Part shown: positions 1 through 64,000 of the stretch, in pieces | Position numbering within the stretch: the stretch's first letter is position 1 | How the letters are laid out: the number at the start of each line of letters is the position of its first letter | Assembly (NCBI RefSeq): GCF_005473905.2 | Contig: NZ_CP061336.1 | Location: forward strand, 3,712,501 to 3,776,500 | Direction of reading: 5' to 3' | DNA: 64,000 bases | Source of the DNA: Ruminiclostridium herbifermentans | Lineage (GTDB): Bacteria > Bacillota > Clostridia > Acetivibrionales > DSM-1351 | Notes under the pieces: generated by a model | Databases searched by the model: none | What the model saw: only the letters and a program-made list of their open reading frames with translations | Told to the model about the DNA's origin: nothing | Translations under genes and position numbers: made by a program

Positions 1-555
1 TGGTCTAAAAATCCTAGCAAATTCGAATATAAAATAAAGTTAATGAGAATTAAGTTGTCTACGTTAGTCATATTTGTATCTAATATTTGGTAATACTAAA
101 ACAAAAAAATTTTAATTATTGCATTGAGTATAATCTTTATTTTTCGCTAAAGCAAGTCGTATTTTGTCGAAAAAAATCGAATTTGGTTGTATTATATAGT
201 AAATAGAAATTAATATATAGAATTACGCAGAAAAGCAGCCTCTTGTGATTATAAGGATGCTTTAACAAATACTTCTGCTAAATGTTGTAGAATTAATTTT
301 CAAAAACGAAGATATACTTTCAATTGAATACGGTTGTTAAAAATAGTATAACTACCATATAATAGTGTATTATTACGTAAGATTCATCAAAAAAGTTTAA
401 TTCATAAATTATTTAATATTTTTCACTAATTAATAATTACTAGAAATCGTAATTATTCATTTTCAGCATTTATAGTTGGCCTGAGTAGACAAAATGATTT
501 TTATAAAGGTCGGTATTCTCTTTTTAATAAACTTCTAAAAGTCCCATTGTAAATG
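1..555. other. AT-rich intergenic stretch, no gene seen
   Basis: No convincing reading frame, RNA gene or repeat family was seen. A loose inverted repeat pairs GCAGAA at 227-232 with TTCTGC at 273-278, with an inner AAAGC/GCTTT pairing (232-236 with 259-263). It lies about 280 bases past the end of the DUF4256 gene and its role is unclear. Confidence 0.5.
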
Positions 556-1092
556 TTATACTTTAAGCAAACTACGGAATCCTCTTGCGCCATAGTAAGA
601 ATCCGCTCCATTATGGTATACAAAGACAGTGTCGTAGCGACGGTCACAAAAGATTGCGCCACCAAGCCTCCTAATATAGTCAGGTGTTTTCACCCAACTA
701 GATGTCTTCAGGTCGAAACTCCCCAGCTTCTGCAACCTTCGATATTGTTCTTCCGTTAAAATTTCAACACCCATAGCAGCAGCCATATCGAGTGCATTAT
801 TTTTTGGCTTATGTTCTTTCCTTGATTCCTGCGCTTCACGGTCATAACAAATACTTCTGCGGCCTTTAGGACTTTCCGATGAACAATCATAAAAAATATA
901 TTCTCCAGTTTCTTTATCATAATCAATGACATCAGGCTCACCGCCTGTTCTTTCCATTTCTTTGAGTGACCAAAGTTTATCAGCATTAGATTCCAACCTT
1001 GCTTGAATTTTATCCCATTCAAAGCCTTTATGGCGATTCATGTTATCCTCAAAACGCTTTTTTAATAAATTAATTAATTCTAAGTCTTTCAC
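556..1092 (-). CDS. DUF4256 family protein
   Basis: A 178-residue soluble protein with the length and sequence character of the DUF4256 family, whose function is unknown. Family-like features are the DVIDYDKETGEYIFYDCS stretch, the ALDMAAAMG helix, and a C-terminal segment with GGAIFCDRRYDTVFVYHNGA. There is no signal peptide or membrane segment. The start is a GTG, supported by a GGAGG about 7 bases upstream. It appears to be a single-gene unit: the hairpin at 1192-1227 separates it from the glycoside hydrolase upstream. Family assignment is by recall of the sequence pattern; no catalytic role can be read from it. Confidence 0.75.
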   Translation of the reverse strand: MKDLELINLLKKRFEDNMNRHKGFEWDKIQARLESNADKLWSLKEMERTGGEPDVIDYDKETGEYIFYDCSSESPKGRRSICYDREAQESRKEHKPKNNALDMAAAMGVEILTEEQYRRLQKLGSFDLKTSSWVKTPDYIRRLGGAIFCDRRYDTVFVYHNGADSYYGARGFRSLLKV

Positions 1093-1191
1093 AATTTTTC
1101 CTCCATCCTAATGTATCACATTGATAAAACCATAATGCCCTCTTTGTAAAAAAATATTCGGCTTTGTTTTTTTCACTAATTCCCAAAAATA

Positions 1192-1227
1192 ACACCTCCT
1201 ATGATAGAAAATTATCATAAGAGGTGT
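1192..1227 (-). terminator. Rho-independent terminator after the arabinofuranosidase
   Basis: A near-perfect inverted repeat: ACACCTC and TATGATA (1192-1206) against TATCATA and GAGGTGT (1213-1227), six-base loop and one mismatch. On the minus strand it is followed by TTATTTTT, so it should end transcription of the glycoside hydrolase gene about 135 bases past its stop. Confidence 0.8.
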
Positions 1228-1362
1228 CCATATAATCCATTAGTGCTTGTTTATATAATATATATTTGCATAGATACTGTGATTATCTTATATTTCTAGT
1301 ACTCATTTTGTTTTACATAAATATAAATGATATTTATAATTCAAGTTTATTTCCGCTCCATT

Positions 1363-3918
1363 TCAATTTAACTCAGTGCCACCTAATAGATATTGCTTGA
1401 ACATTGCAAAATCAAGGGCATCAATAACATTATCCTTATTTAAGTCACCTGCCTCTAGGTCGTTTTGAACAGGAAAGTCATCAGTTATTCCAAGAAGATA
1501 CATTTTCATCAAAGCAAAGTCTGTTGCATCAACAGAATTATCTCCATTGAGGTCTCCTATAAGTACTGGTGCTATATCTTCTTTGATAAATTTAAACCAA
1601 TTAATGTTGAATAAGTATCCGCTTCCTCCTGTAAATTTCAAGTAAACATCATGCTTCCCGCTTATTTCGCTGACACTGCACTCAGAATCAGTAAATATCT
1701 GCCATCCACCTGTTTTCTTAACCGGACATGTTCCTACCAAAGGTCCGTTAATACTATCAAGTCTAATCTCGATTTTACCGTCATTTTCAGCACTGGAGGT
1801 TCTTGCAATAAAGCCTACTACAGCACTATCAAAATCCATATTTTTGTAAACTGCATAATCTCCATTTTCTATATATCCTATAGCACCTGTTCCTTCATCA
1901 CAGGTTACATCCTGAATACCTGACTGCGCATTATAGCTTTCTGCTTCAATCCTGGAAAATGGATTTCTTGGGCCTGTAAAAGAACCTTTAAACGTAAAGT
2001 AAATACCATAACGTCCTGTATATTTTGAATAATAAGGAGTAAACACTAAACTATTATCCGCATCTGTTTCCTTTAATTTAAATTCCATCTTTCCAGGTGT
2101 CTGAATTAAATATTTATTAATATTAGCAAGCCAGTCATCTAAACTTGCAGATGTAGAAGAATTTATGTTAATTGTATCCTTAACTGAAACGGTTTTTGTA
2201 GCTGTTGTTACATTCCAGCCAACAGAAGATGTAGTCATACTTTCACTTCCAAGTCCTGCACATAGCACAACTGGGCCATAGGTGAAAGCTGCTACACTTA
2301 GATTATCAGGGCACCTTGACACCTGTACCTCGACAGGAAGGGTTACCTCAATCTTATCTCCTACATTCCAAACTCTGCTTATATCAATATAGCCATTGGT
2401 TACTGGAGCGTTAACAGTTGTACCATTTACTTTAACTGTTACCTTTTTATCAGCAGCAATCCAATAAGGTGATCTGAATTTGATTTTAAGTTCAGAGGAA
2501 GGAGCACTATCAATTGTAAAGGTTACTGTATCAGATAAAGGAACATTCGCCGTTTGTGTTAATACAAGCCCTTTTTCTTTCCAATTCAGAACCGAACTGA
2601 TATACAGATTTACATATAATTCCGTCCCACTATTAAAGTATATACTATCATTTAATTTTGTGAAATTCTCCATACCAGTTCCTGTACAACACCAGAAATT
2701 ATCAAATGGCTTACTGAATACTTTAAAATATCCTGTTCCCATTGGCTTAAAATATGTTGTCATACCTGTTTCAGGATTTTGAGAAGCTAGAATTTCATTT
2801 ATAAATGATCTTTCGTAAAAATCAGCATATTTAACATCCCCAGTTACTTTAAATAGGTCACGGGTTAGTTTTAACATATTATATGAATTACAGGTTTCGT
2901 TATTTACTTCGTCACGGTATTGATCGAGTTTTCCTGCAGCTCTGAAGGCCTCCCATTGACTATTTCCGCCTGTAACATATGTATGATCCCTTACTACAAA
3001 GTTCCAAAATTGTTGTGCAGCTGTAAGATAAGAAGCTTCTGATGTACCTAATGTACGATAACGATTCATTGCACCAATAAACTTAGGTATTATTGTATTT
3101 GCATGTTTACCTGGCAATATATTATTTCCTGAAGCAATTGCATTAAGCAAAGAAGGTTCTTCGAATTTTTTAGCTGCTGCTAAATGAGTACTTTTGCCAG
3201 TCAGCTTGTATAGGTCAAATAAACAATCATTCATTCCTCCATATTCAACACTTAATACTTTGGCCTGCGTTGCAGAATCCCAAGCATTAACTCTTCTATA
3301 AATCCAATCTCCTAAATTGCTTGCTACGGTTAACGCAGCAGGATTACCTTCTAATTCGTAAATTGAAATAAGCCCCGCCATTATCTTATGCATTGTATAC
3401 CAAGGAGCCCATAGTGTACCAGTTGCTTTTCCCTCAACAACATCAAATTGGGCTGTAGATTCAGCATATATATATCCATCACCCCTCTTATTTTGACATG
3501 CCTGCAATTCAGAAATAATAAGATCAATCCTATTTTTTATATCTGCATTTACTGTAGGATTATCCTTAGTGTTTTTATATGCTTGCGCTAATGCAGACAT
3601 ATAATGACCCAATGTATGCCCTTTAAGAGGAGTGTTTTCCCAGCCGCCATACTTACTGTAATTTGTTGATAAGCCAGCAGTTTGCTTATAACCAGCTAAC
3701 AAACGGTTAGGATCAATAGATTGCAAGTATGATATTTCTTTGTTGAATGCGTTTACTAAATATGCATCAGTCACTTTAACTTGCTCCATATCAAATGATT
3801 GAAGCTTGTCAACGCTTGCCGCTGACACTAGCGAAGGTGACAGAAAAATTAATAACAATGGCAGTACAAGTATTTGAAACAGTAACGAACTATTTGACTT
3901 TTTAAATATTCCAAACAT
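1363..3918 (-). CDS. Secreted cellulosomal beta-L-arabinofuranosidase (GH127/GH146, DUF1680) with CBM6-like and dockerin domains
   Basis: An 851-residue secreted enzyme. A signal peptide (about 1-33, ending VSAA) precedes an (alpha/alpha)6-barrel DUF1680 catalytic region. Residues matching the GH127 Zn/Cys site are visible: Glu and Cys of NNETCNS near 341 and the Cys pair of WCCTGTG near 409; one such Cys is the nucleophile in characterised members. A CBM6-like carbohydrate-binding module follows at about 656-780 (RIEAESYNA to FNINWFKF). The C-terminus is a type I dockerin with two 22-residue repeats (GDLNGDNSVDATDFALMK, GDLNKDNVIDALDFAMFK), so the enzyme should dock on a scaffoldin and remove L-arabinofuranose from hemicellulose or pectin side chains. 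The start has AAGGAG 9 bases upstream. It is divergent from the AraC regulator, the likely controller. GH127 versus GH146 is not settled here. Confidence 0.88.
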   Translation of the reverse strand: MFGIFKKSNSSLLFQILVLPLLLIFLSPSLVSAASVDKLQSFDMEQVKVTDAYLVNAFNKEISYLQSIDPNRLLAGYKQTAGLSTNYSKYGGWENTPLKGHTLGHYMSALAQAYKNTKDNPTVNADIKNRIDLIISELQACQNKRGDGYIYAESTAQFDVVEGKATGTLWAPWYTMHKIMAGLISIYELEGNPAALTVASNLGDWIYRRVNAWDSATQAKVLSVEYGGMNDCLFDLYKLTGKSTHLAAAKKFEEPSLLNAIASGNNILPGKHANTIIPKFIGAMNRYRTLGTSEASYLTAAQQFWNFVVRDHTYVTGGNSQWEAFRAAGKLDQYRDEVNNETCNSYNMLKLTRDLFKVTGDVKYADFYERSFINEILASQNPETGMTTYFKPMGTGYFKVFSKPFDNFWCCTGTGMENFTKLNDSIYFNSGTELYVNLYISSVLNWKEKGLVLTQTANVPLSDTVTFTIDSAPSSELKIKFRSPYWIAADKKVTVKVNGTTVNAPVTNGYIDISRVWNVGDKIEVTLPVEVQVSRCPDNLSVAAFTYGPVVLCAGLGSESMTTSSVGWNVTTATKTVSVKDTININSSTSASLDDWLANINKYLIQTPGKMEFKLKETDADNSLVFTPYYSKYTGRYGIYFTFKGSFTGPRNPFSRIEAESYNAQSGIQDVTCDEGTGAIGYIENGDYAVYKNMDFDSAVVGFIARTSSAENDGKIEIRLDSINGPLVGTCPVKKTGGWQIFTDSECSVSEISGKHDVYLKFTGGSGYLFNINWFKFIKEDIAPVLIGDLNGDNSVDATDFALMKMYLLGITDDFPVQNDLEAGDLNKDNVIDALDFAMFKQYLLGGTELN

Positions 3919-4141
3919 ATTTAATATCTCCTTTTTATTATTAATAGTAGTTGCTTGGATTTAATGTGTCCAATTGTCAGTTTTGAAAAAGAATACGTCT
4001 ACAAGTCATAGACCCATTAACGATACTTATGGATTGATAATTTGCAGTCAATATAATCCAACAATCATTTAGGCATTATAACGCGTAGATTAAAATGAAA
4101 TTTTCAATATAAAATTGATTAAGAGGGCAGAATATCGAATA

Positions 4142-4171
4142 TTGATTTTATTTATACTACTTTGATATAAT
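4142..4171 (+). promoter_or_regulatory. Sigma-A-type promoter TTGATT-18-TATAAT
   Basis: TTGATT (4142-4147) and a consensus TATAAT (4166-4171) are separated by 18 bases. The predicted start near 4178 is exactly where the folded leader begins, and the AraC gene lies about 310 bases downstream. The perfect -10 box and its fit to the RNA fold support it. Confidence 0.6.
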
Positions 4172-4177
4172 TTAGTT

Positions 4178-4380
4178 GTTGAGTAATTTCATACCAAGTT
4201 TTATTAATACAACTGCTCAATTAGTAGTCTCTAGCCTAAGCAGCTTTTCACCCGGGTAGTTTTCTGCCTTAGATAATAGAATTTTTTATCTAATAAAGCA
4301 GATATAGATGCTGCAGCAAAAGGTTTAATTACTCAATTTTAGAATTAACTTTTCAAATAATTACGACTTTAGAAAAGATT
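4178..4380 (+). ncRNA. Structured RNA leader or small RNA of unknown class upstream of the AraC gene
   Basis: A strong nested fold can be drawn by eye. A 10-bp closing stem pairs 4179-4188 (TTGAGTAATT) with 4327-4336. It continues inward as ACC/GGT (4193-4195 with 4322-4324) and TTTT/AAAA (4199-4202 with 4318-4321). Inside are a CTGCT/AGCAG stem (4213-4217 with 4239-4243) and a long arm made of TCTGC/GCAGA (4263-4267 with 4298-4302) plus TTAGATAA/TTATCTAA (4269-4276 with 4286-4293). A later CTTTTC/GAAAAG hairpin (4349-4377) is followed by ATTTTATC and could be a weak terminator. I do not recognise a known riboswitch core (no TPP, SAM, cobalamin, lysine, c-di-GMP or T-box signature). It could be a regulatory leader of the AraC gene or an independent small RNA. 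Confidence 0.45.
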
Positions 4381-4487
4381 TTATCTAGTAAAACCCCCTT
4401 AATAATTAATGGTACCTTAAATTAAGTCTACCAATATTTATACATGAATTAAATGGATTTTCTACAGAATAGGTGGTAAAAAGTCAT

Positions 4488-5342
4488 ATGACATATTATG
4501 AACTTTCACTTGAGACTCCATTAAAATACGATTTAACAGGAAAATTTCAGGCACCATCTCCAGAGTGGATGCATTTTTCAAGACAGATGGAGAATTTTGA
4601 ACTTATAGTTGTTACGGAGGGTACTGCTTATTTTCAGTTTGACGAGCAGTTTTTTGATGTATGTAAGGGTGAATTCTTACTTTTCCCGCCACTATCAAAA
4701 CAATCTGGCTATAAAAGCAGCAGCTGTGGTTTTTATTGGCTGCACTTTACTATTGAGAACTCATTTAAAACAGTAGATTTCGATGAACTTCCGTTAGAAC
4801 TGCCTGCCGAAAAATTATACATACCTCAATATGGCAAAGTAACAAATCTTGAAAAGATTGTAGTTGTTATGAAACATCTTCAGGATAGTGTCAGAAGTTA
4901 TCATAACAAACTTATGAACAATTATTTATGTACAGCTGTTCTATGCGAATTATTCTGCCAGTTCATAGAACAAAATTCTCCTCAGAATTTGAATGTGAAG
5001 AAAAAGCAGCTCTTTTATGATATTCAGGATTATATAAAGTGGCACCGTAATACTGATATTAAGGTATCAGATATAGCAGAGCATTTTGGATATAATAGGC
5101 GATATTTATCTGAATTTTTTAAAAATTATTCAGGCTTTTCACTTAAGCAGTATATTATCAATGAAAAAATTGACCTTGCTAAATACCTGCTGTGCGAAAC
5201 TAATGATAATATAAGCAATATAGCTTACAGCATAGGATTTAATGATAACCATAGCTTCATGAAAAGGTTCAAGAGAACGGTAGGACTAACACCTACACAA
5301 TATAGAGATGCATACTCAAAAAGGTTATTATTTTATAAATAA
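4488..5342 (+). CDS. AraC family transcriptional regulator
   Basis: A protein of about 284 residues with the classic AraC layout. An N-terminal cupin-like sensor (roughly 20-150, with GTAYFQFDEQFFDVCKGEF) is followed by two helix-turn-helix motifs in the last 100 residues (IKVSDIAEHFGYNRRYLSEFFKNYSG, split as IKVSDIAEHFGYN and RRYLSEFFKNYSG; then ISNIAYSIGFNDNHSFMKRFK and GLTPTQYR). I chose ATG 4488 because AGGTGG (4471-4476) sits 11 bases upstream; an in-frame GTG at 4473 overlaps that ribosome site. It is divergent from the secreted arabinofuranosidase and probably senses an arabinose-type sugar to control it, which is an inference from position only. Its long leader contains the folded RNA at 4178-4380. 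Confidence 0.88.
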   Translation: MTYYELSLETPLKYDLTGKFQAPSPEWMHFSRQMENFELIVVTEGTAYFQFDEQFFDVCKGEFLLFPPLSKQSGYKSSSCGFYWLHFTIENSFKTVDFDELPLELPAEKLYIPQYGKVTNLEKIVVVMKHLQDSVRSYHNKLMNNYLCTAVLCELFCQFIEQNSPQNLNVKKKQLFYDIQDYIKWHRNTDIKVSDIAEHFGYNRRYLSEFFKNYSGFSLKQYIINEKIDLAKYLLCETNDNISNIAYSIGFNDNHSFMKRFKRTVGLTPTQYRDAYSKRLLFYK

Positions 5343-5471
5343 ATTTTATTTTATAAAATGTACATGCTATCATAATAATTTTTTGTGCAAATAATACTTA
5401 ATATCGAGTAGAAGCTATCCTTATTGGACTTTTGTCACATAAGTCAAGGCTATACGCGCTACAAGATAAAA

Positions 5472-5510
5472 ATCCGCAAAATGGACATTTGAGCATCCAA
5501 TTTTGCGGAT
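5472..5510 (-). terminator. Rho-independent terminator after potD
   Basis: ATCCGCAAAAT is matched by ATTTTGCGGAT, with an extra GGA/TCC pairing near the loop. Read on the minus strand the stem is followed by TTTTTATCTTG, placing the terminator about 115 bases past the potD stop. On the plus strand no T-run follows, so it mainly serves the minus-strand transporter operon. Confidence 0.8.
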
Positions 5511-5625
5511 ATATGAGACAAATTAAATATATTCAAATTTCATCAATGTTTTCTCATTACCTAGTCTATAATAAACCACGTGAAGCACTTATGGTAAGTG
5601 TTATGTTGATAGTTCTACTTATTAC

Positions 5626-7161
5626 CTAGCCTTTATGAACCCTCCTGAAAATCCTATAGCGATAACTCCATACAAGTATCAAAAGTATCACTAGGCAAAT
5701 AATAGCTAGTGTCCATAACCACACTTTCCCAGGTACCTGGTCAAAGTTAAAGCACCTCACATTAATCCACATCTGATTTAGCTGCGAAGTTACATCGTCG
5801 GACATGTAGCCCATTATCGCACTTCTGTCAATAACCTCTTTGGGAGGATATTGGACGAAAAGCAAGCGTTTAGAATAATCCTCTGTAGTTTTGAGGTTAT
5901 AATTTTCATCAGCATCATCCCCGCTGAAGAAGTAGCCCATTGGATATTCTACTGCATCAGATTCATCCTCTGCCTCAAACTTCCATTTGACATATTCATA
6001 AATTAAGGGGTTATTCCCTCCTGAAATACAGGAAGTATAGCCGATATAGTACATATTTCTAATGGCATTGTCTGCTCTTGATATAAAATTAATAAATGCT
6101 TCTGCTGCCTTTTTTCTATCGCTATTACCAGCAATGCCCGATTTTAGCATTACCCAACCATCTAGCCAAAGATTAGTGCATTCCTCCGGAACAGAGTAAT
6201 ATAGGTAATATCCCTCTTCTTCCGCCTGTTCCATAGCATAAGCTCCATCTCCAGACCATTGGACATTTGCAACTATTTTCCCAGTAATCATATCAGCTTT
6301 ACCGCTGTCTGTCTCAAAAGAATATACATTCTGCCTTATTCTTTGGAGTAAATCCTCAACCTTTTCGATAGTCTCTGGTCTAGTGTCATTCATAGCCTTA
6401 GCCAGATTCTCATAATAGTCCTTGTTCTCTCTGAACTCCTTAGTTAGCAGCAAGTCCTTGTTCAAAATAGCTAATGCAGGAAAATAGGACTCTCTTACGC
6501 TGTCCTTAATAGTGACTCTTTTAGCATACTTGGGATTGACGAGAATATCCCAGCCGGATACATCATCTTCATCAACCTCATCAGGATTATAAACTATTCC
6601 CATGGTTCCCCACATATAGCCCGCTGCATAGTCGCTCCAAGGCTTTCCGTCAATCTTATTTTTTTCAAAGAGTTCCTTTATAAAAGGAGAAACTCCATTT
6701 GTATAATAATTGTATTCATTTGAAGTATCAAAAAAGTCCTTTGAAAGAGGCTCAAGCATATTCTCCTTTAGAAGCTTTGAAAACATATATTCTGAAGGAC
6801 ACACTATATCATAAGCTTCACCAAGAATAAGCTTACTGTACAAGTCCTCATTTGTGCCAAAGGTAGAGTATTCCACTTTCACATGCTTTCCAAAGGTATC
6901 AAAATACCATTCCTCAAAATCTGAAATCAATCCGTTCTCGCTGGTAATAGTTTCACTTTCAAGGTCCACCTCTTCGTCCTCGCCCCAGTCTCCCTGGTCA
7001 ATATATTCTTCCCAGCTGCCAACTCTAAGCACTATCGTATCCTCAGTCTCAGCAAGAACTTTCGGCACCTGAATTATTCCGGACATTAATGCCGTAAGAA
7101 GGAAAAGGGCTAAAAGCTTTAAACATATTTTATTTTTCCATTTAAATTTCATTTGTATCAT
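5626..7161 (-). CDS. potD: Spermidine/putrescine-type ABC transporter substrate-binding protein (PotD-like) with C-terminal membrane anchor
   Basis: An extracytoplasmic solute-binding protein of about 511 residues. An N-terminal hydrophobic signal (LLALFLLTALMSGIIQV) is followed by a PotD-type binding region (VLRVGSWEEYID, KVEYSTFGTNEDLYSKL, YDIVCPSEYMFSKLL, YAAGYMWGTMGIVYNPDEV, NVQWSGDGAYAM). It is longer than usual PotD proteins (about 350): there is an insertion-rich acidic start, and a C-terminal transmembrane helix (VWLWTLAIICLVILLILVW) ends in basic residues. The signal has no lipobox Cys, so that helix probably anchors the protein. ATG 7161 is preferred (AGAAAGG about 9 bases upstream) over GTG 7170. 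It overlaps potC by about 20 bases and is the last gene of potABCD. The exact polyamine is not certain. Confidence 0.85.
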   Translation of the reverse strand: MIQMKFKWKNKICLKLLALFLLTALMSGIIQVPKVLAETEDTIVLRVGSWEEYIDQGDWGEDEEVDLESETITSENGLISDFEEWYFDTFGKHVKVEYSTFGTNEDLYSKLILGEAYDIVCPSEYMFSKLLKENMLEPLSKDFFDTSNEYNYYTNGVSPFIKELFEKNKIDGKPWSDYAAGYMWGTMGIVYNPDEVDEDDVSGWDILVNPKYAKRVTIKDSVRESYFPALAILNKDLLLTKEFRENKDYYENLAKAMNDTRPETIEKVEDLLQRIRQNVYSFETDSGKADMITGKIVANVQWSGDGAYAMEQAEEEGYYLYYSVPEECTNLWLDGWVMLKSGIAGNSDRKKAAEAFINFISRADNAIRNMYYIGYTSCISGGNNPLIYEYVKWKFEAEDESDAVEYPMGYFFSGDDADENYNLKTTEDYSKRLLFVQYPPKEVIDRSAIMGYMSDDVTSQLNQMWINVRCFNFDQVPGKVWLWTLAIICLVILLILVWSYRYRIFRRVHKG

Positions 7162-7954
7162 TCTTCTCACCAGCCTTTCTGTTGGCAGTAATATTGCTAA
7201 TCAGCACTACAAGCAGAATGATAGCAAAGATTAAGGTTGATAGTGCCCAAAGCGCTGTTTTCACTTCTGTATTAGAACCTCTTGTAGCATTGACAACATA
7301 GGTACTGATAGTATTAAATGTTGCAGGTTTTGTATATGAAGTAATAAAGTAATCATCCATGGAAAGTGTTACTGACAATAAAAATCCTGAGATAATTCCT
7401 GGAATAATTTGAGGCATTACAATTCTAAATAACGCCTGTCTCGCACTTGCACCTAAGTCAAGTGCTGCTTCGTAAAGACTGTAGTCCATCTGCTTTAGCT
7501 TTGGTACAACCGAAAGATACACAAAAGGGGATGTCAAAACTACATGGCCTGCTATAAGTGGTATAAAGGTGTCCTTATCCATACCTAAAACTACAATTAG
7601 CAATATACATAATGAAAACCCAGTTACAACATCTGCATTGACTATTGGAATCTGGTTAGCAGTAACTATAAAGTTACGCATGCCTTTTTTGGAATAGAAT
7701 GCACCAATAGCTCCAAGTGTTCCTAAAATAGTAGAAATAACTGCACATTGAAATGCCAGTGAAAGAGTTCCGGAAATCATGTCCAAAAGCTCAGGTGTTG
7801 TAAAAAGCTTTACATAGTTTTGAAGAGTAAAGCTTCCGGAAGCACCTATTGTAGGAGTGTCCAAAAAACTGTACCCAGCCAAAATCAATATGGGCAAATA
7901 TATAAAAAGTAACACAATTCCAAGCCACAAAGATCTCATTATCTTCTTAATCAT
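7142..7954 (-). CDS. potC: Polyamine ABC transporter permease (PotC-like)
   Basis: A 270-residue integral membrane permease of the binding-protein-dependent type with about six hydrophobic helices. The EAA-loop motif is visible as YEAALDLGASARQALFRIVMPQIIPGIISG (read as YEAALDLGASARQ then IVMPQIIPGI), which contacts the ATPase. The TLSMDDYFITSYT stretch is characteristic of PotC. Its start overlaps the end of potB by four bases and its end overlaps potD, giving tight translational coupling. It should form the channel with the neighbouring PotB-like protein. Confidence 0.9.
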   Translation of the reverse strand: MIKKIMRSLWLGIVLLFIYLPILILAGYSFLDTPTIGASGSFTLQNYVKLFTTPELLDMISGTLSLAFQCAVISTILGTLGAIGAFYSKKGMRNFIVTANQIPIVNADVVTGFSLCILLIVVLGMDKDTFIPLIAGHVVLTSPFVYLSVVPKLKQMDYSLYEAALDLGASARQALFRIVMPQIIPGIISGFLLSVTLSMDDYFITSYTKPATFNTISTYVVNATRGSNTEVKTALWALSTLIFAIILLVVLISNITANRKAGEKNDTNEI

Positions 7955-8742
7955 AGTATTGACTTCCTCTCTGATTCCTTTTCAGTAAATCCATTAGTTG
8001 CCCACATAGCTATAAATATTATAAGCAATAATACAATGGATATCATAGAACCGCTGTGCCAATCATAGGCATTGAAGTAACTTCCAATCAGGCTGCCCAT
8101 AATATAGGTATTATTATAGAGCATGTCCAAGATAACATAGTTGGTCATAGCAGGCAGAAATACCATTGTTACACCGCTTACAATACCTGGCAATGACAGT
8201 GGCAATGTAACCTTCATAAATGCATCTATTTTGCCTGCACCAAGATCATAGGCAGCTTCCAAAACATGGTTATCGAGATTTATCAAGGTTGTATATAATG
8301 GAAGAATCATAAATGGGAAAAAGTCATAGGTCATACCTATTATGGTGTTCAAAAACGGATGAAACGCCAAATTCCCTTCAATCATAGTGAGCACTTCCTT
8401 TAAGGCTAATATCCTAAGTGTGAAGTTAACCCACATTGGCACAATAAATAAAGCCATAAGTACAGTCTTTTTCTTCATTTTGCTGCGTGCTAGTATATAG
8501 GCTATGGGATAGGCAATCAACAAACACGTACAGGTGGTAGTTACCGCAATTAGAACACTGTAAAACAGAGTTCCTATTGTATTTTTACTGGTGAAAAAGC
8601 CTGTTAAATTGTCTATTGTAAATGAGCCTTCTCCATTTGTAAAGGCATAGTATAATATAACTATAAGCGGTGCAATGACAAAGCATACTAGAAATACTGC
8701 ATAAGGAATACACAGCTGCTTACGCGAAAAATGATATTTCAT
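7951..8742 (-). CDS. potB: Polyamine ABC transporter permease (PotB-like)
   Basis: A 263-residue membrane permease with about six hydrophobic helices and an EAA loop (LEAAYDLGAGKIDAFMKVTLP). The WVNFTLRILALKEVL region and FFPFMILPLYTTL are typical of PotB/PotH-type permeases. It starts six bases after the ATPase stop, with GGAGG about 10 bases upstream of its ATG, and overlaps potC by four bases. It is the partner of the PotC-like protein in the importer. Confidence 0.9.
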   Translation of the reverse strand: MKYHFSRKQLCIPYAVFLVCFVIAPLIVILYYAFTNGEGSFTIDNLTGFFTSKNTIGTLFYSVLIAVTTTCTCLLIAYPIAYILARSKMKKKTVLMALFIVPMWVNFTLRILALKEVLTMIEGNLAFHPFLNTIIGMTYDFFPFMILPLYTTLINLDNHVLEAAYDLGAGKIDAFMKVTLPLSLPGIVSGVTMVFLPAMTNYVILDMLYNNTYIMGSLIGSYFNAYDWHSGSMISIVLLLIIFIAMWATNGFTEKESERKSIL

Positions 8743-8747
8743 ATTTG

Positions 8748-10235
8748 CTACGCCTCCATTACATTTAGTGACAATTCAATGTTTTCCTTAGAGATTAAGA
8801 CACTAACATAGTCATTTTCATTCCAGAGGCTCTGGTCATGAAGATGAATATCCTCTCCGCTCTTAGTACGGACAATATAATGGTAATGATCTCCTTTATA
8901 TATAAGAGAAATGATATGTCCTTTTGTTCCTCCAGCATCGATGTCGTCACTCATTGCAGGAGCAGCAATTGGAATCTTAACCTTTACATCCTTTCCAATT
9001 ACGTTCAACTTATTTCCATCTTTATCTATAATACTGTTATTGATTATTTTTGACCCAGGGTACAATTTAGTTACATCACAATAAAATTCACCGTCTGCAA
9101 AAGCCACCTTATCTATTGCCGTAATAACTCCGTCATATGTATTTATATTTGTCTGAGCATAGATAACGTGGATACCATCTGGTTCAATTGTAAGCCCTAA
9201 TTCTTCTCCAATTACTGCATTTTTAGTGCTTTTAATAAGAACTTCATTATTTCCTGATTGAACTGTAATATCATAGTGCATACCTCTAAAGATAACAGAC
9301 TGAACAGTTCCTTTTATTTGTCCCTTTTCAGGAGCTGTCATTTCAATATCCTCAGGTCTTATAACAACGTCAACATCTGCTCCAACATGAAAATCATCCA
9401 GACATGGGAATTCTGCATTGCAGAAACTAACCTTCTTTTTGTCTGACATTTTTCCGCTGAAGATATTGCTCTCTCCAATAAAGTCTGCAACAAATACAGT
9501 GTTTGGCTCATTATAAATTTCCTCAGGTGTTCCGACCTGCTGAATCATGCCGTCACTCATTACAACCACCTTGTCCGACATGGTAAGAGCCTCTTCCTGA
9601 TCATGGGTTACATATATAAAGGTAATTCCGAATTTTTCGTGCATGGCTTTGAGCTCTAGCTGCATTTCCTTTCGCATCTTTGAGTCCAATGCACCTAGAG
9701 GTTCATCTAACAAAAGAATTTCAGGCTCATTTACAATAGCTCTTGCAATGGCAATTCTCTGCTGTTGACCTCCCGAAAGAGTTGAAACATTACGCTTTTC
9801 AAAGCCTTCCAAATCCACTATTTCCAATGCACGTTTTACCTTTTCTCTGATTTCTGACTTTGACAGCTTTTCTCTGCGTGTAACGGTTTCTCCTTTACTA
9901 TTCGTATATGTTGTCTCAATTGTTTTCATTTTTAGTCCGAATGCAATATTGTCAAAAATATTCAGATGCGGAAATAGAGCATACCTTTGAAAAACTGTAT
10001 TTATAGGTCTTTTGTTAGGAGGAAGTACGCTGATATCCTTTCCATTGAGAAGAATATGTCCCTCAGAAGGGAGTTCAAAGCCCGCTATCATTCTAAGTGT
10101 TGTGGTCTTTCCACAGCCTGATGGGCCTAAAAACGTGACAAACTCGCCCTTTTTAACTTCAAGATTAAAATCTTTAACGGCAACAAAGTCATCGTAGCAC
10201 TTTTTGATACCCTTTAGTTCAATAATGTTATCCAT
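8748..10235 (-). CDS. potA: Polyamine ABC transporter ATP-binding protein (PotA-like) with extended C-terminus
   Basis: An ABC ATPase of about 495 residues: Walker A GPSGCGKTT (about 37-45), signature LSGGQQQRIAIARA, Walker B ILLLDEPLGALD and switch His in YVTHDQEEALTMSD. After the nucleotide-binding domain come TOBE-type sugar/polyamine-transporter repeats (VVIRPEDIEM and a second copy-like region), making it about 120-130 residues longer than a standard PotA (about 365-370). ATG 10235 is chosen because AAAGGA lies 6 bases upstream; an in-frame start at 10271 lacks a good site. It is first in the potABCD operon. The C-terminal extension may be a second regulatory TOBE pair. Confidence 0.88.
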   Translation of the reverse strand: MDNIIELKGIKKCYDDFVAVKDFNLEVKKGEFVTFLGPSGCGKTTTLRMIAGFELPSEGHILLNGKDISVLPPNKRPINTVFQRYALFPHLNIFDNIAFGLKMKTIETTYTNSKGETVTRREKLSKSEIREKVKRALEIVDLEGFEKRNVSTLSGGQQQRIAIARAIVNEPEILLLDEPLGALDSKMRKEMQLELKAMHEKFGITFIYVTHDQEEALTMSDKVVVMSDGMIQQVGTPEEIYNEPNTVFVADFIGESNIFSGKMSDKKKVSFCNAEFPCLDDFHVGADVDVVIRPEDIEMTAPEKGQIKGTVQSVIFRGMHYDITVQSGNNEVLIKSTKNAVIGEELGLTIEPDGIHVIYAQTNINTYDGVITAIDKVAFADGEFYCDVTKLYPGSKIINNSIIDKDGNKLNVIGKDVKVKIPIAAPAMSDDIDAGGTKGHIISLIYKGDHYHYIVRTKSGEDIHLHDQSLWNENDYVSVLISKENIELSLNVMEA

Positions 10236-10368
10236 ATTAAATCCTTTCATGATAAAAAGCAATAAAATCAAGTCGCCCTAGCAACTTAGCTCTATTGCTC
10301 TAATCCGTATCCCATTTACTGTTAATAAGCTCTTAGCTAAGCAAGTAAACTGAATTTTTACACTAATC

Positions 10369-10401
10369 AAGCACGTTCATTCTTTTTATATAAACGTGCT
10401 T
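10369..10401. repeat. Inverted repeat in the hemL-potA gap
   Basis: AAGCACGTT (10369-10377) is a perfect inverted copy of AACGTGCTT (10393-10401), with a 15-base spacer. Neither strand shows a following T-run, so an operator or a processing hairpin in the potA leader is as likely as a terminator. Nothing else recognisable was seen in the 10236-10645 gap. Confidence 0.45.
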
Positions 10402-10645
10402 AAAAGCTATTATTTATTAATATTTGCCGAATTATTTATTTTGTATAACTCTCAAAAACACGTATATTTTATCACACAAACTTAAATAGCGTCAATGCAT
10501 GAATTACGCCATTTTTTTAAGCATCTCTATTCAATACTATTCATCCTTTGACAATAAAATATACATAGCCGTAAACTGCTTAAATAGTACTAAGTAGCAA
10601 TAAATCTATTGCTCGCCCCAAAAATTGACGCTGAAATAATTGTGG

Positions 10646-11929
10646 TTATTTAGACATCTCCATAAAAGTCCCTTCAATGGCATTCAAAGTATTTTTTATG
10701 TCATCTTCGCTATGTGCGGAACTTACAAACATAGCCTCAAACTGTGATGGTGCAAGATAAATACCTTTCTTAAGCATACTCTTAAAGTATTTCGCATAAG
10801 CCACGGTATCGCTCTTTTTTGCTTCTGCGTAGTTTGTAACCACCGATTCTGCAAAAAATACACAAAGCAGTGAACCGACTCTATTTATATTAGCAGGAAC
10901 ATTATATTTTTGTGCTAACAGTTCTATTCCATCACCCAGTATTTTTGCCATTGCATTGATATGTTTATAAACCTGTTCATTACTTCTTAGTATCTCCAGC
11001 TGAGCAAGTCCCGCTGCCATAGCTACCGGATTTCCTGAAAGAGTTCCTGCTTGATATACTCCTCCAACAGGTGCTACACATTCCATTATCTCTCTCCGTC
11101 CTGCATAAGCACCTACAGGCATCCCTCCACCAATGATTTTCCCATAGGTAACTATATCCGCAGAGACTCCAAAGTACTCCTGTGCACCACCTTTTGCTAA
11201 ACGAAAGCCTGTAATAACTTCGTCAAAAATAAGCAAGGTTCCGTTTCTTTTACACAAAGCTGAAAGTTCCCTTAAAAAATCTTCTTTCGGAGCAATAACC
11301 CCCATATTGGCAGCTACAGGCTCAATAATAACAGCACTAATTTCATTCTTGTTTTCAGCAAAGAGTTTCTCTACACTGGCAATATCATTATATATAGCTG
11401 TCAAGGTATCAGCTGCAACATTCTTTGGAACTCCCATACTGTCTGGAACACCTGCTGTGAGCACTCCTGAACCAGCCTTTACCAGCATGCTGTCACTATG
11501 ACCATGATAGCAGCCCTCAAACTTTATTATTTTATCTCTTTTTGTAAAACCTCTTGCCAGACGGATAGCACTCATAACTGCCTCTGTACCGCTATTCACC
11601 ATTCTGACCATCTCAATGCCTGGTACCATTTCTGTTATTAGTTCTGCAATCTGTACCTCAGCTTCAACAGGTGCTCCAAAACTAAGTCCATTACATATAG
11701 CTTTTTCAACACTTTTTAATATAGCTTCATTGTTATGTCCTAAAATCATTGGCCCCCATGAGCCAACATAATCAATATACTCAGTTTCTTCCACATCATA
11801 TATTTTTGAGCCCTTCGCCCGGCTTATAAATAAGGGATTTGAGTTTACTGCCTTAAAGGCTCTTACAGGGCTATTCACACCACCCGGTATTACTTTTTTT
11901 GCTCTTTCAAACAATTCCTGACTGTTCAC
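10646..11929 (-). CDS. hemL: Glutamate-1-semialdehyde 2,1-aminomutase
   Basis: A 427-residue PLP enzyme converting glutamate-1-semialdehyde to 5-aminolevulinate, the first committed pool of C5-pathway tetrapyrrole synthesis. Family hallmarks are the start IPGGVNSPVRAFKAV, the MVNSGTEAVMSAIRLARG segment, IIEPVAANMGV, LLIFDEVITGFR, and the PLP-lysine motif YGKIIGGGMPVGAY, followed by QAGTLSGNPVAMAAG. The full length is normal. It starts with GTG at 11929, sharing its first base with the hemB stop, so it is translationally coupled. It is the last gene of the metal-uptake and tetrapyrrole operon. Confidence 0.96.
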   Translation of the reverse strand: MNSQELFERAKKVIPGGVNSPVRAFKAVNSNPLFISRAKGSKIYDVEETEYIDYVGSWGPMILGHNNEAILKSVEKAICNGLSFGAPVEAEVQIAELITEMVPGIEMVRMVNSGTEAVMSAIRLARGFTKRDKIIKFEGCYHGHSDSMLVKAGSGVLTAGVPDSMGVPKNVAADTLTAIYNDIASVEKLFAENKNEISAVIIEPVAANMGVIAPKEDFLRELSALCKRNGTLLIFDEVITGFRLAKGGAQEYFGVSADIVTYGKIIGGGMPVGAYAGRREIMECVAPVGGVYQAGTLSGNPVAMAAGLAQLEILRSNEQVYKHINAMAKILGDGIELLAQKYNVPANINRVGSLLCVFFAESVVTNYAEAKKSDTVAYAKYFKSMLKKGIYLAPSQFEAMFVSSAHSEDDIKNTLNAIEGTFMEMSK

Positions 11930-12906
11930 TATCCTATATCACCTCTTTTTATTGCAGCTGCTATTTCCTTTGCATAATAGCTTATGAGTATATCTGCACC
12001 AGCCCTGTAAATACTGACTGCGCTCTCGCACATTACATTATACTCATCAATAAGCCCCTGACCTGCAGCAGCCTTGATCATTGCATATTCACCACTGACA
12101 CTGTATGCTGCTATAGGCAGGTGAGTTTGCTCCTTAACTGCTTTTATTATATCAAGATAAGAAAGAGCAGGCTTTACCATAAGTATATCTGCACCCTCAC
12201 TAGCATCTAATAGAGCCTCTTTTATAGCCTCCCTGCTATTGTGATAGTCCATTTGATAGCCCTTGCGGTTTCCAAAAGCAGGCGCAGAACATGCAGCCTC
12301 ACGAAATGGCCCATAAAATGCTGACGCATATTTTACTGAATAAGACATAATGGGAGTATCAGAAAACCCATTTTGGTCCAAAGTCATTCGAATCGCACTA
12401 ATTCTTCCGTCCATCATATCAGAGGGTGCTACCATATCTGCACCAGCTTTTACATGTGACAGTGCTATTTTTGCTAAGTAAGGCAATGTCTTGTCATTAT
12501 CCACCTGCTCACCGTTTAAAATCCCGCAGTGTCCGTGAGAGGTATACTCACACATGCAAACATCCGTTATTACATACATTTCAGGATAATTCTTCTTTAT
12601 TTCATGTATGCCCTTTTGCAATACACCATTTTCATTAAAAGCCTCCGTTCCAAACTCATCCTTATTCTCCGGAAGTCCAAATAGAAGAACAGCTTTTACC
12701 CCATTCTTCAAAGCCTCTTCAATAGCTTGCCCTACCATATCAGGACTATAGTGAAATTGATTTGGCAGCGACTGTATCTCCTGCTTTATATTTTTCCCCT
12801 CTTTTATAAAAAGTGGCAATATTAATGAGTCGGCTGACATCCTTGTTTCTCTTACCGCCTTACGTAGAGTGTCACTTCCCCTTAATCTTCTTGGTCTATT
12901 TATCAT
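11929..12906 (-). CDS. hemB: Porphobilinogen synthase (delta-aminolevulinate dehydratase)
   Basis: A 325-residue enzyme condensing two 5-aminolevulinate molecules to porphobilinogen. The two active-site lysines are visible in YSVKYASAFYGPFREAA and in ILMVKPALSYLD. A zinc-site cysteine cluster is present (DVCMCEYTSHGHCG), so this is a Zn-type enzyme. DMMDGRISAIR is also diagnostic. Its ATG overlaps the cobA-hemD stop (ATGA), and its stop touches the hemL start. Length is normal for the family. Confidence 0.97.
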   Translation of the reverse strand: MINRPRRLRGSDTLRKAVRETRMSADSLILPLFIKEGKNIKQEIQSLPNQFHYSPDMVGQAIEEALKNGVKAVLLFGLPENKDEFGTEAFNENGVLQKGIHEIKKNYPEMYVITDVCMCEYTSHGHCGILNGEQVDNDKTLPYLAKIALSHVKAGADMVAPSDMMDGRISAIRMTLDQNGFSDTPIMSYSVKYASAFYGPFREAACSAPAFGNRKGYQMDYHNSREAIKEALLDASEGADILMVKPALSYLDIIKAVKEQTHLPIAAYSVSGEYAMIKAAAGQGLIDEYNVMCESAVSIYRAGADILISYYAKEIAAAIKRGDIG

Positions 12907-14405
12907 CCTTTAGACACCTCCACCAATTTATCTATCATTGATTCAATTGTTGCTTCATCTGAAACCACATAATTAATGTTGTACCTTTTAGCAGCCTTTG
13001 CAGTCTGATTTCCAATGCATATAGCTGTTAAGCTATGGGTATCTATATCTCCCATTGATTTTACAAATCCCTCTACAGTAGATGCACTTGTAAAGGTTAC
13101 ATATTTCAGTTCACCTTTATATATTAGTTCTTTCACCATTTCGTTATTTTCACTTGTATATAAAGTGTCATACAGATGAACTCTGTCAAATTCAATATTA
13201 TTCTCGTTGAAGACATTGACTATATCATCACTGGCTTTTAACCCGTCACAAATAAGCACCTTTTCATTTTTCTTCAAAAGTTTGGCTATACCCTTAGCCA
13301 AATGTTCTCCGTCAAAAATTTCAGGTGTGAAATCACAAAATATGCCTCTTTCCTCCAAGGCTTTTTCTGTCTGCCTTCCTACTGCTGCTATTTTCACATT
13401 AGCAATGGCTCTTGCATCAAGCCTTTTGCTCTTTAAATAATCAAAAAATATATCAACTCCGTTTTTACTGGTGAATAATATCCATCCATATTCATTCAAA
13501 TGCTTACATGCATTATAAAAACTTTCATTATTTTGTATAGAAATCACTTCAATACATGGATACTCAATAGTCTCCGCCCCTTGTTCATAAAGCTTTTGAG
13601 CAATTGTTCCCAAAGCTGCCTTTGGTCTTGTAACCAGTACCTTTTTACCAAATAGAGGCTTATTCATAAACCAGTCAAAGCTGTTTGATAGTTTGCAAAC
13701 CTCCCCAACCACAATAACTGCAGGGGATTTTATTTGCTTATCCTTTGCCTGTTGTTCCAAGGTTCCAACAGTAGCTATCAGTTTTCGCTGATTTTGCCTT
13801 GTCCCATTTTCTACTATTGCTGCAGGAGTATTCTTATTAAATCCAGCTTCCATCAGTCCATCCATTATATATTGAAGTGATGAAATACCCATGAGAAATA
13901 CTAGCGTTCCCTTAAGTTCAGCTAAAGCCCTAAACGGTATTGCTAGTTCTCCACCTGCCTTCGCATGTCCAGTAATAATATGAAACGAGGAGCAGTAATC
14001 CCTGTGTGTAGCAGGTATACCAGCATAACAAGGTGCAGCAATAGCCGAGGTGATTCCGGGTACTACTTCATATTGTACATTGTTTTCTATCAGTAGTTCC
14101 AGTTCCTCTCCTCCTCTGCCAAATACAAATGGGTCACCACCTTTTAAACGTATGACAAAATAACCTTCCAATGCCTTTTGGAGAAGTATCTCATTTATTT
14201 CCTCCTGCTTTACAGGATGGTGCTTATTCTCTTTTCCAACGTTAATTTTCTGTGCATTTGGTGGGATTAACTTTAGAATATCATCTGAAACCAATCTGTC
14301 ATACACAACAACCTCTGCTTTAGCCAACATCTCTGCTGCCTTAACCGTCAAAAGTCCTTTGTCCCCTGGTCCTGCACCTATTAAAGCTACAAAGCCTTTT
14401 TTCAT
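12903..14405 (-). CDS. cobA-hemD: Fused uroporphyrinogen-III C-methyltransferase / uroporphyrinogen-III synthase
   Basis: A 500-residue two-domain protein. The first 245 residues or so are a CobA/SUMT methyltransferase ([57 protein letters not shown]) that makes precorrin-2 from uroporphyrinogen III. The remainder is a HemD synthase ([53 protein letters not shown]) that cyclises hydroxymethylbilane. This fusion is common in clostridia and channels flux toward sirohaem and cobalamin. It overlaps both hemC and hemB by ATGA junctions. Confidence 0.95.
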
Positions 14406-15310
14406 TTACTTCTTACCCCTATTTTTCTCGCCAGTTCTATTCCTAGTTCTATTGCATTTTGCTTGTTTCCTCTAATACTCTCTTTTATTATTTCATCAGC
14501 TGCCTCATTATAGAACAGCCCCTTCAAAATAATTTCATCTTTATCTAGTTCTGCATATGCACCAATAGGAGCACTGCAGCCACCATTCAATGCCTTAACA
14601 AATGAGCGCTCTGCAAGTGATATAAAATGAGAATCCTCGCTATCAAAAAGCTTTAGATAATCAAAGTTTTCACCTGCTCTTCCCTGTACAGCAATAATCC
14701 CTTGACTGGCTGCAGGAATTATTTCATCTATTGTAAAATATCTATTTATGTATCTTTCTAGCCCCAATCTTTTTATTCCTGCGGCAGCAAGTACTATTGC
14801 AGAAAACTCACCTTTTTCCAACTTATTAAGTCGTGTTTGAACATTCCCTCTTATTGGTGCAGTTTCACAGTTAGGATATAATTCTTTTAGTTGAAGCTTT
14901 CGTCTAAGACTGGAACTTCCAATTGGAAGTGCTTTTGTATCTGATTTCAATATATCTTGAAATGCTTTTGCTTGATGAGTTTTGGGCAAAATCAACACAT
15001 CTCTGGCATCCTCTCGTTTTGAAAGAGCAATAACAGGCAATCGTGGATTTTCCTCTATAGGCATGTCTTTATAGCTATGAACAGTAATATCTACTTCACC
15101 ACTATATAAGGCTTCGTCCAACTCTTTAACAAACAGCCCTTTCCCGCCTATTTTATCAAGTGATTTATCTAGAATCTTGTCACCAGTTGTTTTCATTGTT
15201 ATAAGTTCAACTTGAATTGATGGATCATACTTGTTGATAGCGTCTATAACCATATTGGATTGGATTATCGCAAGCTTGCTGTCACGACTTCCAACCTTTA
15301 TTTTTTTCAT
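14402..15310 (-). CDS. hemC: Hydroxymethylbilane synthase (porphobilinogen deaminase)
   Basis: A protein of about 302 residues that polymerises four porphobilinogens on a dipyrromethane cofactor. Family marks: KIKVGSRDSKLAIIQ at the start, TTGDKILDKSLDKIGGKGLFVKELDEAL (as KTTGDKILD and GGKGLFVKELDEAL), SSLRRKLQL, VLAAAGIKRLG, and the cofactor-attachment Cys in LNGGCSAPIGAYA. ATG 15310 is supported by AGAGGTGG five bases upstream; an in-frame start at 15343 is less likely. hemA and a precorrin-2 dehydrogenase, often found beside hemC in clostridia, are not present in this window. Confidence 0.96.
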   Translation of the reverse strand: MKKIKVGSRDSKLAIIQSNMVIDAINKYDPSIQVELITMKTTGDKILDKSLDKIGGKGLFVKELDEALYSGEVDITVHSYKDMPIEENPRLPVIALSKREDARDVLILPKTHQAKAFQDILKSDTKALPIGSSSLRRKLQLKELYPNCETAPIRGNVQTRLNKLEKGEFSAIVLAAAGIKRLGLERYINRYFTIDEIIPAASQGIIAVQGRAGENFDYLKLFDSEDSHFISLAERSFVKALNGGCSAPIGAYAELDKDEIILKGLFYNEAADEIIKESIRGNKQNAIELGIELARKIGVRSK

Positions 15311-15392
15311 ATAACCACCTCTATAGTTGAGATAAAAGCTCAAACCATATAATCAAATATGTTATTTTTGTTCATCTGTCATTATATAAATA

Positions 15393-15584
15393 TCATAAGT
15401 CCTCTAATACAATCCGGTGATCTACTAAAGCCATTTCCTTAATCTTGGCTTTCACAGTTTTTCTTTGGCTGAAAATATTTTCTAACAAAACGCCTTCTTC
15501 ACTAGGTATTACTTTGTCAACTGATTCAAGAATTAACTGCTCCTTGCCTTCTTTGTCAATCAAATATACATTTGCTTCACACAT
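15393..15584 (-). CDS. CooT family nickel-binding-like small protein
   Basis: A 63-residue protein starting MCEANVYL, which matches the CooT family; in characterised CooT, Cys2 binds Ni(II). The rest (VIPSEEGVLLENIF, ALVDHRIVLEDL) also fits the small beta-barrel family. ATG 15584 has GAGGTG six bases upstream; the in-frame GTG at 15593 lies inside that site. It overlaps the DUF3842 gene by eight bases, between the metal uptake genes and hemC. It may buffer or deliver nickel or cobalt, an inference from family and position. Confidence 0.8.
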   Translation of the reverse strand: MCEANVYLIDKEGKEQLILESVDKVIPSEEGVLLENIFSQRKTVKAKIKEMALVDHRIVLEDL

Positions 15585-15999
15585 TATATTCACCTCTATA
15601 TTTTTTAATAAGTTCTATAGCCTCATCTACCAAATGCGGTAATGGCTGGTTATTTACTCCTACAACGTCAATATTACATCTATTTAAAGGAATCAAAATC
15701 TTTTTTGCTGGACTCTCTGCTATAGCTTTTGCCATTAATGGAGTTAATTCGCCAAGCATTGAGTTTGCAGCTATTATTCCGATACTTCCTATAATTATAT
15801 CAACCTTCGGTGCATTTACTACTATTGCATTTTCACCTGAAGCCCCTTCATTTCCACCTGCCTTAAGCATAAGAGATGTAGCCAGCACATTGGTTCCTAA
15901 AACCACTATATCTACCTTTTCAGAAAAAGCAGTTTTCAGCTTTTCTACAATTAATTTTCCAATTCCACCACCCTGACCATCAATAACCGCAATACGCAT
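15577..15999 (-). CDS. DUF3842 family protein
   Basis: A 140-residue protein beginning MRIAVIDGQGGGIGKLIVEKL, a Rossmann-like glycine-rich start typical of DUF3842. A Gly/Ala-rich centre follows, with VVLGTNVLATSLMLKAGG and IIIGSIGIIAANSMLGELTP, and then KILIPLNRCNIDVVG. Function is unknown. It lies between the ECF ATPase and the CooT-like gene. DUF3842 is seen beside Ni/Co uptake genes in clostridia as far as I recall, so a metal-handling role is plausible but unproven. Confidence 0.8.
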   Translation of the reverse strand: MRIAVIDGQGGGIGKLIVEKLKTAFSEKVDIVVLGTNVLATSLMLKAGGNEGASGENAIVVNAPKVDIIIGSIGIIAANSMLGELTPLMAKAIAESPAKKILIPLNRCNIDVVGVNNQPLPHLVDEAIELIKKYRGEYNV

Positions 16000-16018
16000 T
16001 TTATCACCAATCCCAAGT

Positions 16019-16783
16019 TTATTCTAAATTTTTAGGTTGCCCACAAATAGGACAATTTTGAATTGAAAGAGGTACTTCTAGCCCACAGTCGTTAAGCAAC
16101 TCAGCGTTTGTCAATATCTCATTTGCTGGTCCATCTGCAACTACTTCCCCCTCTTTAATCACAATAATCCTTGTGCAAATATCAAATACCATATCTAAAT
16201 CATGGCTAGTTATTATTTTAGTATGTTCAAAGCTTCTTAACAAGCTTATAACTCTCCTCCTTGATTTAGGATCTAGAGCTGATGTGGGCTCGTCCATAAT
16301 TAAAACATCAGGTTGCATTGAAAGAACTGTTGCAATAGCCGCAGACCTTTTTTCTCCACCAGATAATTTAAAAGGAGCTCTATTTTTTAAATGGGGTATT
16401 CCAACCAATTCTAAAGCTTCTAATACCCTTCTTTCAACTTCTTTCTCATCTAGCTTGTAGTTTCTCGGTCCAAATGCTACATCATCATATACAGTTGTCA
16501 TAAACAACTGATCATCAGGGTCCTGAAAAACCATACCCAATCGCTGTCGTATCATTGGCAGAGTTTTTTTTGTCAGACGAACATCTCCAACTAAAACTTC
16601 TCCTGCATCTGGAAAAAAGATTCCCATTAAAAGCATTAGCAAAGTTGACTTTCCTGCACCATTGGAGCCGATAATTCCTACAGATTCACCATGATGAATT
16701 GTAAAGGATATATTCTTAATAGCTTCATGACCATCTGGATATGAATAATGTATGTTTTTTGCTTCAAGCTTATGGTGACTCAT
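16019..16783 (-). CDS. Energy-coupling factor ATPase for Ni/Co uptake (CbiO/NikO)
   Basis: A 254-residue ABC ATPase: Walker A GSNGAGKST, Q-loop MVFQDPDDQLF (the DPDDQLF form is typical of ECF ATPases), signature LSGGEKRSAAIATVLSM, Walker B VLIMDEPTSALDP and switch TSHDLDMVFDIC. A C-terminal Cys pair (NCPICGQP) could bind metal. It lies 7 bases after the T-component gene and powers import through NikQ and NikM. Sequence alone does not decide nickel versus cobalt. Confidence 0.92.
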   Translation of the reverse strand: MSHHKLEAKNIHYSYPDGHEAIKNISFTIHHGESVGIIGSNGAGKSTLLMLLMGIFFPDAGEVLVGDVRLTKKTLPMIRQRLGMVFQDPDDQLFMTTVYDDVAFGPRNYKLDEKEVERRVLEALELVGIPHLKNRAPFKLSGGEKRSAAIATVLSMQPDVLIMDEPTSALDPKSRRRVISLLRSFEHTKIITSHDLDMVFDICTRIIVIKEGEVVADGPANEILTNAELLNDCGLEVPLSIQNCPICGQPKNLE

Positions 16784-16790
16784 ATATATT

Positions 16791-17594
16791 TTACACTCCT
16801 GTAAATAATAAACCTATCATCATAGGGATATTATATATTCTTGCTATTATAAAAAACAAACTCCATACTAAAAAGTAAGCAAAATCCTTAAAACCCATTC
16901 TTAAGTCATCACCCATATTATACTCACCTGTGAAACCTCTTAAACACATTGACTGGTATACTCGTTGTGCTCTATCAAAGGTTCTTAGCAGTAATTGTCC
17001 TGCAAAAGACCCCCAAACACTTCTATGGATTCCTTTATGTCCCGGTGTTCTCAATGAATAAGCCCTCTGCATTCTGAATACTTCATCTATAAGGACATAA
17101 ATATACCGGTAAGTTAATAGTAATTGCAAAACAAAGATTTTAGGAACTCTTAGTATTCTCAAAGCTAAACCTAGCTTATCCATTCCTGTTGTTGCAATAA
17201 GTAATATGCTTACCAAAACTGTTAAGCTGCATTTAATAAAAATTGAGAGAAATGTAATCCATCCACGTGAAATAGTAATTTCGCCAAGTGTAACAGTATA
17301 TTCGTCAAACAACGGGTTCAATATTCCTATTCCAATAATCAAAGGTTCTACAAGCAAAACTCTTTTTATAATTGAAACAACAGGTAACTCTGCCAATACT
17401 AAAATTAATACAGGATAAAAAACATATATTAAAAGGTTCTCAATCTGGTATTTTCCAAATGATACAACAGTAGCCAAATAAACAAATGTGGTTAAAAGCT
17501 TCGCAAGCGGATGAATCTTGTGTATAGAAGTCTTTTTTTGCGCCAAGTCATCAAGAAGCCGTATATTATAAATTGAATCTATAAGTTTTAACAT
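16791..17594 (-). CDS. ECF transporter transmembrane (T) component CbiQ/NikQ
   Basis: A 267-residue membrane protein with about five hydrophobic helices and the CbiQ coupling helices RMQRAYSLRTPGHKG and FDRAQRVYQSMCLRGFTGEY, which contact the ATPase. It sits between the substrate-binding permease and the ATPase. A 65-base gap with a hairpin (17625-17652) separates it from nikMN. It belongs to the same Ni/Co uptake unit. Confidence 0.92.
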   Translation of the reverse strand: MLKLIDSIYNIRLLDDLAQKKTSIHKIHPLAKLLTTFVYLATVVSFGKYQIENLLIYVFYPVLILVLAELPVVSIIKRVLLVEPLIIGIGILNPLFDEYTVTLGEITISRGWITFLSIFIKCSLTVLVSILLIATTGMDKLGLALRILRVPKIFVLQLLLTYRYIYVLIDEVFRMQRAYSLRTPGHKGIHRSVWGSFAGQLLLRTFDRAQRVYQSMCLRGFTGEYNMGDDLRMGFKDFAYFLVWSLFFIIARIYNIPMMIGLLFTGV

Positions 17595-17624
17595 AAATAA
17601 CCAAACCTTATATAAATAAATTTT

Positions 17625-17652
17625 AACAGGCAGAGCATAAACCCTGCCTGTT
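17625..17652 (-). terminator. Intercistronic hairpin between nikMN and nikQ
   Basis: AACAGGCAG (17625-17633) pairs perfectly with CTGCCTGTT (17644-17652), loop of 10 bases. On the minus strand it is followed by AAAATTTATTT, so it could be a partial terminator or an RNA-stabilising hairpin that raises expression of nikMN over the downstream genes. Confidence 0.5.
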
Positions 17653-17659
17653 TATTTAC

Positions 17660-18712
17660 TTAATTTGCTGTTCTTTTATTCCTTCTTTTCACTACACTTA
17701 TTACAAAACCGATAAATGTCGCTAATACAAGTGTCATTGCACCACCAACAATACCAGAAACACTGGTTCCAGCGCTAACGGCAGGCCAAGCTTCCTCATT
17801 TGTAGCAGTTCCATCTTTCATTTCAGCTTCGCTCGCCTTAAAGCTATAATCTGGTAAGAGCACTGTCTTACTCTGCATTACAGACAAAGTACTATATATA
17901 TCACCTGTTGCTTCCAACTCTGCTGTTCCAGCAGTTTTTTCCATAGACCATTCCAAACCATCTGGTTTTGAAGAAGCAAACCATGAAAGGGCTCCACCAA
18001 CAATTATAATGGCAACAATAAGTCCAGTCAAAACTTTTTTCATTGATATATTTCCAAGAGCTTCTCCAATGTATGCCTTTTCTAAGATTTCAGGTCTAGC
18101 TTTCCATACAAAAGTTATAATGGCTGAAGTTACAAGGCCTTCAACCACACCAATTGCAAGATGTATTGGCTGCAAAAGAAGAACAAATTTTGCAAAAGTA
18201 AGTTCGGTTTTCCCAGATAAAAGAGTTTGAAGTGCAACACTAAAAGCACCCAATTGCAAACCAATTATTGCAGAAACCATCGAAGCTCCAAAAATATTTT
18301 TGGCATTAATGCCTTTACGTGTAAAAAACTTATAGATATAAGGGTAGGCAATAAAGCAGGTGTAAAAACCGAGGTTGAATACGTTGCATCCAAACGCCAG
18401 TAATCCTCCATCACCAAAAAATAGCGCCTGTATAAGAAGTATAGAAGCCATGGTTAAGAATCCTGCTTGAGGTCCTAATAATATTGCAAGCAGTATTCCT
18501 CCTCCAAGATGTCCACTTGAACCAGTTCCTGGAATTGAAAAATTAATCATCTGAGCTGCAAACACGAACGCTCCCATGACTCCCATTAATGGAATTTTCT
18601 TTTCATCCATATCATTTTGGATTTTCTTAACAGAATAAGCTGCAACTCCGACGGTAACAGCCAACATAGTTCCACCAACTGCTGGTGAAATCAAGGCATC
18701 AGCCATGTGCAT
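17660..18712 (-). CDS. Ni/Co ECF transporter substrate-specific component, NikM/CbiM fused to a NikN-like domain
   Basis: A protein of about 350 residues. It begins MHMADALISPAVGG; the N-terminal Met-His start is the metal-binding signature of CbiM/NikM, where residues next to the N-terminus coordinate the ion. About seven membrane helices follow (GTGSSGHLGGGILLAILLGPQAGF, as GTGSSGHLGGG and ILLAILLGPQAGF). The C-terminal part carries a PDGLEWSMEK motif and a last helix, the NikN/CbiN-like PDGLE domain. ATG 18712 has AAAGGAG 8 bases upstream. It is the first gene of the operon that continues into hemC-hemL. Linkage to corrinoid genes argues for cobalt, the CooT neighbour for nickel. Confidence 0.9.
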   Translation of the reverse strand: MHMADALISPAVGGTMLAVTVGVAAYSVKKIQNDMDEKKIPLMGVMGAFVFAAQMINFSIPGTGSSGHLGGGILLAILLGPQAGFLTMASILLIQALFFGDGGLLAFGCNVFNLGFYTCFIAYPYIYKFFTRKGINAKNIFGASMVSAIIGLQLGAFSVALQTLLSGKTELTFAKFVLLLQPIHLAIGVVEGLVTSAIITFVWKARPEILEKAYIGEALGNISMKKVLTGLIVAIIIVGGALSWFASSKPDGLEWSMEKTAGTAELEATGDIYSTLSVMQSKTVLLPDYSFKASEAEMKDGTATNEEAWPAVSAGTSVSGIVGGAMTLVLATFIGFVISVVKRRNKRTAN

Positions 18713-18870
18713 AATATCGACTCCTTTACAAAATAAATAACCCAAAAAGGGTAATAAAGTACATAGCCCCTTCGTGGGTCTGTTTTACATTTGTTAAAAT
18801 CATCTAATTACTGCTGAGCCTTCTTGGTCTCAATTAATAATAAAGTATCATAATCTATAAACATTGTCAA
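18713..18870 (-). promoter_or_regulatory. Promoter and structured leader of the metal-uptake/tetrapyrrole operon
   Basis: On the minus strand a consensus TTGACA (18865-18870) lies 17 bases from TACTTT (18842-18847), which has an extended TG. The 120-base leader can form GAG..CTC around 18816-18831, CCC-ACGAA-GGG near 18766-18779, and ACCC-TTTTT-GGGT near 18741-18753. A metal- or corrinoid-sensing leader is possible, but I see neither a B12 box nor a clear NiCo riboswitch core. Confidence 0.45.
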
Positions 18871-18994
18871 AAAAATTTTCTTTACTTAAACTTAGTTAAA
18901 TAAATTAGTTAAATTTAGTCAATAAATTAATCTATTCAGCTTTCAAAACATCAAGTTCTGATTTTTACTTCCTGAACATTGTTTCATATATAAC

Positions 18995-20458
18995 TTATAT
19001 GGCAAGCCATTTATCATATATATTCTCTTTGTTTTGATTTAATAAATTAGTGAATTCATTTGTCTTGCAATTATATTCATAATCTTTCTGCCATTTTGAA
19101 TAATTTATTGTTATTTGCCTGATAGCATCTATAATAAAATTCACCTCGTTATCTGTTGTAGTAGGATGAAAGGACATCCTCACCCAACCAGGTTTTGTTG
19201 ACAAATCTCCTCCGTCAATTCTCCGTGTGATTTTTTTTGATTTTTCCATGCCTATATTTAGCAGATAATGACCATATGTACCAGCACAAGAACATCCACC
19301 TCTTGTTTGAATACCAAATCTGTCGTTCAATAGCTTAACAATCAAATTATAGTGTATCTTATCTATATAAAATGAAATAATAGCCAAACGATTTTTTATA
19401 CCTTCTGCTAATATATGAACCCCCGGAATATCATATAATTTTTTAAAAACTATATCCAATATTTCTTCTTCTCGCTGGTTCATTTTTTGAATGTCCATTT
19501 TATTTTTTAGTTCTAAGCATAATGCAGCTTTTATAATTTGCAGAAAGCCTGGAGTCCCCCCATCTTCCCTTGTTTCAATATCTAATACATAACTTTTTTC
19601 ACCCCATGGATTTGTCCAGTTAACTGTTCCTCCACCAGGTATATCAGGAACTTCATTATTTAAAAGATTAGAATCTAAAATAAGAACTCCCGCTGCTCCT
19701 GGTCCACCCAAAAATTTGTGTGGTGAGAAATATATTGCATCCAGCTTTTCCAAAGGATTATCAGTATGCATGTTTATCTCAACATATGGTGCCGATGCTG
19801 CAAAATCTACAAAGCATAAGCCATTATACATATGCATTAATTTTGCCATACTATGATAGGGTGTTTGTATTCCAGTTACATTTGAACAAGCTGTAAATGC
19901 ACCAATTTTTATAGCCCTTGTAGAATATTTCTTTAGTTGGCTTTCTAAATAGTCCAGATCTACATTCCCTTCCGAATTAGGCTGAATAATTATTACATCT
20001 GAAGTGGTTTCCAGCCATGAAATATAATTAGAGTTATGTTCCATGTGAGTAACAAATACAATTGGTCTATATACTTCAGGTATATTAATTTTTCTACTAT
20101 ATTTTTCACATAGTCTTAATCCCAAAATACGCTGCAGCTTATTTACTGCCGATGTCATTCCAAAACCAGTAGGGATAATAATATCATTCTCGTCTGCATT
20201 TACATGTAATTTAATTTTTTCTTTTGCTAAATTGTATGCTGTTGTCATAGCATTGCCGGTAAAACTTGACTGTGAATGAGTATTTCCCACAAATGGACCA
20301 ATTTCATTAATAATTCTTGTCTCTATTGGTCCATACAAACGTCCGCTTGCAGTCCAATCTGCATACACAATTTTTTGTTTTCCATAGGGTGAGTCAAAAT
20401 AATGATTATATCCTATTGTATTTCTTCTGAATTCATGAAAATAATCTTCTAAAATCAT
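18995..20458 (-). CDS. Class V aminotransferase / cysteine desulfurase-like PLP enzyme
   Basis: A 487-residue fold-type I PLP enzyme. The Schiff-base lysine is in YFSPHKFLGGPGAAG, preceded by LCFVDFAASAPYVEINM, which supplies the PLP aspartate. RGGCSCAGTYGHYLL near the C-terminus resembles the cysteine loop of SufS/CsdA-like enzymes, so sulfur transfer or a lyase reaction is possible. The protein is longer than NifS/IscS (about 400). It is transcribed alone at the downstream end of the specialised-metabolite region, with AGAAGG about 8 bases before its ATG. The substrate cannot be read from sequence. Confidence 0.8.
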   Translation of the reverse strand: MILEDYFHEFRRNTIGYNHYFDSPYGKQKIVYADWTASGRLYGPIETRIINEIGPFVGNTHSQSSFTGNAMTTAYNLAKEKIKLHVNADENDIIIPTGFGMTSAVNKLQRILGLRLCEKYSRKINIPEVYRPIVFVTHMEHNSNYISWLETTSDVIIIQPNSEGNVDLDYLESQLKKYSTRAIKIGAFTACSNVTGIQTPYHSMAKLMHMYNGLCFVDFAASAPYVEINMHTDNPLEKLDAIYFSPHKFLGGPGAAGVLILDSNLLNNEVPDIPGGGTVNWTNPWGEKSYVLDIETREDGGTPGFLQIIKAALCLELKNKMDIQKMNQREEEILDIVFKKLYDIPGVHILAEGIKNRLAIISFYIDKIHYNLIVKLLNDRFGIQTRGGCSCAGTYGHYLLNIGMEKSKKITRRIDGGDLSTKPGWVRMSFHPTTTDNEVNFIIDAIRQITINYSKWQKDYEYNCKTNEFTNLLNQNKENIYDKWLAI

Positions 20459-20892
20459 ATCAATACCTTCTACTCCTATAAGATTAGTTAATTATATATC
20501 CCAAAATATTTAGAACTGGTTTCTTATTCATAAAACCTTTTAACTTTATTAAAAAATTTAACACTTTAATACCCAGTCTACTGTGCTTTGTACATATTAG
20601 CATATACCTCAGTTGTTTTCAATAATTATCCACCATTACCTTGTTATGCTATTCAAACACTATTCAAAATAATAATACTATCTAAATAATAAACTATCCC
20701 TGTGTTGTTAAATCATTATTGATGTTTTATCTTGAGACAGATATTATTATTCAGATATCAATAAAAACATTTCTACAGGATTTCTAGCATTTTACTTTAT
20801 ACGCGGCAAATTTAATTTTTAACCACAACTCTGACACCTGCATACTATTGTCAACTTTCGCTAATAGCCTTGCTATTTATCGCAAAATAAAA
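20459..20892. other. AT-rich intergenic stretch, no gene seen
   Basis: No convincing reading frame or RNA fold was found here. It holds the promoter region of the class V aminotransferase gene, though no clear -35/-10 pair stands out, and ends at the terminator of the upstream BtrH-like gene. Confidence 0.5.
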
Positions 20893-20930
20893 AGCGCCAA
20901 TCCGAAGATATTATCTTCAAATTGACGGCT
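20893..20930 (-). terminator. Rho-independent terminator of the BtrH-like gene cluster
   Basis: A long stem is formed by AGC/GCT, CAAT/ATTG and GAAGATA/TATCTTC arms around a two-base centre, followed on the minus strand by TTTTTATTTT. It lies about 55 bases past the stop at 20983 and probably ends the transcript running from the 30 kb side. Confidence 0.8.
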
Positions 20931-20982
20931 AATCTAAAATTTTAAATTTATTTTAAAATACTACTAGATTTATCTTTGACAC

Positions 20983-22098
20983 TTAAAGAATTTCACTTTG
21001 GCTAAGAATTCTTATAAATTCATTCATTAGCACTATGTCTTCTTCTTTACACTCTTTCAGTTTTACATTTATTTTTTCCCACAAATCATTATCTTTGATC
21101 ATATTTGCTTTCAATACACTTGACAGTATTATATTAAATTCATTTACTAAATTACTATATCTCTCAATTAATTGATTTAAATCATATTTATCATTATATT
21201 TATCATTTAGAAACTCCATTCTTAACAGCATAAGCTTTTTATGCTCTATAAATGAATAAAATGCTCTGCGGTCAACATGCTGACCATTTTCAATTGCACT
21301 TCGAACAAATTTCATCAATTCATTATAGCAATCTATACCAAAAACATAGTAATTACTATATCTATAGCCTTCGGCATAATTATCCAAAAGCAAATATTCT
21401 TTTAAATCGTTGATTATTTTTTTAATATTAACTTCAAATATATCTTTAGAGAAAGAGGGATCTTGCCAGTTCCTCTCCACATTTTTTGTGACACACATCA
21501 TATATATGGCTTTCTCTTTATATTTATATAACTCTGCATCTTCGTTATCATCTCGATACAAATCCAAAATTACGTTAGTACTTGTTATAATCTCATCATA
21601 TGTTACCTGATCGAGAGTATATTTGCCAGTTGTATTATCCCCCATGTAAAATATTTTTTTATCATCATCATATCCATATATGAAAATTTCATGTAGAAAA
21701 TGGGTCTTATTATAATGCATCTTATAGGCAGATATATAATACATATCAATGTCAAAAAAGAGGTATAAGTTTTTATTAATACAAGTTTTAATAAAGTCAA
21801 TAATATCTGTTTTTATTAGTTTTAAAAAATCGTATGGCATTGAACTGAATTTAATCCATGGATTTGATTTTAAATAAAAGTGAGTCCAGTCACCATATAA
21901 ATTATAAAAGAAATCAACAGTTCCTGTTCTAACTCCTTTATTACAAAGATCTTTTAATGTATACACCTGTATAAAGTTATTAAACACCCATGGTTTACAC
22001 TCTTCTCTTGCCATAAGCATTGAAAATAAAGCCCCTTTATGTGGATAGCCGTTTATTGGTGGGTAAACCACAGGTAAAATACAACTTTCATTTTTCAT
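20983..22098 (-). CDS. BtrH N-terminal-like / C39-like protein, catalytic Cys not evident
   Basis: A protein of about 371 residues related to the BtrH N-terminal (papain/C39-like) proteins of thiotemplate clusters. The start has PPINGYPHKGALFSMLM where the other two copies have the likely nucleophile Cys, so the Cys seems to be missing. The later His and Asp positions are recognisable (KTHFLHEIFIYGYDDDKK, FYMGDNTTGKY). The rest is helical with no known motif. ATG 22098 has AGGGAG 8 bases upstream; the in-frame ATG at 22116 overlaps it. It may be a non-catalytic partner of the next two genes, or a transferase using another residue. Assignment is by pattern only. Confidence 0.55.
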   Translation of the reverse strand: MKNESCILPVVYPPINGYPHKGALFSMLMAREECKPWVFNNFIQVYTLKDLCNKGVRTGTVDFFYNLYGDWTHFYLKSNPWIKFSSMPYDFLKLIKTDIIDFIKTCINKNLYLFFDIDMYYISAYKMHYNKTHFLHEIFIYGYDDDKKIFYMGDNTTGKYTLDQVTYDEIITSTNVILDLYRDDNEDAELYKYKEKAIYMMCVTKNVERNWQDPSFSKDIFEVNIKKIINDLKEYLLLDNYAEGYRYSNYYVFGIDCYNELMKFVRSAIENGQHVDRRAFYSFIEHKKLMLLRMEFLNDKYNDKYDLNQLIERYSNLVNEFNIILSSVLKANMIKDNDLWEKINVKLKECKEEDIVLMNEFIRILSQSEIL

Positions 22099-22324
22099 AT
22101 GCAAAACTCCCTTCATATCGTCTCTTTTCTAGTCATTCATATATGTACGTAATTTAATATACTATTCTGCAGTGATGGACTGTCAGGGAAGGTCATGTTG
22201 CCCCCCTTTAAATGAATAATTAATAAACTTTTAAATTAATGACTCAAATATTTAATTCAAAAATTTCTAGCAGTATTAATATCATTCATAATATTATCTG
22301 TTAAATAGCATTCATATTTTATGC

Positions 22325-23884
22325 TTACACCTCGTCAGTAAGTGTCAATGCAAATATATGAACATTTCTTCTTCGGGGTAAAGTCAGCTTTGCAACACGG
22401 CCAGATTTAATAGGATATCGTTTTGCAAAAAGCCTTGCATTAAAATTTTGATAATTTGTCTTACCGTTTTTTCTCTCAGCAGCTGCTCCAATCCAATATA
22501 TTTCTTCTTCATAAATAGCTGATTGATAAAAATCAGTAAAATCTGCTGTAATACTTTGCTTTGTTCCATCTGAGAACTCAATCTCTATCTCTTCCCTATA
22601 ATTTCCAAATTCAGCGCATCCCAATATACTAATATATCTGGCATTAATATTGGGAATCCAAATTATCTGGCTTTCACAGCTGATATTGTCCATTTTTCCA
22701 GCAGAATATCGGTATATAAAACTATATCCACCTTTCTTCCATTCCTCATTTATCACAACATCCTGCATTATGTAATGCGTTCCCTGACCGGTGATATCAG
22801 CAGTAGAATTGTCATTCAGGGTTTCTTCAAATGCCTGATTATTATAATACTTTGTCAAATCTACATAATAGTTTATCTGATTTTTCTTTATTTCATTGAC
22901 ATATAAACTCTTAATCAAATTAATAAGCTTTTCATCACTGTCTAAAACCATACTGCATAAGGTGTCCTGTTTCTCCTTGGTAATTTTTGTGCCTGTAATG
23001 CTGGCTTTATACAATATATTAAGTACGTTTTTTCTAATTTCTTCTATGCTTTTTTCAGCATTTTTTGTCAAATCAGTATCAAGATTTCTTTGTTTGCAAT
23101 GTTCATATAAAAGGTGGAATATTGGCCTTATACAACCGCAAAACCGGCGCCTTGTATTTTCTATGTATATGGCAAATTCTTTAATTCGTTCATTGTAGGA
23201 ATTAATGATATTTATCAAGTCATTCTTATAGTCCTGAAAAAGCGACAATGAAATATTGATTACATCATTTGTATCAATATTGATTTCATCAATCTTTCGC
23301 ATAGAATATATATTGTTGGCAAATATCTGGTTTCCCTTAATAAATTGCTTGTTTGATTCATCATATATATCTTTTAACATATCAAAGGTTACTTGTAGTG
23401 GGAAAAATACATCTGAATTTTCATAAGCATTAACTGTATCTCTCAATAAGGATGCTTCTTTTATACCAAATGTCCTATTATTTTCTCCGTACTCATTTAC
23501 AATAATGGCATGATTCAGAGTAAATGTGCTGTCTTTATAGTATTTGTTGTAGAAAAGCGAGTTGTATTTTACCACTAGAATAACAGGCCACCCTCCAAGT
23601 ATCTCCTCTGAAATTCTGTTCACAGTTTCTTCAGGAGTGTATCCAGAACAATCTATACTCTGCAATTCTAGCCCCATATAACTCAATATTCTGTTTGCAT
23701 TACCTTTGAGACCTAAATCTCTCCGTTCTTCAGTATTATTCAAAATAGCATGTAAATAGCAAAAATAAAAATAATTATTATAGTTGAAGTGCCCTGCGCT
23801 AGCAGCAATAGGTCCGTATACACAGCTAATATGCTGAGCACCAAAGCCATTTTTATACATATCAATGTCCAGTGATTTTCTCAT
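22325..23884 (-). CDS. BtrH/C39-like acyltransferase-type protein with C-terminal beta-rich domain
   Basis: A 519-residue protein. The first 170 residues look like a BtrH-type cysteine-peptidase fold: a Cys near the start (QHISCVYGPIAASAG), GGWPVILVVKYNSLFY, then TFTLNHAIIVNEYG with the likely His. A helical middle follows. The last 150 residues or so are beta-rich (WIPNINARYISILGC, IEIEFSDGTKQSI, VHIFALTLTDEV), like a small jelly-roll binding domain. In butirosin synthesis BtrH moves an acyl group from a carrier protein to an amine; similar papain-like proteins make amide bonds in clostridial thiotemplate pathways. Carrier proteins and a ligase about 10 kb upstream fit that. The substrate is unknown. 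Confidence 0.6.
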   Translation of the reverse strand: MRKSLDIDMYKNGFGAQHISCVYGPIAASAGHFNYNNYFYFCYLHAILNNTEERRDLGLKGNANRILSYMGLELQSIDCSGYTPEETVNRISEEILGGWPVILVVKYNSLFYNKYYKDSTFTLNHAIIVNEYGENNRTFGIKEASLLRDTVNAYENSDVFFPLQVTFDMLKDIYDESNKQFIKGNQIFANNIYSMRKIDEINIDTNDVINISLSLFQDYKNDLINIINSYNERIKEFAIYIENTRRRFCGCIRPIFHLLYEHCKQRNLDTDLTKNAEKSIEEIRKNVLNILYKASITGTKITKEKQDTLCSMVLDSDEKLINLIKSLYVNEIKKNQINYYVDLTKYYNNQAFEETLNDNSTADITGQGTHYIMQDVVINEEWKKGGYSFIYRYSAGKMDNISCESQIIWIPNINARYISILGCAEFGNYREEIEIEFSDGTKQSITADFTDFYQSAIYEEEIYWIGAAAERKNGKTNYQNFNARLFAKRYPIKSGRVAKLTLPRRRNVHIFALTLTDEV

Positions 23885-23959
23885 TTTATACCTCCAATTT
23901 TGATTTTGGTGCTTTTCTAAGCAGCCATATACATCGAAGATAGTAGAACATAACCAAAC

Positions 23960-24979
23960 TTACATTATCTTAATTTTCTCAAGATACTGTAAGTAGCTAC
24001 CAAATGTCTTATCCTGTATCTGTATCGTATTATTTGCCATTTCGCATATAGCAGGTATCATTCTTTTTCTCTTGGTCAAGCCAGCCTTAGTTGCATTAAG
24101 GGCAACCTTTTCCCATTCACGTCTTAAAATTTGAAGTTCTTCCAAAATGGTATCATAGCCTTCTATTTGGAAATCCTCATTATTACGGATGAAGCTTATC
24201 ATATTATCAATAATTACTATTGCACTCCGAACTTTAATATTGAAATTTATATCTATACATGCCTTTGCAAATGAATCTTCATCAAGGTTTTCCAATTTAT
24301 ACAAATCAAAAGCATACTTTTTAAACGCAAGATTTCCGAAAAACTTATTTTCAGTTGTAACCCCTTCCAAAAAAGTTCTCAAATTATTAATAGTAATATC
24401 AAGAACCATCTTCTTATTTATAAGTTTTGATGCTTTATCAGTATCAAACCACACAAATCCAAAAATACTTTTTCTAATGTCTTCAATTGAAGCAGGACCT
24501 TGGTATTCTTTCATCCTTCCAGAGGAATCTTTGAAATATGAGTCTGCAACATACACCATGCCTTCTTCAGAGTCTATACCATACATAAGAATACAATGTC
24601 CTCTGTTTTCATCGCTTATCTCCCTAAAGGCATCACTGTAATTTAAGTTCTCAGTTCCTACAAACAGGATGACAACATGGTTATCAAGTACCGCATTGCA
24701 AGCCTTTTGAAAAAGTTCATCCTTATCCTGCAGCTTGTAACACATATTTACTTTAAAGAGGTTTTCTTTTGCTATATTTTCTATAACATTATCAAGACCA
24801 CTGTATCCTACATAATTCAAGTCTGATTGGTATTCCACATTAAATCCGTTGCACAGCATAAATATATCGACACATGATAAGTCATATTTTTGATACCTTA
24901 ATGTGTCTTCTATCGCTGAAAACAAACAAAACACACCATCTTTTGCGCGCGTTTCCAAACCAGGTATTATATGTTTCAT
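23960..24979 (-). CDS. BtrH N-terminal domain-like protein
   Basis: A 339-residue protein with the clearest BtrH-like pattern of the three copies. GVFCLFSAIEDTLRYQKY holds a probable nucleophile Cys. NAVLDNHVVILFVGTENL, then ENRGHCILMYGID with the His, and VYVADSYFKDSSG with the Asp, complete a papain-like triad. The C-terminal 150 residues are helical. AAGGGGG lies about 6 bases before the ATG. It is the first of three related genes in a row, which suggests duplication and divergence within one pathway, perhaps handling different acyl or aminoacyl donors. Confidence 0.65.
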   Translation of the reverse strand: MKHIIPGLETRAKDGVFCLFSAIEDTLRYQKYDLSCVDIFMLCNGFNVEYQSDLNYVGYSGLDNVIENIAKENLFKVNMCYKLQDKDELFQKACNAVLDNHVVILFVGTENLNYSDAFREISDENRGHCILMYGIDSEEGMVYVADSYFKDSSGRMKEYQGPASIEDIRKSIFGFVWFDTDKASKLINKKMVLDITINNLRTFLEGVTTENKFFGNLAFKKYAFDLYKLENLDEDSFAKACIDINFNIKVRSAIVIIDNMISFIRNNEDFQIEGYDTILEELQILRREWEKVALNATKAGLTKRKRMIPAICEMANNTIQIQDKTFGSYLQYLEKIKIM

Positions 24980-25162
24980 AATAACCCCCTTATTGCTAAA
25001 AAATTATAAATATCAAAATCCAAACATTTGAAACTTAAATTGAAATTTAAGTCGAAACTTAAAATAAAATTCTTGAAAGTACGTATTGGCCTAGAAAGCA
25101 AAGGTGTCAGTCATATTAAAATTTATGATTTTTTGCATTAACAAATAAAGCATTTCTCTTCT

Positions 25163-25936
25163 TTATAATGGTTTAAAAATATTTGAGTTAGAGAAATACT
25201 CAATAATAGTTTCATAAAAATCATATGGGTTTTCTTCTATCATATTATGTCCACTGTCTTTGATATATTTTATAACTATGCCCTTGTCTTGCAGATACTC
25301 TTGAGACCGCCTTTTCCCAAGGTTTCGCTCACCGTAGATATACATTTTTTCAGTATCAAGCTTGATATACCGCTCAAGGATATTATCGGTTTTACATGCT
25401 TCAACTAAATTTCTTGAAGACTCATACATAACATAAGCATTTGTCATGCAAAGACTCTCATAAAATGGGAGTTCTCGGTAATTATTTTTTAAGAATTTGA
25501 AGCCACCCCGTCTAAATGCTTCTCCCCCCACATTATAAATAGAGGCTGACAGCTTGCAGTCGTCCAAGGTAAGGTTTCCTTCACAGTTAATAAATGATTT
25601 TACTTTCATGTTTTCGCATATATACTGGGCTATAACCCCTCCCATTGAATGAGCAATTATATGAGTGCTATTTATACCCAAGTATTCAATTAACTGAAGA
25701 CATGCTACGGCTTGGGATTTAAGAGAATAATCAAATTCCATCGGTTTGTCTGAGTTACCATATCCAACAAGGTCTATAAACAAACACTTAAAATTCTTTG
25801 TAAAGAAATCATATTTTGTTATATTGCTATAAACCTTGCTGGATGAACCTAAGCCGTGGATAAGTATCATACATTCTCCACCATTTCCAGTAACTTCGTA
25901 AAAAATATTTATGTCATTATATTTAAAGAAACTCAT
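25163..25936 (-). CDS. Alpha/beta hydrolase
   Basis: A 257-residue alpha/beta-hydrolase. The oxyanion-hole motif LIHGLGSSSKVY, the nucleophile elbow AHSMGGV, and a C-terminal KDSGHNMIEENP with the catalytic His are all visible. It is soluble, with no signal peptide. Its start lies one base after the stop of the YrdC gene, so they are co-transcribed. In this setting it could be a thioesterase or product-release enzyme, but esterase and lyase roles are equally possible. Confidence 0.85.
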   Translation of the reverse strand: MSFFKYNDINIFYEVTGNGGECMILIHGLGSSSKVYSNITKYDFFTKNFKCLFIDLVGYGNSDKPMEFDYSLKSQAVACLQLIEYLGINSTHIIAHSMGGVIAQYICENMKVKSFINCEGNLTLDDCKLSASIYNVGGEAFRRGGFKFLKNNYRELPFYESLCMTNAYVMYESSRNLVEACKTDNILERYIKLDTEKMYIYGERNLGKRRSQEYLQDKGIVIKYIKDSGHNMIEENPYDFYETIIEYFSNSNIFKPL

Positions 25937-25937
25937 A

Positions 25938-26582
25938 TTATACCTTCCTTAAGGCTGGTATCCCTTTTGCTTCCAAAACCTTGTTTATTTCAACCAGCGG
26001 GAACATTGGTGACTCTCTCATAATACTGATGTCGTCATTCCTTATATCTAACTGCGTTGTACCTTTATTGCCTCGTTCCTCTCCACTGTCAATAAATAGT
26101 TCAACTTCATCTTTAAAAAACTCTATGGCCTGTTCAAGAGTGGTAGCTTCAGGAAGTCCTGCCTTGTTTGCAGATGAAATTGCAAGCACAGTACCGCTTT
26201 CCTCATAAACTCCTTTAGTCTCGTTATTCTGCCAAAAAACACATATAGCATCGCTATTTGGAACTGCATCTGTAAAAATATCACCTTTTTTATGCATGAG
26301 GAAACTAACTTTACCTGGGAGTAATGCATCGATAATATTTTTATAGTACTCATTTTTTATATGACAATATTTATCTATATCCTTTTTATCTATAATTAAT
26401 GATAATGGCTTATCTTGAGGGCTCTGACGGATCTCTCTAAGTCTCTCAACAGCTTCTTTGTTGAAAGCATCACACACTACTGCATAAACTGCATCTGTAG
26501 GAACAACAATAACCTTTCCCATTTTTATAGCCTCACCGGCTAATTTATATGTTTCTGCACATGGTTTTAAAACTTTATACAC
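25938..26582 (-). CDS. YrdC/Sua5 domain protein
   Basis: A 214-residue YrdC-fold protein, the family that makes threonylcarbamoyl-AMP for tRNA t6A or carbamoyl intermediates. VVPTDAVYAVVCDA, REIRQSPQDKPLSLII and LAISSANKAG are recognisable. Several are divergent from canonical forms (PTETVYGLG, S-x-N-x-S-G), and there is no C-terminal Sua5 domain. It sits inside the metabolite region, overlapping the small membrane protein gene by eight bases, with the alpha/beta hydrolase just downstream. It may be a housekeeping copy or a recruited carbamoyl-transfer enzyme. Confidence 0.82.
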   Translation of the reverse strand: MYKVLKPCAETYKLAGEAIKMGKVIVVPTDAVYAVVCDAFNKEAVERLREIRQSPQDKPLSLIIDKKDIDKYCHIKNEYYKNIIDALLPGKVSFLMHKKGDIFTDAVPNSDAICVFWQNNETKGVYEESGTVLAISSANKAGLPEATTLEQAIEFFKDEVELFIDSGEERGNKGTTQLDIRNDDISIMRESPMFPLVEINKVLEAKGIPALRKV

Positions 26583-26766
26583 TACGACTCCCCCTTACTG
26601 TAAAATTTGTATCTTTTTTATTGCATCTAAATGAAAACGAATTTTTATAAGAAGTTTTTCTACTGCTAAATTTCCATAAAATCAGCGGTATATAAACGAG
26701 GCAAAAGATACTTCCACCGACCAAAAAAGCAAAGTGGTGTTCAACACTTATAGAAGCACCGGACAT
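26575..26766 (-). CDS. Small single-helix membrane protein, unrecognised
   Basis: A 63-residue frame from ATG 26766, with GAGG six bases upstream, overlapping the YrdC gene start by eight bases. It has one hydrophobic segment (HHFAFLVGGSIFCLVYIPLIL) followed by a basic, Ser/Lys-rich tail. I do not recognise it. The good ribosome site and the coupled overlap argue for a real gene; the lack of a known family argues for caution. Confidence 0.4.
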   Translation of the reverse strand: MSGASISVEHHFAFLVGGSIFCLVYIPLILWKFSSRKTSYKNSFSFRCNKKDTNFTVRGSRSV

Positions 26767-26807
26767 TTTTTGCCTCGTTATATTCAACCTTTACCACCGA
26801 CAAATAC

Positions 26808-27506
26808 TTAATTAATAAACTGTTCCTGACTTTTAAAGTTCTCTCCGTATTTTAACTTTAAATATTGGTCCAGTATTTTAATCACATTAAGCTCATCGTT
26901 TTTTACAATAACAACATTTGTCTGACCAATAATGCTACTTTTTTGCAAAAGCTTGATATATTCACCTCGCAGCTTCTTTAGGTAATACAAATTCTTGTTT
27001 TTCAGAAGCTTGCTGCATTTTATGTACTTATTTGTATGAAATAAAGCCTTACCTCTCGTAAGTATTCTTTCATAACACAATTCACAATTTGTATCATAAA
27101 AGAATAGTATATCTGGCTTTCTTACAAGGGAACAAAGGTACTTGCTAGGAACAACCTTTGCACCGTTAACAATATCACGGGTTAATGCCGTGTATACATA
27201 CCTGTCTGCTATAACTATATTCCCTTTGTTAAGAGCAGGTAATATCCTTGTAAAATAGTCAATGAAAAAACTAATCCACTGCAATATACTGTATATAGTT
27301 GATGTCAGTACTTTATAATTGCAGAGTACTTTAATAAAGCTTCTGATTTTTTCATTTGAATTCCACTCAACTATCTGCACATTGTTTTGCTTGCTTAGGT
27401 GATTGTATATCTTTGTAATACTTTCACTTTTTCCTGAACCGCTAATTCCTTCAAAGGCTATTAAAACACCTTTTTGAGTATTGGTTTTATATATATACTT
27501 ATTCAT
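26808..27506 (-). CDS. Thymidylate kinase-like P-loop kinase
   Basis: A protein of about 232 residues with the dTMP-kinase pattern: FEGISGSGKSES (P-loop), IVIADRYVYTALTRD (DR-Y/F motif binding the base and phosphate), PDILFFYDTNCELCYERILTRGK (lid/substrate segment). The lid is unlike housekeeping Tmk, so it may phosphorylate another nucleotide or small molecule. ATG 27506 lies 7 bases after the fumarase beta stop and is likely coupled; an in-frame TTG at 27554 would overlap that gene and lacks a ribosome site. Confidence 0.75.
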   Translation of the reverse strand: MNKYIYKTNTQKGVLIAFEGISGSGKSESITKIYNHLSKQNNVQIVEWNSNEKIRSFIKVLCNYKVLTSTIYSILQWISFFIDYFTRILPALNKGNIVIADRYVYTALTRDIVNGAKVVPSKYLCSLVRKPDILFFYDTNCELCYERILTRGKALFHTNKYIKCSKLLKNKNLYYLKKLRGEYIKLLQKSSIIGQTNVVIVKNDELNVIKILDQYLKLKYGENFKSQEQFIN

Positions 27507-27513
27507 AGCGGAA

Positions 27514-28128
27514 CTACTTATTTTTACAATTTGTTTGTTTACTAATAGCTTCAATCATATCTTTGGAATTTTTTCTTGTTTCCTCAAATAGATTTCTGCC
27601 TTTGGAGTCAATACCTACAATCAATGGACCAAAATTATCGCATTCCAAAACCCACATGGCTTCAGGCATACCTATTTCATCCATCCAATACTGATTGGTA
27701 ACCTTGGTAATCCTTTTAGTGTGCACAGCAGCACAGCCGTGGGCAGCAAGAAGATATACCATTGTGTGCTTTTTCATGGCTTCAGTAGTCGAATTGCTCA
27801 TACCGCCTTTCCCAATAAGTACTTTTACACCCATTTTACCAACCATGTCAGTGTATGGATCCATTCTTATGCTGCTGGTAGGGCCAATAGAAATTACTTT
27901 ATATTCCCCACTTTCCTTATTTACATTAATAATTGGGCCTGCATGAAATATAGCTTGTCCATTAAGGTCTTCATCAAACTTTTCATTACTGTCATTGAGT
28001 TTTTTAAGTTTATAATGAGCCATGTCCCTTGCCGTATACAGTTTTCCACTCAGGTAAACTGTGTCTCCCGCTTCAAGCTTTGCAATATCCTCATCCTTTA
28101 GAGGAGTATTCAAATAGTAGGTTTTCAT
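27514..28128 (-). CDS. Fumarate hydratase class I, beta subunit
   Basis: A 204-residue protein matching the beta (C-terminal) part of Fe-S fumarase/L-tartrate dehydratase: LNTPLKDEDIAKLEAGDTVYLSG (read as NTPLKDEDIAKL and GDTVYLSG), YTARDMAHYKL, GPIINVNKESG, IGPTSSIRMDPY, GKGGMSN, and EAMWVLECDNFGPLIVGID. With the alpha subunit 16 bases upstream it interconverts fumarate and malate. It appears to be central metabolism embedded among specialised genes. Confidence 0.93.
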   Translation of the reverse strand: MKTYYLNTPLKDEDIAKLEAGDTVYLSGKLYTARDMAHYKLKKLNDSNEKFDEDLNGQAIFHAGPIINVNKESGEYKVISIGPTSSIRMDPYTDMVGKMGVKVLIGKGGMSNSTTEAMKKHTMVYLLAAHGCAAVHTKRITKVTNQYWMDEIGMPEAMWVLECDNFGPLIVGIDSKGRNLFEETRKNSKDMIEAISKQTNCKNK

Positions 28129-28144
28129 GTAAATCCCTCCTTTA

Positions 28145-29020
28145 TTACATAAAGCTTAATTCTTCCACTCTTCCATCCTTATAAATCCTTATGCCCGCTC
28201 TTCGAGCCACCCAACAGTGAAAGTTGATAGCGACAGGACAGAGTGTTGTATGGGTAGCCGCAATTTCAATATTAACTCCGAGTGTGGTTACTTTACCGCC
28301 TGTACCACCCGAGCCAATGTTAAGCGAATTTATTGCCTCAAGCAGTTCCTCTTCCAGTTGTGCCAAGCGCTCGTCCTCATTTCTCTGCATCCACCCTCTT
28401 AGGCTCATTGCTCTTCTGCTAAGCTTTGCAGCAACGTCCAATTGACCACCTATACCTATACCAATTGCAGATGGCAGACATGCTGTACCACCAGCTTCAA
28501 CAACACATTCGAGTACGAATTTCTTGATACCTTCAAAATTCTCACCCATTTCAGCAATAGTGAATACTTTAACTTTGTTGTATAGTTCTATACCACAACC
28601 CTTTATACTTGGGATTATTTCAATATAATCGATACCCTTCTTATGCTCATACTCCATGTTTGGCACTCCACGACCGCTGTTGTCGCCACTGTTTACACGT
28701 GTAAGCGGGTCAACCATACTAGGACGCAAGTAACCTGCCTTAGTTGCATCTATTACAGCTTCCCTTAATATTTCTTCCAAATCCGGAATAAAGAAATCAT
28801 CTCCAAAAGTTACATATGTAGTTAGGTACCCTGGGGATTGACATAAAGCTTGTTTACATTCCCTTGCGATATTTACATTTTCTACAATAGTTTCAAGTAT
28901 CATTTTCGATGATTCATCTGTTTCTGTCTCAACTGCTTTGTCTAAAAGGCAACGACAATCATCTGAAACTTCATATGAAATTCTAAAAATCAAATCTCTC
29001 AAAATCTGTCTATAATCCAT
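28145..29020 (-). CDS. Fumarate hydratase class I, alpha subunit
   Basis: A 291-residue Fe-S subunit. Conserved cysteines that bind the catalytic [4Fe-4S] cluster occur in CKQALCQSPGYLTTYV, KGCGIELYN and HTTLCPVAINFHCW. GIGGQLDVAAKLSRRAM and GSGGTGGKVTTLGV are also typical. It pairs with the beta subunit just downstream. GGGAGG is near its ATG. L-tartrate dehydratase is a close relative and cannot be fully excluded. Confidence 0.93.
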   Translation of the reverse strand: MDYRQILRDLIFRISYEVSDDCRCLLDKAVETETDESSKMILETIVENVNIARECKQALCQSPGYLTTYVTFGDDFFIPDLEEILREAVIDATKAGYLRPSMVDPLTRVNSGDNSGRGVPNMEYEHKKGIDYIEIIPSIKGCGIELYNKVKVFTIAEMGENFEGIKKFVLECVVEAGGTACLPSAIGIGIGGQLDVAAKLSRRAMSLRGWMQRNEDERLAQLEEELLEAINSLNIGSGGTGGKVTTLGVNIEIAATHTTLCPVAINFHCWVARRAGIRIYKDGRVEELSFM

Positions 29021-29044
29021 ACATAATCCTCCCTCAATAAAAAA

Positions 29045-30202
29045 TTAGGTTGACTGTTTCTTTGTATCCCAGAATCTTTTTGTGTTTGAAAGCATCTCCT
29101 CACTTACATCTAATACTCTGCTTGTCTCAAACATTCTGGTAAAGAAGTCAAACTGCCATTTAGACGGCTTTTCATTCTCAATACCGTACTCATCAAGGTA
29201 ATCCTTGTTTTCAGGTTCTAATTCTTTCATAACATTCTCTGGAATTACTTCTCCATACATTAGGTTTACGTAATAGAACGCATAGTAAACTATACTTTCA
29301 CATCCTACCCTTTTACTAAAGGATACTAGCTTGTCCCAATTGATTTTGTCTGAGAATTTTTCAACGAACATTAATATGTCTGCAAACTTATATATTTTAA
29401 GATCTCTCAGGTCACTTATCCAGTGCAGCAAAGCTGCTTCTTTATATAAATGGCACGCTAATTGTATTAAGAAATCTTCATAGTCAAGAATAAGTGTCTT
29501 TGCACCGTCAATATCAACTTCTATAGCTCTTTCAAGCAATTCAGGTGTATCTATTTTACAAGGACAATTTCCTTTCCAGAGCACATCAAAATTTAAATCC
29601 ACTTGGAACATTGGTGTGAAAGGATTATCTGTCTTTTTAAGACATTCTTGAAGTTCATTTGAGGCTAGTTGTTGAAGCATCTTTTGCTTTCTTGTACTTG
29701 GTATTATATCTCCATTTTCATTTACTTCACCCTGCACATAACCTAAGTCTTCTAAAATCTTTACTATTTTGTCTCCATCCCTTACATCAATCAGGAAGTC
29801 AAGATCATTAAATGTTCTAGTTTCAACTGAAGGATAAACCTTTGACGCTAGGAAGTTTCCTTTTAGAATTGCAACACGAATACCATTTTCATTCAGTTTG
29901 TCAAATATAACCTTTATCTCTTCAAAGTATGATTTATTTCTTATTGCATATACCTTACTCTGTGTCTTCATAGCTTTTAGTACTTCTTCTTCTACTTTAT
30001 CTGTAAGTCCGAGATTCTTTAAATGGTAATACATGATATTTAATGTTCTGTGGGTTATTCCTTGGTACAATATCTCTTTCCAATCAAGATTTCCATCCAT
30101 AATAGTTTTAATTTCTTCTATGTGCTCTTCCTTTAGCACGCCCCTTGAGCACAGTAATATCAATTGTCTTTCCTTTGTCAATTCTTTTACACTTTGCGGC
30201 AT
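29045..30202 (-). CDS. Nucleotidyltransferase family protein (NTP_transf_5-like)
   Basis: A 385-residue protein of the uncharacterised nucleotidyltransferase group with a minimal NTase core: VAILKGNFLASKVY, then ETRTFNDLDFLIDVRDG, where FNDLDFLID supplies the metal-binding aspartates. Later HLYKEAALLHWISDLRDLKIY is the helical signature of the family. These proteins recur in peptide and capsule gene clusters; the substrate is unknown. The start has a GAGGGGG about 6 bases upstream. It is first in the run that continues into the fumarase genes. Confidence 0.8.
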   Translation of the reverse strand: MPQSVKELTKERQLILLCSRGVLKEEHIEEIKTIMDGNLDWKEILYQGITHRTLNIMYYHLKNLGLTDKVEEEVLKAMKTQSKVYAIRNKSYFEEIKVIFDKLNENGIRVAILKGNFLASKVYPSVETRTFNDLDFLIDVRDGDKIVKILEDLGYVQGEVNENGDIIPSTRKQKMLQQLASNELQECLKKTDNPFTPMFQVDLNFDVLWKGNCPCKIDTPELLERAIEVDIDGAKTLILDYEDFLIQLACHLYKEAALLHWISDLRDLKIYKFADILMFVEKFSDKINWDKLVSFSKRVGCESIVYYAFYYVNLMYGEVIPENVMKELEPENKDYLDEYGIENEKPSKWQFDFFTRMFETSRVLDVSEEMLSNTKRFWDTKKQST

Positions 30203-30409
30203 ATTAGATTCCCCCTCTATATAATTCAGTACACTAATGAAAACTCAGAGAGCCTCCATTTGCTATATTTCAAAACTTAACACTATTTCATCTATTTTTA
30301 AAACCTCATTAATTAATTTATCTACGTTTCAGGTATCCCATTAATATTACATGCAATCAGTATTTCTTATCCCATATCAAAAGTTGTAATCTTTAGGCAT
30401 GTATTCCGA

Positions 30410-30609
30410 ACTTAAATTACGCTTGCCTTAAGCTGGGATAGGTTTGAAAACCACAGAAAACAAGAGAATATATCATGCTTTAACGAGATATCACTTTATT
30501 GAGTTAAAATAATTAGATAAGTAATGTCCCCAACATCCGCAGTAACGGTTGCCGATTTTGCTTTTAGGCTGTGAGATTGTCTCCCACCCCGCTTCTAGTT
30601 GCTGATGTG
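30410..30609 (+). ncRNA. Structured RNA element, possibly an ORF-less HEARO / IscB omega-RNA-like relic
   Basis: The 562-base gap holds a clear fold near its right half. ACATC (30533-30537) plus GCA (30539-30541) pair with TGC (30600-30602) plus GATGT (30604-30608), closing a domain that contains CGG-TTG-CCG (30546-30554) and a GTG.GA/TC.CAC hairpin (30571-30587). A TTAAC/GTTAA hairpin lies just upstream (about 30480-30507). The CGGTTGCCGATTT stretch and the 3' flank GTGATGAAAT remind me of HEARO omega-RNAs, which insert before ATGA/GTGA, but no IscB or TnpB gene is nearby. Strand and class are inferred; the fold itself is visible. No protein gene was seen in 30203-30764. Confidence 0.35.
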
Positions 30610-30764
30610 ATGAAATCATTCTACAATGATTAATTGTTTAAAATAAATTCTTAAAAATAACTTTTAAAAAAATTATCATTGTAATTTATGTGTTAAATTT
30701 TAGAAATTCGTAGCCATTTTTTAGCAACTTTAAATTGACCATACTACTGATTTTTTAATGCATT

Positions 30765-31919
30765 TCAAATATTGCCTACGTTTAATGATATTTCTTTAAG
30801 TGCGTTTATTGTTGTTTCTATTTCAGAAGTTGTATTGAATACACCAACACTGAATCTTACTGCTCCTGTAATTGAAGTACCCAATGTATCATGTGCTATA
30901 GGAGCACAGTGCATACCGGCTCTAGTCCCTATATTATAGACCTTGTCCAAAACATAGCTTATTTCACTAGATGGTACTCCTTTGAAATTAAGTGCTACAA
31001 TACCAGAATTTTTTTCTATATCATTTTTACTGTACACTTTTACATTTTTAAGTTCTTGGACACCTTCAAAGAACATTTTTACAAGTTGGTGCTTATGCTC
31101 TCTTATATTTTCAATTCCTTGGCTATTTATAAAATCAATACCACAGCCCAAGCCCACTATTCCAGGGGTATTCAATGTTCCGCTTTCCATAAGGTCAGGC
31201 ATGAATTCAGGCTGTGTGAGTTCCTCAGAATTACTTCCAGTTCCACCTTGCAGGATAGATTTAACCTTAAGTCCTTCTCTGATATACAGGCCACCTATTC
31301 CAACAGGTCCCATCAGGCTTTTATGCCCAGGAAAAGCCAACATACTTATATTCATATCCTCAACATCAATGTTTATTGTTCCTGCTCCCTGAGAGCCGTC
31401 AAGCAGGTACATTATCCCATTTTCAAAAGCTATTTTCCCAATATCTTTAGCAGGTAGAAGTATACCGTTTACATTTGACGAAAGAGTAGCTACTATTAGC
31501 TTTGTATTATTTTTGATACTTTTTTGTATATCATCAGGGTCAATTTCTCCAAATTCATTCCCCCTGACAATTGTAATTTCTATACCAAGTTCCCTTTCAA
31601 GCAGCTTAAGTGGTCTCATAACAGAGTTGTGTTCAAGGCTTGTTGTTATTACATGGTCTCCAGCTTTCAGGCTTCCCTTAATAGCTATGTTCAAAGCCTC
31701 AGTAGCATTTTTGGTAAAACATAATTGCATAGGATTACTGATATTAAAGAATCTGCTTATTTTCTCACGAGCTTCCATTACAGCCTGCCCTGACTGTATC
31801 GACATTGAGTGCCCGCCACGACCGGGATTTGCGCAATATTCACGCATACATCTGTCTATTTCTTTATACACTATGTCGGGCTTAGGATAAGTAGTAGCAG
31901 CATTGTCTAGGTATATCAT
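30765..31919 (-). CDS. Cysteine desulfurase family class V aminotransferase
   Basis: A protein of about 384 residues: IYLDNAATTYPKPDIV at the start, PLP-lysine motif FPGHKSLMGPVGIGGLY, LLDGSQGAGTINIDV with the PLP aspartate, EHNSVMRPL, and a possible persulfide Cys in GTRAGMHCAPIAHDTLGT. This is the subgroup often paired with a DUF3343 Se/S-carrier-like protein, which here lies 2.2 kb upstream. ATG 31919 has AAAGGAGG about 10 bases upstream, preferable to 31949. It may mobilise sulfur for the locus product. Confidence 0.87.
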   Translation of the reverse strand: MIYLDNAATTYPKPDIVYKEIDRCMREYCANPGRGGHSMSIQSGQAVMEAREKISRFFNISNPMQLCFTKNATEALNIAIKGSLKAGDHVITTSLEHNSVMRPLKLLERELGIEITIVRGNEFGEIDPDDIQKSIKNNTKLIVATLSSNVNGILLPAKDIGKIAFENGIMYLLDGSQGAGTINIDVEDMNISMLAFPGHKSLMGPVGIGGLYIREGLKVKSILQGGTGSNSEELTQPEFMPDLMESGTLNTPGIVGLGCGIDFINSQGIENIREHKHQLVKMFFEGVQELKNVKVYSKNDIEKNSGIVALNFKGVPSSEISYVLDKVYNIGTRAGMHCAPIAHDTLGTSITGAVRFSVGVFNTTSEIETTINALKEISLNVGNI

Positions 31920-31935
31920 TTGAACACAACCTCCT

Positions 31936-33789
31936 TTAACATACTTCATTTATAACAATACACTTATATTCACTCTTGCCTGTCTTAATTTTTTTCAACC
32001 GTATTAAATCTACTTCTGTTTTAATATCTTTGAAAAAACTGGGTATCTCATATGTGTAAGAGTCTAAATCATATGTGTAAATAGATACTTCACTATTTCG
32101 TATCATTAAAAATCCCTTGTTTTTATAGAAATCTTTTACTTGCATATTTTTATTTGATGAAATGTACTGTCCAACAATAGCTTTTTTACATCTTAGTTTG
32201 GATAATTTCATACACTCCATTAATAAAACATCTTCAACTTTTCTTCCTAAAGCTCTGCATGAAAGTAAAAATGTGTCAATTAAAGCTTGGTCATTCTCAT
32301 ATTTTAGAATGCTAGCACCAACAATCCCCAGATTTCCAAAACGGTCCTTTAATTCAATACATATCACATCATGGTCTTCACTCTCAGTAAACATCTTAAT
32401 GTCATCTTCACTATATCTTTTTGTCGTTAAATTAAATTGGTTAGTCCTTTGAGTAAGCTGTGCAATACGTGGTATATAAGAATTGTTAGAAAAATAAATG
32501 GATACTTCCATTTCTAAAGAGTTATAATAACTCTCCATATCTGTGAATTTTTGTGCAAATTTGTTTCTCTGTGCTTCTGTTCTATACATTTGTCCCCTAA
32601 GCTTGTCCTCATTCGTAATGCTTATAACATCAAACAGTCCGCAAGAGGCAATTATATCCCTATACTCAAATGCTCTATTTTTTTCAAAGTGAATTGTCTC
32701 AACCTGTGGTAATGCATAATTAACCATCTCAATTTCGTATTGGCTATCATCAACAAATACAATACTATCTAATCCAATATTTAACTCTTGCGATATGGAG
32801 ATAATATTTTTTACTTTATCATCCCAATTGATTCTACTTGCTGAAATATGCTCTCGTTTCAATACCATAAAAGGATGCTTTTCAAATACTTCCCAAACAT
32901 CTTCTTCATTATTTTTGCTGCATATAGCAAGAATCGTGCCTCTATTATAGAGATTTAAAATTTCCTGCTGAAACTCATAATAGGCTGAGCCTGGACTGTC
33001 ATTCCCCAATTTTATACCTAGCAGGCTGTCTTCTCCGACTATACCGCCCCAAAGAACATTATCACAGTCTAATACAATACATTTCTTAATTTTACTTTTC
33101 GAAGTTTTTATATATTTAAATATTTCAAAGCTAATTTCTCTGCACGCTTCTTTACTGTATGGTGCATGTGCAGCATACCAATATCTTCTATCATAGAAAC
33201 TTCTTCCACCCACTCTAGCCAAGCATAAATTCATGTCAATATAGTAGGCATTATTAGTAGATAAAAGAATCTGATTTAGTTGACTATTCAGCCAATTTAT
33301 TGTGCCTATTTGATACATATTATTTTGGTTATCTATAATTCCTGCTAATGGGTACATGGGAACTTCGAATCCACACCATAAAATTAATGCTTGAGTTTGT
33401 TCTCTAATTCCGTTCAGGGTTTGCGTTATGTAATTTACAATGCGCTCTTTCTCATTTTCAATTTCGCTTTGACTGCATTGTAAGTAATTTCTACTTATAA
33501 TATTTGAAAGCGTTTCTAATTGTAAAAATACTAATACGCAATCAACATTATTATTTAGTAAGTCCGGTCTTTTGCCCACCGCCTCTTGGAGTATATTGTC
33601 AAAATCTCCAAACATCACATTAGCTTTATATCCTATTTCCAACATAAAGTACCTTAGAAAGGTATCTAATATTGGCTCTAAAGTAATATTCCTAAGCACA
33701 GAAATATTTAGTGTTGGCAGTACATTATTTTTATTATTATTTAGTATATCAACCACTTCGGAATAGTCCATGTGATGATAAGATTTCAT
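31936..33789 (-). CDS. FkbH-like HAD-IIIC family protein
   Basis: A 617-residue protein of the FkbH type. HAD motif I is IVLDCDNVLWGGIVGED, with later ILAICSKNNEEDVWEVF and FVDDSQYEIEMVNYALP. A C-terminal GNAT-like region is present (RFGNLGIVGASIL, FLLSCRALGRKVEDVLL). The first 240 residues contain the SGNH-like N-terminal part seen in this family. FkbH proteins load a glyceryl unit from 1,3-bisphosphoglycerate onto a carrier protein; a carrier gene lies 29 bases upstream, which fits. The start has GAAGGTG 8 bases upstream. A glyceryl- or lactyl-type starter is inferred. Confidence 0.85.
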   Translation of the reverse strand: MKSYHHMDYSEVVDILNNNKNNVLPTLNISVLRNITLEPILDTFLRYFMLEIGYKANVMFGDFDNILQEAVGKRPDLLNNNVDCVLVFLQLETLSNIISRNYLQCSQSEIENEKERIVNYITQTLNGIREQTQALILWCGFEVPMYPLAGIIDNQNNMYQIGTINWLNSQLNQILLSTNNAYYIDMNLCLARVGGRSFYDRRYWYAAHAPYSKEACREISFEIFKYIKTSKSKIKKCIVLDCDNVLWGGIVGEDSLLGIKLGNDSPGSAYYEFQQEILNLYNRGTILAICSKNNEEDVWEVFEKHPFMVLKREHISASRINWDDKVKNIISISQELNIGLDSIVFVDDSQYEIEMVNYALPQVETIHFEKNRAFEYRDIIASCGLFDVISITNEDKLRGQMYRTEAQRNKFAQKFTDMESYYNSLEMEVSIYFSNNSYIPRIAQLTQRTNQFNLTTKRYSEDDIKMFTESEDHDVICIELKDRFGNLGIVGASILKYENDQALIDTFLLSCRALGRKVEDVLLMECMKLSKLRCKKAIVGQYISSNKNMQVKDFYKNKGFLMIRNSEVSIYTYDLDSYTYEIPSFFKDIKTEVDLIRLKKIKTGKSEYKCIVINEVC

Positions 33790-33817
33790 CCATTTGTCAC
33801 CTTCAATACATTAAATT

Positions 33818-34063
33818 TTAACTATATTTCTCAATTGTTTTTTTTATTTTATTGATAGTATTAAAATTTTCCAACAACAAATCCTCATCAACAATCTCAA
33901 TATTAAATTCTCCTTCAAGCATAACTACTGCTTGAATTCCTTTTATAGAGTCAAGTCCATACGGACGGATATCCTCATCATCACCTATTTGTGATAATAC
34001 ATTAATATCCACATCCAATGCCTTCGATAATATGTTTATAACTTCACTCCTTCTAAACTCCAT
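33818..34063 (-). CDS. Acyl carrier protein
   Basis: An 81-residue free-standing carrier protein. The phosphopantetheine Ser lies in PYGLDSIKGIQAVVMLE, with the usual acidic helices (FNIEIVDEDLLLENFNTI). ATG 34063 has GGAGGTG about 9 bases upstream; GTG 34075 overlaps that site. It lies 29 bases upstream of the FkbH-like gene and is its probable loading partner. A second carrier is at 35878-36126. Confidence 0.88.
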   Translation of the reverse strand: MEFRRSEVINILSKALDVDINVLSQIGDDEDIRPYGLDSIKGIQAVVMLEGEFNIEIVDEDLLLENFNTINKIKKTIEKYS

Positions 34064-34109
34064 TTCGAGCCACACCTCCTACTCTCTAAATAAAAATGTA
34101 TAGCTATAG

Positions 34110-34373
34110 TTATTTCAATTTACTATTAATAAATTGTCCTAGCACCAGTTCCTCTTCAGCCACTATGCTGTTCACTTCAACTTTCTTATCAGATAAAAGT
34201 TGCTTTCCCAAAGCTAAATCAGAATCACTGATTTTTACAGCTTTTGTGCATGCCATTCCGGGTCTTGGCGGTGCCGGAACAATCTCGGTCTTTATTCCGT
34301 TATCACGCATTATTTTATCAACCAGTAACATCTGACCAGTATTTACCGCAATTATCAAATACGATTTGCCCAT
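34110..34373 (-). CDS. DUF3343 (putative Se/S carrier-like) protein
   Basis: An 87-residue protein with the DUF3343 pattern: SYLIIAVNTGQMLLVDKIMRD, then IVPAPPRPGMACTKAVKIS, where the Cys is the conserved residue, then SDLALGKQLLSDK. Family members are thought to carry sulfur or selenium and often sit beside class V cysteine desulfurases such as the one at 30765-31919. ATG 34373 has AAGGG 8 bases upstream. A role in sulfur incorporation is inferred. Confidence 0.8.
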   Translation of the reverse strand: MGKSYLIIAVNTGQMLLVDKIMRDNGIKTEIVPAPPRPGMACTKAVKISDSDLALGKQLLSDKKVEVNSIVAEEELVLGQFINSKLK

Positions 34374-34387
34374 TGTCCTCACCCTTA

Positions 34388-35872
34388 TTAACCCTTAGCT
34401 ATCTCAATAACCTTAGGTATTTTTACTCCTTCCATATGCATATAACAAAATTCGTAAATTTCTGCTTCGCTTATGCTAATACCATCTTTGGGTGTAACAG
34501 TAGCCCTTATTTTTTGTCCTAATATATCATCCTGAACTCCGTCTACTTTAACGGACTGTAATTTTTCGTTCTTCAAAATAACCTTTTCAATTTCAGCCGG
34601 ATAAACATGGAAGCCTCCCTGATTTATCATGTTGTCAGCCCTACCAGCCCAATATATGTATCCCTCATCATCCATGTATGCCAAGTCGCCAGTTTTTAAT
34701 CCATGAGCAGTAATAACTTCACTGGTTAATTCAGGCGAGTTGTAATAACCAAGCATAACATTAGGACCTTGTACATAAATTTCACCTATTTCTCCAGCTT
34801 TGACTTCATTTCCATTTGCATCAAGAAGCTGTACCGTACAGAATTTAACCGGTTTGCCTACTGAACCTGCCTTTCTCAACATATCCTCGGGCTTTAAATG
34901 AAGTACCCTCGGTGATGCCTCAGAAAGACCGTAAATATAATAGAATTCTACTCCCTTATACATATCCATGAGCAGCTGTACATCTTCTTTTATCAGCTTC
35001 GCTGCTCCAGTCTGGATATACCTTAGGCTGCTTGTAGAATATTTTTCTTTCCTTCTATATTCAACAATCTGATGAAGCATTACTGGTACAGCAAAAAAGC
35101 CTGTAATCTGATTATCCTGTATTGCTTTAAGTATAATGCCTGCATGAATGATACCATTTAGTATTACAATCTTAGCACCAACTGCAATTGAGGCAATTAT
35201 CTCACCTGTTACAGTGCCCACTAAAGCCATTGACTTTAAAATAAGAATATTGTCTGTTTCAGACATTTTAAGGTATTCGATAATGGCTTCCATATTTGAA
35301 AGGATATTTTTTGTGGAAAGCATAATACCCTTTGGTCTTCCATGCTTGTCCGACATATAGAAAATAGAAGTCATTTCGTCATCAAGCCATATTGAGGCTG
35401 TAAAATTTCCAGGCAGGTCGTAATCTTTCACAAAATATGCAGCTTGACTAAAGACATTATTAGACGCTTCCACATTGTCATCACAAAGCAGGATACTTTT
35501 TACAGATGGTATTGTATTAGAATCTATTCCAACTATATATTCACTTAATTCACCCTTAGTAATTATAGCTTCTGCACTGCAGTGACTGATAATTTCCTGT
35601 AGCTTTAAATCCTTTGCTTGTGGCGATACTGGTACAAATACCATTCCTGCCATATTAACTCCATATATTGCTGCAACAAAGTCCATAGAATCCTGCAGGT
35701 ATATAATAACCTTGCTACGCGGCTTAAGCCCAATTTCAAGAAGCTTTCCTGCTATTTTCTTTGAATAGTTTAATACCTCGGAATAATTATATGTAACTCC
35801 GGTCGGATCTGTTACAGCTGCCTTCATTCCATATTTAGACTCAGAATTAACTAGAGTATCATAAATGTTCAT
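34388..35872 (-). CDS. AMP-dependent synthetase/ligase, C-terminally short
   Basis: A protein of about 494 residues of the acyl-adenylate family. The N-terminal ligase fold, FYYIYGLSEASPRVL, and the hinge region TGDLAYMDDEGYIYWAGRADNMINQGGFHVYPAEIE (TGDLAYMDDEGYIYWAGR, then NMINQGGFHVYPAEIE) are clear. Two oddities stand out. The A3 phosphate loop reads YMSDKHGRPKGIML instead of a Ser/Thr/Gly-rich STSGTTGxPKG. The protein also ends at IPKVIEIAKG, before the A10 segment whose Lys is needed for adenylation. It lies between two carrier-protein genes. It may be a partial-reaction enzyme or act on a preformed adenylate. ATG 35872 has GAGGTG six bases upstream. Confidence 0.82.
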   Translation of the reverse strand: MNIYDTLVNSESKYGMKAAVTDPTGVTYNYSEVLNYSKKIAGKLLEIGLKPRSKVIIYLQDSMDFVAAIYGVNMAGMVFVPVSPQAKDLKLQEIISHCSAEAIITKGELSEYIVGIDSNTIPSVKSILLCDDNVEASNNVFSQAAYFVKDYDLPGNFTASIWLDDEMTSIFYMSDKHGRPKGIMLSTKNILSNMEAIIEYLKMSETDNILILKSMALVGTVTGEIIASIAVGAKIVILNGIIHAGIILKAIQDNQITGFFAVPVMLHQIVEYRRKEKYSTSSLRYIQTGAAKLIKEDVQLLMDMYKGVEFYYIYGLSEASPRVLHLKPEDMLRKAGSVGKPVKFCTVQLLDANGNEVKAGEIGEIYVQGPNVMLGYYNSPELTSEVITAHGLKTGDLAYMDDEGYIYWAGRADNMINQGGFHVYPAEIEKVILKNEKLQSVKVDGVQDDILGQKIRATVTPKDGISISEAEIYEFCYMHMEGVKIPKVIEIAKG

Positions 35873-35877
35873 TACAG

Positions 35878-36126
35878 TCACCTCGATTCCAGCTTACTTG
35901 TGATATACTCTGTAATTAAGTCAACGTTGGCAAAATTCTGATGACTGAGTGAACCGGTGTCCACCTCAATATCAAATTCGTCTTCGAGATCTATAATCAA
36001 CTCAACTAGCTTTATTGAATCAATACCATGATCCCTTCCAATCCATGATTCTTCTGTAACCTTGTCTGCATTAATTAATGCATTTTTAGCAATCGCTTTC
36101 ATTACTCTTTCCTTAATATCATTCAT
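35878..36126 (-). CDS. Acyl carrier protein
   Basis: An 82-residue carrier protein with the phosphopantetheine Ser in DHGIDSIKLVELIIDLE and the helix III stretch IEVDTGSLSHQNFANVDLI. AAGGGGG lies 8 bases before the ATG. Its stop is six bases before the preferred ligase start, so it is the likely partner of that ligase. It is distinct in sequence from the carrier at 33818-34063, implying two loading events. Confidence 0.88.
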   Translation of the reverse strand: MNDIKERVMKAIAKNALINADKVTEESWIGRDHGIDSIKLVELIIDLEDEFDIEVDTGSLSHQNFANVDLITEYITSKLESR

Positions 36127-36175
36127 TTAAGAATCCCCCTTAAAAATTGAATTGCTATATACTCACTATCTTCAA

Positions 36176-37738
36176 TTATTTGTAGCGCTCATTAATAATT
36201 TTTATTCTTCCATCCTCTACAGGCGATACTGTTCCTTTACTTTTTATGTAATCTGCTAATACATCCTTCAGTAACCCATATGTACTTAACAGCTTGGAGT
36301 TTTGAATTTCCTCATATCCGTCTCCTCCATAAAACAGATAATCATTTGTGGCAACCTTGTATGTTTTTTCTTTATCTAATGGAGCTCCGTCCTTTGTTAC
36401 ACTTACAAGTCTTTCCCCTGCTATCTTTGATGCATCTATTACATAACTTATTCCTGATACCTGAAGGAATCCACCGTTAAAGACTGTAGGATATCCTCTT
36501 AGTCCTCTTTCAAGTGCCTTATATATCATGTCTCCCTTCATTTCAACAACCACAAGAGAGTTTACAAAAGGCAGCATTTTTCCGATTTGATACATATTTA
36601 ATTCACCTTGTGGCAGACTCTCTCTTATTCCGCCTCCGTTCATCAGTGTCAAATCCGCACCTGCTTTTTCTCTCATTGAATCAGCCAATAAATTCGCAAG
36701 GTTTGTTTCCTTAGACCTTACTTGGGTTCTTATACCGTTTAAAACCACATCTGAGCTGCCCACTTTAATTTTTGCACTTTCTAAAGCTTTTTCATGATAT
36801 ATATCAGCAACCTTTTTTAGTTCCGCATCTTCCTTAGAGCGGTCAGTTGTAGTCTTAACTTTCCAATCAACTTTTGCAACTTTCCCATCCTTGAAATACA
36901 TATCAGCTACTCCAAGATGGGTTGTAAAGCTGCCTGCTTCAGCCATGTATGTGTTATTAATCTTCTTTACTGATTCATACAAATAGTGGTAATGTCCACA
37001 TAAAAGCAAATCTATTCCGTCAACTTCCTGGATAAGTCTTTCGTCGTTATCGTCACCTAAATGTGAGAGTAAAACAATTGCATCAACCTTGCCTTTTAAT
37101 TCTGAAACAACTCTCTTTGCGCATTTAGCAGGATCATCAAATGTAATTGTATTATCATGAACGAAATTTGTAGAAAAAGGAGTTGTAAGTCCAAATACAC
37201 CTATTTTCTTACCATTAACTTCAAAAATTTTATATTCATCAAATACCTGTTTTCCATCTTTATATACGTTGGCTGAAAGAATAGGGAAATTAATCTCTGA
37301 TCTTATTTCGAGCAATCTATCAAAACCAAAGTTAAAATCATGGTTTCCTGGAACCATCGCATCATAGCCCATTAGATTAACACATTCTACAACGCCTTCT
37401 CCATCATTTATATTGGCTTCGTTTGAACCATGGAACAAGTCTCCGCAGTCCAAAAGCAATGTATTTTCATCCTTTGCACGTTCTTCCTTTACAAATGAGT
37501 TTAAAAGAGGAAGTCCCATAATTGTACTTACCTCATCTAAGGTATAATATGTACCAGTTTCATCGTCATAAACCATGTGTCCATGGACATCCGCAGTATT
37601 AGCTATTTTAATTTTACTGTCGTAGTATCCGAGAGTTAGAAGTATCTGGTTGAAGTTTACAAACTTGATTACTAGATATACTGCTGCTGCAATAAGAATT
37701 AGTCCAAGTATTATTAGGTTAGTATATTTCTTTTTCAT
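36176..37738 (-). CDS. Membrane-anchored 5'-nucleotidase / metallophosphatase
   Basis: A 520-residue protein. One N-terminal helix (LIILGLILIAAAVYLVIKF) anchors or exports it. The dimetal phosphatase motifs follow: NTADVHGHM, LLLDCGDLFHG, VPGNHDFNFG, LLSHLGDDND and LLCGHYHYLY. The C-terminal 5'-nucleotidase domain has LTLMNGGGIRESLPQGEL and TNDYLFYGGDGYEE. It should hydrolyse nucleotides or related phosphate esters outside the cell. It lies between the exporter genes and the carrier/ligase genes, so it might dephosphorylate a phosphorylated, self-protected product, or just scavenge phosphate. Confidence 0.9.
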   Translation of the reverse strand: MKKKYTNLIILGLILIAAAVYLVIKFVNFNQILLTLGYYDSKIKIANTADVHGHMVYDDETGTYYTLDEVSTIMGLPLLNSFVKEERAKDENTLLLDCGDLFHGSNEANINDGEGVVECVNLMGYDAMVPGNHDFNFGFDRLLEIRSEINFPILSANVYKDGKQVFDEYKIFEVNGKKIGVFGLTTPFSTNFVHDNTITFDDPAKCAKRVVSELKGKVDAIVLLSHLGDDNDERLIQEVDGIDLLLCGHYHYLYESVKKINNTYMAEAGSFTTHLGVADMYFKDGKVAKVDWKVKTTTDRSKEDAELKKVADIYHEKALESAKIKVGSSDVVLNGIRTQVRSKETNLANLLADSMREKAGADLTLMNGGGIRESLPQGELNMYQIGKMLPFVNSLVVVEMKGDMIYKALERGLRGYPTVFNGGFLQVSGISYVIDASKIAGERLVSVTKDGAPLDKEKTYKVATNDYLFYGGDGYEEIQNSKLLSTYGLLKDVLADYIKSKGTVSPVEDGRIKIINERYK

Positions 37739-37866
37739 AATGTTTTACCTCAAAATATTAAGATTTTTAATGCTTATTCTCTATAATTCAAGCTTCACAC
37801 AGATTCTATTGTTGTTTGAATTATCAATAATTTAAATCTATAATAATAAAACTTTAGATTTAATTG

Positions 37867-38700
37867 TCAGAACATAGAATTTCCAGTGCTTGAATAGTGT
37901 TTAAGTCCAAATAGCCAGAATCTATATACAAGTAAGAACATAATAATTCCTACAACTGGAGTCAAATAGAGATATCCGCTCCAGAACATTGACAAATCAG
38001 GTTTCCTAAGGAAATATTGTGCTGGGAAATAGCTTACAAATGCAAATGGCACTATAAAAATAAGCATTTTCTGTATGAATCCAGGATAAAAGCTTATTGG
38101 ATATCCTGCAAACCTTCTAGAATTAAAGAATATAAGATTTCTTAAGTTTATTGTCTTTACTGCCCAGAAGCTGAAACAGGATGAAATCATAAATAGTGAA
38201 GCCTGTATAATAGCACCTCCGAGCAATGCCGCTATATAATATGATATATTTTTTAAGTTCCAGTCTATGCCAACATTGGTAGCTGTCTTGGTAAATAATA
38301 TTATTCCTACTACACCGTGCCCTACTGTTGCACAATAATCAACTTTTGAGGCAACTATCTGGTACATCAACCCCAAAGGCCTTATTAGATACCTATCAAG
38401 TTCTCCGGAATAAACCATATTGTCAAAGTCTCGTATGCCGGTGAAAAGAAAAATAAAGATGCTATAAGATAGGAATAAGAAGCTGTAAAGGAAAAACATT
38501 TCATTCATTTCCCAACCCTTTATTCTTACCATTCTGGTGAGGATAAGATACATGACTACAATGCTCACCATTTCCCTGCAGAATACTGCAAATGCTAGAA
38601 AAAATCTGTCAAACTTGTACTCCAAAGTTGATTTCAGATTTAACTTGGAGAACCGGAAAAATAATGCCATCATTGAACCGAAAGAGTTTTTTTGCTGCAT
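37867..38700 (-). CDS. ABC-2 family transporter permease
   Basis: A membrane protein of about 277 residues with roughly six helices, of the ABC-2/DUF990-like permease type (GELDRYLIRPLGLMYQIVA and RFAGYPISFYPGFIQKML are typical). ATG 38700 has AAGGAGG 9 bases upstream; the longer frame from 38784 overlaps the preceding permease. It is the third gene of an ATPase-permease-permease exporter. Confidence 0.85.
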   Translation of the reverse strand: MQQKNSFGSMMALFFRFSKLNLKSTLEYKFDRFFLAFAVFCREMVSIVVMYLILTRMVRIKGWEMNEMFFLYSFLFLSYSIFIFLFTGIRDFDNMVYSGELDRYLIRPLGLMYQIVASKVDYCATVGHGVVGIILFTKTATNVGIDWNLKNISYYIAALLGGAIIQASLFMISSCFSFWAVKTINLRNLIFFNSRRFAGYPISFYPGFIQKMLIFIVPFAFVSYFPAQYFLRKPDLSMFWSGYLYLTPVVGIIMFLLVYRFWLFGLKHYSSTGNSMF

Positions 38701-38705
38701 AATAA

Positions 38706-39494
38706 TCAACCTCCTTGTACAACTAGTTTCTTTGTAGCCATTTTCCAAACTATGTGGCCGACTATCACAAGGAAAGCTAACCATATTACCTGCTTCGTTA
38801 TGGCAAATATTATCTCATCATAAGGCAGTAACCCTAAATAAATTGATATTGGAACATAATAAATTGATTCAAATGGAGTAAGTTCAACAAACGCATGAAG
38901 TTTTTCTGGTAAAAACCATAGTGGGAAAAGTGCTCCTGACAATACTGCTATTACTGCATCCTTTATAGTTATTATGCTAAAGGTCCAATAAAACCAAAAA
39001 GAACTTAACCATACAATAAAATTGATACTGTATAAAACAAGATATCCAAGTAATGCACTTATAAAAAATAAAATTCCTGACTCGAGATTAAACGGCGGCA
39101 GCATCCTAAATAGTACAATTGAGAGTATTAAAGCCGGAGTAAGCTGCATAATTATCCTGAAAATAAGAGTTCCTATATTATATGAAAATATATTCAGTCT
39201 AAAACTTAAAGGCTTTAATAGATCGGATGATATCAAACCACTGGTTACTTTACTTTCTATAAGATATTCTTCCATCATGAATATGCTCTGCATAAGAAAT
39301 CCCAGTATAATATAGGTCATAACAACCTTAAATTGGACACCGCCGAGAACTTCTTCTTCTTCATATATTGCTTTCCAGATAGCTATATTGACAAATATCA
39401 TTAATAGTGTATTAATTACGCTGGCAAAGTAATCAACTCGATACACTATATTATTCTGAAACGACTTCTTTGCAATCTCCAGATACTTTCTCAC
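38706..39494 (-). CDS. ABC-2 family transporter permease
   Basis: A protein of about 262 residues with six predicted membrane helices and the same family features as its neighbour (LIESKVTSGLISSDLLKPLSF, LPEKLHAFVELTPFESIYYVP). The start is uncertain: GTG 39494 has GGGAGG 11 bases upstream, while ATG 39515 has no good site; both overlap the ATPase gene end at 39451. It is partner to the next permease. Confidence 0.82.
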   Translation of the reverse strand: MRKYLEIAKKSFQNNIVYRVDYFASVINTLLMIFVNIAIWKAIYEEEEVLGGVQFKVVMTYIILGFLMQSIFMMEEYLIESKVTSGLISSDLLKPLSFRLNIFSYNIGTLIFRIIMQLTPALILSIVLFRMLPPFNLESGILFFISALLGYLVLYSINFIVWLSSFWFYWTFSIITIKDAVIAVLSGALFPLWFLPEKLHAFVELTPFESIYYVPISIYLGLLPYDEIIFAITKQVIWLAFLVIVGHIVWKMATKKLVVQGG

Positions 39495-40482
39495 CGATAT
39501 TGATACCTCCCTCATAAATTTCTCTTATTATAGACTCTATTTCTGGTTCTTTGATGGTTAGGTCAAGTATCCCATACTTAGATGTCAACTCTGGGATTAA
39601 ACTGGAAACTTGCACCTCTTCCTTATTAAACCTGAGCCATTTCTTATTTCCTTGTTCATCTGCAAGTTCTACACCTGAAGGCAGTTCAATATCCTTATAT
39701 AATTGATCAAACTCCACAATCAAGGTTCTGTCCTTTCCATACTGGTTCTTTATCTGGTCAGTAGTACCATCATAGATTATTACTCCCATATCGATTATTA
39801 ACATTCGCTTACAGGTCTTTTCTATATCCAGCATATCGTGGGTTGTGAAAATCATTGTGATATTCTTTTCTTTATTAACACATTTTATAAATTCTCTTAT
39901 CTTTTCCTTTGCAACAACATCAAGGCCAATTGTAGGTTCGTCAAAAAAGACTATTTCAGGGTCATGCAATAACGATGCTGCTATATCCGCCCTCATCCTT
40001 TGACCAAGACTAAGCTGCCTTACTGGCTGGGATATAAATTCATTTAGTCCCAGCATACTGTTAAACATATCCATGTTCTCTTCGTATCTTTTTTCCGGAA
40101 TTTTGTATATGTACTTTAATAATTCAAAAGTGTCTATAACAGGTAAATCCCACCACAGTTGTGTACGCTGTCCAAAAACTGCTCCAATTCTTGAAGCGTT
40201 CTTTTTCCTGTCTTTATAAGGTGACAGGTCTCCTATTTTTATTGTCCCTGAAGAAGGTGACAGAATACCTGTAAGCATTTTAATAGTTGTGGACTTTCCA
40301 GCGCCGTTTGGACCAATAAAACCAACCATATCTCCTTTTTCAATTTCAAAGCTGATATTATCTACTGCCCGTTTTATCTTATATTCAGGTACAAGAAGCC
40401 CTTGTACTGCGCCTAAGATTCCTTTCTTTCTTACATTAATCTTATAATCCTTAACCAAATTGTTAACTTCAATAAATGCCAT
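39451..40482 (-). CDS. ABC exporter ATP-binding protein
   Basis: A 343-residue ABC ATPase: Walker A GPNGAGKSTT, signature LSLGQRMRADIAASLL, Walker B IVFFDEPTIGLD and switch TTHDMLDIEK, with a C-terminal regulatory extension of about 100 residues. The N-terminal 30 residues (KGILGAVQGLLVPEYKIKRAV) are typical of the ABC-2/DUF990 exporter ATPases. GGGGAGG precedes the ATG. It heads a three-gene exporter that may expel the product of the downstream biosynthetic genes, or confer resistance. Confidence 0.92.
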   Translation of the reverse strand: MAFIEVNNLVKDYKINVRKKGILGAVQGLLVPEYKIKRAVDNISFEIEKGDMVGFIGPNGAGKSTTIKMLTGILSPSSGTIKIGDLSPYKDRKKNASRIGAVFGQRTQLWWDLPVIDTFELLKYIYKIPEKRYEENMDMFNSMLGLNEFISQPVRQLSLGQRMRADIAASLLHDPEIVFFDEPTIGLDVVAKEKIREFIKCVNKEKNITMIFTTHDMLDIEKTCKRMLIIDMGVIIYDGTTDQIKNQYGKDRTLIVEFDQLYKDIELPSGVELADEQGNKKWLRFNKEEVQVSSLIPELTSKYGILDLTIKEPEIESIIREIYEGGINIGEKVSGDCKEVVSE

Positions 40483-40517
40483 AACTACCTCCCCTTGTAA
40501 TATTGCAGCTTTCCAAA

Positions 40518-40562
40518 AGTAGCTAACTCTGAAAAGCCTTCGATGACACCACGAAAGCTACT
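40518..40562 (-). promoter_or_regulatory. Nested hairpin in the ABC exporter leader
   Basis: AAGTAGCT at 40518-40525 is inverted at 40555-40562 (AGCTACTT). Between them CTTTCG and CGAAGG form a second 6-bp stem (about 40533-40553). On the minus strand the outer stem is followed by TTTTGG. It lies 35-80 bases before the ATPase start and could be an attenuator or stabilising element. Nothing else convincing was seen in 40483-40876 beyond a small GCGGT/ACCGC repeat at 40856-40867. Confidence 0.35.
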
Positions 40563-40876
40563 TATTATAACTCTAATATTTAATTTTTATAGTAGAAAAT
40601 ATCAATGCATTAGAAGTGTTTCAAAGATGAGGAAGATATTCTCACTAAACCAAAACTGTACCTGCCACTAATAAAAGTAGGGTAATTTACTTGCTCTGTT
40701 ATATGATTAAAATGAAGCTATTCCATTAATGTAAATTAAATAATCACCCCAGAGTTAATATAATCAGCTCCTCTAGGCTTCACCTATAAGACCTTCCTAT
40801 AAATATATTCAGTTCTAATATAATGCTGCAAATATCTTCAATTTCGCATGAGTCCGCGGTAAACCGCTTAATAAAA

Positions 40877-41674
40877 TCAGTTATATAAATCTGTTATATA
40901 AATCTCATTTTGAATAATTGCTTTCATAACTGCTTCAATTCTCGTCCCTACATTAAAGATTTTAAAAATATTTTGAGTATGAAATCTAACAGTAGATAAC
41001 GATATTTCTAATTCATGAGCAATCTGTTCATCAGTCATTCCTTGTGCCATTCTTTTTAAAATTAACTTATGCTGTTTTGTTAATTTCTTAGGCAAATCAT
41101 TCTTAATTGCTTGAGTGTGGTTTGCACAGCACATATTTTTTGCTAATAAATCTACAAATCCTCTTAATGCATTTGATATCGGATGTCCTACACGTATTAA
41201 AGACACATATGCTTTTTCATAACCATCCCAAATAGGTACACAGTATTCGTGCCATTCTTTTAATACATTACAATAATGTAATTGTGGTTCTAGATATACA
41301 GGTGTATTACTCTGCTTCGCAATACATACAGCATTAGTCCCAATACTGTTAGCGCAAAACGAAACTCCTATTTTTAGATATTTTTTGTGTGTACAATATC
41401 CGCTTATATTTATCCATCTTGGAAAGAAAACGTCTAAAGCCGTTAACTCCTCATTTAAAACTAGGAAACAATAATATCCTCTTTCCACTTTAATGGCATC
41501 AATATATTTATGCATAAAATCTCTAAAATTCGTCAAATACTCTTTTTTTTGTGTCTGTTTATGCAATTCATCTTCTGTAATTAGTTTTTGAGGCTCTTTG
41601 ATATCCTTCGATATACCATATTGCTCACAATTCGCCCAAGATTCAATAACGCTTCGAAAAATGAACTCATTCAT
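40877..41674 (-). CDS. LuxR family regulator with GAF-like sensor domain
   Basis: A 265-residue transcription regulator. Residues about 50-170 look like a GAF domain (IGTNAVCIAKQSNTPVYLEPQ, WHEYCVPIWDGYEKAYVSLIRVG). The last 65 residues are a LuxR-type helix-turn-helix (LTKQHKLILKRMAQGMTDEQ then IAHELEISLSTVRFHTQNIF). It has no receiver domain, so it likely senses a ligand or redox signal directly. It is separate from the exporter operon by 394 bases but in the same direction, and could control it. Confidence 0.87.
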   Translation of the reverse strand: MNEFIFRSVIESWANCEQYGISKDIKEPQKLITEDELHKQTQKKEYLTNFRDFMHKYIDAIKVERGYYCFLVLNEELTALDVFFPRWINISGYCTHKKYLKIGVSFCANSIGTNAVCIAKQSNTPVYLEPQLHYCNVLKEWHEYCVPIWDGYEKAYVSLIRVGHPISNALRGFVDLLAKNMCCANHTQAIKNDLPKKLTKQHKLILKRMAQGMTDEQIAHELEISLSTVRFHTQNIFKIFNVGTRIEAVMKAIIQNEIYITDLYN

Positions 41675-41922
41675 ACGCGCCCCTTCTTCCTTATTTTATA
41701 TTTAATTAGTACAATTAGAAACTATAACATTTATTAGTCGAATTATGTAGATTTTATTGATATATTGTATCATAACCCAATCATTAATTAAATATCCATT
41801 TTAAATTTTTGGTAGATTTTTGCCATTTTCTGCCTTGCTTTATGAAATAATACATTTAGGCAATACAGTCGTGAGCAAAGAATAATGCTTGTTATACTCA
41901 AACTAGAGAAAAAAAAGAAAAA

Positions 41923-41967
41923 TCTCTTGGGATGTTTTAATACCACATATCAAAAAATACCAAGAGA
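41923..41967 (-). terminator. Possible rho-independent terminator
   Basis: TCTCTTGG (41923-41930) and CCAAGAGA (41960-41967) are perfect inverted copies. On the minus strand the stem is followed by TTTTTCTTTTTTTT. The 29-base loop is large. With the terminator at 42121-42158 upstream of it, the 41970-42120 stretch could be a short independent transcript. No protein gene was seen in 41675-42229. Confidence 0.55.
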
Positions 41968-42120
41968 ATGAAAAAGATACATAAAGTAACAGTGTTTCAT
42001 ACAAAAAGAAAGGTCTTAATTGATTCAAGTTTTTAGCATTTCCCACTCAAACTCTGAAAAAGGAAAAATCAAAACGTATATGCTTTATATATAGATTAAT
42101 CATATTTTAAGTTCGCAAAA

Positions 42121-42158
42121 AAAAGGCAGATTACGTATTTTAATATAATCTACCTTTT
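42121..42158 (-). terminator. Rho-independent terminator of the toroid protein gene
   Basis: AAAAGG-C-AGATTA pairs with TAATCT-A-CCTTTT, and on the minus strand the stem is followed by TTTTTTTTGCG. It lies about 70 bases beyond the stop at 42230. Confidence 0.85.
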
Positions 42159-42229
42159 GATTAGTCTTTTTAAGAATTTAATTCTTATACTAGTAGGTGC
42201 CTAAATGATTAAGCTGAAAAGAAAGGATT

Positions 42230-43303
42230 TTATCCCTCTTCATTAGCATAATGTTGTATCAGCAATGCCCTAAAGGTAATATCGCAAGCCTTGCGTGTTT
42301 TTGATTTCCAATCTTTCTCCAGCCGAAAACCACAGTATGGTCCCCAATCCTTTAACTCCAGTATCGGAGCATGACAAATACCTTCATCATCAACAGTTCT
42401 CATAATATCATCAACCACTTCTCTCAGTGCAGGAATATGCTTTACAACACCGCAACGAGAAAACCATTCAATATACTCCAATTGATATACTTCTGGTCTG
42501 TTACGATAAGGTATTGACATAAGACTTGGAGAAAGACAGGTTACTTTAACAGTCAAACCTTGTGCCGGGAATGCTCCAAGGGGGCCTAAAGGATATCCAA
42601 CCCACGATGAAGGAACTAAATTTACAAGTTCCGGACGGTCTCTTTTCATCAGCTTAGTAATAGCATCTGAAATCATCTTTATATTCTGCTGGTTTTTCCA
42701 TGAACTTGTATGAGCTAATATATCCAAATGATAGCGGCAAGGCCATTTCTCATAATCGTTAAAAACAAGCTGCTTCCCGCCACGAATTGGGTGAGTAATG
42801 TCCAGCACCGAATCAACCTCAAGAACACGTCTAAAACAATCAAGTGATAATTGAATTTGCGGTGATATGTCAATAACATCGTCGTATCCTGCACGGGCAA
42901 TGCAAGCACAACGAATCAAGTTATGCCCATGTCCAGTCACCTTGAACTCATCAATTATTTTTCCCCTTGTATCATAGCAAAAATCATTCAGAGGAATTGA
43001 AGCAAAAGCGTCCATAGCTCGTTTGAGTACAGGTGTTTCCTTATCTAAGGCTTTTTCTGCAAGGTATTTTGTTCCACCCTCTTGTGTGTCAAGACCTCCG
43101 TGAAGGCTTTTTCCAATCCATCCATTATCCTGTTGACAGGCAATAACACGCTGCACCATTTCTTCTTGTATAATTTGTTCTTGATATAGCGCAGCTTCTT
43201 CGGCTGTAAGGTTATGTAGAATTTCACTTTTTATACGACGTTTGATAGAGGGGTTCGCATTTTTTAGAAGAACATCTATCATTTTTTGCTTTTTACTTTT
43301 CAT
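42230..43303 (-). CDS. Alpha/alpha-toroid (prenyltransferase/squalene-oxidase-like) protein
   Basis: A protein of about 357 residues, helical, with repeats recalling terpenoid-cyclase/protein-prenyltransferase toroids (ACQQDNGWIGKSLHGG, a QxxxGW-type repeat, and TVDDEGICHAPIL). A conserved-looking core has GHNLIRCACIARAGYDD and HPIRGGKQLVFNDYEKWPCRYHLD. No catalytic motif is clear. ATG 43303 has GAGG 8 bases upstream; a longer frame to 43360 lacks one. It is a single-gene unit closed by the terminator at 42121-42158. I do not know its function. Confidence 0.6.
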   Translation of the reverse strand: MKSKKQKMIDVLLKNANPSIKRRIKSEILHNLTAEEAALYQEQIIQEEMVQRVIACQQDNGWIGKSLHGGLDTQEGGTKYLAEKALDKETPVLKRAMDAFASIPLNDFCYDTRGKIIDEFKVTGHGHNLIRCACIARAGYDDVIDISPQIQLSLDCFRRVLEVDSVLDITHPIRGGKQLVFNDYEKWPCRYHLDILAHTSSWKNQQNIKMISDAITKLMKRDRPELVNLVPSSWVGYPLGPLGAFPAQGLTVKVTCLSPSLMSIPYRNRPEVYQLEYIEWFSRCGVVKHIPALREVVDDIMRTVDDEGICHAPILELKDWGPYCGFRLEKDWKSKTRKACDITFRALLIQHYANEEG

Positions 43304-43419
43304 TAATAAAACCTCATCCAAAAAAAGTTTTACGTAGAAAAACCTTCCATGTACTTTCAATTATATATCTATAATTACTATTTTCAACTAAATTAATACA
43401 TAAAATTCTGTCTTCTGAT

Positions 43420-43569
43420 ATGAAGGTTCTAATTGAAGATATCAAATTAACAAAAGTCAAAAACAAGATAAAAGAACCTCAAAAAATCCGAAAAGACATC
43501 TATTCAGATCACTCGAGAGAGAACGAGAAAAATTTGGATACCATTCCTTACAGTGATTTATTACAATAG
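43420..43569 (+). CDS. Short orphan reading frame, possibly a truncated ParB/Sulfiredoxin-type start
   Basis: A 49-residue frame (MKVLIEDIKLTKVKNKIKEP then QKIRKDIYSD) with protein-like composition on the opposite strand to its neighbours. The start faintly resembles ParB/IbrB-type nuclease N-termini. It lacks a good ribosome site and stops early, so it is more likely a relic than a gene. The rest of 43361-43843 shows nothing recognisable. Confidence 0.2.
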   Translation: MKVLIEDIKLTKVKNKIKEPQKIRKDIYSDHSRENEKNLDTIPYSDLLQ

Positions 43570-43843
43570 CGGATATAGTCCTTGATAAATCCATTTGATC
43601 AGGCATTAAGGCAGAGAACACCAGCTATATCCTTCCAGTCGGTATCTTCCCCCTGGTAGTAGATTGAGTTTCATTTCATAGCTAACTTTATGACCATTAT
43701 ATAGCATGCTAATTACAAATAGTAAGACAGCAATTTATATTATAGTTCTGGTACAAATAATATTAAAACGCAAAAGCTGAAAACTTCAAGTATTGCCTCT
43801 ATTTCAAATGGGGATAATTACTTAAATTTTTCACAGCTTCATA

Positions 43844-44347
43844 TCATTTTAATATTCTTGCTAAAATAATCTCTGCCGCTTGCTTAGCAGATATTCTACT
43901 AACATCGATTCTCTCTGTATTTAGGCAATCATACATTTTAATTCTGTTTACACTTCTTTGAATACAATCTTGTGTTCTTTTTCCGTTCTCAACATCTTTT
44001 ATCAATCTATCTTCCAATGCTTTACGATCTGCTGTCAAAGAAAAGAGTTTAACTAAGCAGTTTCCTGTATCAAGTCTTGAAAGCAACTCATCAATAATCC
44101 ATTGCTCGTGCATTACCCAGCAAAAAATAATGTTTTTATATTCTGAACAGCGAATAAAATTGCTGAGTAAATAGCAGATATTATCCATTACCATTGCTTT
44201 CGTTTCATCATTAACCGTAAACGGATTCATATCCCAACACCAGTCACCGTCAAGAAAAACATTTTGCGGTAATATTTTTTGCAGTTCTCGGCACGTAGCT
44301 GTTTTGCCAACACCCATTGTGCCATTTATTATTAATAAATTCTTCAC
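43844..44347 (-). CDS. Small P-loop kinase / AAA-type nucleotide kinase
   Basis: A 167-residue protein starting at a GTG with GAGG 7 bases upstream. The P-loop is NGTMGVGKTATC, followed by LDGDWCWDMNPF and a lid-type region with SLTADRKALEDRLIKDVENGKR. It belongs to the broad shikimate-kinase/adenylylsulfate-kinase-like group often labelled AAA ATPase. The substrate is unknown. It stands alone between intergenic stretches of about 480 and 290 bases. Confidence 0.75.
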   Translation of the reverse strand: MKNLLIINGTMGVGKTATCRELQKILPQNVFLDGDWCWDMNPFTVNDETKAMVMDNICYLLSNFIRCSEYKNIIFCWVMHEQWIIDELLSRLDTGNCLVKLFSLTADRKALEDRLIKDVENGKRTQDCIQRSVNRIKMYDCLNTERIDVSRISAKQAAEIILARILK

Positions 44348-44641
44348 ACAAATACCTCATAAATATGAATATTCTTCGTAAACCATTTTGCTCAATATTG
44401 ATACAGGTATTTTTCAACTAAGAAAACTTAATAAGTTTCTTTTGTAATGTTTACTTAATATGTGTACCCTTTGAATACAATTCTTGTAATTTATATTGCT
44501 CCTTCTTCTACATATTAAATCTTTCTGAATATGTTTATTCTGTTTTTTATTCTACATCTGATGTATCCCCGTACTCTAGTGGTATCAATACAGAAACAGT
44601 CACATAAGAATTTATGTTTTTGTTTTCCACCGTATATATGA

Positions 44642-45346
44642 TTACCAATTTAACTTATTACCCTTGTAATCCATATATAATGGTCCGTCTATATCCTTTT
44701 TATATTTGTCTATTAATCCAATAATGGACTCTGCTGCTATTGCCGCATCAATATCTGCATTTTGTCCTCCCATATCTGTCTTCATCCAGCCAGGATGAAT
44801 TGCTAGTACTTTTATTCCTTTAGGCTTTACGTATTTCTGTAAAATAACACTAGCCATATTAATAGCTGTTTTTGACATACAATAATCAAATTCTCTATCC
44901 CTAAAATTGTCTGAAATGCTGCCTGCCTCTGAAGAAATATTTACAATGACTTTAGTACTTCCTTTTTCAACATTTGGCAGGAAAGCCTTAATCACGCGTA
45001 AAGGTCCTAATGAGTTTATATTTAAGGTTTGTAGTGCCACATTAAAATCAACCTGTTCAAGTGGCAAATATGAATTTTCAAAGTGAACTCCCGCATTGTT
45101 AATTAGTATGTCAATAGTTTCATCCTTTAACTCTTGCTTTACTATTTCAACTGATTGATCACTTGCCACATCCATTCTTGTAATATTTAGCTGCTTGGCG
45201 TAAGTTTCTTTAAGATTCATAATTGTTTTGGATGGTTCTTGATATAAGCAAGCAAATACATTACACCCGTCAACGAGGAATTTTTCTGTTAGTGCTAGTC
45301 CTAGTCCTTTGTCTGCTCCAGTAATTAGTACATTTATATTATTCAT
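44642..45346 (-). CDS. Short-chain dehydrogenase/reductase
   Basis: A 234-residue SDR. The Rossmann glycine motif is ITGADKGLGLALTEKF, NNAGVHFE stabilises the fold, a Ser in VNISSEAGSI and YCMSKTAINMA (YxxxK) form the catalytic set, and AIHPGWMKTDMG is the usual post-catalytic loop. It uses NAD(P)H on an unknown carbonyl substrate. GAGGTGA precedes its ATG. No operon partners. Confidence 0.9.
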   Translation of the reverse strand: MNNINVLITGADKGLGLALTEKFLVDGCNVFACLYQEPSKTIMNLKETYAKQLNITRMDVASDQSVEIVKQELKDETIDILINNAGVHFENSYLPLEQVDFNVALQTLNINSLGPLRVIKAFLPNVEKGSTKVIVNISSEAGSISDNFRDREFDYCMSKTAINMASVILQKYVKPKGIKVLAIHPGWMKTDMGGQNADIDAAIAAESIIGLIDKYKKDIDGPLYMDYKGNKLNW

Positions 45347-45581
45347 ACTTTCACCTCAATAAAAATATATTTACACGCTAGAAGTTCCATGGATACAATA
45401 CTTACAACTTTAAGTAACTATCTACCTAGCGGAACTTTCTTATATTTTATTATATCTTATCAAATACTACATTTAAACAGAATGATTCTTGAATAATTGC
45501 TCATACTTTACAGTTTAATTGAGTCTTCTTAAAATTTATTACATATATTTGCTTCAATTATTTATATTGTGAAATCGGCTT

Positions 45582-45686
45582 ATGTTTGAATTATATCATG
45601 AAGTAGCAGTAAATCAATCATTTGAAAGATATAAATTTCTTATAAATCAAAGAACAGAAGATGCTTTATCAGCAATTTTTGATTAG
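45582..45686 (+). CDS. Short orphan reading frame, unrecognised
   Basis: A 34-residue frame (MFELYHEVAVNQSFERYKFL then INQRTEDALSAIFD) with believable protein composition but no good ribosome site. It lies just upstream of the decayed LuxR-like gene and may be another relic. Nothing else was seen in 45347-45839. Confidence 0.2.
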   Translation: MFELYHEVAVNQSFERYKFLINQRTEDALSAIFD

Positions 45687-45839
45687 TATAGAAAAAAGAT
45701 GATAAATAAAAATGATTAGGTTTCATTCAAATAGATATTATGAGTTAAATCTATAATATTCATAAAATATTAAGTCCGCTGATGAGATTACATTATATTA
45801 TAGCACTCAAGACTTTCAGAGATTACTCCTTATTCAACA

Positions 45840-46746
45840 TTCAACTGTCAAACTTCTAGACTAACTAATAGTGGCTTTCTTTTCGCACTTAAGTTTCCCA
45901 AAGAGGACGCATCAGAATCTACAATTTCTTGTCATGAAAAAATTTCTGTCTGCAAAGTAGGTCCTCTCGCTTTTCTGTGCCTGTTCATTGTGGTCATCAC
46001 CATTAATTCTGGACTTATGTATCAGGTACAGGGTCCCGCATTCGCCCATCTAGAATGGCTAACAAGTTGGTATTGGGCCGTTCCGTATATCACGGCTCTG
46101 TTTATTATGCGGAATCTGCCCAGAAAAGCAAACCAGTCATATATCCTCTATGTGGCTTCATCACTTTTATTGCTCTTGGTCGCTCTTGGACGGATTATAT
46201 TGTGGTTAATACTCTTATGCTAGGAGCCTGTGGCGTGTACGACCTGTTTTGGTGGAGCATACTGGGTGAAATGTTTGAACTGGGCAAAAACCCCGATAAA
46301 ATTATGGGCGTCGGTCTCTCTGCCAATGTCCTAGGGGTTCTGTTGGGCGGACTTATCGGAAACGGTATCTTAGGCGAACAAAGCTATAATCCTACTCTAC
46401 TTGCTCTGGGCATTGTATGGTTACCCTTATCCTACTTCCACCCTTACATACACGGCTGACTACCCTTCTAAAAAATCATGCCTTCTTGACCACAATTACT
46501 GAAATGCCAGTTCATGAACAAACTCGCCTAATTTATGAGTTCAGTATCACAGAGAAACTCACCGAGCGTGAGCGCGAAATCGCAGTTCTTCTTGTTAAGG
46601 CAAAACCTATCGGATGATAGCAACTGAACTGTATGTAAGTGAAAACACCGTAAAAATACATGTAGAAACATTTACTCCAAAGTCGGAGTTCAAAACAGGA
46701 CTGAACTAATGAATCTCCTTCTGGATATACGCATTCCGTCCAAATA
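45840..46746 (+). pseudogene. Broken LuxR-type regulator with MFS-like membrane domain
   Basis: Three frames must be joined to read one protein. From about 45840 to 46200 there are membrane helices (CLFIVVITINSGLMYQVQG, ASSLLLLLVALGRI). From about 46130 to 46455 another frame continues (DLFWWSILGEMFELGKN, NVLGVLLGGLIGNGILGEQS). A third, from about 46440, ends in a LuxR helix-turn-helix start (EKLTEREREIAVLLVKAKP), which then shifts again into IATELYVSENTVKIHV. This is the layout of LuxR proteins fused to a 12-helix transporter-like sensor, with at least three frameshifts and no intact start. The DNA looks richer in GC than its neighbours. It is followed by a good terminator. Confidence 0.8.
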
Positions 46747-46778
46747 ATCCTATATTCCCTTATAAACAGCGGTTTTTG

Positions 46779-46810
46779 AGCCCCCTCACCCGAAAAGGTA
46801 AGGGGCTTTT
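46779..46810 (+). terminator. Rho-independent terminator after the LuxR-like pseudogene
   Basis: AGCCCCCTCACC pairs with GGTAAGGGGCT around a short CGAAAA loop, followed by TTTTTG. It is GC-richer than other terminators in the window, matching the foreign character of the pseudogene. Confidence 0.85.
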
Positions 46811-47006
46811 TGCGTAAAAATCACCCAACTTGATGACGAAAACATGGCTCTAATTTTGTAAAATGAAGAAAAAGCTGCGTGTTAAGGGGGAATTTATTTG
46901 AAAAATTACAAGCAGGCTGAAGCTTTTGTACGGAGTAATATATCTCTTCCTATGAAGGGAGCCAACAGATGAAGAGAAAACTTTTGCTACGGATTTTCAT
47001 TATTTA

Positions 47007-47399
47007 TTGGGTGCAGCACTCATCCTATGGGGAACTGGCAAAATTGCGCTGGGTATCATCGGTGAGCCAGAGAAAGCCGTTATAACCCATATCCGACGCG
47101 AAGGAGGAGAACGAACCGATATCAAATCCAGCCGATACACTTACAGCATAAGTTACATCTTTACACTGCCCAACGTCAAAGAAATAAATGGATTGACAAA
47201 GCAAATTGGTGATGGAATATATCAGAAGGTTGACAGCACGTCAACAGTGCATATTCGATATTTGCCGAGCTTTCCGTATTTCAACTCAATGAAAAAAGAT
47301 GTTGGAATGAGTGCTGGTTCGCTTATTCTGATTGTTGTTGGAGGTGTTTTAATTTTCTTGATGGCTAAACCTATAAATGTTGATAAAGGCTATAAATAA
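47007..47399 (+). CDS. DUF3592-like small membrane protein, N-terminus probably frameshifted
   Basis: A 130-residue protein with two hydrophobic ends (MGAALILWGTGKIALGIIG and SLILIVVGGVLIFLMA) around a soluble beta-rich loop (SYIFTLPNVKEINGLTK, HIRYLPSFPYFNS), like DUF3592 proteins. The only start in this frame is a TTG at 47007. An ATG at 46969 reads MKRKLLLRIFIIYW in another frame, which would join naturally to GAALILWG if one base were restored near 47007, so the gene is probably frameshifted. A 24-codon frame from TTG 46898 with an AAGGGGG site ends in an ATGA overlap with that ATG. It belongs to the decayed plus-strand segment. Confidence 0.5.
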   Translation: MGAALILWGTGKIALGIIGEPEKAVITHIRREGGERTDIKSSRYTYSISYIFTLPNVKEINGLTKQIGDGIYQKVDSTSTVHIRYLPSFPYFNSMKKDVGMSAGSLILIVVGGVLIFLMAKPINVDKGYK

Positions 47400-47401
47400 T
47401 T

Positions 47402-47423
47402 GAGCCAAGGGCAACCCTGGCTC
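47402..47423 (+). terminator. Hairpin terminator after the DUF3592-like gene
   Basis: GAGCCAAGGG-CAA-CCCTGGCTC forms a stem with one bulged A, directly after the stop codon, followed by TTCCTTAATTCT. Strong stem, weak T-run. Confidence 0.65.
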
Positions 47424-47525
47424 TTCCTTAATTCTAACGTTTAATACAAGTTTTATTAAATCTAGGTATCAATATGATTTGGACTCATTTCATATACTTA
47501 AGAATTAGTTTTCATTTCACTAAAT

Positions 47526-48560
47526 TCATCCAAAAATCCTAACATATTTCGCAATTGTGTATAGACATAGACTGGTGGTAAATAAAGAATTAATATCCTC
47601 AGCATATGTTATTTGTTCAGTATTATTACTTAACTTATCGTATGTTATATTTCTTTCAGGCACTTGCATATATGCTGAAGGCATCCACGAACCATTAGCA
47701 TTCTGTAATTTTATAAGATTCATGATTCCTATGCTAATGACATCTGCATAATCCTGGCAATCATCCACACTCAATAAAGAAGCTAATCCGGCAGCGGAAT
47801 TAAATGCGTTTAATCTGTTTCTCATAAAGGCATTTTCATCTTTAAACTCATTTAAAATATGTTTAATCACACTTCTCTTCTGTGAACAGTCACTTAAACA
47901 TTGTACCAAAAGCATTCTTAAATAATTTTTATCCTTCCACCAATAATCAGATATATCATTTTCTATTACATTTGATAAATAACGTATATTTTCTTCTTCT
48001 ATCAAATATTTATACTCTTTAAGTGCATTCAGGCAGTTACATGTAACAGTATAATGAGATGAACACCAACCTTCAAACGATTTAGATTTGAGAAAATCCT
48101 GGCTACTACGTTTTTCGTTTAAAAACAAACCATGATTTTCATTAATCGACTTGTATCTATAGGTGCAATAACCACCATCCTCCATTTTGTGTGCTTTGAT
48201 AAACCTAATTATTTGCTCCTTATAGGAGTAATCATTAAGTGATGTCAAAAAAAGCGAAACATTTGCAGTACTATCAGCATCAGTAATAATTTTTTCAGAA
48301 TAACCCCATCCATCACGAAAACTATTCTTTATAAATATATGTGCTTTCATAATGCTTTCATTTTCATTTGGGTCTGCTCCAAGAAATTTCAAAGCACGAG
48401 CAACATTAAAACCAATAAAACCTGTAACCCATTCATTACTTTCACCGACAACAAGCCTAAAATCCGTCCACGAGCCATTTTGTTGTTGTTTCATAAAGAT
48501 ATAGTCCAATGCCTTTTTTATACTAATTAGTGCTTGATAATTTCCCAATTTGTTATTCAT
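47526..48560 (-). CDS. Prenyltransferase/squalene-oxidase-repeat (alpha/alpha-toroid) protein
   Basis: A 344-residue helical protein with squalene-cyclase-type repeats at each end and in the middle: KQQQNGSWTDFRL near the start, HKMEDGGYCTYRY, and KLQNANGSWMPSAYM near the C-terminus. These QxxNGSW repeats build an alpha/alpha toroid, as in terpene cyclases, prenyltransferase beta subunits and complement-like proteins. No DxDD cyclisation motif is obvious. GGAGTGAG precedes the ATG. It is the downstream end of the radical SAM/protease cluster, separated by 339 bases, and could bind or modify the cluster product; this is inferred from position. Confidence 0.65.
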   Translation of the reverse strand: MNNKLGNYQALISIKKALDYIFMKQQQNGSWTDFRLVVGESNEWVTGFIGFNVARALKFLGADPNENESIMKAHIFIKNSFRDGWGYSEKIITDADSTANVSLFLTSLNDYSYKEQIIRFIKAHKMEDGGYCTYRYKSINENHGLFLNEKRSSQDFLKSKSFEGWCSSHYTVTCNCLNALKEYKYLIEEENIRYLSNVIENDISDYWWKDKNYLRMLLVQCLSDCSQKRSVIKHILNEFKDENAFMRNRLNAFNSAAGLASLLSVDDCQDYADVISIGIMNLIKLQNANGSWMPSAYMQVPERNITYDKLSNNTEQITYAEDINSLFTTSLCLYTIAKYVRIFG

Positions 48561-48899
48561 ATTCTCACTCCAGTCTGCTCAAATAAGATTACAAATATCA
48601 ATACTGTGTTTACTTCAATAAATTTGTCACTTAAATTTGCATATTGTTTTTAGAAGGTAAACAATATTCATCATTGTGGACAATTATTGTCTTAAGTTCA
48701 TAACGTGTTACAAAACTCTTAAACTATTAACTCATTCATGATTGTTCCTAGAAATATGTATTTAGATAAAATTTGTTCAAATTATTTGCCCTGTACTATA
48801 TGTCTAAATTCTCATATTTTTCTATAAAATATACTAATTATGGATTAATAGAGTATAACCTTATTCTAATATAATGACTTATTTTCTATTTTTTATATA
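48561..48899. other. AT-rich gap between the toroid gene and a radical SAM gene
   Basis: No convincing gene was seen. On the minus strand there are only very short frames (for example MNELIV from an ATG behind TAGGAAC near 48762, and a 15-codon frame near 48675). None has clear precursor-peptide character. Confidence 0.5.
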
Positions 48900-49919
48900 T
48901 TATTGCATCAATGAACTACAGTATTCGCGTACACTCTCAATTTTTTCTCCCTTGAAAGCCAAACATCCACCTGTACATTCCATATTTTTCCGCCTATTAC
49001 AGTTATTGCACTCCTTCGCTGATGCAGTATTGTAAGCAAATACGTCAAAATAGTTATAAAAATAATCAATTAACTCTTTCATGTTCTTAAACTTTTCTAT
49101 AGAAACTTTATGATGGTCAGACAATCCAAAACATCTTACAGCAGAAAGATCAGGAGCAATATCAATCACAGGTCTACAAATACTGCCTTCTGTCAAGTTG
49201 CAGTGGTGGCCCTTTGCTATCTTTTTAAAACTTTTGAACAATTCAATTTCATCCTCACTCAGTAAACATAACGGCATAGCATTACAATCAAATTTAGGTA
49301 TAATAAAATACTTTTGCAATTCCTGAAAAAACTCAAATACTGATTCTTTCATTCTTCTAAAGTATTCTAAGGCGTTTTTTCCGCGTAGTTCCAAGGTGTT
49401 TGGAACTACAATGGATGTCCTTACACATTTCATTTTATACTTTCTAAGTAATTCTATTATATAATCATAGCTAAAACAAGGCTTGTACATGTTTATACCA
49501 AGGGTAATCTTAGAGGACATATAGTATTCATGAATCATAATATCCAAATTATCTACCATTTTTTTGAAATTATGTTCTCCTATGTCCTCTGGTGCATTAC
49601 AATTAATCAATATACTAAATTTGCTGTTAGTCAATTGCTTTATATACCTGTCAATAAATATGTTGTTTGTGAAAAGTAATACTTTTTCTACTCGTTCATC
49701 TGATGTCAAAATTTCCAATATTTCTTTAAATTGAGGATGTACAGTTGGTTCACCTCCAATAATACCCACCTTATTATTGTTATCTGTCAAAACGAAATCC
49801 ATAGCTTTCCTAAATTTCTCTATTGTCATATTGTTGCTGCTCTTTCCACCAACAAATTCATTTGCAAAACAATATGGGCATCGAAGATTGCAGTACTCTG
49901 TTATCATTATGTTAGCCAT
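48900..49919 (-). CDS. Radical SAM/SPASM enzyme
   Basis: A 339-residue radical SAM protein. The cluster-binding CxxxCxxC is right at the start (EYCNLRCPYC, Cys10, 14, 17), followed by KVGIIGGEPTVHPQF, the glycine-rich SAM site. The C-terminus has SPASM-type cysteines (CRPVIDIAPDLSAVRCFG, ECNNCNRRKNMECTGGC) for auxiliary Fe-S clusters, as in RiPP maturases that join or epimerise side chains. It has GAGG 8 bases before its ATG. It is one of five radical SAM genes in 48.9-59.3 kb. Confidence 0.9.
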   Translation of the reverse strand: MANIMITEYCNLRCPYCFANEFVGGKSSNNMTIEKFRKAMDFVLTDNNNKVGIIGGEPTVHPQFKEILEILTSDERVEKVLLFTNNIFIDRYIKQLTNSKFSILINCNAPEDIGEHNFKKMVDNLDIMIHEYYMSSKITLGINMYKPCFSYDYIIELLRKYKMKCVRTSIVVPNTLELRGKNALEYFRRMKESVFEFFQELQKYFIIPKFDCNAMPLCLLSEDEIELFKSFKKIAKGHHCNLTEGSICRPVIDIAPDLSAVRCFGLSDHHKVSIEKFKNMKELIDYFYNYFDVFAYNTASAKECNNCNRRKNMECTGGCLAFKGEKIESVREYCSSLMQ

Positions 49920-50106
49920 ATCAAATTCCTCGCTTTATATATGCTTATTTTATTCCATTCTTCCTAAACCGTACTTACTAGCTATCTTGGGATTCACTCA
50001 TCAATTATAGCCATATATTCTTCCACAGTCATTCCAAGCGACAAAGCTGCAGAAAATGTCTTTGTAAACTGAGATGCCATTTTTAGGCTTCATCAACATT
50101 TTTATA

Positions 50107-51258
50107 TCACAGCCTTTCAACTGATGATAATACCAATCCAAACTGTTCCTTAATAAAACTATTGATCCTTACTTTTCTGGCTAAAAATATATCATTTCGA
50201 ATCTCTAACAATCTAGACCTTACATGGTAGAATATTCTTTTGTATGTATTACAGCTGAATTCTGGAATGTTCTCCAAGCCATTTTCAATAATAGCGCTAT
50301 TATTACAATTAGCCCTACAAAATTTATACAGTTCACAGTTCTCTTTGCATTTAGAATGGCGAATATCTACCCTACGTACATATTCCTTATATAATTCTGT
50401 TTCAAACACCTCACGAATATTTGAGAACTTCTCAATATTTCCCATGTTGTATTCAATGGTATATGCCCTACCACAAGGATAAATGTCTCCATTATGATCG
50501 ATACTTATCCACCTGTATAAACACATAGAATTTGAGCATGATTTACCTTTATTAAACATAACTGTCTGAACATATTCCTCAAATGAAGGTATACTTATAT
50601 TGCACATTTCATCTCTACTCCAAAAATCAAAAAGAGAGCACATCCCCTCAACATATTCTTTTTCATTCAAAAGAATATCTCTGTTATTCATAGCATTGCC
50701 TGATGCGAACATAGGGTTAAGCCTTAAGGTAAAATTTTTCTCCTTGCTGTAATTATATATTTCTTGCAGACGATTTACATTGTGCGAACCTACTACTGAG
50801 ATAACATTTACATTTAGTCCTTGCTTCATCAAATTTTCAATCCCTCTTAAAGTATCTTCCGTGTGTCCCCTTATCTCATTGTTCGATGGTCCATCAAATG
50901 AAACCTGTATACCTATATTATATTTTTTTAAGTAATGCGAAACGTCATCTGTAATTAATGTTCCATTGCTCTGCATCAAATTTCTAATTTCTTGCTCATT
51001 ATCTGTTCTGTATTTATGTTGTAATTCTAGTACTTTATCATAGAAACTCAAAGGCAGCATCAGTGGTTCTCCCCCATGCCACATATAGGTAACAACCCTG
51101 TAATTGGGTAGTATAGTGGAAAAGCATTTTTCTAGTATTGTATCACTTATAACGTCAGCACTATACCCTCTTTCTGCATGGTAGCAGTACTTACACCTCA
51201 AATTGCACATGTTTGTAGGTTTAATAATTACCGTTATTTCATCAGAGTATTTACTCAC
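50107..51258 (-). CDS. Radical SAM/SPASM peptide maturase
   Basis: A protein of about 383 residues. CxxxCxxC is in PTNMCNLRCKYCYHAERG (Cys18, 22, 25), then YMWHGGEPLMLPLSFY and a VSFDGPSNNEIRGHT strand typical of SPASM/anSME-type maturases. The SPASM region has CLYRWISIDHNGDIYPCGR and KCKENCELYKFCRANCNN. The best start is GTG 51258, with AGAAGGAAG six bases upstream; a TTG at 51288 has no site. It probably modifies the cluster's precursor peptide. Confidence 0.9.
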   Translation of the reverse strand: MSKYSDEITVIIKPTNMCNLRCKYCYHAERGYSADVISDTILEKCFSTILPNYRVVTYMWHGGEPLMLPLSFYDKVLELQHKYRTDNEQEIRNLMQSNGTLITDDVSHYLKKYNIGIQVSFDGPSNNEIRGHTEDTLRGIENLMKQGLNVNVISVVGSHNVNRLQEIYNYSKEKNFTLRLNPMFASGNAMNNRDILLNEKEYVEGMCSLFDFWSRDEMCNISIPSFEEYVQTVMFNKGKSCSNSMCLYRWISIDHNGDIYPCGRAYTIEYNMGNIEKFSNIREVFETELYKEYVRRVDIRHSKCKENCELYKFCRANCNNSAIIENGLENIPEFSCNTYKRIFYHVRSRLLEIRNDIFLARKVRINSFIKEQFGLVLSSVERL

Positions 51259-51405
51259 TTTTATCTTCCTTCTTTTCTCTATTTTCAATATATATAAAGA
51301 ACATAATAATTTTATAAAATGCCTAATTAACTATTCCCTTTACTAAAGCGAATACATATAAATCGGTCAAACTTTGAAAAATAAACCATAATATCAATTT
51401 CCTAA

Positions 51406-51894
51406 TTATTTTATGGGCACAAACAAAAATTTCCCTTGAAGCTGAGCTTCATTCAATTTTAGCCTTATTGTATATTTCCCTGGAGTTACCTTTAAATCAT
51501 TTACAATATTCTTTTCATCTTCAACCAACATATTTTGAATCACCTCATCATTTTCCAATATGCTTAGTTCAACAGTTCCTTTCAGCTTCTTAATACTTAT
51601 TGATAGCTGTATGGTTCCACCTTCATTTAGATTTTCTAATGATGGGGGTTCTAAATTGGGCATACCTAAAACATTCAAGTCATAAGGATTGGAGAAAGTA
51701 GTTTTTAGCTTTCCATCCTCTTCAATTACAGTAAGGACATAATCGTCTACAGAACTTACTCTGTTGAAGTCAAGATTAACATTCAACTTATTGTCTGTCA
51801 CTTTAGCCTTTACACTTTCCACTTTCTTATTGCTACATCCACCCACACAAATCAATATAGACATTGCCAACATTAAGAATAATATTTTCCTCAT
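51406..51894 (-). CDS. Small lipoprotein, unrecognised
   Basis: A 162-residue secreted lipoprotein. The signal is MRKILFLMLAMSILICVGGC, with a lipobox (VGGC) whose Cys would be lipidated. The mature part is beta-rich and acidic (LNVNLDFNRVSSVDDYVL, GTIQLSISIKKLKGTVELSI, TPGKYTIRLKLNEAQLQGK), like a small immunoglobulin-type domain. No family recognised. GGGAGAG precedes its ATG. Lying between two radical SAM genes of a RiPP-like cluster, it could be an immunity or product-binding lipoprotein, which is a guess from context. Confidence 0.7.
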   Translation of the reverse strand: MRKILFLMLAMSILICVGGCSNKKVESVKAKVTDNKLNVNLDFNRVSSVDDYVLTVIEEDGKLKTTFSNPYDLNVLGMPNLEPPSLENLNEGGTIQLSISIKKLKGTVELSILENDEVIQNMLVEDEKNIVNDLKVTPGKYTIRLKLNEAQLQGKFLFVPIK

Positions 51895-51933
51895 TTCTTT
51901 ACTCTCCCTTTAAAATTATTTGGTATTATACCA

Positions 51934-52839
51934 TTAATGCTTTCTTACTTTTTGTAAGCAAGGTGGAAATAAAGAACTTTCTTTTTTTAACACATTGTAA
52001 AATCTTTCAAACCCATCCGATTGCATAAAAGATTCGATGTCTTTATGAAGTATGCTTCCAGCACAAAATTGCCCTTCATCAAATCGTGAACACGGATACA
52101 CATAGCCCTCATTGTCTAACAAAAAACCATTCTTACCACCAGGGCACTTATACTCATCTTCAGAATCTGATTTACTTCCTGAAGAAATGGCTCTTCTAAA
52201 GAGCAAAAAAGAGCAATCTGTGTGAATTATGAATTTTTCTTTCCATGTGAATATGTCCTTACACAGTTTGAGATAGAGAGGCAACGTTAATCTCTCTCTT
52301 TCAAACCAAGAGTTATCCAAACCTGGCTTAGGAAGCAACAGAAAGACAACTTTTATTCCAAGCTTTTCTAGCCATTCCATATACTTATCAATATTTATCA
52401 CAAAACTCTTACTGGTAATGACATTTACACCTAAAATGGGCTTAATAATTCCACAATCTTTGAACATTTCTTTTGTTCTTCTCAAAATTTCAAGCCTATT
52501 AGTGTCAGTCATATCACCAACACTGATATATATATCATCAAGACCAGCATCTGCTAGACTAGCAAGTTTGGATTTACTTAATAATACCCCATTAGTTGCC
52601 ATTTTTGTATTTAGTCCCTCTTTTGTAGCGTAGCTGATAATTTCTTCTATATCCGGACGCATTAGTGGCTCTCCACCAGAAAGCAGAAGCATATCACAGC
52701 CTTCCCGTCTTATCTTTGAAATAGCCTTTTTTACTTCATCAATCGCCAGATCATCATCAAAGTCTCTGCTCTGGTAGCAAAAATCGCAATTATAGTTACA
52801 CTTCAAAGTCACTTTATAAGTAACATAACTAACCCCCAT
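51934..52839 (-). CDS. Radical SAM enzyme with shortened C-terminus
   Basis: A 301-residue radical SAM protein: VTLKCNYNCDFCYQSRDF (Cys14, 18, 21) and MLLLSGGEPLMRPDIEEII. In the C-terminal part YKCPGGKNGFLLDNEGYVYPCSR holds SPASM-type cysteines, but the chain stops at FPPCLQKVRKH, without the last CxxxC set that normally follows. So it has a truncated SPASM or a twitch-type auxiliary cluster. It overlaps the M16 peptidase gene by 11 bases. It probably acts on the same precursor as its neighbours. Confidence 0.87.
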   Translation of the reverse strand: MGVSYVTYKVTLKCNYNCDFCYQSRDFDDDLAIDEVKKAISKIRREGCDMLLLSGGEPLMRPDIEEIISYATKEGLNTKMATNGVLLSKSKLASLADAGLDDIYISVGDMTDTNRLEILRRTKEMFKDCGIIKPILGVNVITSKSFVINIDKYMEWLEKLGIKVVFLLLPKPGLDNSWFERERLTLPLYLKLCKDIFTWKEKFIIHTDCSFLLFRRAISSGSKSDSEDEYKCPGGKNGFLLDNEGYVYPCSRFDEGQFCAGSILHKDIESFMQSDGFERFYNVLKKESSLFPPCLQKVRKH

Positions 52840-54073
52840 TCACTTCTTCCCCCTCTAAAACATTCCCAATTACTATTCTTCTTGGATTTGAAAAATAATT
52901 TTTAGCAGTAGAACGAAGGTCTTCAACCGTAATGCTGCTAAACCTTTTATCAGCCTCTTCAAAAATTACTATCTCCCCCGTAAGTATCTCTTCAATTCCG
53001 TAAATACTGCAAACTGATAAAGCTGTTTCAAAATTCCTTGCTATTCCTCCAGAATAACTGCTTTTTAGAAAGTCAAGTTCCATATCTGTTACAACTTCTT
53101 CCTTTATAATTTCTATTTCTTTATCTATTATTTCTATTACCTTTTTTGAATCTTCTGACTTACACTTTGTATAAATCAAGAACACTCCCTCTTCTTTGAA
53201 AGTAAGTACATTTGCCTCAACAGAGTAAACCAATCCATTTTTTCCCCTTAAGTTTTTATATAACCTTGAAAAGCTACCTTCCCCAAGTAGCTTGGCGAGA
53301 GCCTTAAAATAATGACGTTTCGGAAATAAAAAACCTGGTATAGGAAATGCAGTGAATACATGAGTTAGCATAAGATCCCTTTTTACATACACTCTCCCAG
53401 GTTTAATTATTTCTTTCATCGCATTACACTGTATATTTCCTTTTCTTAATTCATATTTTGCCATGTTAACTTCCAAGAAGTAGTTAAGTTCATCAAAATC
53501 CAAATCCCCTGCAAATGAAAAAACTATATTCTGCGGATAAAAATAATCACGATAATGAGAAATTATTTGCTCTTGGTCAATATTTTTTATACAATCTTTG
53601 TATCCTCTTATAGGGTTTCGTAAAGGGTTATGCTGCCAGTAATTCAATGCAAACAAATCCCACATTGCATCACTTGAATTCTGGTAAATCATAATTTCCT
53701 GAAGGATTATTTTTTTTTCTTTTTCAATATCATCTTCAGTAGGTTTAAAATCAAAAATAAGTTTTAAAATAAGTGGTAAGACTTTGTATACATTTTTTTG
53801 TCCTATAACTGTATACAATGTTAAATACTCCCGTGTAGTATTTGCGTTAATTACTCCACCGTAACGCTCCATCTCATAGAAAACATCTTTATATACCTCT
53901 GAGCTGCCAAACAATATATGCTCCAAAAAATGGGTTATGCCATAAATATTGCCATCATTAATGCTGCCAACCTTAATAAAAATTTTAATAGCTACAATAT
54001 CTGTTTGCGGCCTAACAGTCAATATTGTCCTAACTTTATTAGATAATATATTTTTATATACCTTCATCCCCAT
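52829..54073 (-). CDS. M16 family zinc peptidase
   Basis: A protein of about 414 residues with the M16 inverted zinc motif HxxEH intact in GITHFLEHILFGS (about 46-50) and the downstream Glu region (NANTTREYLTLYTVIG). A C-terminal M16 domain follows (FKALAKLLGEGSFSRLYKNLRGKNGLVYSVEAN, read as LLGEGSFSRLYKNLRGKNG and LVYSVEAN). ATG 54073 has GAGGAG 10 bases upstream, four bases before the preceding stop; longer starts overlap that gene. M16 peptidases act as active/inactive pairs in bacteriocin systems (for example AlbE/AlbF of subtilosin), and the next gene upstream looks like the inactive partner. Likely leader removal or product proteolysis. Confidence 0.9.
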   Translation of the reverse strand: MGMKVYKNILSNKVRTILTVRPQTDIVAIKIFIKVGSINDGNIYGITHFLEHILFGSSEVYKDVFYEMERYGGVINANTTREYLTLYTVIGQKNVYKVLPLILKLIFDFKPTEDDIEKEKKIILQEIMIYQNSSDAMWDLFALNYWQHNPLRNPIRGYKDCIKNIDQEQIISHYRDYFYPQNIVFSFAGDLDFDELNYFLEVNMAKYELRKGNIQCNAMKEIIKPGRVYVKRDLMLTHVFTAFPIPGFLFPKRHYFKALAKLLGEGSFSRLYKNLRGKNGLVYSVEANVLTFKEEGVFLIYTKCKSEDSKKVIEIIDKEIEIIKEEVVTDMELDFLKSSYSGGIARNFETALSVCSIYGIEEILTGEIVIFEEADKRFSSITVEDLRSTAKNYFSNPRRIVIGNVLEGEEVNGG

Positions 54074-54077
54074 ATTG

Positions 54078-55391
54078 TCATTTCTCCTCAAAAACACCTT
54101 CAAACCTGCTTTTTTCAACTTCACTATAATTCCCAACTCCAAAATAACACATATTTGATTTCAATTCACAAATTATATCATTCAAATTATTAGGATCAAT
54201 ACTGACCTTTTCATCGGGATTTGAAAACAGTTCTTTAAAATTCAAGCCTAGTATATGTGTTGAGCCTAGGAAAGTAGCTAGTCTTTCTTTTTTCTCAAGA
54301 GAAAGGTAAAATTCTGTGATAAACTTTTCATATGCAATTTTTAGTTCCTGTTGACTAATATCTTTTGCCTCAAATCGGTCAAGTTCATCTTTCAAAGTTC
54401 TGCCTACTACCTCAGGTTCATTACTGACAATCCTAATAATCAGAGTACTTGGCTTTCCTATTTCTACAGAGACATTAACAATATATGCTTCCCCCATCTT
54501 CCGTCTGATATTATCATTCAACCTTTTTTCCAATAAACCCCTGATAAAGTACAAATCGATTATGTCACGGCTGTTAACCGCTTCATATTTGCTTAATGTA
54601 ATTATTGATTTTTCACCTTCAGCAATAAAATATACTTTTTTACTTTCTTGAGAAATAGGTGGCTCGCTAATGTATTCATTTTCTTTGTTCTGTGAAAGAG
54701 AAATACCTTTTAGAGTTTTTAAAATTCGGCTCTTAGGAATATTTCCTGCAACGACCAGACTAAGCTTACCCCTCTTTATATTTTGTTCATAATACTTTTT
54801 TAATGAATCCAAGCTTAATTCCAATTGACTGCTACTCTCTTTTATATCAATATTCGAACTTTTTTGTTCTTCATTTCCGAAATAAATATTTTTTATCCTT
54901 TCCAAAACTTTTTCGCTCGTTAAAGTCTTTGAAGCTTGTGTTAAGTAATTATTCTGACATTCTTTAAACGCGTTATCTGTAATACTGCATTCGAATACCA
55001 ATTCCTTAAGCAAATCACTTGCCAAATCGTAGTCCTTCAATAGGAACTTACTTGTTATAGAACCATAGTTCTGGTTGTACCCGCTTGTGATACTAATCCC
55101 ATTTTCCTGCATAATGGTCTTAATCTCCTTTGCGGAGTACTTTTTTGTATCTGAACCTAACATTATATTAGTTATATACCAGTTGGCTTCTTCTGGATAA
55201 ATTTCCTGATCATACCCACATTTATAGTAAAAACTCATTACTATATTTCTGCTCAAATCATTTTTAATTTGTATTATATCTATGTTTTTGTAACTAAATT
55301 CTTCATACACACTACTCTGAGAAGTATTACAGCCAGTAAACCATATACATATACACACAAGGGATGCTAGCACTGAAATTATACGATTCAT
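54078..55391 (-). CDS. M16 family lipoprotein without the HxxEH zinc site
   Basis: A protein of about 437 residues. A lipoprotein signal (ASLVCICIWFTGC) suggests it is anchored outside the membrane. The M16 fold is recognisable (SYKNIDIIQIKNDLSRNIVM, then KRGKLSLVVAGNIPKSRILKTL, as KLSLVVAGNIPKSRILK, and LEKRLNDNIRRKMGEAYIVNV). The position of the zinc site reads PEEANWYITNIMLGS with no HxxEH, so it is probably a non-catalytic partner. ATG 55391 lies after AAAGGAGGAG; longer starts to 55451 overlap the next M16 gene. It likely dimerises with one of the flanking active peptidases. Confidence 0.85.
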   Translation of the reverse strand: MNRIISVLASLVCICIWFTGCNTSQSSVYEEFSYKNIDIIQIKNDLSRNIVMSFYYKCGYDQEIYPEEANWYITNIMLGSDTKKYSAKEIKTIMQENGISITSGYNQNYGSITSKFLLKDYDLASDLLKELVFECSITDNAFKECQNNYLTQASKTLTSEKVLERIKNIYFGNEEQKSSNIDIKESSSQLELSLDSLKKYYEQNIKRGKLSLVVAGNIPKSRILKTLKGISLSQNKENEYISEPPISQESKKVYFIAEGEKSIITLSKYEAVNSRDIIDLYFIRGLLEKRLNDNIRRKMGEAYIVNVSVEIGKPSTLIIRIVSNEPEVVGRTLKDELDRFEAKDISQQELKIAYEKFITEFYLSLEKKERLATFLGSTHILGLNFKELFSNPDEKVSIDPNNLNDIICELKSNMCYFGVGNYSEVEKSRFEGVFEEK

Positions 55392-55396
55392 TGTAC

Positions 55397-56800
55397 TTAT
55401 TTCTCCTCCTTTAGTGTATGCAAATACTGGGGATTTGCATATGAACCCCAAATATATCCACTAGATATAAGGTATTTCTCCCCAAAATTCTCAATATCGT
55501 TTCTGCTGACTTTTTTAACAATTTTCAAGTATTTCTCTACATGCTCCAAATCTTTTGACGCCCATACTATTGCAATTAATTTCGCTACTTCAGATGGGCA
55601 CTCAAATGCGTTTATCCAATCATATACTATTTTATTCTTTGTACGCTGGAGGAGCTCTTTAGTTATGAAGTAGTAGTTTGTCTTATTTTGAACAACACTT
55701 TTTATATGTTCCTTCGCTTTTAAAATATCCTCTTTTTTTACAGTAGCATATATTACAATAGGTCCATCATGCTTTTCAGATTTATAATATACATAAAACC
55801 TTTTAACATATCCATTCTTCATAATTTCATTATAAAAGGCTGAATTCGAATCGGATGCAGCAGCACAAAAAACGTCTGCTATACATGCATCTTTTTCATC
55901 ATCTGAAAGTCCAGGTCCATTCCATACCATAAGCAGTGTAGTATATATGCCTTCAGAATCTACAGGCAACAATACTTGTCCTTCATCAGTCAATTTTTTT
56001 GTCACACCTTCTGGCTCAATAATCTTGTTTTCACCAGCCCATTCCCCGAATTCATTCTCTATTTCTCTCCTAATGTCAAATCCGGCAATATCGCCAGAAG
56101 CCACAACAAGTGCACGTGATGGTACAAAGTAATGCTCACAGATAGTATATAAATCCTTAATTTCTACATTATTTATTATATCACTATCTCCAATTATATC
56201 CAATTTATACGAATCTTCCCCCCAACTTTTGCTTAAAATATCACTGAAAATGGTATCTGTTATTTCTGCTGTACGATGTTGTGCTTCATATAATATAACT
56301 TTGCGTTCCTTCTCAAATACATCATTATCCAATTTTGGATTTATCATCATTTTTTTTAGAATGCCCAAACCTTGCTTCCAAAACCTTTTTTGAACGCTTA
56401 TTTTAAATATCATATAGTCTTGTGAAGTATAAGCATTTGCCACAGCCCCATTTTCCTGCAGCTGCTTCTGTATCCCTGGTTCTAAAATTAGCATATGCTC
56501 TAAGTAATGAAACAATCCCCTATTATCATTATTCTGGTACAATGAACCACATTTAATTGCACCAACAAAAGTAATTATGTTAGACTTTCCTCCATCTACC
56601 TCTACTACACTTAGACCATTTTCAAAATTGTATTTGTTAAGTTTGGGAATATAGGTATCCATTGAGGTATGGATATTCCCCAGTAGATAATACCCAATAA
56701 GAACCAACCCAAATACTACAGAAATCCATAATTTTTTTACTTTAATTGTGTCAGGCGATAATAAAACATTCCCCTGTGCGTCGGAGTTTATTTTCTGCAC
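55397..56800 (-). CDS. Membrane-anchored M16 family zinc peptidase
   Basis: A 467-residue protein. One N-terminal membrane helix (LWISVVFGLVLIGYYLLG, about 25-42) is followed by an intact HxxEH in GLFHYLEHMLILEPG (about 97-101), with EKERKVILYEAQHR further on. It starts at GTG 56800 with GGAGG seven bases upstream and overlaps the previous radical SAM gene by 13 bases. It is the second active-looking M16 of the cluster, presumably facing outward or inward according to its single helix. Its role may be leader processing coupled to export. Confidence 0.9.
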   Translation of the reverse strand: MQKINSDAQGNVLLSPDTIKVKKLWISVVFGLVLIGYYLLGNIHTSMDTYIPKLNKYNFENGLSVVEVDGGKSNIITFVGAIKCGSLYQNNDNRGLFHYLEHMLILEPGIQKQLQENGAVANAYTSQDYMIFKISVQKRFWKQGLGILKKMMINPKLDNDVFEKERKVILYEAQHRTAEITDTIFSDILSKSWGEDSYKLDIIGDSDIINNVEIKDLYTICEHYFVPSRALVVASGDIAGFDIRREIENEFGEWAGENKIIEPEGVTKKLTDEGQVLLPVDSEGIYTTLLMVWNGPGLSDDEKDACIADVFCAAASDSNSAFYNEIMKNGYVKRFYVYYKSEKHDGPIVIYATVKKEDILKAKEHIKSVVQNKTNYYFITKELLQRTKNKIVYDWINAFECPSEVAKLIAIVWASKDLEHVEKYLKIVKKVSRNDIENFGEKYLISSGYIWGSYANPQYLHTLKEEK

Positions 56801-57786
56801 TGTCTTGCCTCCTGAAGGGTTTGTATTTTAGTTAAGGCACTCATGAACTTTTTTAGATCAGTTAAAGGAACAAATTCTTCCTGTCCATAGTTGGAGATAT
56901 ATTCCTCCCATACCCCTTCACACAACATATTCATTAAACATTCCTTACATATATCTGCTTTTGATTTAATTTCGATTCGCAGTTTCTTCCAGTCAAATTT
57001 TGGTTGGTTTACAGGATCCCCTATCATCTTATAATTTTTAGCTCTTAGTTCTGCAACAAATTCCTCATATCCCTCCAAAAAGCAAAATGGCACAGTTTCA
57101 GTATCAACGTCCATGAAATGTTCCTTTGCATAATTAAGAGTTTCCACCACGCTATCCCTTATACTCTTGTACGTGGGAACATAATTAAAAAATCTCTCAT
57201 CTCTTATACCCGAATGTGGAAAAGCAATATTAATCCTTTTAACTCCTAAACTTTCAAACAGCATTACTGTTTCTTTCAGATAAGAAAAATTAATTTTAGA
57301 CAATACAATTTTCCCAATAATGTTTCCACCTAAACTGACTATGTTCTCAATGCCTTTTACAGTCTCATCAAAACTACCAGCTTTTCTCGTCACTTTATCA
57401 TGTATATCGGAATTGGGACCATGAAGAGCAATTGTGAAAAAAATGGGATAACATGAAACCAATTTTTTAGCAAAATTCATATCAGAAAGCTTTCTTCCAT
57501 TCGTTTGCAGTTGAATTCTATTTATTCCCTTGTTCATTATGTAATCACACAAATTTATAAAGTCTGGGCGAATAGTAGCCTCTCCCCCAGTTATAACTAT
57601 CTCATGGTATTTCTCAGCAGAGTTTTCAAACATTTTGTATGATTCATCTATTTCCTGCATGCATTCGGAAGTTGTCCTATCTAGCGGTTTTTTTATTTGC
57701 TTTAGCTGATTTTTGTTCAACTCGATAATACAGTGAGCACACTGGTTATTGCAACTATAACCGACCTTTAAATCAAAAACAAACAT
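56788..57786 (-). CDS. Radical SAM/SPASM enzyme
   Basis: A protein of about 332 residues. VGYSCNNQCAHCIIELNKN holds the CxxxCxxC (Cys12, 16, 19), and EIVITGGEATIRPDF the SAM site; the rest of the barrel is complete. The C-terminus has only one clear Cys set (DICKECLMNMLCEGVWEEY), like a reduced SPASM. ATG 57786 has GGAG 8 bases upstream; an in-frame GTG at 57795 overlaps it. It lies between an HxsB-like gene and the M16 peptidases. It could fill the place of HxsC, the second radical SAM protein of His-Xaa-Ser systems, though the match to HxsC is not clear. Confidence 0.87.
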   Translation of the reverse strand: MFVFDLKVGYSCNNQCAHCIIELNKNQLKQIKKPLDRTTSECMQEIDESYKMFENSAEKYHEIVITGGEATIRPDFINLCDYIMNKGINRIQLQTNGRKLSDMNFAKKLVSCYPIFFTIALHGPNSDIHDKVTRKAGSFDETVKGIENIVSLGGNIIGKIVLSKINFSYLKETVMLFESLGVKRINIAFPHSGIRDERFFNYVPTYKSIRDSVVETLNYAKEHFMDVDTETVPFCFLEGYEEFVAELRAKNYKMIGDPVNQPKFDWKKLRIEIKSKADICKECLMNMLCEGVWEEYISNYGQEEFVPLTDLKKFMSALTKIQTLQEARQCRK

Positions 57787-57807
57787 TTTCAACACTCCTT
57801 TTATTTA

Positions 57808-59250
57808 TTAACTTTGTCTATCTAACCTGCTTTGCAACATATATCCCATAATGAATTGTTTTACACTTGCCTGTTCATATATTATCTTATTAAAAACATA
57901 ATCAAACACAGTTCTATTCTTTTTACACCTGTTAGTTTTATTAAGCTTAATGTTATAACTTCTCTGTTGTGCATACCCTAAAACAGGGCAAACGCCACAA
58001 AACGGCTTGTATACACAGGAGTCACAATAATATCCTTCTGCAATCGAAGCCATTATTATCTCCTTAGATTTTCTTTTTTGTATCAAGCCATTGTAGTTAT
58101 CCTCAAATACATTACCAATTATGAAATCGTCCATAACCCTAGCTTCATCGCAGCAATATATGTCACCATTATAGTTGTAAACAACCTGTCCCCTAATAGC
58201 TCCACATGGATTTGTTAAATCTAGAAAATCAACATTTTTATTCGTAAGAATTTTTTTAAAAGCTAAAACCACATATCTCTCAGCAATATAAACCCCCTTG
58301 CCCAGCAATTCGAATGTGTAATCAACACATTTCTTCCAAAAATCAATAAACTCTTCCATGGTGTATCCAATAGTATCCCACACTTCTACGGCATAGCCTA
58401 GATAATCCAATGGTTTTATTTGTATCTCTGTTTGCCCCCATCTCACATATTCATCAATAATTTCCTTCCAATATGGTAAGGATTGTCTCGTTGTCACCAT
58501 CAACATCCCAACCTTTATACCTTTCTCAAAACACCTCTTAATCCAATATGTAACCTGCTTGTATGTTCCTACATCACGGTGCACATACTTTCTGTTTTGG
58601 TCATGAACATATTCTGGTCCGTCCAAAGATGTACACAAATGAATGACGTCCTTGTTCTCATAAATAAATTGAAGAAAGTCTTCGTCCATTGCTATAAAGT
58701 TGGAAATAAGGGCAATCTTATATTTTTTTCTATATTTCTGGTTCAATACGGCAGCATATTCGCAAGTTTTCTTAATCAATGGTTTATTCAAGAGAGGTTC
58801 TCCGCCCTGAAATTCAATAGTTATAGTATGATTTGGAGACTGAAAAATAAATTCAAGAGTTCTCTTCAGTGTATCTTCTTTCATATCATAATAGTTGCCA
58901 TCAGTTATAGAAGCAGCCTCTGAATGGCAGTATGAACACCTAAGATTACAACGTATTGTAGGTACAATAATGTGTAAAGCTGCTCCCTTTTCTATACTCT
59001 CATATCTTCTATGGTATTGGTTAATAATGCTACCATAATTTGATGAAGTAATCAGAAGCCCTCTCTGTTCCGCTTCATTATATAGAGTTTCGTCCATATT
59101 TTCCTCTGTAAAATGTCTGTACTCCTCGTCACTAAAAATCATCCACGTACCATGATCTGTAGTAAGCAACTTTTTATTTCCTATGTCCCTACTTCTATAA
59201 AAATTTATCAAATATTTCTTATGTTCAAGTTCTTTTTCTATATAATCCAA
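57808..59250 (-). CDS. HxsB-like radical SAM maturase
   Basis: A 480-residue radical SAM protein closely matching the HxsB pattern. An N-terminal domain has KLLTTDHGTWMIFSDEEY; then LHIIVPTIRCNLRCSYCHSE with CxxxCxxC (about 103-110), ITIEFQGGEPLLNKPLI, and a C-terminal SPASM with YYCDSCVYKPFCGVCPVLGY. HxsB is the maturase of His-Xaa-Ser systems, and the HxsD-like partner is encoded just upstream. The start is TTG 59250, a few bases after the HxsD stop and coupled to it. It probably modifies the precursor peptide of this locus. Confidence 0.88.
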   Translation of the reverse strand: MDYIEKELEHKKYLINFYRSRDIGNKKLLTTDHGTWMIFSDEEYRHFTEENMDETLYNEAEQRGLLITSSNYGSIINQYHRRYESIEKGAALHIIVPTIRCNLRCSYCHSEAASITDGNYYDMKEDTLKRTLEFIFQSPNHTITIEFQGGEPLLNKPLIKKTCEYAAVLNQKYRKKYKIALISNFIAMDEDFLQFIYENKDVIHLCTSLDGPEYVHDQNRKYVHRDVGTYKQVTYWIKRCFEKGIKVGMLMVTTRQSLPYWKEIIDEYVRWGQTEIQIKPLDYLGYAVEVWDTIGYTMEEFIDFWKKCVDYTFELLGKGVYIAERYVVLAFKKILTNKNVDFLDLTNPCGAIRGQVVYNYNGDIYCCDEARVMDDFIIGNVFEDNYNGLIQKRKSKEIIMASIAEGYYCDSCVYKPFCGVCPVLGYAQQRSYNIKLNKTNRCKKNRTVFDYVFNKIIYEQASVKQFIMGYMLQSRLDRQS

Positions 59251-59253
59251 TGG

Positions 59254-59628
59254 TCAATCCATCCTTTCTTGGCTGCAATCTTCATTTTTACAAACTGAAT
59301 TGGTTTTCGCGCATACCAAAACTCGTTCTAGAATTGTTTCTCTGATTTTTCGTTTTTCTATCATCATTTGATTGTAAAAGCTGTAATTTATTACCTCCTC
59401 GTTAAACTCATACACAAGATCTTCTATATTCTTTTGGTTACAACTAATTTCAACAGTAATTATATCGCTCTCTTCATTGTCTTTAGTTATAACAGTGTTG
59501 CAAATACCAATCATGAATTGTGCTACCCCATTTAATACATCTATACTGTAAAGGTCTGATCTATACTTTAGAATAGCTGAGTTTTCTGATACCTTAAGAA
59601 AATTACCTATATGATTCAGTTTTTGCAT
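59254..59628 (-). CDS. HxsD-like protein
   Basis: A 124-residue protein with the layout of HxsD: a central beta strand pair and helix (LYSIDVLNGVAQFMIGIC, TVEISCNQKNIEDLVYEFNE) then a helix with KRKIRETILERVLVCA, comparable to the LLNDYxLRE-type ending of the family. It has extra cysteines at the C-terminus (SVCKNEDCSQ). It has GGGGGA before its ATG and sits directly upstream of the HxsB-like gene. HxsD proteins are thought to assist the maturase or recognise the precursor. Assignment rests on pattern and on the HxsB neighbour. Confidence 0.7.
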   Translation of the reverse strand: MQKLNHIGNFLKVSENSAILKYRSDLYSIDVLNGVAQFMIGICNTVITKDNEESDIITVEISCNQKNIEDLVYEFNEEVINYSFYNQMMIEKRKIRETILERVLVCAKTNSVCKNEDCSQERMD

Positions 59629-59642
59629 TTTATTAATTCCCC

Positions 59643-60857
59643 CTATGTTTTTTTGATATTTAACTTTGAATCAACATTTGATCTATTTCTAATAATTTTA
59701 GCCATTCTTTTGATAGGCATAAAGATTATTGGTAATAGGAAAAGCAAATTCAATATCGCCCTCTGGTTAAGATGCGAAATATCAAACTTGATAAAAAACT
59801 GTAAATCCAATATAATGAGTTGTCCTAAAAAGTACATTACATATACCAAAGATAAAGTCCCATATATGAGCATATAATATTCTTCACGTGTAAACTTTAT
59901 CCCCCTTTTAAGTTTAGGAACTATATCATGGAATATAAACTTGCTGGACCGTTCCTTGAGGTTATATATTCCCATTAAGTCCATTAGGCAATAATACCCA
60001 TCCCATTTCATCAATGGGTTTAAATTAAACACCATCCTCATATAAGAGGTCACAGCCGCCTGATAAAAAACTATACTATAAGACTGCGCGTAAAAGAAAA
60101 AAAATAATATCGAACATACTGAACCAGTTAAAAAATCACATAATGGTCCTACCAAACTGACAATGATTCTATGTTTCCTATCAGCCATCCATATATCACT
60201 AGTATTCACATAAAGCACTGGCATGAACATGTATATCATAATTCCAGCTTCTTTCACTTTACGGTTATAATGATAGCAAAACAAGGCATGCGACAGTTCA
60301 TGGAAAAATACCGGTATCATTACAGCAAAGTAAAGTATGACTATGCTTGTCAATTTTTTATCTACAAGTGGCGGTTTGTCCTTAATATAAAAGTAAAGCA
60401 ATAATCCTGTAACAGATATAAGTATAGCAATAAGCATCCAAATCTTATTAAAAAAAAGGTGTGCAACTTTGTAGTAAACAATTTCAAAAAAGTTTGCTAT
60501 ATGCTTTATAGGAAATCTAATTTCCAGTACCTTTTTCTTTGGCAAGAACTTTTTTGGATCACATTCGTAATTTTCTATAAGCCCTTTTTCACAAAAGTTA
60601 TTAATAATATTTTCTACATAACTTACGCTTACACGATTAAACCTTTCATAAAATGTATAATGAATATCTTGAATTGTCATAGTCCCATCAAGGCAATTCC
60701 AAATAAAATAGTCATATTCGTTTATTACCATATAAATATCATATTTTGAATTTTTTAATATGTATTCAACATTTTCCTTTTTTTTGTTATCAAATATCCG
60801 TATCTCAAAATTATCAATTCTTTTTAACTTTAAACTCAAATCCTTAGATACATACAT
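59643..60857 (-). CDS. Membrane M50-type peptidase with PqqD-like N-terminal domain
   Basis: A 404-residue membrane protein. Residues about 40-105 look like a PqqD-type winged-helix precursor-binding domain (YDYFIWNCLDGTMTIQDIHY, FCEKGLIENYE). Several membrane helices follow, with the zinc motif HELSH (FFHELSHALFCYHYN, about 186) and the second M50 motif NPLMKWDGYYCLMD near 285. Similar putative peptide zinc metalloproteases occur in bacteriocin and spore-killing clusters. It lies 14 bases upstream of the HxsD gene and may cleave the modified peptide in or near the membrane. Confidence 0.87.
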   Translation of the reverse strand: MYVSKDLSLKLKRIDNFEIRIFDNKKKENVEYILKNSKYDIYMVINEYDYFIWNCLDGTMTIQDIHYTFYERFNRVSVSYVENIINNFCEKGLIENYECDPKKFLPKKKVLEIRFPIKHIANFFEIVYYKVAHLFFNKIWMLIAILISVTGLLLYFYIKDKPPLVDKKLTSIVILYFAVMIPVFFHELSHALFCYHYNRKVKEAGIMIYMFMPVLYVNTSDIWMADRKHRIIVSLVGPLCDFLTGSVCSILFFFFYAQSYSIVFYQAAVTSYMRMVFNLNPLMKWDGYYCLMDLMGIYNLKERSSKFIFHDIVPKLKRGIKFTREEYYMLIYGTLSLVYVMYFLGQLIILDLQFFIKFDISHLNQRAILNLLFLLPIIFMPIKRMAKIIRNRSNVDSKLNIKKT

Positions 60858-60866
60858 TTTAAATCC

Positions 60867-61074
60867 TCACTTGAAAATTATAGTACGCAAATCATCACCA
60901 TAAAATATTTTGCTCCCTACTTTGATTTTGTAGAAGTTTATCATGTCAAACTCCTTATTTCTTAGTAATTCTTTATATAGACCCGTTATCTCTGTACTAT
61001 AAAGCTTAGTGAAAACTATTTTTTTGCATAGAATCGATCTCTCTTCCTTATACTCATTGTTAAAAAAATACCAT
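60867..61074 (-). CDS. Small reading frame broken by a T7 run
   Basis: From ATG 61074 a run of seven Ts throws the frame into a stop. With six Ts it would read on for 68 residues (MVFFNNEYKEERSILCKKIV then FTKLYSTEITGLYKELLRNK, ending GDDLRTIIFK) to the stop at 60867, nine bases before the M50 gene. The restored sequence has very protein-like composition. The last 25 codons, from ATG 60944, also have their own strong site (AAGGAG, 7 bases upstream) and could be translated alone. It may be a frameshifted gene, a slippage-controlled gene, an assembly error, or a small peptide of the cluster. I do not recognise the sequence. Confidence 0.4.
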
Positions 61075-61103
61075 TACTATTTGTATATATAACAACAGAA
61101 ATG

Positions 61104-61952
61104 TCATTTCTCCATGTTATTAATATAGTAATAAAGGTTATATTCAGAAACACTTTTTGATAGAATATCATCATAGTATAAGCCTATACCATGAGGGTTA
61201 TATTCATGAAACCTCATTGTGTCAGGATTCAAATTGCTTAATTCCAGATCGTTTACGAAACTGTGTACCCCATGATCAAATGGGAAATATAGAAACTTTT
61301 TAAAATCTTCCTGTCTAAAAGATATATAAAAGCCTCTGCTTTTTGACATTACATTAAGAACACGTTGACAGAAATAATTTGCCAGTTTTGCTTGAACAAT
61401 TTTATTTGTCTGGTAATCTTGATACCTAAAATGAATTTTCAGATTGTACCTTCCATCAAAAAAGAAGTCAATACCCAAAAGGATATCTTCATTTGTAATA
61501 AGATTTAAGATTTCAGTATTATAGCCTTGGGCTGTTAGTGCATCGAAAATAAGGTTTGGTGAGTTAAAAAATTCAAACCATACCTTGACTCTTGATTTCG
61601 ATTGATTCTGATGTAAATCTAATCCTAAATTTATTAGTTTCAATTTATTAAAGTCGGCACCTTCAATTAGACTTAATGCCTTTTCCAAATCAAGTTTTAT
61701 ACCTCTTAGAAGATTAACATTATAGAGAAACTTCATGCATTCCTTATATTTACTAATTAACTCCTGTGAAAAGACTAGGTTAAGTCTCGCTGGGTGGGTT
61801 ATTCCGTTGCTAACCTTATTTGTAAACTCAAGTTTAAAATTATCTATTTTTTTTATTAAATCCAAAAATAAAACTAAAACAGGATTCGTTATTAAGTCAC
61901 CATAAAACATTTCCTCAAGATATGGCTCAAGTATTTCGTATTCCTTCAGCAT
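61104..61952 (-). CDS. PatF/TruF/LynF-like peptide prenyltransferase
   Basis: A 282-residue protein resembling the ABBA-fold peptide prenyltransferases of cyanobactin clusters. The pattern KLINLGLDLHQNQSKSRVKV, followed by a bulky helical insert, then LLGIDFFFDGRYNLKIHFR (FDGR near 163-166) and a C-terminal LYYYINNMEK, parallels the G-x-D-L, D-F-x-F-D-G-R and L-Y-Y-Y landmarks I recall for TruF/PatF. Such enzymes put an isoprene on Tyr, Ser, Thr or Trp of peptides. GGAGGAG is near the ATG. It lies between the glycosyltransferase and the M50 peptidase. If correct, this is an unusual partner for a radical SAM locus. Assignment is from memory of the motif pattern only. Confidence 0.55.
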   Translation of the reverse strand: MLKEYEILEPYLEEMFYGDLITNPVLVLFLDLIKKIDNFKLEFTNKVSNGITHPARLNLVFSQELISKYKECMKFLYNVNLLRGIKLDLEKALSLIEGADFNKLKLINLGLDLHQNQSKSRVKVWFEFFNSPNLIFDALTAQGYNTEILNLITNEDILLGIDFFFDGRYNLKIHFRYQDYQTNKIVQAKLANYFCQRVLNVMSKSRGFYISFRQEDFKKFLYFPFDHGVHSFVNDLELSNLNPDTMRFHEYNPHGIGLYYDDILSKSVSEYNLYYYINNMEK

Positions 61953-61985
61953 AATATCTCCTCCAATTCTTCAAAAAGATTATTA

Positions 61986-63710
61986 TCAGCTAATACTTTT
62001 AACCCTTATTAAATCAATCAATCCAATCTTAGTCAGTACATTTTTTCCTGAGAGTATACCAACCGCATTATGACATGTAGGAAGGCACCATTTACTTATT
62101 AGACACCCATGACATTCTGAGACTTCAGGTGTATTTATCCCTGCATATAGTGAATAATCATTAATCGTGTTTATCTCTTTTATATACCCCTTAAACCGCC
62201 CTATGCATTTATAAGCTAAACACAAAGGAACTCCCTCAAACAGCAAATAGAACTTTTTTGCTATAGAAAATTCTATTAACTTATTAAAGATTAATTCTAT
62301 TTGATGGAATAAATAATTATTATCAATATAAACAGAGGATTGTCCCAGCTGTTCAAGTGCATCACCAAGGTTAACAATAAAATTACGAGTGAAAGCTAAA
62401 CTCTGTTCAATATAACTTTCAATTAAATCTACATCCAAATTCATACTGTGGATACGAATGAAAAACTTTCCTATAGTATGTGTTATCTTTACAAGATTTT
62501 TTTTATAAGTTTTATTTCCTATATCCTTAGAATAAATATCTAAAATAAATGTAACAGGATATTCTGACAGTATTTTAATAATAGAATCATTATAAACAAT
62601 ACTTTCATATGTACAACTTAATTCAAAAAAGTCAAATCCATATTTAAAAGCAATTGGAATTGATTCAATCAGAAAATTAACCCTATTGAAATTTGCATTT
62701 CTTAAAATCAATCCGCATAAATAATACGATTTAGCCTGTATTCTAAAACCCTTAAGCTTTTCCTCCCACTCCTGTAAATTCCTATACTTCTCAATCACGT
62801 TATATATATAGCAGGTATTCCAAATGGTATCCTCTGAGATTTCATTATTCAATAGACATATATCTTGTACAAACCTTTTACGATACCACTGAAGTATAGA
62901 TTTTGCACGAATATACTGTTTTCTTATAATTAGCTTATTCACCAGTTCTACAAAGTTTTTACTGATATAGTTATCAAAAACACATTCAGAGTATCTCTCA
63001 AAAATTTTATCAAATTTTTCATAATCGTTTTTATTACTGTAATAATGAAGCAGATTCATATATAAATTTGCGGAATTACTTGACCGCTTTGAATTATTTT
63101 CTCTCTCTAATTGTATCTCTGCAAGAGCATTATAATATATATCCTTTTCTCTTAATCTCCCCGGTGAATTTACATTTAGAAGATTTAAGAATGGCTGACC
63201 TGTTTTACCAACTCTTCGCCCAAACTTATCACACAAATATTCATGAATAATCCCATTGTAATAAAATCCTTCATGGTTTTTGAACAAAACAACCCTTGTA
63301 TTTTCCTTCCCTATAACTCTGTTTTTTATATAGAAATCATAGTCATTGCTTTGACTACGTTCACATACACAGCTTTCTATATTAGCACTAAAACATGTAT
63401 TATCATACCTATGTACTTTTTCGAAAAAATCCAGATTCACAACCAGTTCATCAGCATCTATGTTCATAATGTAATCACAAGATGCAAATGAGTTTGCATA
63501 ATTACGTGCTTTACTGAAATCATTGCACCACTCGAAACTAAATATCTTATCCGTATACCGATTGACAATCCTCACTGTATCATCAGTTGAGCCAGTATCG
63601 ACAACAATAATCTCCTGTACATAATCATAAACTCGATCTAAAGTTGTCCCAATAATGTCACCTTCATTTTTTACAATCATACAAAGACTAATAGTTTTAA
63701 TACGTTCCAT
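61986..63710 (-). CDS. Family 2 glycosyltransferase with helical middle and SPASM-like C-terminal cysteine motif
   Basis: A protein of about 574 residues. The N-terminal 200 or so are a GT2 glycosyltransferase: ISLCMIVKNEGDIIG, EIIVVDTGSTDDTVRIV, YIMNIDADELV (DxD metal site), FYYNGIIHEYL. A helical, TPR-like middle follows (LYMNLLHYYSNKNDYEKFDK). Near the C-terminus ECHGCLISKWCLPTCHNAVG has a C-x2-C-x5-C-x3-C spacing like a SPASM Fe-S motif, although the protein has no radical SAM domain. ATG 63710 is preferred (GGAA about 9 bases upstream); ATG 63761 has no site and overlaps a small frame. It probably glycosylates the cluster peptide. Confidence 0.82.
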   Translation of the reverse strand: MERIKTISLCMIVKNEGDIIGTTLDRVYDYVQEIIVVDTGSTDDTVRIVNRYTDKIFSFEWCNDFSKARNYANSFASCDYIMNIDADELVVNLDFFEKVHRYDNTCFSANIESCVCERSQSNDYDFYIKNRVIGKENTRVVLFKNHEGFYYNGIIHEYLCDKFGRRVGKTGQPFLNLLNVNSPGRLREKDIYYNALAEIQLERENNSKRSSNSANLYMNLLHYYSNKNDYEKFDKIFERYSECVFDNYISKNFVELVNKLIIRKQYIRAKSILQWYRKRFVQDICLLNNEISEDTIWNTCYIYNVIEKYRNLQEWEEKLKGFRIQAKSYYLCGLILRNANFNRVNFLIESIPIAFKYGFDFFELSCTYESIVYNDSIIKILSEYPVTFILDIYSKDIGNKTYKKNLVKITHTIGKFFIRIHSMNLDVDLIESYIEQSLAFTRNFIVNLGDALEQLGQSSVYIDNNYLFHQIELIFNKLIEFSIAKKFYLLFEGVPLCLAYKCIGRFKGYIKEINTINDYSLYAGINTPEVSECHGCLISKWCLPTCHNAVGILSGKNVLTKIGLIDLIRVKSIS

Positions 63711-63736
63711 TCTATTAAATTTCCATTCATGTATCG

Positions 63737-63871
63737 TTAGTAATAGTAATACATTTGACATAGGTAATTTAATATATCAATATTTCTATCGCAATATACA
63801 CTATCACCTATCACTGTAACGACCAAGAGTCCCTCAATTTCCTCTGGAGCAGTGACTTGAAGTCTCATCAT
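63737..63871 (-). CDS. Small reading frame ending in four tyrosines, possible precursor peptide
   Basis: A 44-residue frame from ATG 63871 (MMRLQVTAPEEIEGLLVVTV then IGDSVYCDRNIDI, ending CQMYYYY). AGCAGGA lies just before its double ATG. Its start overlaps, as ATGA, the stop of a preceding frame (SKELIQNFLRID ... HTRAGK), so it may be translationally coupled. It ends 26 bases before the glycosyltransferase start. The acidic leader-like centre and Tyr-rich tail would suit a Tyr-modifying pathway, but the tail is low-complexity DNA and the frame may be chance. Confidence 0.25.
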   Translation of the reverse strand: MMRLQVTAPEEIEGLLVVTVIGDSVYCDRNIDILNYLCQMYYYY

Positions 63872-64000
63872 TTTCCTGCTCTAGTATGCTGATAAAGGAT
63901 TTTGAAATACATTCTTTTTTCTGTATCTATTCTAAGAAAGTTCTGAATTAACTCCTTTGAATTACTCCATTAATTTTAAGGTAGAATACACCCTCTTATA

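Follow-up and report, generated by a model that had tools for sequence, protein, structure and literature searches.

The genes described here probably form one RiPP operon, making a terpenoid-bearing peptide that is modified by radical SAM enzymes. In the window, the whole 64,000-nucleotide stretch analysed from the anaerobe Ruminiclostridium, reading of the open reading frames revealed 14 intact minus-strand genes between 47526 and 63761, and the same-strand run continues past the window end into two precursor genes, which stand first at its 5′ end (Table 1). The genes, their order, their motifs and the precursors are observed directly. The first-pass annotation had proposed a RiPP cluster of at least 12 overlapping minus-strand genes and had pointed past position 64000 for a precursor and a transporter. 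Two tandem precursors and a neighbouring FtsX/HlyD/ABC exporter were located there, which supports the RiPP reading, and profile searches did not bear out the alternative that the genes belong to unrelated housekeeping families. Strand and gene number stood, but only some genes overlap, the intergenic gaps among the 14 ranging from −65 to +339 nt.

Precursors and operon layout

Both precursors carry NHLP/Os1348 leaders (NF038399, 64.5 and 62.3 bits; cut-off 40), identical at 52 of 71 residues, followed by differing cores rich in His, Ser and Tyr. The tail of precursor 1 is DHRSYSTHGSASYGDW; that of precursor 2 contains a YHSNDS repeat, HHNS, NHNS and YIDW. Y-x-D-W terminates both cores, its Trp being the only one in each precursor, and Cys is absent. 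These short Cys-free cores differ from those of the five other NHLP precursors inspected in the order, which end acidic. The genome encodes a third NHLP leader, at another location. Each tail holds two HxS motifs; with tail boundaries chosen after the tails had been inspected, the fractions of composition shuffles reaching the observed count were 0.023 and 0.187 (0.013 jointly), so that the motifs of precursor 2 are no more than chance. Neither precursor matched the HxsA family in the profile search, and the HxS repeat is absent.

A 270-nt gap precedes the GT2 gene. The stem-loop between the precursors and this gene spans L009 4477-4518, reaching 17 bases past the window end, and its 121-nt region has a z score of −4.21, none of 200 shuffles being equally stable. 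The HxsC-like gene, the three M16 genes and the gene for radical SAM 3 overlap continuously without a break; downstream of radical SAM 3 (51934) the spacing widens from 39 to 339 nt, the last gap preceding the cyclase gene. Where the operon has its three longest gaps, no small ORF stood out as convincing. The terminator-like hairpin after the last gene is weak evidence alone, because the region holds 11 such sites against 6.9 expected. Past the cyclase, this hairpin, short ORFs and apparent gene fragments were seen by eye, and the ORF list, read by eye down to 42 kb, contains no terpenoid gene.

Table 1. Features of the operon and its surroundings. Positions are those of the window unless marked L009 (L009 position = window position − 59499).
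Feature	Position	Strand	Basis or remark
Intrinsic-terminator-like hairpin after last gene	47402..47423	-	9 pairs, 6 G-C
MstE-like class II terpene cyclase, 344 aa	47526..48560	-	PDB phmmer, DADST
Radical SAM 1, CNLRCPYC, Cys-rich C-terminus	48900..49919	-	PF04055, motif
Radical SAM/SPASM 2	50107..51288	-	PF04055, Pfam SPASM, motif
Predicted lipoprotein, 162 aa, lipobox-like N-terminus (by eye)	51406..51894	-	no family above cut-off
Radical SAM 3, short	51934..52839	-	SPASM 23 bits (cut-off 21.5)
M16 protease, HFLEH	52829..54142	-	motif, profile
M16-like, zinc motif lost	54078..55451	-	motif, profile
M16 protease, HYLEH	55397..56800	-	motif, profile
HxsC-like radical SAM	56788..57795	-	nearest HxsC4 NF038332
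HxsB radical SAM maturase	57808..59250	-	TIGR03978 388.8 bits, above cut-off 370
HxsD-like protein	59254..59628	-	TIGR03976 weak; directly upstream of HxsB
M50 metalloprotease, weak N-terminal PqqD-like part, HELSH	59643..60857	-	PF02163
LynF/TruF/PatF-like ABBA peptide prenyltransferase	61104..61952	-	PF19156, PDB FjoF
GT2 (SunS/GmaR-like), C-terminal CxxCxxxxxCxxxC tail	61986..63761	-	PF00535
Stem-loop separating GT2 from the precursors; outer stem 14 bp	63976..64000	-	window holds part
Precursor 1	L009 4533-4835 = G000:C1:3776532-3776834	-	past window end; NF038399
Precursor 2	L009 4917-5255	-	past window end; NF038399
FtsX/MacB permease	L009 5777-8320	+	divergent from operon
HlyD adaptor	L009 8531-9841	+	divergent from operon
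ABC ATPase	L009 9838-10557	+	divergent from operon
Type 1 IPP isomerase	L009 10568-11131	+	NF002995, TIGR02150

Radical SAM enzymes, proteases and glycosyltransferase

All five radical SAM enzymes named by the first-pass annotation pass PF04055 (57.6–76.8 bits; cut-off 29.5) and retain CxxxCxxC. Its finer division, three further SPASM-type enzymes plus a short one, held in part: 50107 and 51934 alone pass Pfam SPASM, and 56788 is HxsC-like. The nearest NCBIfam models of radical SAM 2 are DynA (192.9 bits) and a sulfatase maturase (189.2 bits), both below their cut-offs. HxsB/HxsD-type maturation is well founded for HxsB, which exceeds its family cut-off, with a SPASM score of 21.2 just under Pfam's 21.5, and weaker for HxsD (TIGR03976, 32.6 bits; cut-off 50). 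The HxsC-like protein scores below the cut-offs of HxsC4 NF038332 (112.1 versus 500) and TIGR03977 (74.4 versus 267.9). The order hxsD-hxsB-hxsC is that of Nostoc sp. C057, the one record compared. The literature search, in the portions of the sources available, yielded no HxsB reaction.

Among 25 HxsB loci, HxsC accompanies HxsB in 19 and HxsD in three, whereas PatF, M16, M50 and the cyclase occur in none. This bears out in part the refuting outcome named in the first-pass annotation, neighbourhoods in relatives where the genes do not travel together. HxsD-B-C is therefore a known module within an operon seen only here, and no second genome with the full enzyme set was found among the genomes searched. 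The likeness to His-Xaa-Ser systems extends to HxsB, the HxsC- and HxsD-like proteins and their order; those systems have long HxS repeats, in contrast to the NHLP leaders and two HxS motifs per precursor here.

Two M16 proteins look active and one inactive, since HYLEH is present in 55397, HFLEH in 52829 and neither in 54078, in agreement with the earlier assignment. The nearest NCBIfam models are YfmH/YfmF for the first two; 54078 matches none, and has matches in three of 341 class genomes at E ≤ 1e-6, its own included. M16 pairs are known in sactipeptide systems such as subtilosin (AlbE/AlbF), where active and inactive M16 proteins likewise stand beside radical SAM maturases, in a pair as against three proteins here. 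In the proposed PqqD-M50 protease, the M50 part slightly exceeds its cut-off (PF02163, 28.1 bits against 27.2; HELSH and NxxP....DG present), whereas the PqqD-like part reaches 17 bits against a cut-off of 23.4. The protein scores 124.7 bits with the daptide protease model NF041824 (cut-off 300).

The GT2 passes PF00535, and its catalytic part resembles the glycocin S-glycosyltransferase SunS (E 8e-10) and the flagellin enzyme GmaR (E 2e-21); with the SunS glycocin model TIGR04195 it scores 40.4 bits, below the cut-off of 350. It differs from both in its Cys-motif tail, and the cores lack Cys for S-glycosylation. This tail had been called SPASM-like. The Cys motif is present (Cys 550/553/559/563), but the tail matches no Pfam family, and its sole NCBIfam match, HypA, is at chance level (E 0.02–0.03). 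Comparison of the tail with HxsC-type radical SAM proteins gave 7.4 bits by hmmsearch and an hhalign probability of 10.6, a low-confidence structure model contains beta-alpha repeats, and the GT2 has a TPR match of 13.4 bits. Full-length matches were found in one of 381 genomes searched. The lipoprotein gene at 51406, which had gone unnamed, encodes what we guess to be an immunity or carrier protein.

Prenyltransferase, terpene cyclase and isomerase

The claimed PatF-like enzyme is confirmed by PF19156 (72.3 bits; cut-off 28.8) and by PDB FjoF (E 5.4e-21); it misses TIGR04445 (83 bits; cut-off 140). Matches occur in one of 11 genus genomes and one of 398 phylum genomes, each time its own. By profile and PDB sequence matches it shares a family with the cyanobactin F enzymes (PagF, LimF, PirF) and MppC, from which it differs in its sub-threshold TIGR04445 score and its radical SAM context. 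MppC, a lanthipeptide enzyme, prenylates Trp of a peptide with a Nif11-type leader.

The gene at 47526, likewise unnamed earlier, encodes the cyclase. Residues 12–312 of 344 match MstE (PDB 6sbf, E 1.5e-15, phmmer), with further matches to 8pak (4.1e-12) and to 6ij1, 'Prenylcyclase' (7.7e-8). DxD[ST]T is the acid motif of class II terpene cyclases; here it reads DADST at residue 94, and the MstE equivalent is DADTT. The protein is below the Pfam SQHop_cyclase cut-offs (PF13243, 19.8 versus 26.1; PF13249, 12.3 versus 26.2). An alpha/alpha barrel was sought in a single-sequence structure model, whose pLDDT was 34.1. Matches to the cyclase occur in one of 291 genomes searched.

The IPP isomerase (NF002995, 156.8 bits, cut-off 127; TIGR02150, 118.6 bits, cut-off 105.8) starts 10 nt behind the exporter ATPase in the divergent operon, and its family exceeds the cut-off in only three of 58 order genomes, this one among them. 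In another genome of the same genus (G009) the isomerase lies inside a terpene cluster with UbiA, squalene-hopene cyclases and a polyprenyl synthetase (Pfam); inspection by eye of the isomerase locus in G409 revealed neither terpenoid nor RiPP genes. The genome studied here has three polyprenyl synthetase matches.

A closer parallel is NctPC, which is reported in a review to geranylgeranylate a peptide Trp and to cyclise via an MstE-like domain, all in one fused protein (PMC13290415). The likeness lies in the pairing of an ABBA-fold peptide prenyltransferase and an MstE-like cyclase to act on the Trp of a peptide, and the difference is that the locus here has two separate proteins together with an IPP isomerase, the Hxs radical SAM module, M16/M50 proteases and a GT2. 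The earlier statement that the combination with prenylation and glycosylation would be new needs narrowing as regards prenylation: prenylated RiPPs and NctPC are known. A literature search on the pair HxsB and prenyltransferase found no paper combining them.

Several observations count against a single operon with a terpenoid peptide product: the cyclase comes last, after the longest gap; the isomerase belongs to the divergent operon, and its counterpart in G409 has no such genes around it; HxsC, HxsD, PatF and M50 fall below NCBIfam cut-offs and the cyclase below Pfam's; HxS motifs are scarce; and the genomes searched yielded no second example of the set.

Proposed product and its alternatives

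For the chemistry, meaning every reaction, target residue and step order, we infer the following scheme. The two precursors would present different short cores behind related NHLP leaders. Carbon centres of the core may be modified, through cross-linking or epimerisation, by HxsD-HxsB-HxsC together with one or more of radical SAM 1–3. The ABBA prenyltransferase would attach a prenyl chain to the side chain of His or an aromatic residue, the shared C-terminal Trp being the likeliest target. The IPP isomerase could enlarge the DMAPP pool, and a prenyl diphosphate synthase encoded on the chromosome could extend the chain, which the MstE-like cyclase would then protonate and fold into rings. A side chain first prenylated and then cyclised is the best reading because NctPC pairs a peptide prenyltransferase with such a cyclase. 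The GT2 may glycosylate Ser, Thr or Tyr, the M50 and M16 proteases would cut off the leader, the FtsX/HlyD/ABC system would export the product, and the lipoprotein may confer immunity.

It is unlikely that the peptide is prenylated only, the cyclase and isomerase forming a separate small terpenoid pathway adjacent by chance. Such a pathway would fit the gap upstream of the cyclase, the isomerase's place in a divergent operon and the terpene cluster around the G009 isomerase; cyanobactin prenyltransferases, moreover, generally use C5 or C10 donors, which by inference would leave a cyclase unneeded. Yet the ORF list, read by eye down to 42 kb, shows no terpenoid gene beyond the cyclase, only the terminator-like hairpin, short ORFs and apparent gene fragments, and in NctPC these two folds are likewise brought to bear on a peptide.

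That two RiPP systems have been joined, with precursors, GT2, PatF, M50 and HxsD-B-C on one side and radical SAM 1–3, lipoprotein and cyclase on the other, the second precursor being lost or too small, seems improbable. The widening gaps after radical SAM 3, the lack of relatives sharing both halves and the number of radical SAM enzymes, five being many for cores of ~20–40 residues, would agree with a junction, but the unbroken overlap from HxsC through the M16 genes to radical SAM 3, the three longest gaps devoid of a convincing small ORF and the third NHLP leader's location elsewhere argue otherwise. We consider it very improbable that an ordinary Hxs peptide is made by a usual His-Xaa-Ser system that has collected extra genes. 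Despite an HxsB above cut-off and the gene order of Nostoc sp. C057, there is no HxsA match or HxS repeat, HxsC and HxsD are under cut-off, and the NHLP leaders do not resemble the leaders on HxS-repeat precursors, which are present in 15 of the 25 related HxsB loci.

More tentatively, the single-operon product might be the first His-Xaa-Ser-type radical SAM peptide with a cyclised terpene and a sugar, built by a separate prenyltransferase and cyclase with a dedicated IPP isomerase tuning the donors, and with the GT2 tail as a decayed radical SAM domain for peptide recognition; this we regard as possible but doubtful. If the proposed scheme is right, a single small peptide would be acted on by radical SAM enzymes, a prenyltransferase, a class II terpene cyclase and a glycosyltransferase, and radical SAM RiPPs would be linked to peptide meroterpenoids. 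With prenyltransferase and cyclase as separate proteins and two natural substrates to hand, in vitro assays could then show directly which of prenylation and cyclisation comes first. Brief cores with two HxS motifs would also lend themselves to analysis far more readily than the extended HxS repeats typical of Hxs systems.

A RiPP operon with its precursors and exporter

The genome is a single contig of 4.82 Mb, with the window at G000:C1:3712501-3776500. All the gene claims of the first-pass annotation, with some details corrected, were found among 14 intact minus-strand genes with intergenic gaps of -65 to +339 nt. The start of the operon lies just beyond the window end, and the precursor and transporter that the annotation proposed to seek past position 64000 are there, as two same-strand precursor genes and divergent exporter genes. 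This is a real RiPP operon, with precursors present and an exporter adjoining.

Features of the operon and of loci read for comparison (L009, stretch read past the window end)
Feature	Location	Strand	Remarks
Operon genes	window 47526-63761	-	14-gene run
Radical SAM 1, 2, 3	window 48900, 50107, 51934	-	
M16b	window 54078-55451	-	no zinc motif
Terminator-like hairpin	window 47423-47402		3' of last operon gene; such matches only mildly above chance in region
Short ORFs, apparent LuxR-like and transporter-like gene fragments	window 45300-47400		between operon terminator and SDR-like gene; by eye
Two tandem precursor genes	L009	as operon	100 and 112 aa as listed
Stem-loop	between precursors and GT2 gene		14-bp outer stem; region z -4.2
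FtsX/MacB permease, HlyD adaptor, ABC ATPase, type 1 IPP isomerase	L009	divergent from precursors	
L134 terpene cluster	G009:C8:137501-157500		same genus
L135 protein	1493-5026 of G000:C1:4060001-4080000	-	1177 aa
L136 precursor	16164-16466 of G000:C1:3608001-3626000	-	own genome
L053 precursors	167-346 and 460-639		59 aa each
L013	G004:C1:1110447-1114598		

Both precursors score above the cut-off (40 bits) of the Os1348/NHLP leader model, at 64.5 and 62.3 bits. Their leaders are identical at 52 of 71 residues and their cores differ. Precursor 1, of 93 aa if begun at an inner ATG, has the core DHRSYSTHGSASYGDW; that of precursor 2 is longer and contains an 18-nt repeat, encoding YHSNDS, and after it HHNS, NHNS, and LYIDW. 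Neither contains Cys, and each has a single Trp, as its last residue. Two His-Xaa-Ser motifs occur in each, a number matched by 2.3% and 18.7% of composition-keeping tail shuffles (jointly 1.3%); because of these rates, and because the tails were delimited after the fact, the motif is a hint rather than proof. A stem-loop 3' of a precursor gene is a common device for raising precursor yield.

The Hxs module in other genomes

HxsB scores above its model cut-off (388.8 bits vs 370). The gene before it is HxsD-like (32.6 bits, under the cut-off of 50) and the one behind it HxsC-like (HxsC4, 112 bits, cut-off 500; HxsC, 74 bits, cut-off 268), the same D-B-C order as in Nostoc sp. C057. HxsB relatives at E<=1e-45 are present in 3/391 class genomes, own included. 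Co-occurrence was assessed by tblastn (E<=1e-3) on 25 HxsB loci from named genomes, archaea to myxobacteria, seven of them under 12 kb. The earlier expectation that the genes travel together held in part: HxsC was matched in 19/25 loci and HxsD in 3/25, and PatF, the three M16 proteins, and M50 in none; nor were the cyclase, lipoprotein, precursors, FtsX, HlyD, or IPP isomerase. The ABC ATPase was matched in three loci and GT2 in one. Radical SAM 1, 2, and 3 were matched in 13, 13, and 21 loci, which we read as superfamily cross-matches. The Hxs trio is therefore a known module in new company.

An ORF with at least six HxS motifs, the usual kind of precursor, occurs in 15 of the 25 loci. The closest HxsB proteins by identity are archaeal (Woesearchaeota and Diapherotrites, 38-41%; L047, L048, L049). 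In L053, from a MAG labelled Chloroherpeton thalassium, two Cys-containing precursors with two HxS each adjoin HxsB and the HxsC most similar to the operon's (195 bits), apparently a short-core Hxs system. L136 is a second NHLP-leader locus of the own genome, whose several radical SAM genes include one HxsC-like (29% identity, 122 bits to the operon HxsC); similar precursors occur in three same-genus genomes (G005, G006, G007). In L013, a radical SAM protein (191 bits, HxsB model) lies between a 429-aa protein with no Pfam match and two SDR-like genes.

Predicted prenyl transfer and terpene cyclisation

Gene 47526, left unnamed in the first-pass annotation, encodes a protein whose top solved relative is MstE (residues 12-312 aligned, E 1.5e-15, PDB sequence search). 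Behind MstE rank two squalene-hopene-type cyclases (361 and 365 aa) and a 'Prenylcyclase'. The acid motif of the operon protein is DADST vs DADTT in MstE, and the protein falls under the Pfam squalene-hopene model cut-offs (19.8 bits vs 26.1). The PatF-like protein is over the PF19156 cut-off and under that of TIGR04445 (83 bits vs 140); among solved structures FjoF, Fl3F, and SmiF match it best (E 5e-21 to 1e-17), and PirF, LimF, and PagF rank lower. The IPP isomerase gene starts 10 nt past the ABC ATPase end. Its family is over cut-off in only 3/58 genomes of the order and is therefore not housekeeping there. The own genome has three polyprenyl synthetase matches.

Two papers describe related chemistry. 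In NctPC an ABBA prenyltransferase and an MstE-like cyclase form one fused protein, which transfers geranylgeranyl onto Trp, with cyclisation following; it is a precedent for the operon's prenyltransferase and MstE-like cyclase pair (review PMC13290415, section 8). MppC, also of the ABBA type, attaches a geranyl group to Trp in a lanthipeptide whose leader is of the Nif11 type, with a preference for the macrocyclised peptide (PMC12715784).

In L134 a type 1 IPP isomerase gene lies with polyprenyl synthetase, two UbiA, and two squalene-hopene-type cyclase genes; by eye, no terpene cluster surrounds that of G409, a comparison genome. The L135 protein combines a squalene-hopene-type cyclase (PF13243 297 bits, PF13249 95 bits) with a MacB/FtsX permease part, making it a terpene cyclase-exporter fusion. 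Beside its gene lie those of an ABC ATPase, UbiA, polyprenyl synthetase, and several radical SAM proteins.

Remaining enzymes, distribution, and likely product

The earlier description of the M16 proteins as two active and one inactive agrees with their motifs, HxxEH being kept in two and lost in one. The M50 protein is similar to the daptide protease, at 124.7 bits against a cut-off of 300. The catalytic part of GT2 matches GmaR (E 2e-21) and SunS (E 8e-10), and GT2 matches at E<=1e-25 occur in 26/381 class genomes; among the matches listed (27 places), own GT2 alone matches past residue 263. The GT2 tail carries CxxCxxxxxCxxxC. Similarity between the stretch around this motif and the HxsC C-terminus is weak (7.4 bits, hhalign probability 10.6), and a low-confidence structure model has beta-alpha repeats. 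The tail is possibly a decayed radical SAM domain.

A PatF-like protein was matched in 1/11 genus genomes and 1/398 phylum genomes (the latter by TIGR04445), and the cyclase in 1/291 class genomes (E<=1e-8), each time the own one; M16b occurs in 3/341 class genomes, own included (E<=1e-6). The cluster looks strain- or species-specific in this survey, which beyond the phylum covered genomes reached via HxsB plus plasmid and phage records. It was perhaps acquired, although G+C per gene in the 14-gene run (0.29-0.35) is close to that of the window (0.337).

Every activity in the operon has a known relative. The combination had been proposed as new; prenyl transfer with cyclisation on a peptide is already known from NctPC, and no report of its union with an Hxs module turned up among the open-licence papers searched. 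The product is most likely a radical-SAM-modified peptide, perhaps glycosylated, whose prenyl group is folded into a terpene.
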